From Gyrodactylus bullatarudis (taxonomy: Eukaryota; Platyhelminthes; Monogenea; Gyrodactylidea; Gyrodactylidae): DNA of 36,284 nucleotides. The stretch is taken from the NCBI GenBank assembly GCA_012064415.1, contig SSNU01000041.1:394795-431078 (forward strand), in the 5' to 3' direction. This document shows, one piece after another, positions 1 through 36,284 of the stretch (its first letter is position 1; every line of letters starts with the position of its first letter). A model generated the notes under the pieces. That model searched no databases. It saw only the letters and a program-made list of their open reading frames with translations, and was not told where the DNA came from. The position numbers and the translations under genes are program-made.

Positions 1-573
1 ATGCTTGATTCTGATTGGTTGATTTAATTTCTTCAATGGATCCATTGGCTTAAACCGTGCATATCTATTTGAATTTCACAAGATATCGAAATAAAAATAT
101 GACCATTAGAAAGAGCACAAAATTTTGCATAGGATAGAGTCTTAACACTCTGAGATTTACGGAAAATATGAGCTCTAGCGAGCTTTTAAACCCGAAAAAT
201 ATGACAATTTTCGTGAGTTTTTACAGCTACTCCAAGTTTAACGTCTGGTTTTAAAAAGAAGATTTTTCGCGTCATATTGAAATATACCTCATTAGACGCA
301 GAATTTCCCGTTCTTTTCAATGAGCTAATTAGTTTAATTGTGTAATTGCGTTTTAGACAAGTAATTTGAAGAAATATGTGATCTAATTTGAGTTTTTTGC
401 GAATTTCAGTTTTTTTGGGAAAATTTTAATTTTTTTTCGATAAATTTTTGTAAAAATTAGAGTTTTGGAATCTGGGAAAAATTCTGCACGAACCCTGAAA
501 AAATTATCGATATATCTAAAAATTTATTTTTTTATTTCCCCCCGTGTTATTGAATTAAAATCATTACACTTAC
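1..573. other. AT-rich stretch, no gene seen
   Basis: Presumed start of the intron that follows exon 72 of the minus-strand gene. I see no exon with matching splice sites, no transposon protein remnant and no clear repeat. The open frame that begins at 465 on the plus strand is phenylalanine- and isoleucine-rich AT translation and overlaps exon 72 in antisense. Confidence 0.5.
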
Positions 574-2739
574 CTTGTGATATTTGTTCTTCTGATAAAA
601 TTACGATTAAATTATGTGATGTTTATAATTTAATATTCATTCCGAATTTTTTTTATCTCTTGGTACATTTTTTACTGAGTACGAATTTAATTTTTCATTT
701 TATTTAAATATACCATATATGTAACATTGTGTTTCGAAAAATTCTCTTGCAAAGTATGAGAAATTTATGTCTTGTTAAACAATTATTATGAATCATGATT
801 TATGATGATTCAATTTATCATGAAATCGCTAAAAATAGGATTTTTCTATATCAGAAAATTTGATTTAATTATATAAAATAACGTTTTGAATGCATAATCG
901 AAAGAGATATATTCCATAAAGTTAGATTTTTCCCCAATAGAGAGTCTAATCAAAATTTGCAGATATAAATTTTGAAAAAAATTAATCATTACCTTCCATT
1001 GCTAAAAAGATAATAAGGAAAATTTGATTCTAATTTAGAAATATAATTGAGGACAATTATTGTAACTTATGTTAAATATTAAAGCACATTATAATAAATT
1101 ATGAAATTGTTAGATTCTGAACTCATATGGAAGGTTAGAGAACAACAAGCGGAACTCCCACCCGTTGCTCTACACAAAATGAGACGGAAAAAGAAACTGA
1201 AATTAATGAGACGTTAGCTAAAGCTGATAATCTTCTATCTCCTATCCAGTATACAGCCCCAGCAACTATTATAGAATTGGCAAAATGTGAAAACAATGAG
1301 AAGTCAACAATTGTTGATAATCAAATTACCAGTCAACCTAGTGATAAGAGAGAAAGGAAAAACTGCTCAACAACCGAAAGAAAACGAAAAAGGTACAGTG
1401 GGCAGTTACAAATCGAAAACTTTCTCAAAAGGCAAAAGTAATTAGCTGATCCAGAGATGAATGTTCCCCAGCCTTCCGAAGGTAGTTGCGATATCAAAAT
1501 GAACCAATGGAAGGTCCCAAATAGAGCATTGTAATAGTATATATATTTTAACCAGGGTAGAGTCTGAAGAGACAATATTTTCGTACTTATTATAAATTAT
1601 TGTTTTCTTCAGGCTCTAGGACAGTCAACTTTCATAGAATTTAATGGAAAAAAGATGTAACATTTTAAAAACTAGTGTAGAACCGGCTAAGCAACTCAAA
1701 CTATCACTAAAAATAAAATTCAAAATTTAACTTACACGTCACAGTAAGACCATCTTTAAAGAGAAACAATGAATTATTTCAAATAATAATTTATGACTCA
1801 AATCTTTCATAGATGATGAATGAAAATTCAATGGATAAGGCATCGAAAACAATGCAATTCGAATTGGTTTTCAACAGTATATGCTTAGGAAGCATTGCTT
1901 ACCCTGATTGATCATTTCTGGAAAAAGTTTATATTAATGAAACTTATTCTTATTCATTACAGGTACAACCAAAGTAAGTCTTATTCTACCAACCATAATA
2001 CTAATTAATAATAATAGCAGGACGTTTACTTTCATTACATTTGAATATATATGCTCACCCTTCGATATGGATTCTGATTGAAGATTATTATCATTGAGTA
2101 TTTTATTAATTATCGGAAACTTACACTTGTCCATCACTGAATTCGAATATTTTTTATTCATTTGATCAACTGACGTAGAAAAAGGAAAAAATTCAACATG
2201 GTGTTTTATTTTTAAAGAGGAATTTTGATCAATTCTAACCTTCCCTAAATTTATAAATACTCACAGAAGTGCCACGATCCTGGTTTAGATAAATAAAATA
2301 CACATCTTGGATAATATATCATTACTTATACATATATTATAATATATACTAGGGTTAGGTGGACTTTTTTATAACCAAATAACGAAAGTACTTGATATTC
2401 TCATAGAATTTACTACCTAAAAGTTTTGCATATTTCTGAAAGGTAAAAATCATACCCATTCTTCCTTTTTTCCACCTTTCCAATTGGAATTTTAAAACTT
2501 GAATGCAGAAGTATTATCAAGACTTGCCTCCTTAGTATTTAAAATCTATTCTTAGACTCGGTACGAAAAATCTACCTTGTTCAAATCATGCAAAGAAACT
2601 CACATATTTTGCATTGAAATAAAACTAAAGATTAAATTTTAATTATAATCTAGACAGTATTCATTTTATTTATTTATTGAGAATTAACGATTTATCACAG
2701 ATAATAAGCAAAGCTCTAACTCACTAGACGATCAAGATT
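574..2739 (-). CDS. Micro-exon gene block H, exons 64-72
   Basis: Exons: 2725-2739, 2604-2624, 2265-2279, 2125-2136, 2059-2073, 1903-1917, 1736-1753, 993-1001, 574-591. Lengths are 15, 21, 15, 12, 15, 15, 18, 9, 18. Acceptors before exons 69 (CTTTTTCCAG), 70 (TTCTCTTTAAAG) and 71 (TTATCTTTTTAG) are good; exon 71 has a weak donor, GTAATG. Exon 64 ends in TA and exon 65 begins with T, avoiding a junction stop. The peptide reads VALLDGQVIHIEGNDQSGW and then a VNGR unit. Exon 72 has a donor (GTAAGT), so the gene continues 3', and I found no terminal exon in 1-573. The truncated Penelope copy lies in the intron between exons 70 and 71. Confidence 0.78.
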
Positions 2740-5700
2740 CTTAATAAATATTTTAATAAGTATTTTCGATGGAAAAAAAGATAGAATCTTGTACTGTCTG
2801 CCATTTGCACTGAAAAAAATGATTCCAATTAGAATAGTTAATGATAGAAATTATACGAATTTCTACAAAAAGTTTCGATCAATAAAATTTTATTTAAAGT
2901 GTGTGATGATGTTGACTGAGCGGAGAATGAAACACGGTTTTTCTAGAAAAAGTTGATTTTTTAACGATAAGCAAAAGTAGCAAATTTGATGTATATTCAC
3001 ATGTGGTTACAGAAGTGAAAACATTCACTTGAAAATATACAAATAAACTAAGTTTTTACTTCTTCACTTTATTGTGGCTTATACCATACAGAGTGGTGAA
3101 AACGATTTAAAAACATTTGTAAATGATATTCCGAAATTCATATCATTTCTGCAATTCTTGAGAAACATTATCCATATTTTGTAAATCTCTCCAAAAAATA
3201 TATTAAAGTATGTGCGTACTCAATGCAGCTATCAGAGAATTGTATGATAAATAATCAAATTATGATACCAGATGAATAATTGTTATATTTTAGTGGATCA
3301 CAAATGAGCTTAAATAGTTGGCGCCGAGGCATTAGAAAAATGATAGAAAATATATATAGCAAGAGAATATTTGAATACGCGTTGCAACCAAACCGAGATT
3401 TGAAGCGAGCCGACAAAAAGGTTATTGATTAAATAAATTATCGATAAACATTCATCTTTACCAATTAACAACTTTTTGAATATAGTTAAATAAAGATTAT
3501 AATGATAATGGTACGGTATCGTTTTTGGAGATCATTCGGGTGTCCCAATTAATTCTCAAGATAAACATTCTATTATTTTGCACACGAAATTGAGAGGTGG
3601 TTTTGTTCAAAGTAAAATTTATTTTTTCAAAGCAAAAGTATACAATTATGTACAAGAACATAATGTTATTTTAAAGGGCGGTGTACAATTATAAATACAG
3701 ATCTATAATTAATGGTATGCCGGAAAATTAGTGCATGCAGTGATGAAAAAATAACTACAAATCAATACAAGAGCATGTTTTTTCAAACTGAGAAAATTTT
3801 ATTCAATCAAATCCTGTATATTCATGATATTTAGGTAATGTTTTTTTCAGTGAAGTGTACATTGAGCAATTGTTCTTAGAGATTGTTCTATTATTGAGTG
3901 TTCTGCAGCAGCCTCCAGGATTCTCAGACTTTGGAATGTCACCTCCATTAATTGAATATTCATTCAATTATATCTTGTCTTCTTTCAGTTAATTTCTTTA
4001 AAGTCCTAAAATTGTACAAGAAATAAATGCTAACAAAAGTTACTCAGACCCCCTTGAATCAACCAATCATTTTTTTAGGATTTGACCTTGTCTCTACATT
4101 GTAACTCGTGAAGAACACCCCCAATTTTGGTCTCTCACTTTAAAAAAATAATTTTTGCTTTGAATAAAACCTTTCAATTTCGTCTTAATAACATTTAGCC
4201 TTCGTTTTATCCACCAATATACTACACCCTTATAAATGTGGAAAGAAAAAAATGGAAGTCGTGATAAGAATACGCAATACTATTGTTAACTAATTTTGAA
4301 CAACTTACTGTGTTGCTGGTCTTTAAAAGATTTTTTTTATCGAAAACTCAAATAATCAAGTCTTCTCTTGACTTTAAATTCATTTTATACTCACTTAATA
4401 GAGTATAAGAATCTTAAAGACAATAATCATTTAGAATTTCATGAAATTATTTATAATTCACTACCAAATTATGATATCATTGGAAGATATTTCGATAAGA
4501 ATGTTTTTGAATTGATAATTAATTTCAAAAATAAAAATCTTAACTCACTTTGAGACTTTGCATCTATTTTTATTCGATAAATTTTATAGCCTTGACAAGA
4601 TTTAAACACTGTTAAACACTGCACACACTGATCAAAGTTCACAATTTGGTCGTAACGTATATAATAGAGTAGACCAAACTGTTTGATAACTGATGAGTTG
4701 TTTTCCACAATCCCTAGTATAGTTATTCTAGAAATCTAGAAACTCAATGAAGTCTTTAGACTATAAAACTAGGGAATTTGACACTGATGGTGGCTGCGCT
4801 ATTCATTATTTTTATTTCATTCTAACTCTTATTGACATTGGTTGCTCAAATCAAAACCTGAGAGTGAAAGAGAATTTTGGCTAAACTAAAGATGAGCCTA
4901 TAATCGTTAATGTATAGGGTGGAAAATTGGCGATTTTTTCGATTTAAAAAAAATATCAAAAAATTAATTCTGATACAGTAGCTCTAGTTATAGCCCTATA
5001 GTTATATATATAGGGTGTTAGGCTCATCTTTAGTTCAGCCATTTTAAATTTCCTTGTATCAAAGGTAACTCAAGATTTCTCAATTTTGTTGCTAGTTAAA
5101 CCAAATCTTACATACACATGTAGATGATTTTTTCGCTTTTCTCATGACTTAGAAATCTAGAAATTATTTTCTGTAATCTCCGTGTTCAAAGGGTCTAAGA
5201 GAGATTATATTGACCCTCTCTGATATAACGTAGTAAAGCTAATTTTTATCTTTTTTTCGTCAATCTAGCGAAGAGATATGAAGTTGTGAAATTCAAAAGA
5301 ATATAATTTTTTGTTAGTCATAATTTATTACGCTTGAACTTAAAACCCTACTGAAGAAGTTTTTATGAAATTTTGAGTTCTTATGAGAACAGATCCATTC
5401 CATAGTTTTGATTGAAAATAATTTAAAATTGACTCTTTGAATCTATCATTGATATTTTCATATTTTTTAGTGTGACTCACAGTTTATTGCTTGAGTAGTT
5501 TAAAGATGTTTCATCGATTCATTTTACAGAAAAAGAATAAAATGGAGGCATTAAAATGCAAATATTTTCTGTTTTATTTCGTTATTGTAACTCACTTTTT
5601 ACTTAATTGAAATTGAAAATTTAATTTCGATATTAAGATTCATGAACATTTGTGCATTATGTTAATTTAAGATTTTAAGAATATATGTAATTTGATGTAA

Positions 5701-8700
5701 ATGAAACAAGTGATGATAATTTTCAGTCTTTGTTGATAACAATTTTTTTCAAAAAATCCTTATAGCTTTCTTTTGAACTCTTAAGAGGGGGGAAGTATAA
5801 AGAGTTTGGAAAATATACATATCAGTCACATATTTTATTTCATTTCTATGAAATAATTTTCCGTTCAAAATTAATCTTACTCAGTATATTGGTGACTGTA
5901 AATAAATTTCATAATTAGGGATTTAATTAAACTTATTAGATCATTTTATTGCTATTGATTGTTCAACTGACTGGGTTTTTTCACTTCAAGAATGAATGAT
6001 TGAGAACGAATATTTTCAAATTATCCTTCAAAGGTATTATTTTTAGGTTAATACTTACGCAGTTAACGGATAACTAAATAATTATGCGTTGATGAATGAA
6101 CGAAAGTTTATATTTTTTAATTTCTTGAAACTATACTCACGACTCAGATGTATTACTGTTTGCGAATATTAATTGATATTGGAAATAAATGATAACAAAT
6201 CTTTGTTAAAATTAAAATTCAAATAAATATCTCACATTTTAATAAAATGTTGTCTATAATTAATTACGTAAGGAAAAGGTAATATTAATTCAATATTCCC
6301 TTCGTTTACTTATAAAATTAGTATTATCTTACCCGGAATGATTTCTAAATGATGCAATTACTATTATTCAAAATTATCATTATAATTCATGTATTAGTAT
6401 AGTCCTCATCAAAGAAATGTTTACACTATTAATATTTATTATTATTATATTAAAAATTATCAGTTAAAAAGTGTAACCATTTAATATGTTGTTTTCAATT
6501 TCAATGAAAAAATCCGTAGAAATCGAAAATATTATAACCTTTATATCATCTTTTGAAATTAAAAAGTTAGCCATTTTCTCCAAATGGTCATTTTTAGGGA
6601 CTTTTAAACTAAAGGTTGGTTTAAAAAAAAATGCATATCCGTTATCAGCATATTTTAAAACCCTACTTAATCTTTAATCTCAGCGATGTACCTTGAAAAA
6701 AATTCTCTTGGACTTTAAGAGTTAACTGTTAGAAAAATAAATCATATTCATATATAATTTGTTTTTTATCATGAATTATAATATGAGAATAAAAGCCAAA
6801 TAATAGTGTAAACATATTTTTTGATGAACTATATATATTTTTATATAAGATAGAGAGTCATTTCATTTGAAAAAAATTACGTTGTTACACCATATCTGAA
6901 ATTTAGGTATGAAATTAAATATTGAAAATTCAAAAATTTAATTAATTTGTATGTTATTTGGTAATTCACTAGTGTATAATGGTAATCAGTGTGACTTTAG
7001 TGAATCTAGCTAATAAGACCTCATTAATATTATTGTTAAAATTTCTTATTTGTAATTTTTATCCGAACAGACGTACATATTTTTAGATCCGCTATCGAAG
7101 AAGAAGCCATAAAATTTCTTCATCAATATTTAATAGGATAAGAAAAATTTTGCATTTTGAAAATTTGGAAAACCTTATTGGTTTTTATAACTCAAGCATT
7201 TCAATGAACAAAACATCCCTTATTTTTCATAATAATTAATCTAGATATATCGGAATTGAACATTCGTATCTTAGAGTTTTTTCTACAGTTACTAATTTTT
7301 CTTTAGATTCTATGTATAATTATATAGAGGGTATTTCTATTTCATATCTTTATCTAATGATTAATAATTTTAAACATACTCCACTCCAGGCTCTAGGCTG
7401 GGAAAAAATTCTATATAATTTCTTATCAGTGAAAATTTTCTTTGGGGTAAATTCTCGGAAAAAAAATTTGGGTATTTTTGAAAATTTTCAAGGCCTATTC
7501 TTGAATTTGAATAAAACCTGTAAAAATCTCATATTTCTCAAATGTATTCGATAAGTTTGCTGTTTTATTTTATAATATGTATCTCTCTTACTCTTCGCAG
7601 CTTTATTATGCATATATCATTAATCATTGAGTTATTTTTGAATATAAATAGTTTTACATGAACTCAATTTAAACAATATAGAAAATATAATTAAATGAAA
7701 AGATACACTAGATGATCATAAACTTTAGGAAAACTAATCATTTTCAAGAAAAACTTTTTTATCTGAATAACCAATAAATTATCAGTTATAACTTATAAGT
7801 ATGATGATCTGATTTAATACAATAATAATACTTTTTCCAAGTTTCTTTTACCTTGATTTCAAACTCATAATTTAATCGATCTTTAAACGATGAAGTTGTC
7901 TAATCAAGAACATTATTAATATAGTCTACTACAAGAACATAGTCTATAAGAAACATAGAAGAATGAACGAATAAGATAGGAAGAGCTTTTAATTTTAAAA
8001 TCAATAAAAACTGCGGGCTCAGAAAGTAGAAATCTGGCACATTCAAATATTAAAAAAAGCTATTTTTGTCGAATTCTTCAAACTACTTATTTTCAGCTTT
8101 CGGATTAAAACTATTCTTCAATAAATAGCAAATTTTCATCATAAGAATCACACTTACTATTTCTCCCCATCAAGTTCACTTGCAGATAAAAAGTTTAAAA
8201 TTTTCAAACTATAACTTTGAATGCGGTTTTGAGAAACAAAATAGACCTTTATTTACAGACATCCGACGAAATTAGAAAAATTACTTGAAAAAAACTTAAA
8301 CTTTTAATAAAGAGGAAACAAAGAGCGATTCGAATATTTAAAATTTGAAACTTCTCATAATTTCTAAGGGGTAGTTTTTCTATTTTTCGCTTGATGAAAA
8401 TGAACATCCTAAATTAAATCTCTATAGTTAGTTCTTCAGAGTACTTAATCAGTACTTTAACCGGTTAATTTTGTTAAATTCCATGAATAATATATTTTTC
8501 TTACTCGGTTTTGTACAAACTACTGCAAAAGGTAATAAAATTATATTTTAACCACAGAAATAAACAATAAAGCTTACTATGGTGTTACACTAATCATAAA
8601 AAATTGATTATAGCATTTTCATAACAACAAGATGAATTTGATTTTTATTCCAGTTTACGACTTACAGTACTGTTAGCCTAATTATTCAATGTTTCAGTAT

Positions 8701-11700
8701 AAGGGTATATTACAAGAAGGAAATTAACAATTTATGGGAGAAAATTTAACTCACCTTACGAATTCGAAACTATAGTAAAAACCATTTACTAAAGATTATT
8801 CCAATTCGAGCATATCGGGGTGCACAGAGTAGGAGTTTATTAGTTCTTACAGGTTTATTATATCTCACAGGTTGCATACAGACATATCACTATATTTCAA
8901 AGTGAAATAAAGCTCTCATATTATTTGCTTCCTTTTCAATTAGTTTTTAATAAAAACAGTTTCTATCTAATTTTTTGTTCGAAACGGTTCATGATGCATT
9001 ATTTCTACTGTAGCTTTTAAAAGGGAACAATTTAAATTGTATTCTCTAGTTTAATTTAATATAAAGTTGATCAAAGATACTTATTTGAATTGATTGATTA
9101 TGTTAATCTTACCCTTCATCGATCCTAAAATTGTTATAAATTATTTGATCATTGAAGTAGGGAAAAGCTGATTCATAATATTATGTAGTGAGATCGACGG
9201 AAGGATGAAGGATCTTTAAAATAGTTCCTTAATGTTCGGAATTATTTCTCTAGTATCAAATTACTGGGGTTAACATTAAAAATTCCAATTTGAATTTTTA
9301 TTTACTCTCAACTGTTACATCTTCATCAAGAAAATATGTTGAATTCTCGTTAGTTTCACTTTTATTCAACTTTGTAACTGTTGCTGGGGCTATTCTTCTA
9401 TTCATTTCTGCTACTCAGTTTTCTGCTACTCTGTTCCCAAATTTTTAACCAGAGTAAATAAATAAACCGGTGAAATAAAAGCTTCATTCTTAATTATTCA
9501 CTTGTCTTCCAATCCTCATAATATTTGAAGAATTTTGGCACTAAAAATAAATCTTATATTCTGAAAAAACACCAAAAACTCTTCAATAATTAGCAGTAAT
9601 GAGAAATAGGTGAAAAAGCTCACATAGGCCACGGTTGTTGAAGATTAAACGAATAATTCTTTTGAACACACAAATTAGGTTTATACATGTTGATGAAAAA
9701 TTTCTCCTTCACCCAATCTTATATTAGTTTTCCTAGAACGAAATTTGTTAAGTCAATTGAAATTAGTAGATAGAAGTTAATTAAACTTAATCCAAACTCA
9801 AATATACGCTAATTCCTCACTAGCCTTATATTTGAGTTTTGAACCAAACGAATAAATGAAATTTTCCATTTTTTCTATTTGGATACCGTTATTTATAAAA
9901 AAATAAAAATTTTTTTTTAGTTGACATTATGAGTTGAGAGAGCATTCGGAATTCATTAAATATGTATGTAATTTACCTAGTCTGCTCAATTCTGCAAAAT
10001 AGGAAAAAATATAGAATGTATAATCAATAACTATTACGATCGTGTTAAGATGATAGATTAATTTCAACATTTAATATTTCAGGGTAAGGTATTTTTATAA
10101 AATATAACATTTTAAAATTCATTCATTAACTGGTCATCATATTGAAATTTTATACAGGGGATAATCTAGAAAAAAACATGATATTGAATAGTTTTTCTAC
10201 AAATTCCTAATAAAATTAATTTTGAAACGTTTTAAAACTTTCAGTTCAGATTTAAAATAACTCACGTAACATGACGATTCAATTTACTAATTAAAAAAGA
10301 TATACTTAATAATATTTCTATGATGCTCGATTAAAAATAGGAAAATAATAATTTTTTTCAAACTTTTTCTAAACGTATCGTTAGTCATTTTAGGTTAGCA
10401 GATAGGGGGTTAAAACAGATGAAGAGCCAGAATATTTGGCTGGCAATAAAACTTGGTTTTTCTCCCCTCATGACATATTTAGTGACTCATAATCTCAAGA
10501 GAAACATGATCTTTTTAAGAATTTATGTGAATCCATTAATGAATCTGATTTAATTTTATAAAATTTTTTCTAGCAGGATTTTCTAAACACACCTGGATCT
10601 ATTCTCAATAATATTTATAAGAAAAAGTGAGCTCTCAGTATCTTTGTTATTGATATTCATTACTATCCTATAGATTGACCAAAAGATTGATCAAATTCAT
10701 TTAAATGTTCAATGTATTTTTTTCGTAACATACGAATCTTCTGGATCATAATTTCGATGGGCAATGATAATTTCCTCACTAAAAACGGAAAAGAAATAGA
10801 TGAGAGAACGATTTTTTTATGAAATAAAATTATTTTTGATTTAACAATAAACATTTCATCTTGAGACTTGCTCCTCTATGTATTTAGCATATTACTCACT
10901 CAGTATAGCTAATTAATAAATTAAAAATAATTTTTCTAATATTATTTTTAATTTTGTATTCCATTCTATTAAATCTTTGTGGTTATTTATATATTTTCTT
11001 ATCTAATTTACCGTGACTCCAAGATGTACCTCGAAAAAGAAGTAAATTAGTTATTCATTTCAATTCAACATCAATATTAAAATCACTCCTTATTGTTGCT
11101 TAATAGGATAAATAATAGATAAAATAATTAGTTTGAGCCCATTTATTTAGGCACAAACTGAATAATTATTTATAATTCATAAAATTCAGCTAAATATGTG
11201 TAAACGATTTTGTAAACTTACACACAACCGATGAATCTGAATTAAAAAAGGAATAAATTAACTGTCTTCAACTAGTTACGAGAAATAAGATCTTGATTTT
11301 TAAATCATAAAATTTGAGCAGAAATTCGAAAAAATTGTTTCAAGTTAACTAAAATTCATAAAATTTTGGCATTGTGTATTCATTTATTCTCGAAGCACAT
11401 AAAATATTTAATACTTTGATGTTGAAAAAATTGATCTTATCTTGTATTTATAAAATTAAAGCTGTACAAGAATAAATTTTTTATCGAATTCAACATTAGA
11501 AATTCAATATAATTTGTCTTTATTGTGAGATATCAAACCATTTCTATTTTCCAATTCCCAAAAATATGAACGACCCAAAATTTAATAGTTTACTTATTCC
11601 ATCAGGTTCTGATCATTTGTCCAAGGTTATCTCAGATTTAATTGTATCCATTATATGTATTATCTTTTCGGAATCAATTAGAGTTTCCAGCTAAAAAGTT

Positions 11701-14700
11701 CAATGTACACATTTTTAAACTTCAAAATAGGACCTTATATTTTATGAGTTAAATTTTTCTCAAAACTTTATCAGCTCATTTTATTGAGAAATTCAATGGA
11801 TTTTGTACCTGACTATCTAGAGAGAAAAAATGTTTTTTGTAAAAATAATTAATTCCAGTCTTCACATCAACTAGTTTTACATTTTTACGAATAAGTAATT
11901 CACGTAGTTTTCAAACACGTCCGAAAATCCACTTATATTCATAATTCAGAAAATTAAAAGAAGATATATTAAAACCAAATGTACATTTCTTGAAGCATCA
12001 TCAGTGGTAATTCTTCAAAAATGATATTAGTTAAGAGTTTATTCAAGATAATATTTTACAACTCATGAAAGAAATTGTAAAGTCAAAGAAAATAAGAATA
12101 AAATGCAAGCTGAAAAAACACCAAAACTCTCCAATAAATAGCAAAAGTGGAGAGAAAAGTGAAAAAGCTCACATTGGCCAAGGTAATTGAAGGTTATAGG
12201 AATAATAGGTTACCTTTGAAGTTGAGCTTCATAATTATTGTTATTGATTGGAAATGATGTTCTCTTCCAGTCAATTGCATTAGATTTGCGTAGTAATGGT
12301 GTTTACATGTTGATTAATTAAATTAAATTACTATCTAGTTTTCGAGTGCTGAAACCGTTTGAGGAGTCCTTAATAGATCGACATCAAATATACGAAATGT
12401 ATTTCTATAGTAGAATTCATTGATGTTGTCTCAAATAAAAAGTCTCTACTGGGCTACTCTGGTAAATGGTCTATAAATTTTTCATGCTTTTCATGGATAC
12501 TTTTATAAATACATTGCAAGATATACTTTCCCAAATAAATAATCATTTACAAATGAAGAGGAATATAAGGAGAAGAAAGGAGAAAGTATCTACTCTTCTC
12601 CCATCTCCCATAATTCTTTTAATCTGCCTTCTGATTGGTTGATCATTCTGGAGGAAATTTCATGGTCGGTCAAAAATTTCTTATTAACCTATATAAACCT
12701 AATCTATGTGTTCAAAAGATTTATTCCTATAACCTTCAATTACCTTGGCCAATGTGAGCTTTTTCACTTTTCTCTCCGCTTTTGCTATTTATTGGAGAGT
12801 TTTGGTGTTTTTTCAGCTTGCATTTTATTCTTATTTTCTTTGACTTTACAATTTCTTTCATGAGTTGTAAAATATTATCTTGAATAAACTCTTAACTAAT
12901 ATCATTTTTGAAGAATTACCACTGATGATGCTTCAAGAAATGTACATTTGGTTTTAATATATCTTCTTTTAGTTTTACATTTAACTAACGTTAATCCATA
13001 AATTGTACTAAACCTTTAACTCACATGCCAAAGTCCCTTTAATTATTAATTTTATAAAAATCCTTATTTTATAATTATAACATTGTCTTCAAGATGCCTT
13101 CAATATCATGTTAGTGGTTAGACTTAGTAGTAGATTCTCTTTGAAGAATAACACTGGTCGGCAAATTGAATAAAATTTTTTTAATATACTGGATTTTACA
13201 TATCTTGCTCAGAATTTTATAACAAATTCAATGGAGCTATTCATTTTTTTTTTAATTTTTTTGAAGCCACCATGGCACTGAAAGTTTTTGCAGTCCACTG
13301 GGACATTTTTTATCATAACATTGTAATTATTGATTTTAAAGCAAAGTGCTTGGTATCATTCTAAAGCTAATTAGTAAATTTCCTTCCTGTATTTGTTTCA
13401 AAATTTTTCTCATAACATTTTACCACCGTTTTTCAAATCATCGTTTTCACGACATTACTTTACGATCGAATTCGTTATAAAACTCTGAGCAAGATATGTA
13501 ATATTCAGTGTAGTAAAAAAAATTGTGCTGACCAGTGTAAGATGTTTAATTGATATTGGAGTTTAAAATGAGAGTATTGCCGAGCCAAGAATATTATTAC
13601 TTTAGTCTAAACTCATTGGGACAATCAGAAAACGAACGTTATCACAAATTTTTCCTTCGTTCTTTGATCTTGATGAATCAATAACCACACAAAAAATTCA
13701 ACTTCTGAGCCTGTTGGCGATAAACTAATGAAAAGCCAATAGCATATTCGGAAAGGTCATGAATTTTGATCAAGATAGCTTTTTAAAATTTCGAATAATC
13801 CAATCGAAAGTTCATCAAATCATAAAAAAAACCCAGAAAATCGAGCGTATTTTTGTTAAACGTCAGTTAAAAAAAATTGAACCTACTCCACCCCTACACA
13901 TGTCATATGGATCGGCACAGAATTTAAATTTTAATCAAATAGTTAAAAAATTAATAGGATAACGTTTACGGATTTTGCGAAAATTAATTTTTGAAATATA
14001 ATTATATTATAATATACTCAACTACAATTTTTGTCTTTGAATAAAGAGTAGAACAAATTCTCACGTAATAAATCCACTGAAAAGAAAAGTGAGAATTAAC
14101 AAAAATAATGGTGAAAGTAAATAACATTCATTGAAAAACTTCAAATCAGAGAGCAAACTCACGCATTTCTAAGAGGAACATTGATTCAGGTAAATGAAAA
14201 AAATCTATTCTTTCAAAATATTCAGAATGTCTTGACTATGAGTAAATCTATCTTCATTAACTATGAATAAAGCTTCATTTTTTCTTTATTAATGTATTTA
14301 TGGGTATATATACAGTGAAAATGGGAAATCAGTGAGTGGACAGAAATCACTAGTGAAAGTCGGAAACCAGTGAAAATGGGGAAAGAAATAAATTTTTCAG
14401 GGCAGACATTAAAAATTATATATGCATTGTGTATTATGTGATATAAAAGGCAATGTATTTGACTTTTTGCATGTAATCATATTCAGTATCTTGTTTGTAT
14501 TCTAAATGTATTTTGGGGTAGACAGGTGCATATTTTTTTTATTTTCGTCCTAGAATGATACACATAAGCCAGGTTGACCAATGAAATCACAGCACAGATT
14601 TGATAAATTTGTCAAGCATAATTAACTATGATTATTTTAATTATAAAGCCTTACAAAAAACATTCCTTAGAAATTCGTGCAAAAATCCTAGAACTTCATC

Positions 14701-17700
14701 AAGAAGACAAACATTGGGAAGAGTTCGCAAAGTTATCAGGTGTTACCTATTCCACAGCTTATAAGTGGATTATTTCAGAAAACCCCACACCACAATCAAA
14801 AGGAGGTTCTTTCAACGTAAAGATGAGACCTGTTCACACGGATGCACTTCTTGAAATTGTTGAAAATAATTGCCAGGTGACTCTATCGCAGAATTCTTGG
14901 AGATTAATTATCAGCTCCGTGTCTGCTTCAACACAATTAAGAACAGCTTAGATGGTCATGCATTTTCCTTTTGGAATGAACAACCCTTTAAATAAGGAGA
15001 AGCGAGCGATATATGTCAGAAATTTGCTCCAACAACGGTCACAAGGACGTCACATTGTATGGATCGACGAGACTAACTTCAATCTTTTTTGCAAACGAAC
15101 TGAAGGAAGATCTCGAATAGGTACCAGAGCAACGATTGTCAATGTTAACAGTAAGGGTCAAAATCTCCATTGCATCGGAGCAATTCCATCCAATGAAGTT
15201 ATTGATCTTCAATACAGGAGGGGCTCGTTTAAAACCATTAATTTTCAAGGTTGGCTACGTGAGCTTATTGAAATATGCTGGGATAAATAAATGGTTCCTT
15301 TGACCATTGTTGTTGACAACGCTCCCGCCCATTCCAACAGTGAAGCTGTAGCTGAAGACGCCACAATTGAGATTTTACGTTTAGCTCCCTATTCATTTTT
15401 ACTGAACCCGATTGAACTTGTCTAGATTTTTTTCAAGATTGAAATGAAAAAGCGTTTAGCAGAAGTGAGAAATAAAATTTCGGAGTATGGCAGAGATCAT
15501 CAAAGACAATTAACAATGACCCACAAAGTTCTAAATAACAAACAAGAAACGAAAAATACGGTCACAAGTTGCAGATTTTGAACAGAACATAGAATTTGCC
15601 ACCATATTTCAAATGCCACTTTTGTGCAACTTGTGTTAGTAAAAAAATAAAGACTAAAAAGAGCGTATTCAAATGATGAAGAAGTAAGCTAAGGTTTCCG
15701 AAATTCTCAATGATTATACAAATAACTAATTATGATAAGACTGACACAAATCTAACAAGCGAAATAATTGAGCCAGTAGATGAGAATATCTCTTAATGCT
15801 AAAATTAAAATTGACATTTAAAATATAATATGAGTTTAAAATATTTGATTTTAATTACGCTGAATCTCTGAAATCAAGAAAATTTCATATCAACCAAACA
15901 ATATCCAGATAATAAAGAAGAAAAATTATGAAATTAAACTTATACCCTTTAAAAATGAAGCCTTAATAGGAAAAAACCTAGCTGGATTCAATCTATATTC
16001 TATGAATTAACCACATGCTTTAATTTCGAAATAAAAACACCTCAAGCTAAATTAATTCTTCCTTTATCAAAAAATCAAAGTAAAGAACTCAGCAGCCATA
16101 GATAGCTCTTTAGAGTAGGTCGGAATTTTTTTCAAGCTTTCCCTTTAGTAAATTGAAGATTTTGTCTGATCTGTATCGAAAAAGATTGCACAATTTCAAT
16201 AAAATTTATGAAAAATTTAATTCATTTGGAATAAATCTCAGTTACGTAGGATTCAGTTAATAGAATTCAATAAGATCTAAACTAAAATCCCAGTATTTTG
16301 GCATACATAGAACATAATAACGTCGAAAAGAGTATAAAAAATTTCATTATTTCGATTTTTAAAAAGAAACTCACGTATTATAGAACCTCCTGAATGTTTA
16401 TGTATTGTTAATAATTTTAATTATAAGAAACAAATTGTTGGATATCTTTATCAAGATAGGAGATAAATTTAATCACGAACTAGCTAGAAATTGAGAGAAT
16501 AAATCTCAAAAAATGGGTATCAGGAATATAAGAATACAAAACCAAGAAAAATACGGCATAGTATTTATACAAAGAGAATGTATTAATAGATCATCATCAA
16601 AAGAAATGAATTTTAAAATATTCAAGAAAATAGAAAAATTTTAGAATTTTTTGAAACTACAAAATCAATGAATTCAAGGTCATTATCTCTGATCAGTTCA
16701 TTGTTAGGATAAACTCAGATCAACTATTATGTTGCTATCACTGATGAAATAAATTGATTCTCAGTAAATTTTTCTCTTCTTTTGAATGGTATGCATTTTT
16801 TGTTGATCTGTTCTAAAACATAATTTAATATTTCCTAAAAATAACCCTCTACAATGTAGAGGTTACATACTATGGTATATAATTAATATAAAGCTATTCT
16901 CGATGAATTTGGGAATGATTTTTATGAAAATTTCATTTTTTCATCAAGGAATCAAAATTTCTGAAAGTTTTCTTGGTAACTGATTCAAAATGTTCTCTTT
17001 CTTTAATTTAAGAAAAAAAATTTGGAGACATTTTTAATTCCAAGCTAACGCAATCTTCTCATTTTTCTGAACTTTGAGTTCAAGATTTTTGTTGATCCCA
17101 AGTCTGAGTGGAATCAAACGTTATTAATCATTTTTTCAAAAAAACCCTCCATTTACGTGCGAAAGTCTACTTTCTATTTTTCAATCATTTTTACTGGTTG
17201 GAAATTGATAAACTAGAATGATCCAAGATCAATTCAAAATGACGGGTTTTTTTCAAAAAATTAGTAAGAGTCATTATTTTCCTTGTCTAATAATCCTGAG
17301 AAATAACGTTTGATTCTTCTCAAACTTTCTAACAGAAGTTTAAAAAATTAAAAAATCACTCCAGCTCGAAATATAAAATGTCTTTAACATTTTCTAGAAA
17401 TTTTTTTCATGTAAAAGTGTAAATCAGTTGCCAGAAAATCTTCCGAAAATTTTGAAACCTTGATGAAAACCGTTTTTTTTAAAAACATGATATATCAAAT
17501 TTATCGAGAGCATTTGTAACTGTTGAATATATCTTAGAAAAATTTTAACCTTTGCCAATGAGCAATATAGAATTGTCGATAACTCACTGATCTGGGATAC
17601 TAAATTTTCATAAACTTTACTAACTAGTATGATTATGATGAACAAATTTACAAGATCGAATGAGAATTAGTTTACACTAAACTCTCTAAAAAATGTATGA

Positions 17701-20700
17701 CTGGAAACCCGACGCACAAAATAAAATCAATTGTTTACTCATGAGTATTATAATGAAAATATAATAAATTTATTTGAGATTTGAGAGATTTCAGGGCCGA
17801 AGATGGATTAATTTCTGCCTAAATTTGATGACATTTTTTTGAATTTACACTTTGTAACACTTTCTTCTCAACCTTTTTCCAGAACTTTAGGTCAAGTAAT
17901 AATAAGAAAAGTTTTTTCTTCTCATAGAAGCATAAAAGTTATACCATCAGTTTTCATTCTAAGAAATAAACAGGGGTCTGTAGAATCCTAATTGTATGTT
18001 TCCACAACTTCCTCACAAAACTAAAAACAAGATATACTATCTACAACTAAATAATATTTTTTCTAAAAATTAATTTTGATCACCATAATTACACTAAACT
18101 CTCTAAAAAATGTATGACTGGAAAACCCGACGCACAAATCACAGCTTTGGAAAAAAGTGGTCTCTACAAGATGTGTTTTCATTACGTCATCGTTGTGAAA
18201 AATAAACGGGGATCTATAACTAAATTCTGAATGATATTTCCCAATTTCATTTAAAAACTAAAAATGAAATCATATGAACTTTAAACTCGTCTAGTTTTTA
18301 GGCAGAATTATATTTCTGGCTGAGATTTACGGAGGTGTAACAGTTTTTCATTCTGCATCTGATGGTATAACTTTTATGCTTCTATGAGAAGAAAAAACTT
18401 TTCTTATTATTACTTGACCTAAGGTTCTGGAAAAAGGTTGAGAAGAAAGTGTTACAAAGTGTAAATTCAAAAAAATGTCATCAAATTTAGGCAGAAATTA
18501 ATCCATCTTCGGCCCTGAAATCTCTCAAATCTCAAATAAATCTATTATATTTTCATTATAATACTCATGAGTAAACAATTGATTTTATTTTGTGCGTCGG
18601 GTTTCCAGTCATACATTTTTTAGAGAGTTTAGTATAATTATGGTGATCAAAATTAATTTGATTAGGGCACTTTTTCATATGGGTTTATATATATTCATAA
18701 GCAGAATATGATATGAATCGATTTTTTTGGGTTTGAATTTTAAAAAGTACTCTCTGACGCTAAAATATTTTTCGCAAGGATTACGAAGCCCAATATTTTT
18801 GTATTTATGATCTTTGATAAAATAATTCAAATTTTTGAATGGTTTCAAAATGGTTGAAATACCTTTTGAGACATTACACATTACATTTTAATAAGTAGTT
18901 ATTGTTTTAATAATATTAATCATTCTGCTTTTATCATTGCATAACTTTTATTATAAAATTTACCGTCTAAATGATCTAAAGATATAAGAAAATATTTAGT
19001 GGGAAATATTTCTTCGAAAATTTTGTCTATCAATAGAAATATTCATTTCTTAAAGGATATAGAATAAGGCCGAATATTGAGTAAAAAGGCTTTTATTTAA
19101 CGGGTTCACAGCAGACTCCCACTCCGGCCTGATAAAGTTTTGTATACATGGACTTTATATTTCAATTTGATAAAAATATTTATTATATTATATCTTGTTC
19201 ATTCTTTATTATAGAAGAATATTTTTCGAAATAAACCGAACACTGATAAATTGTAGCTAGGGTTACCTTTTCTATAGCCTGTTCAGCTCTAATTTCTAAA
19301 TTCAATAAAACTCTTAAGCTCATTTGGAGTCATCCTTCTCCTATAATTAGTAAAGGGAGATCTGTTCGGACTCAAAGATAAGCTGTGGAATAAGTAATAT
19401 CTTGGCATATTCTCTCCAGTTCTCACCATTTCTATAAAAATCCTAAAACTTTTTTCTCATATCTCGTTGAGACATAATTAAACCCCCCTTTTCACGGCAT
19501 GCAAAATGAAATAGCAGTTTGTTCTACTCTTTCTCTCAAAATAACATACAAAAAGTAAAAAGCTATGTATCTAATTATACAGCTAAAAAATATTAAAACT
19601 GTTAATATTTTCAATCCTTTTTTTGTCTACACGTACCTTTCACTGTCGTATCTGCAGATATTAATGCATTTAAATATGTAATCTCAAGGTTATTCAACTT
19701 TTAACATTCTAAAAGTTTTATTATCTTACACGAAATCATATCTAGAAATTTGAGATTTAAAACATTTTATTTTATTATTTGAATTATTTTAGAAATATTC
19801 AGATTATAACATACTTTCTGCCACTTTTATTAAATTAATAAAATGATGAGTTTAATATTATTTGAGTGAAAGAAGAGGCGATACACAAATTACAAAAACT
19901 CACTTATATGGAACCCTAATTAAATTCATAATTTATAAGGATATGATGTTGAATAATACAGAAAAATTATTTTTATTGGAACATCTTATTTTTATTGGAA
20001 CACGAGTAATTACTAATTGCCCCCCCCCTAATTAAGTATTATTTATCTCGACCAATCAGAATGCAGCAAGTGATTTCTATACATTTAGGATAGGATAATA
20101 AGTTAGTTTTTGTGAAAATGGGAAAATTCAGGGGAAAATGAGTGCCAAATCGATCTTCAGCACATTTTAAAACCCCTGATCATCATTGGAGAGGAAAAGA
20201 CAACAAATTGGTGAGTATATACGAGAAAATGTATTTGGTAAAATTATGTCAATTACAAAAAGTGAGATAGTTTTTGAAGGAAGAAAGGACAGGAGAAACT
20301 CTTTGAAACTTTGATTGGACACATATAGATATACGATTTGAGCATAAAACCAAAAGCGAATCCCATAAGAATCAACAGAAATAATCACTAAAACTCCGTC
20401 ATTGAAACTTGATCAAACGTTGAGCTGCATAGTTATAAAGTCGAAAATCAAAGACATCGGTGCTCAATCCTGAAAATCTTCCTTCTTTTGAGACTAAATT
20501 AATCCTCATTTGTTGGCTCAAATGGTGGTAATTGATAAATTGGTTGGACTTATTTTTTTCATAATATNNNNNNNNNNNNNNNNNNNNNNNNNNNNNNNNN
20601 NNNNNNNNNNNNNNNNNNNNNNNNNNNNNNNNNNNNNNNNNNNNNNNNNNNNNNNNNNNNNNNNNNNNNNNNNNNNNNNNNNNNNNNNNNNNNNNNNNNN

Positions 20701-23700
20701 NNNNNNNNNNNNNNNNNNNNNNNNNNNNNNNNNNNNNNNNNNNNNNNNNNNNNNNNNNNNNNNNNNNNNNNNNNNNNNNNNNNNNNNNNNNNNNNNNNNN
20801 NNNNNNNNNNNNNNNNNNNNNNNNNNNNNNNNNNNNNNNNNNNNNNNNNNNNNNNNNNNNNNNNNNNNNNNNNNNNNNNNNNNNNNNNNNNNNNNNNNNN
20901 NNNNNNNNNNNNTTTGGTTTTATGCTCAAATCGTATATCTATATGTGTCCAATCAAAGTTTCAAAGAGTTTCTCCTGTCCTTTCTTCCTTCAAAAACTAT
21001 CTCACTTTTTGTAATTGACATAATTTTACCAAATACATTTTCCTACTTATTATCCTATCTAAATGTATAGAAATCACTTGCTGCATTCTGATTGGTCGAG
21101 ATAAATAATACTTAATTAGGGGGGGGGCAATTAGTAATTACTCGTGTTCCAATAAAAATAATTTTTCTGTAATATGAGTTAATGAAATGATATGAGTTAA
21201 AAAAATTGTAAAAAACTGTTGTTTATTTTATTAATTTCTTATTGATGCTATACCCCTTTAACCCTCAAAGTCCAGGAGAATTTATTTATTACCCGCATTC
21301 AATCCTTTGTCGATACCATATTTCGTTAATTCGTCGATTACGAGTCTACAGTTTCTTAACGCAATTATTTTTGTATCAAAAGTTATCGATCGAAAATTGG
21401 GTCATTTTTGATCTAAAAACATGCTATCTTTGTAGACTTAGCAGATACAGTTCAGGTGATTGCATATTTGAATTCTACAATGTAGAATCTACAAGTATCT
21501 ACTACTCAATAAAAGTTTTTTCACATTTTATCTATAACCTTAGAAAAAGTATTATTTAGTTGTAGTTAGTATAGGTTGTTGAAAGTGGGAATGCTGCATT
21601 ATTATTTTGTTTAAATAATCATCATAACCATTGAAACTTTATCAAATAGGGATATAAGATTTTTTTATTTCAACTCACTTAAAAATACTAGAAATATGAG
21701 ATTCAATTATATAAATAACAATACCCAACCTATTACTGCGATATAGATTATAGTTTATCTTATGAAAACTGTATACTATGCCTGTCAATGCTGACCTCCA
21801 ATTGACATGGCATGAGGATAGCCCATATATAAAATTACTTACAAATCGATTCTCTGAAGTTCACTGAAATAAAATTATATTGATGAATATGAGAAAAGCA
21901 TATATTACAAAAAATGAATAAATGTGATTATTTAGCTATATATCTAGTAGAGATAGTTCATAATAATCAAGGTAGCAATTATAATTTAGTTTTATTTCCT
22001 CACTCATAGAGAACAACTCTTGAAAATCAATATACATAATTAGAAAGAGGAAATCTTTTGTTGCATTTTTCTGTTGATTGTTAGTAAAAAAATAATAATA
22101 ATTTTCATCACATAATATTTCTTACTGAGCACCATCCCTTTAAAGATTATAGATTAATCATAATAAATATTTATCAGTAGAAACCTGTTGAATTTCTAAT
22201 TTATTGAACCAAACTTACACAATAATGAAAACACTGAAAAATAATTCATTTTAATAATCATTAAGTTATACATAGTTGAGACTATTACTTTAACAAAAAC
22301 AACTCAGTTTTAATTTTATCTTATTAAAATACGAATTTTCTGATGACTTGACTATTCTTAAATTAGTCATGTCAAATTCAAAATTGATTATCTTATTTGC
22401 TTTATTTCTATCAACCAGATGATCCTATTTTTTCATGATTGATAATCTATATCTCGGCAAATCAACAGAAATTTGATTTAACCCATTTACTATCAAGTTA
22501 TTTTATTTTCATATCAATATAAGAACTCTGCCAAAAGTGTATGAGATTCGAGAAAAATAATAATCAGTTCTTATGTTCCATTTACTTACTTAGTTCCATC
22601 GCTTTTTAAAATTTTGATATTTAAATTCTAAAAAAAACTTACTTCTGGATTAAATACCTGAACATATTTTCGTATTAATATGTTAGTTCAGCTTTCAAAA
22701 CAATGAAAATTAATATCAAAGAGATTAGAGGTCTCACATTCGATTACCACTATTCGAATAGTTATTTTTAATTAATAAATTAGTTTTTAGTTATACGATT
22801 GATGAATTCATGCCAATTTAAAAGAAAGTCTGAAAATCCACTTAAATTTTCCCTGAATTTCTACTTGTTGTTTAAGAACCAGCTGTTCATATTTTAACGG
22901 ATCATCAGTGGTGTCTCTCCAAAATTGATAAGTTCAGATATATTGATTAGATAATAATCCAACATTTTTTTAGCAGTCCAATAGTATTGGATCTTTTTAT
23001 TATTATTTGGTTACAGAGAGGTAAACTTGCATTGTCTGTATGCTCGTGAGTGATAATGATCACTATCACTTACTTAGTAGTTGCGTGGTGGGATTTATTG
23101 AATTTATAAAAACAGAAATGGGTGGAATAATATTCTAGACATATTTCACGTTATCGATTAATGTTGACTCACTTGACAGCATATTGACTATGAATAGACA
23201 AATAGAATATTTCTATTATTATCAGAAATAATATTTTTAAACCATTCTCTTTATCAAAGTTTTAAACGCACTTTCCATCTGATCCCCTATAAGATTATAA
23301 AATATTCAATAAGGTTCTTTCAAATAAATAAATTGATGCTTGGAAAAGTTTGGAAATTAATCCTTACAAATAAAGTCTGTATCTGAAGATAATGTAGAGA
23401 TTAAAAATAACCAAACCTCATTATGAGAATTAAACATACGCTAATCTCCTTTTTGCACTTTAGAAGAGTAAATTCTTATTTTGAGCAGAGATTGAAATTG
23501 ATATGAAATACGATAAATATATAGTAATCAAACTCACTCATAGAAGCTACGTAAACAGTTTTTCATAGAATGTTTGATAATTTGAATTTCGAGACTATTA
23601 TTAATTTCAAGTTTCTAACAAAATTTTCATAAAGAGGCTTAGAAGTGAAAATTCAATATCTAGTAATAAAGCTTTCATTTCACCGGTTTTAATCAGACCA

Positions 23701-26700
23701 TTACACCGGCTAGATATATATAACAGATTATGGATTATATGAATCCTTTGATAGTTTCGATCATTCGAGAGCATAGAATAAAAGGGGTTTCGGGTAAGTT
23801 GTAACTGCCCTTTGACAGTTGCTCACTTGACTTATTTTTATTGCCTCTTTTGCCAATTGCAGGGGCATCAATATTTGGACCACGGAAACTCTTAATTACG
23901 GACTAAGATTTTGTGGGAAACATTGCCGAAATTCTTCAAATACTTTTGATTCTGATTTTAATGAAAAATTCATCATCAGGATTAGGAGACAAGTGAATAG
24001 TTAGTAATAAAGCTTTTATTTCACCGGTTCTCATCAGACTCTTACACTCGCTAGATATTTATACATAATTGGGATCCTCTGAACAATCCCGCAATTGTCT
24101 GACTTTTCATTTTATTCTCAGATGTAATTTTCGCTGGAACAAAAGGAGGTTTAGGTTCAATAATAATTCCAGCTTCTGGTTAGAACTAGCGAAAAACATT
24201 TTTAAATAGCTCTATTGAATTTAATTTTATTTTTAAGCCTGTCTTTGCAAAGAACTGGATTCAACTTTCTAATGAGATGAGATACAGCTTTGTCTAAGGC
24301 TTCTGATTTTATCCTTAGCCGATCCCTAAGGTTGAAATAAGATGCTAAAATTGCTCATATCACCAGTGTGATCTGTAACCCTCGAATGAGAGTATTCAAA
24401 ATTTTGCAAAATTCTTACACTTACATCATAGTGGTCACACAAATACTTTTTAACTAATAGGAAGCAGAGAAGAGACGGGAAGGATTGTATAATTTTTACA
24501 AAGGTATAACTAACTTCTACAGAAATAATATTGACATTTACCTTCTGCTCTTATTTCTGAAAAAATAAGAATCGTAATATTATCAAGAAATTCTATTATT
24601 TAAAATACTGAATAAAATTTCTGGCTTTTAGAAAAATTAATTTGGAAATGAAAATAAATTTTATGAATATATATATATATATAATAGTTTATTTTTCCAA
24701 AAAGTGAAGAAAAAAAAAAAATTTTTCTCACGATGTCAGTGTTAACTTACCTCATGAAACTATAATACACAACAAGATAAAGAAATTCGGTTGATTTTTT
24801 TGAAAATGAAATTGAAAATCTCAATCCATATATATTTCAAGAACGACAAAAAACGAGATTCTCACTCGAAGTTGGTACATCTGATGATTAAATTATGAGT
24901 CAAGTATATTGATATCAGTTTCATACGAAATTTGTCGGCAGTAACTTACATCATCCCGTCAATTCTAAAATATAGGAATTATTTAGCTTTTATGGAACTT
25001 TTAAAAAGATCTGACTTATAACAGATGATCAAAGATTACTTACTGATTTCCATTTCTTTTTATTCAATAAAGAGATTAGAAATAAGTCTTAGATGTTGAA
25101 TAGCTGCACCGGTAATCCCTATGAAACGCGGTTGGAAAAAGAGTGCTTAAGCATAATTAACACACATTGATTTTACGGATCCGGCCTCATAAAACATAAA
25201 ATTCGAGTTCAAATGCGCTTTTGAATGAGACCGAAGGGATTACCTTTATAATGTATAGAAATTGTACCTCGTAAGTTAAGTAGATATAGTAATATTTCTT
25301 CAACAATTTACTATACCAAGTTGGTGACCAGCAAATGATAATCTCAAAAATAGGGGAATTTTTTGTGTAATACTTACATTGTGTAATAGTATTTACTATA
25401 ATATTAAATAAAAATGAGCAATAATTTTTTTGGTGGTTTACCTTAATTGATTGAGGAACTACCTTAAAATCGAATATAGTAATTTTGATGAAATTCGATT
25501 CATTAATACTATTTTTATAGACCATCCAAAATTAATTTTATTTCCTCATAAGAGATAGCCGTACAGAAATCTTAATTTTTAGTTCTTGTATTGGAAGCCT
25601 TGTTCTAGAGAGAAATTCATCAACTAATTTAGAAGTCAATTTATTAAAATAGTAAATTTTAAAATTTTCCTAAATCGACGAATTGTTCTAGTTGTGAATA
25701 AAAATTTTATTTTATTAGTGTTATGATTGTTTTCTTGCTGAGATTCATCAGTATTTTCTGTGCGTTTCAAACACCTTTAAGGGCTTAGGATTTTCAGTAA
25801 ACAGCTAATTCTTATAGAAAATGATACTCTTAAAATTAAGCATCATTCTCAGAGGTTAAATTCTCCTGTTTGATGTGTTCCATTTGATTTTTTCTAAAAT
25901 ATCCTCCCCAGAACAAACTAAAAAGCAAATTTTCCTCAATCGAATGAATATAAATCGAATGGATATTAAAAATTCGAACTAATTTTTTTTTCTGACCAAA
26001 TTCAAATATCCAATAATTCGCATAAAATAAATAATATAAAGTAAAGTATGAAATCATATTAATTACTTTTCATTCAACCTGCAATAAAAATTAATAATAT
26101 GAAATTATAAAAATTAAAAAGTTGTGTTTATTCGTCTCTTAATTTTATTTTTCCACATACCAGAATAACTTATAGCTAGATTGAGAAAAAATATCAGATA
26201 TAAATAATTCGCGAAAATTAAATTTTAGACTTTTGAAGATTATTGTGTATGTTCTATCATTCAAGGTCTTTTTCTATGAATTAAAGATCTGATTTAATAA
26301 GATATGAGCTTGAAGCTCTGTCTTTACTCAGGAAATAATTTTGCTTTATCTTCTAAAGAATAAATTATCGTTCGAATCTTGACCAAGTTTAATCACGTCC
26401 GTATGAGAATCCTTTCAACGCGCAATTATTGAGGAGAAGTGCAATACAAGTGATATGCAACATAATGGGAATTTTTAACTTGAACAGTTTCGTCCATGTT
26501 GTACTTGTAATTCTTCAATTGTAACAATAAACTCATCTGAGTACTTTAGGGTTTTTTAAGTCAAGCACTCTTGGCATGTTAGATTGACAGATAAGGAATG
26601 GCGTGATTGTTTTTGGATGATTTTGCATGCTAAAATTTGAATGGTTTAGACCGAATTCGAATACGTCCAGTCAGAGTTTTAATCACTGCAATCGGCCAAT

Positions 26701-29700
26701 CGGATTCAAGATAGTAATTTTTATACACATAACAGATTGTATTGATCCGGGGATTTCAGACAAGACATATAATTAGTGATAAAGATTTTATTTTGACAGA
26801 TCGTATAAGAATCTTATTCTGGCTTGATTTATATATATATTGCAATCATTTTATAGAACTCGATAGTTATATATAACCTTCGCCGATTATTTATATATAA
26901 TCAAGCCTCTGGTCATTATATATAACTCTTATCTTGAATAAAGTCTTAAAGAGCAAACCCTAAAATAATTAAAAAAGATCTCTTCTCGATAGATTTTTTT
27001 TCAATTTTCCACACACCATAATTATCCTCATTTAATTTCTGTAGAACAGAGATTACATGTAAAGGTCTAGAAAGTATTAAGGTCAACTATTTTTTCGTTC
27101 ACGATGAAAATCGATAATGATTATTTTCTGATCTGCTCAATCAATTCATTTCATTTTCTAATCGAAATTCGGTCTCTCTCATTTAGATTCATTTTAGAGA
27201 CAATTATATATTGCTTACATTCCTCCATCGCTAAAAAGATGCGAATTTGTATATATTTTTTAATCGGAAGTCAAATATATCTTACATGATTAAGAATAAG
27301 CTTCTAATAAAAAAATTAAAAAATAAATATTATATTAGCTGTATTTGATGATTGCAGATTTCATCTTTTATTGTGCCTATGCTATCACTCATTCATCAAA
27401 GCTGATTATATTATAATTGGTATTCTATGAAAAGAGTACCAGGAAGTAAATCTTTCAAGAGTGCTCGTGATTATGAATATCATAATTAAAATAATTTATT
27501 TCTTCTTGGCTATAGTTTATATTTAGTTCAATATGAAACGCTCACCTATTATCACTGAGATAAGATAAGCGATAAATATGTTTAGATTCTTATTTTATAT
27601 CATTATCAAAGCATTGTTATTGATGATGCATTAAGTAATGTACATTTGGCCTCTATATATATGTTACTGTACAAAGCTTGAATTAGTACATAGTTAGTAT
27701 AAAGCCTGAAATTCAATGTTTGAACTAACTTTTTACTGCAATAATACATTATGTATACTTTTTATCATATTTGTATATTACATGATGTATAAGACAAAGT
27801 ATTATTAACTTCTCATTATAGAGGGGGGGGATTCACACTCAGTCCTCATTGAGGATTGAAATAGTGATTCACATTGTGTACTACACAATGATGACTCTTC
27901 TTAGGTTTCAATCAAATTATTAATCCTTGGGTAGATTTCAATAGCTAAAGATCGTAAGGAATTTATTTTTTTTAAACATCCTCGAATCTGATATCTTTAA
28001 TTCTCATCAGTCTCAATTTGAAATGTATAATAATCTGAATTATATGATTAGTAATTAAATTTTTTCTCGAGTAGCTCTATATCTTAAATGACTAACACAT
28101 CCAAAGAACAAGCGAGAACTTATAATACTGAAGTTTGGGATCTTCAGTAATTCTTATACCGAGAATCGAACCTTATCATTATTCATCTTGATATATTTTT
28201 AATGAAATGATCTTGATATATTTTTGTTCAATTATAATTTGAATTAGTTTTATAATAAGAACATGAGCCTTTTACAGAATAGTCATCATAGTACACAATG
28301 TGTATCACTATTTCAATTCTCAATGAGGACAGAGTGTGAACCCCCCCCTCTATTATGAGAAATTAATTCAAGGTAATCATATTACATATATTATACGATA
28401 TTTTGTCTTATACATCATGTAATATACAAATATGATAAAAAGTATACATAATGTATTATTGCAGTAAAAAGTTAGTTCAAACATTGAATTTCAGGCTTTA
28501 TACTAACTATGTACTAATTCAAGCTGTGTACTTGTAAATCTAGAGATTAACTGATTCCGGGTTTGTACGGTTATATATATATGTACCAGCTTGAATGCAA
28601 TTTATCCCAACATAAAGTTCACAAATGAGATCGAGAGTGACGAAAAGATAAGTTTCCTAGAACTTGAAATTGTTCGAGATGGTTCATGTGTAAATACTCG
28701 AATACATAGGAAAACGAATGCCTCAACCCTATTCTTACCTTTGCATAGCTTTTACCCGATAAAAACAAAGAAAAGTGTTGTAAGCTATGCTTTCCTTTCA
28801 ATAGAACGATTAGTCTCAGCTGAATATGTGAAAGACAAAAAGATCGAAGCTAAAAACCCTCTTGAAAAGAGACGGATATCCAGATAGTTTCATTGAGAAG
28901 CATTCTCATCCAAAGGATAAAACAAAAGCGGAAGAGGAACCTGAAAAGCCAATATTCCTGGTTCTTCCCTTCAAAGGAGATGCAAGTAAATCAATTGTTA
29001 ACAAAAAGCTAGCAAATATAACCAAAAGAACGTTCCCTGGAAGGAAATTGAAACTGATTCAACGGAATACAAAGGTTCTGAACGGCAGAAACAAAGATGA
29101 AATCCCGAAACTCAAGAGAAAAGGAGTTATTTACCAGTTCACATGTTCCTGTGAGTCACTTATATCGGCCAAACTACCCGATTCCTTGGAGAAAGAGTCA
29201 AAGAATCCAAAACATATAAGCTCGGTACAAAGCCATATCAAGGACACAGGACACCTAGCGGACGAATCAAACGAAACAAAATTCTCTATCAGGTCAATCC
29301 ACGTGAATCCTGCAAAGTAAGGGCGTCAAACCTCGACTGTGCAGTAAAGCATTTTATTACAAAGATGAAGCCTGACCTGTGTGTACAGAAGATAACGGGA
29401 ATGAAATTGGGTTTCAAAGAAAGAGAAGTGCATATCAAGAGAAAACAAATAGATAAAATATGCAAGGTCCTTGAACCAATTGGGAAACCTAAAAGTTCTA
29501 CCCAAATTGAAACTAGAGATCAAAATGAAATTAATGAGAAGTTGACAACAGTCGATAATCAACAAATTCTAGTTCAATGCACTGCCCCAGCAACAATTAC
29601 AGAAATGCAAAAACGTGAAACAAACGAGATGTCGACAGTAGTCGATAATCAAATTATAAGCCAAACTGTAATTAGTGACAAAAGAAAAGGAAAAGGCCAC

Positions 29701-32700
29701 CCAACAACGAGAGGGAAACAAAAAAGACTGAGTGGTCAGTTACAAATTATTCCTTTCATCAAAAGACAGAAACAATTATCAGATTGAGCACAGTAATGAT
29801 TTCAATTCAGTTCCCATTCCCCCTTACCTAAAGAAGTCCAAGTATCAAAATCAACCAATGGAAGGGCTCAGAATATTGCATTGTAATAATATTTAAATGT
29901 TAACCGGGGTAGAGTCTGAAGAGACCCGGCGAAATATAACGTTTATCACTAAAATATACGCTCGTTTTCTCGAACCTTCCTTATGAGTTTAGAAACAAAC
30001 AATGATATTCTTGATGAAGTTCGACAATATTATCGTTCGAATATATGTATATATCTTGTTACTAATTTTTCAAATCTTAAATTTCCACTTTTTATCGCTT
30101 TCAAAAAGATTAGTGATATATCAAGGGTCATTAGAAATTTCAGCTAGATTTTTAAACTATGATTCAGAAACCCTTATTCTGAATAAAAATATTTTAAAAT
30201 GCTTACATATTATATCTATCATATATATTTGTTAAATAATTGAAAGTTTTCAGAATTTCGAACAAAGTTAAATTAATTTTCAAGTTTCAGCTCACATTGA
30301 ATATCTAAAAAGTTTCCATTAAATGATCGATCAATATGCTCAAAATAAAGTCGTGAAATTAGTTTATTCTCGAACAGTTATTTGATTCTTTGAGAATAAA
30401 CGAGAATACGTAAAATAAGAAGTAAATAAATTATTCCGTATACGCTTAAAAGGTTGACACAATATTAATTTCAATTCAAGGTTCAAACCCGAGAAGAATA
30501 TAAATTTCTAAAAGCAGTGTAATAAAATTTAGTTTAGGTAGTTTATTCTTGTATTATGGTGAATTGACGTACTCATCCAAGCTTTAGGAATAATATCAGT
30601 TGGATTATTTAAAATGAATTCTTAGAAATTAATGCTTAAAAAATATATATAATTAACAAGGTTATTGAAACTACTCACTTATCAAAGCTTTAATTAATCA
30701 AAGGAATGTCATTTCCAATATTTTCTCATTATATTTCCTGGATTAAACACAATAATATACACAACCACGACTAAATCAAGGTCTAGCAGAAAAAAAATTT
30801 GTCTTTGGTGAGATCGGTTTTGAGCTGAATTATCGAATTCATTTTAATTAAGAGAGAAGGTTATATCAGTTAGTTCACAAAAATGATCATTTTTAGAAAA
30901 ATAGAATAAAAATATTAGTAATTGCCGCTATGAGAAATTTGATCTAATTAATAATTCATTGGGTCAGAAAAAAGAGTTCAGTAATTTGTTTATTCTTGAG
31001 GAGCCGGAACGATTCGATAAGCTCAAAAATATTACATCAATCTCTCTAATTCGATTCGGTAGGCTTCAACACCTTCAAAAATCTTTTGGATCTGAAGATG
31101 GTTGAGAAGCATCCCATTTTCCTGTAGACAATCCTGTGTTGGGCATTAGGGTTAAATCCTTTATTTTTCTCGAAAGTAAGTATTGCTGAGTTTATCCGAA
31201 AACATTTGTTTCTGCTGGTGATTTGGAACTCATTTTGAGGATTTGAAAATAAGACAAGTAATTACCAATTAATGATAATTTATCACTGATAAAGCTATTA
31301 TCTCGCCGGATCCCATCAAACCCTTACTTGATCGATATGTTAGATAAATTAAAAAATATGTATTATTGGTTGGTTTGAGAATGCAATAAGGGAGGAAGTG
31401 GGGTTTCTCTTATTGTAGTGAGCAATTACGTTTTTGGTCTTCTTTTTATGTAAGGATCAATTTATAGCTGTCCACTTTCTGTTTACAGCAGATTGTTTAT
31501 TAGTTTGATTGGATGGTCATTTACATAAAGCATGCATATGTTACAGTTAAAGTAATGAATTAGGGAATACCAAAACTGCTTAGGTAATCTTGATAAATCG
31601 TGAAATTTTTAACTAAAAAATAAATGATAATAATGAATTAGTTTTACAATACAATTTATTGAAACTTAGCTCAATATTTGAATTCTCAGCCGTGGTCATC
31701 CAAACGTTTCGACGGTGATTTTCTTCACACGCCTTCTTCAGTGGTACGACAAGTTTATCAAAAACAAAATACTATTTATATATTTTCATGATTTCATCCC
31801 TATCAGTTTTGTCGAATCAGATGAGAGAATAGAATAATACAAGAGGCTGACCTATGATAATAAAGTATTGATAATCAGAAAAGAAAAGGGGATATAATAT
31901 TTCATCAGATTCAATTTAACTTCCTTTTTAGCCAAAAAGCTGAATCCAACACTGCTCAATGTTCACTTCACCAACATTTCCATTAAAAGTATGATTATTG
32001 CCAATTTCAAGAGATTCATGAATTAACCTCTTTCTAAAGATTTTTTGTACACTAAGAATTTTAACCTCCTCAAAATTAATTTTATGTCCATTATTGTTAA
32101 GAATATGTTGAAATTTAGATCATTTTTACTGATTCGGATAATAATAAATTTTCATTAGTCTAACTAAAAATTGTCTCAACAATTCATTCAATTTCAAAAA
32201 TCCAGAATTATTCGAATCACCGCTAAAATTGAGTACGCAATCTCTGAAATATAAAATATCTTGGCCATTCAATCAGTTTTCCAAGTTTCATCTTTAAAAA
32301 TAGTAATCTTATCACCGGGAAGGTTTTCATGGCGATTTTTGTTGTTTGATCATTCATTGGATAATTCGGGAAAAATAAATATGCAAAACATGATCTAAGA
32401 ACTAAATTTTGTCAGAAAAATAAGTAATCTCGTGAGTTGTTAGGCAAAAGTAGAGTAACCGTTTTTAGATTTTCTAACATTTCTAGGGCTTAAAATGAGT
32501 TTGTGGCAAAAATTGAATTAAATATTAATTTATCTTCTTTAATTATCTTCTTTCTAACAACTCACTTTTTAATACTGAAAAACAACAAGACGTACTTAGG
32601 CACTTCTAAAATCGCATGATTACAAAAATCATCAAATAAAAGGCTAGATGTTAAATGTCAACGTAAGGATAAATAAATCACAAAAACCTTGAACCGAATC

Positions 32701-33025
32701 GTTAAATGCTTCAGTAGTTATCATGAGGCCAGAGAATTGATACGAAGAAGACGCAAATTTTTAAAATCAAGTTAGATTGAAAGAGGAGTATATATATCTT
32801 TTGACTGAAATATATCTAAATTTTTAAATATTAGAGAATCATGTAGATAAAACGAATAACGATTAAATGTTGTTGAATACAAACTAATCACTCACATATA
32901 GATGTAATGTCTAATAATTATTTAAGCGAATAATTATAATTTTCAAGACAATCAGTAAATGTCAATCTTGAGCAATAATTAATGTAGGATATTAAATTTT
33001 TGGAAAAACTCACTTCACGTTATTG
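574..33025 (-). CDS. Micro-exon gene, about 72 exons, partial (gene-level entry)
   Basis: Spliced reading frame of about 72 exons of 6-24 bases (mean near 14), 984 coding bases in 32 kb. All exons lie between AG and GT. Sixty donors are GTRAG, 40 of them GTRAGT; the rest are GTAAAT, GTATGT, GTACGT or single variants. All lengths are multiples of three and all exons share phase 2: the first base closes a codon and the last two open the next. In that phase no listed exon or junction holds a stop; by my count about 22 exons have one in phase 0 and about 12 in phase 1. I favoured acceptors giving a multiple of three and dropped four candidates with stops, so part of the regularity is selection. 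However, all 23 ACTCAC (GTGAGT) sites I found outside repeats pair with the nearest or second-nearest AG at such a distance. The product, about 328 residues, repeats [DN]G turns followed by strand-like residues. No signal peptide, start or poly(A) exon was found. Known parallels are schistosome micro-exon genes and aphid bicycle genes; no homology is claimed. Confidence 0.85.
1150..1573 (+). mobile_element. Truncated 3' end of a Penelope-like element, second copy
   Basis: This stretch aligns by eye with the last 430 bases of the Penelope copy at 29500-29930. Shared landmarks are the GCCCCAGCAAC string, GATAATCAAATTA, GGGCAGTTACAAAT, AACCAATGGAAGG and the terminal AGGGTAGAGTCTGAAGAGAC. It therefore holds the Lys/Thr-rich tail of the element's protein, broken by stops, and the 3' untranslated part. 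Similarity stops abruptly at 1573, inside stem II of the hammerhead motif that the other copy carries whole. It is antisense to the micro-exon gene, in the intron between exons 70 and 71. Confidence 0.8.
3584..4183. repeat. Non-autonomous element with imperfect inverted ends
   Basis: About 45 bases starting ACGAAATTGAGAGG at 3584 are repeated in inverted form ending at 4183, with the shared core TTCAAAG-AAAA-TT-ATTTTTT. The roughly 500 bases between hold no recognised coding sequence. It lies in the intron between exons 63 and 64. The ends are diverged, so the exact borders and target-site duplication are not resolved. Confidence 0.45.
4309..6344 (-). CDS. Micro-exon gene block G, exons 53-63
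   Basis: Exons: 6333-6344, 6236-6253, 6141-6155, 6059-6073, 5881-5895, 5596-5601, 5481-5489, 5112-5135, 4549-4563, 4395-4412, 4309-4320. Lengths are 12, 18, 15, 15, 15, 6, 9, 24, 15, 18, 12. Exons 53 to 57 form a tight group with introns of about 70 to 160 bases. Exon 57 has the acceptor ATTTATTTACAG. Exons 58 (6 bases), 60 (24 bases, purine-rich acceptor) and 61 (a nearer AG would give 7 bases) are the least secure. The peptide includes NHSGQHFIKINTSESYPL. The small MITE at 4878-5041 lies in the intron between exons 60 and 61. Confidence 0.72.
4878..5041. repeat. Small MITE with 23-bp inverted repeats
   Basis: TGGCTAAACTAAAGATGAGC at 4878 is repeated inverted at 5019-5041 with one mismatch. 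Further inside, a TATAGGG-type motif is also mirrored. Total length is about 164 bases, with no coding capacity. The flanks read AATTT and ATTTT, so the target duplication may be a short T-rich string, but this cannot be settled by eye. Confidence 0.65.
7592..11236 (-). CDS. Micro-exon gene block F, exons 40-52
   Basis: Exons: 11222-11236, 11012-11029, 10900-10908, 10266-10286, 9977-9991, 9113-9124, 8755-8769, 8666-8677, 8578-8589, 8505-8519, 8158-8178, 7852-7863, 7592-7600. Lengths are 15, 18, 9, 21, 15, 12, 15, 12, 12, 15, 21, 12, 9. Exon 43 (21 bases) sits between TATCTTTTTTAATTAG and GTGAGT and is open only in phase 2; phase 0 starts with TAA and phase 1 contains TGA. Exon 46 ends AAG|GTGAGT. 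Exons 48 and 50 end in TA, and in both cases the next exon begins with T, so no junction stop forms. Exon 51 has the weak donor GTAAAA. The peptide includes ELDGEKYLKS, again a DG unit. Confidence 0.8.
9238..9404 (-). mobile_element. Penelope tail fragment, minus strand
   Basis: Read on the minus strand, 9404-9310 contains GCCCCAGCAACAGTTACAAA followed by GTGAAACTAACGAGA, which matches the tail of the Penelope protein at 29580-29630. It continues to a decayed hammerhead-like end, TTAACCCCAGTAATTTGAT, near 9275-9238. This is a short, diverged remnant lying head to head with the plus-strand family A fragment that starts at 9447. Confidence 0.5.
9447..9504 (+). ncRNA. Decayed hammerhead ribozyme, family A
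   Basis: Matches the 3' two thirds of the intact family A motif: ACCGGTGAAATAAAAGCTT, then stem I ending TTCACTTG. The catalytic CUGAUGA has been replaced by AATAAATAA, so it should be inactive. The following 30 bases also match the sequence downstream of the minus-strand motif at 23990, including TTTGAAGAATTT. Confidence 0.55.
9555..9720 (+). repeat. Diverged copy of the arm of the 11955-12971 foldback
   Basis: CTGAAAAAACACCAAAA, GTGAAAAAGCTCACA and TTTTGAACACA appear in the same order and spacing as in the arm and inner flank of the large inverted repeat at 11955-12971. It directly follows the decayed family A hammerhead at 9447, which suggests a composite insertion. Confidence 0.55.
11960..12016 (-). 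ncRNA. Hammerhead ribozyme motif, family B, left arm
   Basis: On the minus strand: ACCA, then CUGAUGA, an 8-base weak stem II, GAAA, a palindromic UGUACAU stem III, U as the base before the cut, then UGGU. ACCA pairs with UGGU (proximal stem I), and GAAGA upstream pairs with UCUUC downstream (distal stem I). The layout is that of a type I hammerhead with a minimal stem III, as described for Penelope-like elements and retrozymes. The short stem III suggests activity as a dimer. Stem II is poor, so activity is uncertain. Confidence 0.55.
12910..12966 (+). ncRNA. Hammerhead ribozyme motif, family B, right arm
   Basis: Inverted copy of the motif at 11960-12016 with the same core: CUGAUGA at 12921-12927, GAAA at 12937-12940, UGUACAU, U at 12948, then UGGU. 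The predicted cut follows 12948. The two copies face opposite ways; if the whole foldback is transcribed as one RNA they would be locked into the long duplex, and only separate transcripts could cleave. Confidence 0.55.
13025..16389 (-). CDS. Micro-exon gene block E, exons 36-39
   Basis: Exons: 16375-16389, 14163-14168, 14065-14076, 13025-13036. Lengths are 15, 6, 12, 12; donors GTGAGT, GTGAGT, GTGAGA, GTGAGT. Exon 36 has a tandem acceptor (CAGGAG) that would remove one codon. Exon 37 is only 6 bases (AAATGC) between TTCCTCTTAG and GTGAGT; such a short exon is the least certain of the four. Exon 38 has a textbook acceptor, CTTTTCTTTTCAG. The 2.2-kb intron between exons 36 and 37 contains the IS630/Tc1-like pseudogene, and the one between 38 and 39 contains the MITE at 13151-13538. 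Confidence 0.72.
13151..13538. repeat. MITE with ACACTGGTC ends
   Basis: Starts ACACTGGTCGGCAAATT and ends with the inverse, GTGCTGACCAGTGT. The inverted repeat continues for about 80 bases with interruptions, including TACATATCTTGCTCAGA and its mirror TCTGAGCAAGATATGTA. Flanking TA on the left and TA overlapping the right end fit a Tc1/mariner-type insertion. The 388 bases carry no open frame of note. It lies in the intron between exons 38 and 39. Confidence 0.72.
14628..15600 (+). pseudogene. IS630/Tc1-like transposase pseudogene
   Basis: One reading frame from 14628 covers a DDE transposase with in-frame stops at 14949-14951, 15288-15290 and 15423-15425. The N-terminal part (KKHSLEIRAKILELHQ) is a helix-turn-helix. 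The catalytic core shows WIDETNFNLF (first Asp), GRSRIGTRA, then VVDNAPAHS (second Asp) after the second stop, and LLNPIE (Glu) with 32 residues between second Asp and Glu. The last part decays after the third stop. I found no convincing terminal inverted repeats. No frameshift is needed for the core, so inactivation is by point stops. It sits antisense in the intron between exons 36 and 37. Confidence 0.8.
17588..19915 (-). CDS. Micro-exon gene block D, exons 30-35
   Basis: Exons: 19904-19915, 19815-19823, 19730-19741, 19637-19651, 18964-18975, 17588-17599. Lengths are 12, 9, 12, 15, 12, 12. Donors are GTGAGT, GTATGT, GTAAGA, GTACGT, GTAAAT, GTGAGT. The peptide reads VPYNGRKYDFVYDSERSF, another [DN]G unit (NGRKYDFVYD). 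The intron before exon 30 contains the palindromic element with the 345-base run of N, so exons could be missing there. The intron between exons 34 and 35 holds the nested foldback element at 17674-18633 and one decayed hammerhead lies between exons 33 and 34. Confidence 0.75.
17674..18633. mobile_element. Nested foldback element
   Basis: Arms 17674-17950 and about 18359-18633 are inverted copies beginning ACACTAAACTCTCTAAAAAA. A third copy of that end lies at 18091, in the same orientation as the left arm, followed by a diverged version of the inner sequence (AAATAAAC-GGG-TCT). The third copy and the right arm together look like one element (18091-18633) set inside or duplicated beside the first. 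No protein is encoded. It lies in the intron between exons 34 and 35. Confidence 0.7.
19067..19130 (-). ncRNA. Decayed hammerhead ribozyme, family A
   Basis: The minus strand keeps the stem I frame (AGGCCG pairs with CGGCCU; AGU pairs with ACU) and the AUAAAAG of stem III. The core has become CUGCUGUGA, and GAAA has become UAAA, so it should not cleave. Retained outer pairing with lost core is typical of an old copy. Confidence 0.5.
19957..21171. mobile_element. Palindromic element interrupted by an assembly gap
   Basis: Left arm 19957-20354 and right arm 20913-21171 are inverted copies; 20568-20912 is N. Both arms share the nine-base C or G tract (20020-20028 and 21119-21127), the ATTCTGATTGG / CCAATCAGAAT box and the segment ending GAGCATAAAACCAAA. 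The left arm has about 120 extra bases at 20104-20223 and a short duplication near 19981. The protein calls that span the N run are artefacts. It lies in the intron between exons 29 and 30. Confidence 0.75.
20568..20912. other. Assembly gap, 345 N
   Basis: Unknown bases in the centre of the palindromic element. The gap coincides with the loop and inner arm of an inverted repeat, which commonly breaks assemblies. Its true length, and any exon in it, are unknown. Confidence 0.99.
21680..23546 (-). CDS. Micro-exon gene block C, exons 18-29
   Basis: Exons: 23538-23546, 23440-23457, 23368-23382, 23173-23187, 22738-22749, 22643-22657, 22590-22601, 22219-22233, 22126-22137, 22004-22018, 21843-21863, 21680-21688. 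Lengths are 9, 18, 15, 15, 12, 15, 12, 15, 12, 15, 21, 9. This is the densest and most protein-like part: it reads NGNRMYLIQNDGTNVFIIV and then VDGAQVVLYD. Together with RLYF just before, it resembles one or two blades of a YWTD or similar beta-propeller, by eye only. Exons 23 and 24 are separated by only 41 bases, close to or below the usual minimum intron length, so they may be mutually exclusive. Exon 28 has a second in-frame acceptor (9 instead of 21 bases). Confidence 0.83.
22878..22912 (-). ncRNA. Decayed hammerhead motif, family B
   Basis: The minus strand reads ACCA-CUGAUGA and ends with UGGU as in the foldback copies, but the GAAA has become AAUA and stem III no longer pairs. The flanking TCTCCAAAATTGATA and ATAATA strings match the flank in the left arm near 12012-12055. 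Likely inactive. Confidence 0.45.
23642..23709 (-). ncRNA. Hammerhead ribozyme, family A, core mutated
   Basis: Same layout as the motif at 23990: UAUAUAUCUAGC leader, stem I, CUGAUUA in place of CUGAUGA, ACCGGUGAAA, UGAAAGCUUUAU, then ACU. The G-to-U change at core position 8 should abolish cleavage. It lies about 340 bases downstream of the intact copy on the minus strand, with related sequence on both sides, so the pair is a tandem repeat. Confidence 0.65.
23990..24050 (-). ncRNA. Hammerhead ribozyme, family A, intact core
   Basis: Minus strand, 5' to 3': CGAGUG, UAAG, AGU, CUGAUGA, GAACCGGU, GAAA, UAAAAGCUUUA, UU, ACU, AACUAUU, CACUUG. CGAGUG pairs with CACUUG and AGU with ACU (stem I with an internal loop). 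A-UAAA pairs with UUUA-U around AGC (stem III). The predicted cut is after the U at plus-strand position 24006. Stem II is weak (G-U closing pair). This is the type I form with minimal stem III known from Penelope-like elements and retrozymes. It lies in the intron between exons 17 and 18, sense to the gene, so it would be present in the pre-mRNA. Confidence 0.75.
24425..27230 (-). CDS. Micro-exon gene block B, exons 8-17
   Basis: Exons: 27219-27230, 26161-26175, 26067-26078, 25378-25395, 25044-25055, 24950-24964, 24866-24880, 24751-24759, 24542-24556, 24425-24445. Lengths are 12, 15, 12, 18, 12, 15, 15, 9, 15, 21. Donors include GTAAGC, GTATGT, GTAATT, five GTAAGT, GTGAGA and GTAAAT. Acceptors are strong, for example CATCTTTTTAG before exon 8 and TTATTTTTTCAG before exon 16. 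Translation gives SDGGIYKLFW, INGN and IDGM, three of the [DN]G units. The weakest member is exon 10, whose donor is GTAATT although its acceptor (TTTTTATTGCAG) is very good. Confidence 0.8.
26761..26826 (-). ncRNA. Decayed hammerhead ribozyme, family A
   Basis: The minus strand retains AAAAUAAAAUCUUUAUCACUAAUUAU (in part) and the AAUCAAGCC leader with the TATATATA run upstream, but CUGAUGA is now CUUAUAC. Identified by alignment to the intact copy; inactive. Confidence 0.4.
27546..33025 (-). CDS. Micro-exon gene block A, exons 1-7 as numbered here
   Basis: Exons in transcript order: 33014-33025, 32896-32910, 32566-32574, 30679-30687, 30573-30581, 30296-30304, 27546-27554. Lengths are 12, 15, 9, 9, 9, 9, 9. 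Donors are GTGAGT for the first four, then GTACGT, GTGAGC, GTGAGC. Acceptors of exons 3, 6 and 7 have clear pyrimidine tracts ending in TTTTTCAG, CTTTTTAG and TTATCTCAG. The peptide begins NNVKHYIYIIKNFDNLDEYS. Exon 1 is only the first one visible: its acceptor shows that at least one exon lies further upstream. The intron between exons 6 and 7 is 2.7 kb and holds the Penelope remnant and a foldback element. A further 9-base candidate at 30207-30215 has a poor acceptor and is left out. Confidence 0.78.
27616..27650 (+). ncRNA. Decayed hammerhead motif, family B
   Basis: UUGAUGAUGCAUUAAGUAAU followed by GUACAUUUGG matches the family B core with C3 changed to U and GAAA changed to GUAA. It directly precedes the foldback element that starts at 27669. 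Inactive by sequence. Confidence 0.45.
27669..28531. mobile_element. Foldback element with G8/C8 tracts
   Basis: Arms 27669-27901 and about 28278-28531 are inverted copies, beginning GTACAAAGCTTGAATTAG on the left. Each arm contains an equal eight-base G or C run (27823-27830 and 28341-28348). The loop is about 375 bases without recognised coding sequence. It abuts the 5' break of the Penelope remnant and lies in the intron between exons 6 and 7. Confidence 0.75.
28591..29790 (+). pseudogene. Penelope-like retroelement, 3' part (RT end, decayed GIY-YIG, tail)
   Basis: First piece (28591-28887) starts LNAIYPNIKFTNEIESDEKI, the conserved stretch after the reverse transcriptase catalytic core in Penelope-like elements. 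A frameshift near 28850 leads to LKRDGYPDSFIEK and then FLVLPFKGDASKSIVNKKL and RTFPGRKLKLI (28862-29320). The endonuclease begins VIYQFTCSC, but the YIG box and catalytic region are deleted (ESLISAKL); DTGHLADES follows. A third frame gives MKPDLCVQK and a Lys/Thr-rich tail to 29787 with an internal duplication (NEKLTTVDNQ / NEMSTVVDNQ). The reverse transcriptase palm and fingers are absent. Defective, 5'-truncated copy on the strand opposite the micro-exon gene. Confidence 0.88.
29905..29964 (+). ncRNA. Hammerhead ribozyme, family A, at the Penelope 3' end
   Basis: Plus strand: CGGGG, UAG, AGU, CUGAAGA (position 7 is free in the CUGANGA consensus), GACCCGGC, GAAA, UAUAACGUUUAU, C, ACU, then CUCG. 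Stem I pairs AGU with ACU, and CGGG with CUCG beyond an internal loop. Stem II is closed by G-C. Stem III pairs A-UA with UA-U beyond one mismatch. The predicted cut is after C29947. It follows the Penelope protein tail by about 115 bases in the same orientation, which ties this ribozyme family to the element. Confidence 0.75.
31255..31330 (-). ncRNA. Decayed hammerhead ribozyme, family A
   Basis: The minus strand keeps outer stem I (CAAGUAA pairs with UUACUUG) and GAUCCGGCGAGAUAAUAGCU, but the core reads UUGAUGG and GAGA. Probably inactive. The sequence upstream on the minus strand resembles that upstream of the 23642 copy (GCATTCTCAAAC, then a TATTTTTT leader). Confidence 0.5.
31670..32130 (-). 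pseudogene. Second Penelope-like family, GIY-YIG end and 3' region
   Basis: On the minus strand 32116-31929 reads HILNNNGHKINFEEVKILSV, then RKRLIHESLEI and NIEQCWIQLFG before a stop. This is the C-terminal half of the GIY-YIG region of Penelope-like elements (HxxxxGHxxxFxxxKIL, then xRLIxE with the catalytic Glu). Downstream at about 31760-31700 is ACTGAAGAAGGCGTG, a hairpin, then CGTCGAAACGTTTGG, the 3' signature common in this group. The rest of the element is missing or decayed. It belongs to a different lineage from the copy at 28591. Confidence 0.65.
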
Positions 33026-33213
33026 CTGAATCAGAAAATAATATGAAAAATTTTAAATCATTACACTAAAATTTGAAAGGTTTCTCTTGCCCTAGCATTT
33101 GCTTTTAAATATCTTCTGTGATTATTCATTATGACCTTTAAGTATACCATGAGATAATGAATATAAGAAAATTTATTCATTAGCACCTTTGAGATTGATA
33201 TGGAAAATCTATA

Positions 33214-34692
33214 GTGGTCGAATTAATATGTGAAACACTCTGAATATTTTGAACTGTCAATTTATTTAAAATAATAAATTTTTCAAATCAAGACCATTTG
33301 ATACATTATAAAATTCGTTATCAATTGATATCTGAATGAATTTTTTTACCTTTTCATCTTTCCCTGTACAAGTAAAAATACTATTTTTCATTGAAGTTGA
33401 AAACGAACTAATATGTGAAACACTTTTGATATTCTCTATCTACTAATATAGTTGTTTAAGAAATCTGTTGTAAGTTAATAATAATTTCATGAACTAATTT
33501 AAGAATATACCGCAAAAAACATTGACTTTCTGAAAGATGTACCATCATAATTGTCGCTTCAATTGTGAGGAACTCAAGACTACTAAAACCATGAAAAACA
33601 CTGGGATTTCAAATAGAGAAATCGCACGAAGATTCGAATGCCCCCCTGCAACAATTACAAGAATTTTCAACAAGAAAACCTACAATATAAATTCAAAAAA
33701 GCCTGGTCGAAAGCCGAAAATTACAAACATCCAGAGAGGGCAAATCAAAAGACTCCTTACTAAAACTTTATGAATTGCAAAAGCAAAGCTAAATCTGAGT
33801 CTAAATTTAAGAACCATTCAAAAATATGTAAAAAATTATGAGAATGTCTTGGAGGAAATCAAAAAAAGTCCCGGAACTCTAAGATTTCGATAAAATTTTT
33901 CGAGTAGATTGGATCAAGGATAAATTGAGCCAAAGAATCAATTGGGATAAAGTCATATTTACTGATGAGAAAAGGTTTAATTTGGATGGGCCTGATGGTT
34001 CAAGTTATCATTGGTGTCCACAAGGGGACGTCCCTAAGAAAATACTGAATCGCGTACACGGTGGAGCTTCGATTATGGTATGGGGAGCGATTTATTCAAA
34101 AGGAACCTTACCTATAGTCATTGTTGATGGAAAATTAAACTCAGAAAAATATCAGAATATTTTGATTGATTCCATTTTATCATTCAAAAATGAGTTTAAA
34201 GATGATAATCTTGTATTTCAACAAGACAATGCTCCATGCCATACATCAAAATCGACAATTGAATGGCTAAATTACAATGAGATTGATTTTATTGATTGGC
34301 CACCCCGAAGTCCAGACCTTAACCCAATAGAAAACCTATGGGCACTTCTATCTCAAAGAGTTTATTCAAATGGGAGGCAATTTGTAAATGTCCATGAACT
34401 TAGACTTGAAATTATAAAAAAGGGGTCAGAATTAACTGAAAATGATATAAAACCATTCATTAATGATTTTTGGGTTAATATAAAGTGTTTCATATATTAG
34501 TTCGTTTTCAACTTCAATGAAAAATAGTATTTTTACTTGTACAGGGAAAGATGAAAAGGTAAAAAAATTCATTCAGATATCAATTGATAACGAATTTTAT
34601 AATGTATCAAATGGTCTTGATTTGAAAAATTTATCATTTTAAATAAATTGACAGTTCAAAATATTCAGAGTGTTTCACATATTAATCACCAC
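33214..34692 (+). mobile_element. Tc1-family element with IR/DR ends
   Basis: Flanked by TA on both sides (33212-33213 and 34693-34694). Inverted repeats are about 210 bases: 33214-33426 and 34482-34692. Within each, a 26-base motif (TAATATGTGAAACACTCTGA type) occurs at the outer end (33223, and inverted at 34660) and again at the inner end (33408, and inverted from about 34475). This gives four transposase-binding-site candidates in the IR/DR arrangement known from Sleeping Beauty-like elements. The ends are still similar while the gene is broken. It lies upstream of the first visible exon of the micro-exon gene, probably in an intron. Confidence 0.92.
33537..34500 (+). pseudogene. Tc1 transposase, DD34E, broken
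   Basis: The N-terminal piece (33537-33773) holds a paired-like helix-turn-helix (NREIARRFECPPATITRIF) and the hook KKPGRKPK, and ends at TGA 33771-33773. The frame stays readable to a TAA near 33882, after which a frameshift joins the catalytic piece (about 33883-34500). That piece has Asp in FTDEKRFNLDGPDG, Asp in QQDNAPCHTS and Glu in DLNPIENLW, with 34 residues between the last two: DD34E, as in Tc1. All three catalytic residues are kept. At least one stop and one frameshift inactivate it. The final codons and TAG lie inside the inner direct repeat of the right end. Confidence 0.92.
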
Positions 34693-34694
34693 TA

Positions 34695-35209
34695 TACATC
34701 CTCTTCTCAAAATTCTGAATTATATATATCTTGTCAAATATTATTGTCATTACTTGGGAGTGATGTTTCATCCTCAAAATTTAGTTTCAATTGAATACTA
34801 AAAAATTCGATATTTCATAGGGATATTTACACTCTATCAATAAATTTATCACACCCAAGGATTATTTTTACAATTTTTTGATCTTTATTTGTTCTTATTC
34901 TATAAAAATAGTTCCATTCGACTCAGTGTAAAAATTTGTTCTACTTGCCCAAGTATTTTTTTCATTTCAAAATTTTTATTGTAATCTCAGCAGTTTAGGA
35001 AGACCCCGTTCTTGTGTTACTTTATCACTCAAGTTCAATTATGAATTCAATTGTTAAGCAAAAGTTGATGTGAAGATAGAAGCTTGCCATCATCATTGAA
35101 CATCGTTTAATAATAATTTTTTGAATCTTTTAAATCTTGACAAGCTCTCAGATTCATAAAATTTTTTCATTCAGAATAAAATATCTTTTCAAAAATTAAA
35201 AATTAGAAC
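34695..35209. other. AT-rich stretch, no gene seen
   Basis: Between the Tc1 element and the LINE fragment. I see no micro-exon with acceptable splice sites, no protein remnant and no inverted repeat here. Confidence 0.5.
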
Positions 35210-35734
35210 ATCTAGAGATTAAAACTATTCTTCAACAGACAATAGCCACCTCAGAGTACTTGCTTAAAAGAAATTGTTTAATTTCGTCGCAAAACAGAGT
35301 GACTAACAATAATAATAATAATTGTAATAACACTGATAATACACACTCCAATAATACTCTAAACTGTATTCCTAATATTACTCCATTACCAACTAATACT
35401 AATATTGTTAATCGGTCTAATGATAACAATCGTAATGCGAGTACAAATAACTAGTCCATCTTTCACTAACTGTTTTTCTACTTTATCAACTATTACTTTC
35501 TTTCTACAAAATATAAGATCTCTACTTTCTGTATATTTTCTCTTAAAAAGTTTTATTCTGAATACACAATATGATTTTTATTGTTTTACTGAGACATGGC
35601 TACATGATTCTCATTCTGACCGTTGTTTTCATTTAGAAGGCTATACATTTATTAGATCTGATGGAATTGGTGATAAACATGGTGGAGTTTTATTTTATTT
35701 TAAGAAACTTTCAATGAGCTACTAAACTGTGTTA
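35210..35734 (+). pseudogene. LINE fragment, AP endonuclease N-terminal part
   Basis: Translation of about 35480-35725 gives LQNIRSLLSVYFLLKSFI, then DFYCFTETWLHDSHSDRC and GYTFIRSDGIGDKHGGVLFY, matching the start of the apurinic endonuclease domain of CR1/Jockey-type LINEs: NIRSL, TETWL with the catalytic Glu, and the YxxxRxDR-GGV box. An asparagine-rich stretch of AAT/AAC codons precedes it (35300-35450) in another frame. A TAA at 35723-35725 ends the frame. The copy is cut at the TTAA where the piggyBac element begins. Confidence 0.8.
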
Positions 35735-35752
35735 TTAACTCTTTCGATACCA

Positions 35753-35770
35753 GAGGTCATATATGACCTC
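35753..35770. promoter_or_regulatory. Subterminal palindrome of the piggyBac element, first copy
   Basis: GAGGTCATATATGACCTC is a perfect 18-base palindrome 15 bases inside the element end. Its 14-base core recurs at 36092-36105, 18 bases before the transposase ATG. A repeated palindrome at the end and next to the start codon is what a transposase or other dimer binding site would look like; this role is inferred. Confidence 0.5.
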
Positions 35771-36091
35771 TATTTTCAAAGTTATTTTGTATAGTTATCT
35801 ACAGAGCTTATTAGTAAAAATAGCATATTCTATTATCTCCTGTTATTCTTTTAACTGATAATGGCATCAATCTTCGGCAATTATCTTCGAAAACCCCTAA
35901 TTTTCATAAGTATATATGATTAAAAATTAAATTAGAAATGCAATTAATTTAGCTGCTAATTACTCTCTTACAAAGGATCATAAAAAATTTTGGTTTTCAT
36001 TCCCGTATATAATTTTTCTCCATCAACGCAATGAGCCTTCAACTCTGATTCTATTGGCTAATTGGATCTCGTTATTCAGTATTTAAGGTGA

Positions 36092-36105
36092 GGTCATATA
36101 TGACC
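36092..36105. promoter_or_regulatory. Palindrome next to the piggyBac transposase start
   Basis: GGTCATATATGACC, second copy of the subterminal palindrome, located just upstream of the transposase start. It could let the transposase repress its own gene; no direct evidence. Confidence 0.4.
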
Positions 36106-36122
36106 GATCGGTTATCTAAGTC

Positions 36123-36284
36123 ATGGAAGAAGAGCTCAACGTCCGTTATACAAGATTCGGTAAAACTTATTCCCTTGTCTTCATACCTGAGAGAGACAAT
36201 TCAGATGGTGAAGACGAAGATAATGATGTATTAACAGCAATGCATTCCGAGAACAATAGTGATTCAGATGATGAAAGTATAGTA
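36123..36284 (+). CDS. piggyBac transposase, N-terminal 54 residues
   Basis: ATG at 36123, open to the window edge. The N-terminus (MEEELNVRYTRFGKTYSLVF) is followed by a strongly acidic Asp/Ser/Glu stretch (DGEDEDND, NNSDSDDES), the typical disordered start of piggyBac transposases that precedes the DDD catalytic domain. The position behind a TTAA-flanked terminal repeat supports the call. The catalytic part is outside the window, so activity cannot be judged; this part has no defect. Confidence 0.8.
   Translation, partial: MEEELNVRYTRFGKTYSLVFIPERDNSDGEDEDNDVLTAMHSENNSDSDDESIV

Follow-up and report, generated by a model that had tools for sequence, protein, structure and literature searches.

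The window analysed here (the whole stretch of 36,284 nucleotides, whose right end is also the end of the 431,078-base contig C404) carries on its minus strand a large array of symmetric phase-2 micro-exons, which is supported by the sequence and is predicted to span about 38 kb (C404 about 389,655-427,819) with about 92-99 exons. Two exon models in which lengths divisible by three (3n) were imposed, one using splice-site matrices trained on C404 and the other using matrices trained on C252, a contig with a second locus of this kind, comprise 99 and 95 exons, respectively. As 74 exons are common to these two models, the exon-by-exon placement is uncertain. One of the 74 (14838-14849) sits in an open reading frame that we take to be transposase-like and was dropped, leaving a core set of 73 exons that are common to both models and lie outside transposons; 62 of them are located in the window and 11 to its left, and their mean length is 14.5 nt. 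In such chain models the 3n length is a rule and not a result. The core exons on which the two models agree are placed such that the introns fall between codon positions 2 and 3, that is, in phase 2.

All core exons are on the minus strand. The 5' part of the array contains those at 33014-33025, 32896-32910, 32566-32574, 30679-30687, 30573-30581, 30296-30304 and 30207-30215. The segment 21679..27554 follows with 27546-27554, 27286-27303, 27219-27230, 26067-26078, 25378-25395, 24950-24964, 24866-24880, 24751-24759, 24542-24556, 23272-23286, 23173-23187, 22643-22657, 22590-22601, 22219-22233, 22126-22137, 21843-21863 and 21679-21687, and the segment 16375..19915 with 19904-19915, 19815-19823, 19730-19741, 19550-19582 (33 nt, less certain), 18964-18975 and 16375-16389. 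Between 9977 and 14168 the core exons are 14163-14168, 14065-14076, 13025-13036, 11222-11236, 11087-11098, 10900-10908, 10266-10286 and 9977-9991, and between 4309 and 9124 they are 9113-9124, 8869-8889, 8755-8769, 8578-8589, 8505-8522, 8158-8178, 7380-7397, 6881-6895, 6333-6344, 6236-6253, 6059-6073, 5881-5895, 5596-5601, 5481-5489, 4549-4563, 4395-4412 and 4309-4320. Seven further ones (2725-2739, 2604-2624, 2265-2279, 2125-2136, 2059-2073, 1903-1917 and 1736-1753) encode a weakly SH3-like peptide. At the left edge of the window, a minus-strand exon is modelled at 574-588 or 574-591; it stands outside the core set because it has two possible acceptors. The gaps between core exons have a median of 232 nt; 21 of the 72 gaps measure no more than 120 nt, and the longest is 3.8 kb.

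The original prediction had let the gene extend from 574 to 33025. Both of these ends do coincide with modelled exons, but the array extends roughly 5 kb farther left than the window itself, to about -5139, and then ends. This leftward part holds 20 more modelled minus-strand exons at -1874 to -5139 (4861-8126 of L013, the piece to the left of the window), 11 of which belong to the core set. At the other end of the array, a search up to the contig end for the 5' end revealed two hydrophobic ATG-started exons within the array; since neither possesses a phase-2 donor, a first exon could not be assigned.

Transposon-like sequences are interspersed with the exons. Upstream of the first exon seen, a mariner-like transposon with 205-bp terminal inverted repeats (99%) occupies 33222..34686, and its open reading frame at 33925-34500 is presumably transposase-like. 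A modelled exon at 33628-33645 lies within this transposon; it occurs only in the 99-exon model based on the C404-trained matrices and was never in the common set. Within the array, inverted-repeat elements are found at 27669..28531 (in a 2.65-kb gap between core exons), at 17672..18637 (2.57-kb gap) and at 11950..12976 (1.79-kb gap), a nested inverted-repeat element lies at 19986..21161 (1.76-kb gap between core exons), and open reading frames on the plus strand that we assume to be transposase-like lie at 14628..15290 (2.2-kb gap). The nested element encloses a stretch of withheld letters (N) at 20568-20912, and its part at 20000-20400 matches the genome at no fewer than 43 places when its own is counted. 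Eleven gaps between core exons exceed 1 kb; a transposon was mapped in five of these, and a sixth gap, the longest, contains copies of a dispersed repeat. This repeat is about 550 bp long and is present in two inverted copies at window 1-551 and L013 8174-8724, in the gap that separates the tail exons from those of the window; about 50 genome pieces match it among the matches listed. Similar open stretches on the plus strand (CTAPATI..., ...VDNQ) were noted by eye at 1150-1440 and 29365-29787, and these are probably copies of one repeat.

AG/GT pairs are abundant in AT-rich DNA and a chain search takes the best of many, so that a stop-free chain of short segments might arise by chance alone. 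The first matrices (C404) were trained on 3n exons, which brings a risk of bias, and for this reason a search with untrained matrices is the decisive test. In this main control, untrained splice matrices of a general textbook kind were applied to exons of 6-36 nt with no length rule. The minus strand of the window yielded 90 exons, distributed over the three length classes (modulo 3) as 70/10/10 (binomial p = 7e-18), while the plus strand yielded 33 (11/13/9) and the 44.8-kb left flank 53 on the minus strand (19/19/15) and 44 on the plus strand (19/10/15). With the C252-trained matrices and any length permitted, the corresponding figures were 85 (72/9/4) and 18 (6/6/6) for the minus and plus strands of the window, and 21 (7/6/8) and 21 (11/5/5) for those of the flank. 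The C252 matrices were trained without a length filter, and together with the untrained ones they remove training bias as the source of the 3n excess.

When the chain was restricted to 3n, stop-free, phase-2 exons of 6-36 nt, the C252-trained matrices gave 72 exons on the minus strand of the window (score 278.5) versus seven on the plus strand (score 10.1) and 2-14 in 20 dinucleotide shuffles (score 2-36) under the equal chain rule. The minus strand is thus far ahead in the very comparison of GT/AG pairs with the opposite strand and with shuffled sequence that had been proposed as a check, and the predicted number of about 72 micro-exons was recovered. On the gene strand, the C404-trained matrices found 104 exons without a stop rule and 99 with it; without the stop rule, the opposite strand gave 10 exons and the 44.8-kb flank 12, and taking the flank and the other length classes together, the controls ranged from 10 to 18. 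Simpler counts in the window point in the same direction: there are 41 copies of the donor-like motif GTRAGT on the minus strand as opposed to 11 on the plus strand, and in a quick count of candidates with a pyrimidine tract, 19 of 20 were 3n on the minus strand, the plus-strand candidates being spread 2/2/2 over the length classes. In the whole array, 92 of 106 exons picked with free lengths of 6-36 nt are 3n. These differences, the size of the 3n excess and the conservation between paralogous genes on C252 (see below) make chance an extremely improbable explanation; it is ruled out for the array as a whole, while single exons can still be chance picks. The claim that all exons are 3n and in phase 2 holds as a strong majority, but 13-20 of the 85-90 freely picked exons are not 3n. 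The predicted size range of 6-24 bases and a coding share of about 3% were both borne out by a window model allowing exons of 3-45 nt, in which 71 of 75 exons fall within 6-24 nt and the 1113 nt of exons (371 codons) make up 3.1% of the window.

The reading frame provides a second line of evidence. In the 3n minus-strand exons found in the window with the untrained matrices, stop codons occupy 3 of 267 codons in the phase-2 frame, and 47 of 337 and 12 of 267 in the other two frames (Fisher p = 8e-10 and 0.03, respectively). In the 104-exon chain built with the C404-trained matrices and no stop rule, the phase-2 frame has stops at 10 of 459 in-exon codons and 1 of 103 junction codons, and the other frames have 65 of 563 and 26 of 562. 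A C252-trained model of 93 exons without a stop filter contains no stop codon at any of its 92 adjacent joins, and only 47 of all 4278 possible forward joins (1.1%) would form one. Exon ends in TA or TG, from which a stop could arise at the join to the following exon, are rare in this array (4 of 93), with interior codons beginning with TA or TG at about 10.6%; part of this avoidance may be owed to the donor-site consensus. A similar deficit is present in the C252 pieces L023, L024 and L025, and piece L027 behaves contrarily for TA (6.5% of ends versus 3.6% inside). Because the core exons are 3n and flanked by phase-2 introns, the loss or duplication of any one of them would keep the frame; this symmetry and the low proportion of stop-forming joins would permit exon skipping. 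The five transposon-like insertions between core exons and the 5' end that was not found might alternatively be viewed as marks of a decayed micro-exon pseudogene riddled by transposons. We consider such decay very unlikely, as the frame is still open at the low stop frequency observed with the untrained matrices, the splice sites are strong and the insertions fall between exons.

Towards its 3' end, the array encodes a low-complexity tail that is coherent across separate exons. The tail exons left of the window spell GGGFGG, SYGG, GFGG and GGGSG, followed by a Ser/His repeat of the type (SSSSH)n, and a 15-base Ser/His exon is present in six copies. Five head-to-tail units of 92-93 bp at L013 5105-5581 (window -4895 to -4419) each consist of one such 15-base exon and its intron of 77-78 bases; the introns are 87-100% alike. 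The units fall into two types, A and B, that follow one another as A B B A B, and this succession suggests higher-order duplication. Exon number would thus grow by head-to-tail copying of a 15-base exon together with its 77-78-base intron, and the locus can serve as a worked case of micro-exon multiplication by tandem exon-plus-intron copying. Read by eye, the last predicted exon reads LIQICFNKLFDW and then a stop, with an AATAAA motif farther on; the model gave the last core exon (-5139 to -5104) a weak donor, but this exon makes better sense as the terminal one. A DNA search for a paralogue or second haplotype of this 3' end, with 40 of its 54 candidates scored, listed nothing but the region's match to itself and a single dispersed repeat.

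As modelled, the encoded protein has about 350-500 residues, lacks its N-terminus and ends in the Gly-rich and Ser/His-repeat segments. No Pfam family scored above the cut-off for it, and neither Pfam nor the PDB contained anything beyond a weak SH3-like match: the peptide of the seven consecutive exons 2739-1736 matched SH3_9 with E values of 0.025 and 0.044, and the SH3 domain of p47phox with an E value of 0.02 for the whole sequence and an i-Evalue of 1.3 for the best stretch. Since E values of 0.02-0.04 were reached after 17 Pfam queries, this match is a lead only. Still weaker matches in Pfam (GH43_C2, 0.26; CdsD_C, 0.06; cwf18, 0.25; Stn1, 0.11; Chlorophyllase, 3) and in the PDB (XTRP3, 1.1; ribokinase, 2.9) were taken as noise. 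In a large protein collection, which may contain few proteins of micro-exon genes (MEGs), none of the 7996 top-ranked candidates that were scored reached E <= 0.1 as a homologue. MEG families diverge fast, and Gly-rich and Ser/His-repeat tails are typical of structural proteins. It is thus conceivable, though in our opinion improbable, that the locus is a real MEG-like gene for a structural or intracellular protein whose micro-exons have been kept by drift and exon duplication and not for variation; the tail, the SH3-like peptide and the lack of a visible signal peptide in the window would fit such a product. However, the SH3-like match is weak for the number of queries made, the absent signal peptide says little because the 5' end is missing, and most MEG products known so far are either secreted or anchored, as stated in the sections consulted of two reports (PMC4350168, PMC5825161).

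The second locus, on C252 (about 387000-516994, minus strand; pieces L023-L027 and L035), is larger and appears to consist of tandem paralogous Cys-rich genes. With the untrained matrices, 201 of its 229 exons are 3n. Five 10-kb pieces of it hold 51, 36, 23, 15 and 41 phase-2 micro-exons, as opposed to 1-2 on the opposite strand under the equal rule; one of the pieces, L026, has a second frame whose score is as good as that of phase 2. A pattern of a donor, a short intron and a 6-24-nt exon clusters on the C252 minus strand at 389-512 kb (at least 11 among the matches listed, out of 134 in all, and 9 of 48 in the complete list of another pattern run). Whole-genome counts of two-exon patterns were not above those of the reversed-pattern control (134 vs 215, 124 vs 682, 48 vs 93), and only the clustering on C252 and C404 therefore counts as evidence. 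Two of the tandem C252 genes, modelled with the C404-trained matrices and with gene limits set by eye, have exon-length strings that match with a score of 32 (permutations: mean 19.0, maximum 29, 0 of 2000 as high), and a pairwise blastp of their predicted peptides, run without composition correction, shows 31% identity across 65 residues (E = 1e-10). As judged from these predicted peptides, the match is independent evidence that such segments code. The C252 array reaches within about 100 bases of the contig end, near which a 12-nt exon is repeated five times.

The five C252 pieces also contain seven hydrophobic ATG-started exon candidates, four of them with phase-2 donors and two of those four signal-peptide-like (no control was run for this count). 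C252 therefore looks like a series of tandem genes with candidate first exons of their own, and this raises the question of whether the array on C404, with its gaps of up to 3.8 kb between core exons, is likewise several neighbouring micro-exon genes whose boundaries the model runs through. We regard such a partition as possible but doubtful: the two hydrophobic ATG exons within the C404 array are in another phase, so that no phase-2, signal-peptide-like first exon is seen there, and, of the 11 gaps longer than 1 kb, five are accompanied by a mapped transposon and a sixth by a repeat copy.

The taxonomic setting of the array is given by the mitochondrial contig C13 (14,926 bp), the genes of which all run in one direction in frames that are open under translation table 9; in L014 the frames stay open with table 5 as well. 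The order is cox3-cytb-nad4L-nad4-atp6-nad2-nad1-nad3-cox1-cox2-nad6-nad5, with COX1 matched by search and the other genes, like the absence of atp8, judged by eye. We take this order and the lack of atp8 to be as in parasitic (neodermatan) flatworms. The genome measures 77.3 Mb, with 30.5% GC in 188.6 kb of nuclear loci, and published gyrodactylid genomes range over 67-91 Mb and 31-39% GC, as given in part of one source (PMC12677651). The DNA thus probably belongs to a monogenean of the gyrodactylid type. A search for the telomere repeat TTAGG gave 0 matches and is uninformative.

MEGs of flatworms are defined by exactly the anatomy described above, as far as the consulted parts of two reports go (PMC7653826, PMC5825161), and the suggestion that the locus lies outside the known micro-exon families had to be given up. 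About 80% of the coding region of MEGs resides in symmetric exons of 6-36 bp (PMC5825161), and one survey, in the part available to us, counted as MEGs those genes that have at least seven exons, of which half are 3n and shorter than 70 nt and four stand in a run; 109, 35 and 52 genes in three species were of this type (PMC7653826). The array has 73 core exons and 95-99 modelled (predicted) ones, and the C13 contig points to a platyhelminth. A signal peptide, encoded mostly by a long 5' exon, and protein variants made through exon skipping are further MEG traits; up to the contig end the array offers no phase-2 candidate for such a peptide, and candidates occur on C252. Runs of consecutive 3n exons of 6-36 nt are shared with the MEGs of Schistosoma, Echinococcus and Hymenolepis, and so are the tandem gene family, the transposon-rich loci and the difficulty for gene finders (PMC5825161, PMC7653826, PMC4350168, PMC4671649; sections consulted). 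The share of symmetric exons is likewise close: 26 of 33 (79%) for the micro-exons of MEG-26 to -32 in the portion seen of the relevant paper (PMC4671649), and 78-85% of the free picks here. Phase 2, the phase of the core exons here, is also reported in these excerpts for the terminal exon of MEG-8/-9 (PMC5825161, PMC7653826, PMC4350168, PMC4671649). The typical MEG has two long flanking exons (PMC4671649), and the same sections portray known MEG proteins as small, with a mean of about 10 kDa for head-enriched MEGs (PMC5825161, PMC7653826, PMC4350168, PMC4671649); the present array differs in its 73-99 predicted micro-exons and its product of about 350-500 amino acids. The comparison with flatworm MEGs rests on predicted gene structure, and no sequence similarity of the array protein to them was found.

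Other long genes with many small exons are known. SmVAL6, a MEG-like venom allergen-like gene of Schistosoma mansoni, is such a gene and is alternatively spliced; it has 38 exons and a VAL domain, according to excerpts of two papers (PMC4350168, PMC4015677), and that domain is absent in the Pfam scan of the protein modelled here. The original prediction also held that known families have fewer exons, a claim that fails because aphid megacycle genes exceed 100 micro-exons, the one of M. sacchari having 118 spread across about 100 kb (PMC9168663, consulted in part). The exons of aphid bicycle genes are almost all in phase 2 (PMC9168663), and the array described here also has many internal exons, nearly all of this phase; those of megacycle average about 53 nt (2092 amino acids over 118 exons; PMC9168663), in contrast to 14.5 nt here. 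Bicycle and megacycle are insect genes, whereas the genome studied here has a flatworm-type mitochondrion, and the likeness is at most convergent. TbMEG1 of the cnidarian fish parasite Tetracapsuloides bryosalmonae, a myxozoan, is called a micro-exon gene in the portion consulted of its report (PMC7923790); the MEG name is therefore not confined to flatworms. No description of MEGs in monogeneans was found in the open-access literature searched. MEGs may nevertheless already have been reported from Gyrodactylus, because a paper that treats MEG organisation as gained in neodermatans refers to Hahn et al. 2014, among others, for this point (PMC4398949, seen in part).

We suggest that the locus is best filed as flatworm MEG architecture at an unusual scale and not as a new kind of gene, its predicted structure falling within the counting rule given above. 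On the sequence evidence assembled here, we hold it to be highly probable that this MEG-like array of phase-2 micro-exons would be spliced into protein-coding mRNA. The AG/GT-bounded segments would then be joined as they are in the MEGs of parasitic flatworms. We further propose that they may enter a single messenger, or a small number of adjacent ones, and that the choice among many sets of exons might give rise to families of slightly different proteins. By analogy with known MEGs, these would most likely be secreted or surface-exposed at the host interface. The locus would thus represent an extreme form of a known gene kind, in which the pieces would let the worm vary a protein by skipping some of them. 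If it is transcribed, its architecture goes beyond the scale of the flatworm MEGs described in the portions of the literature examined.

More tentatively, and with a good deal of reserve, one may go a step further and view the array as more finely divided than any other coding gene on record: some 95 exons of less than five codons on average, in one phase and with almost all joins stop-free, would then form a combinatorial protein machine that operates through exon skipping and exon-plus-intron copying, in a monogenean genome that harbours at least one further such locus (C252, with more than 200 micro-exons). Exon definition normally requires exons much longer than 6-21 nt; if the array is transcribed, it poses the question of how the spliceosome defines dozens of consecutive exons of the latter size, and whether all of them are used. 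Such genes are easily missed by frame-based annotation, and a short splice-pair scan finds them.

Among seven further candidate stretches picked from pattern matches, L029, L030 and L034 showed little or no array and were set aside, C133 (L028) carries five exons in another phase, and C311 (L031) has about 12 exons with no clear phase. A third array in the same phase is present on the plus strand of C226 (L032 and L033; 3001-8000 and 15001-25000), and one of its exons encodes an acidic stretch (SSEDEEESDFED).
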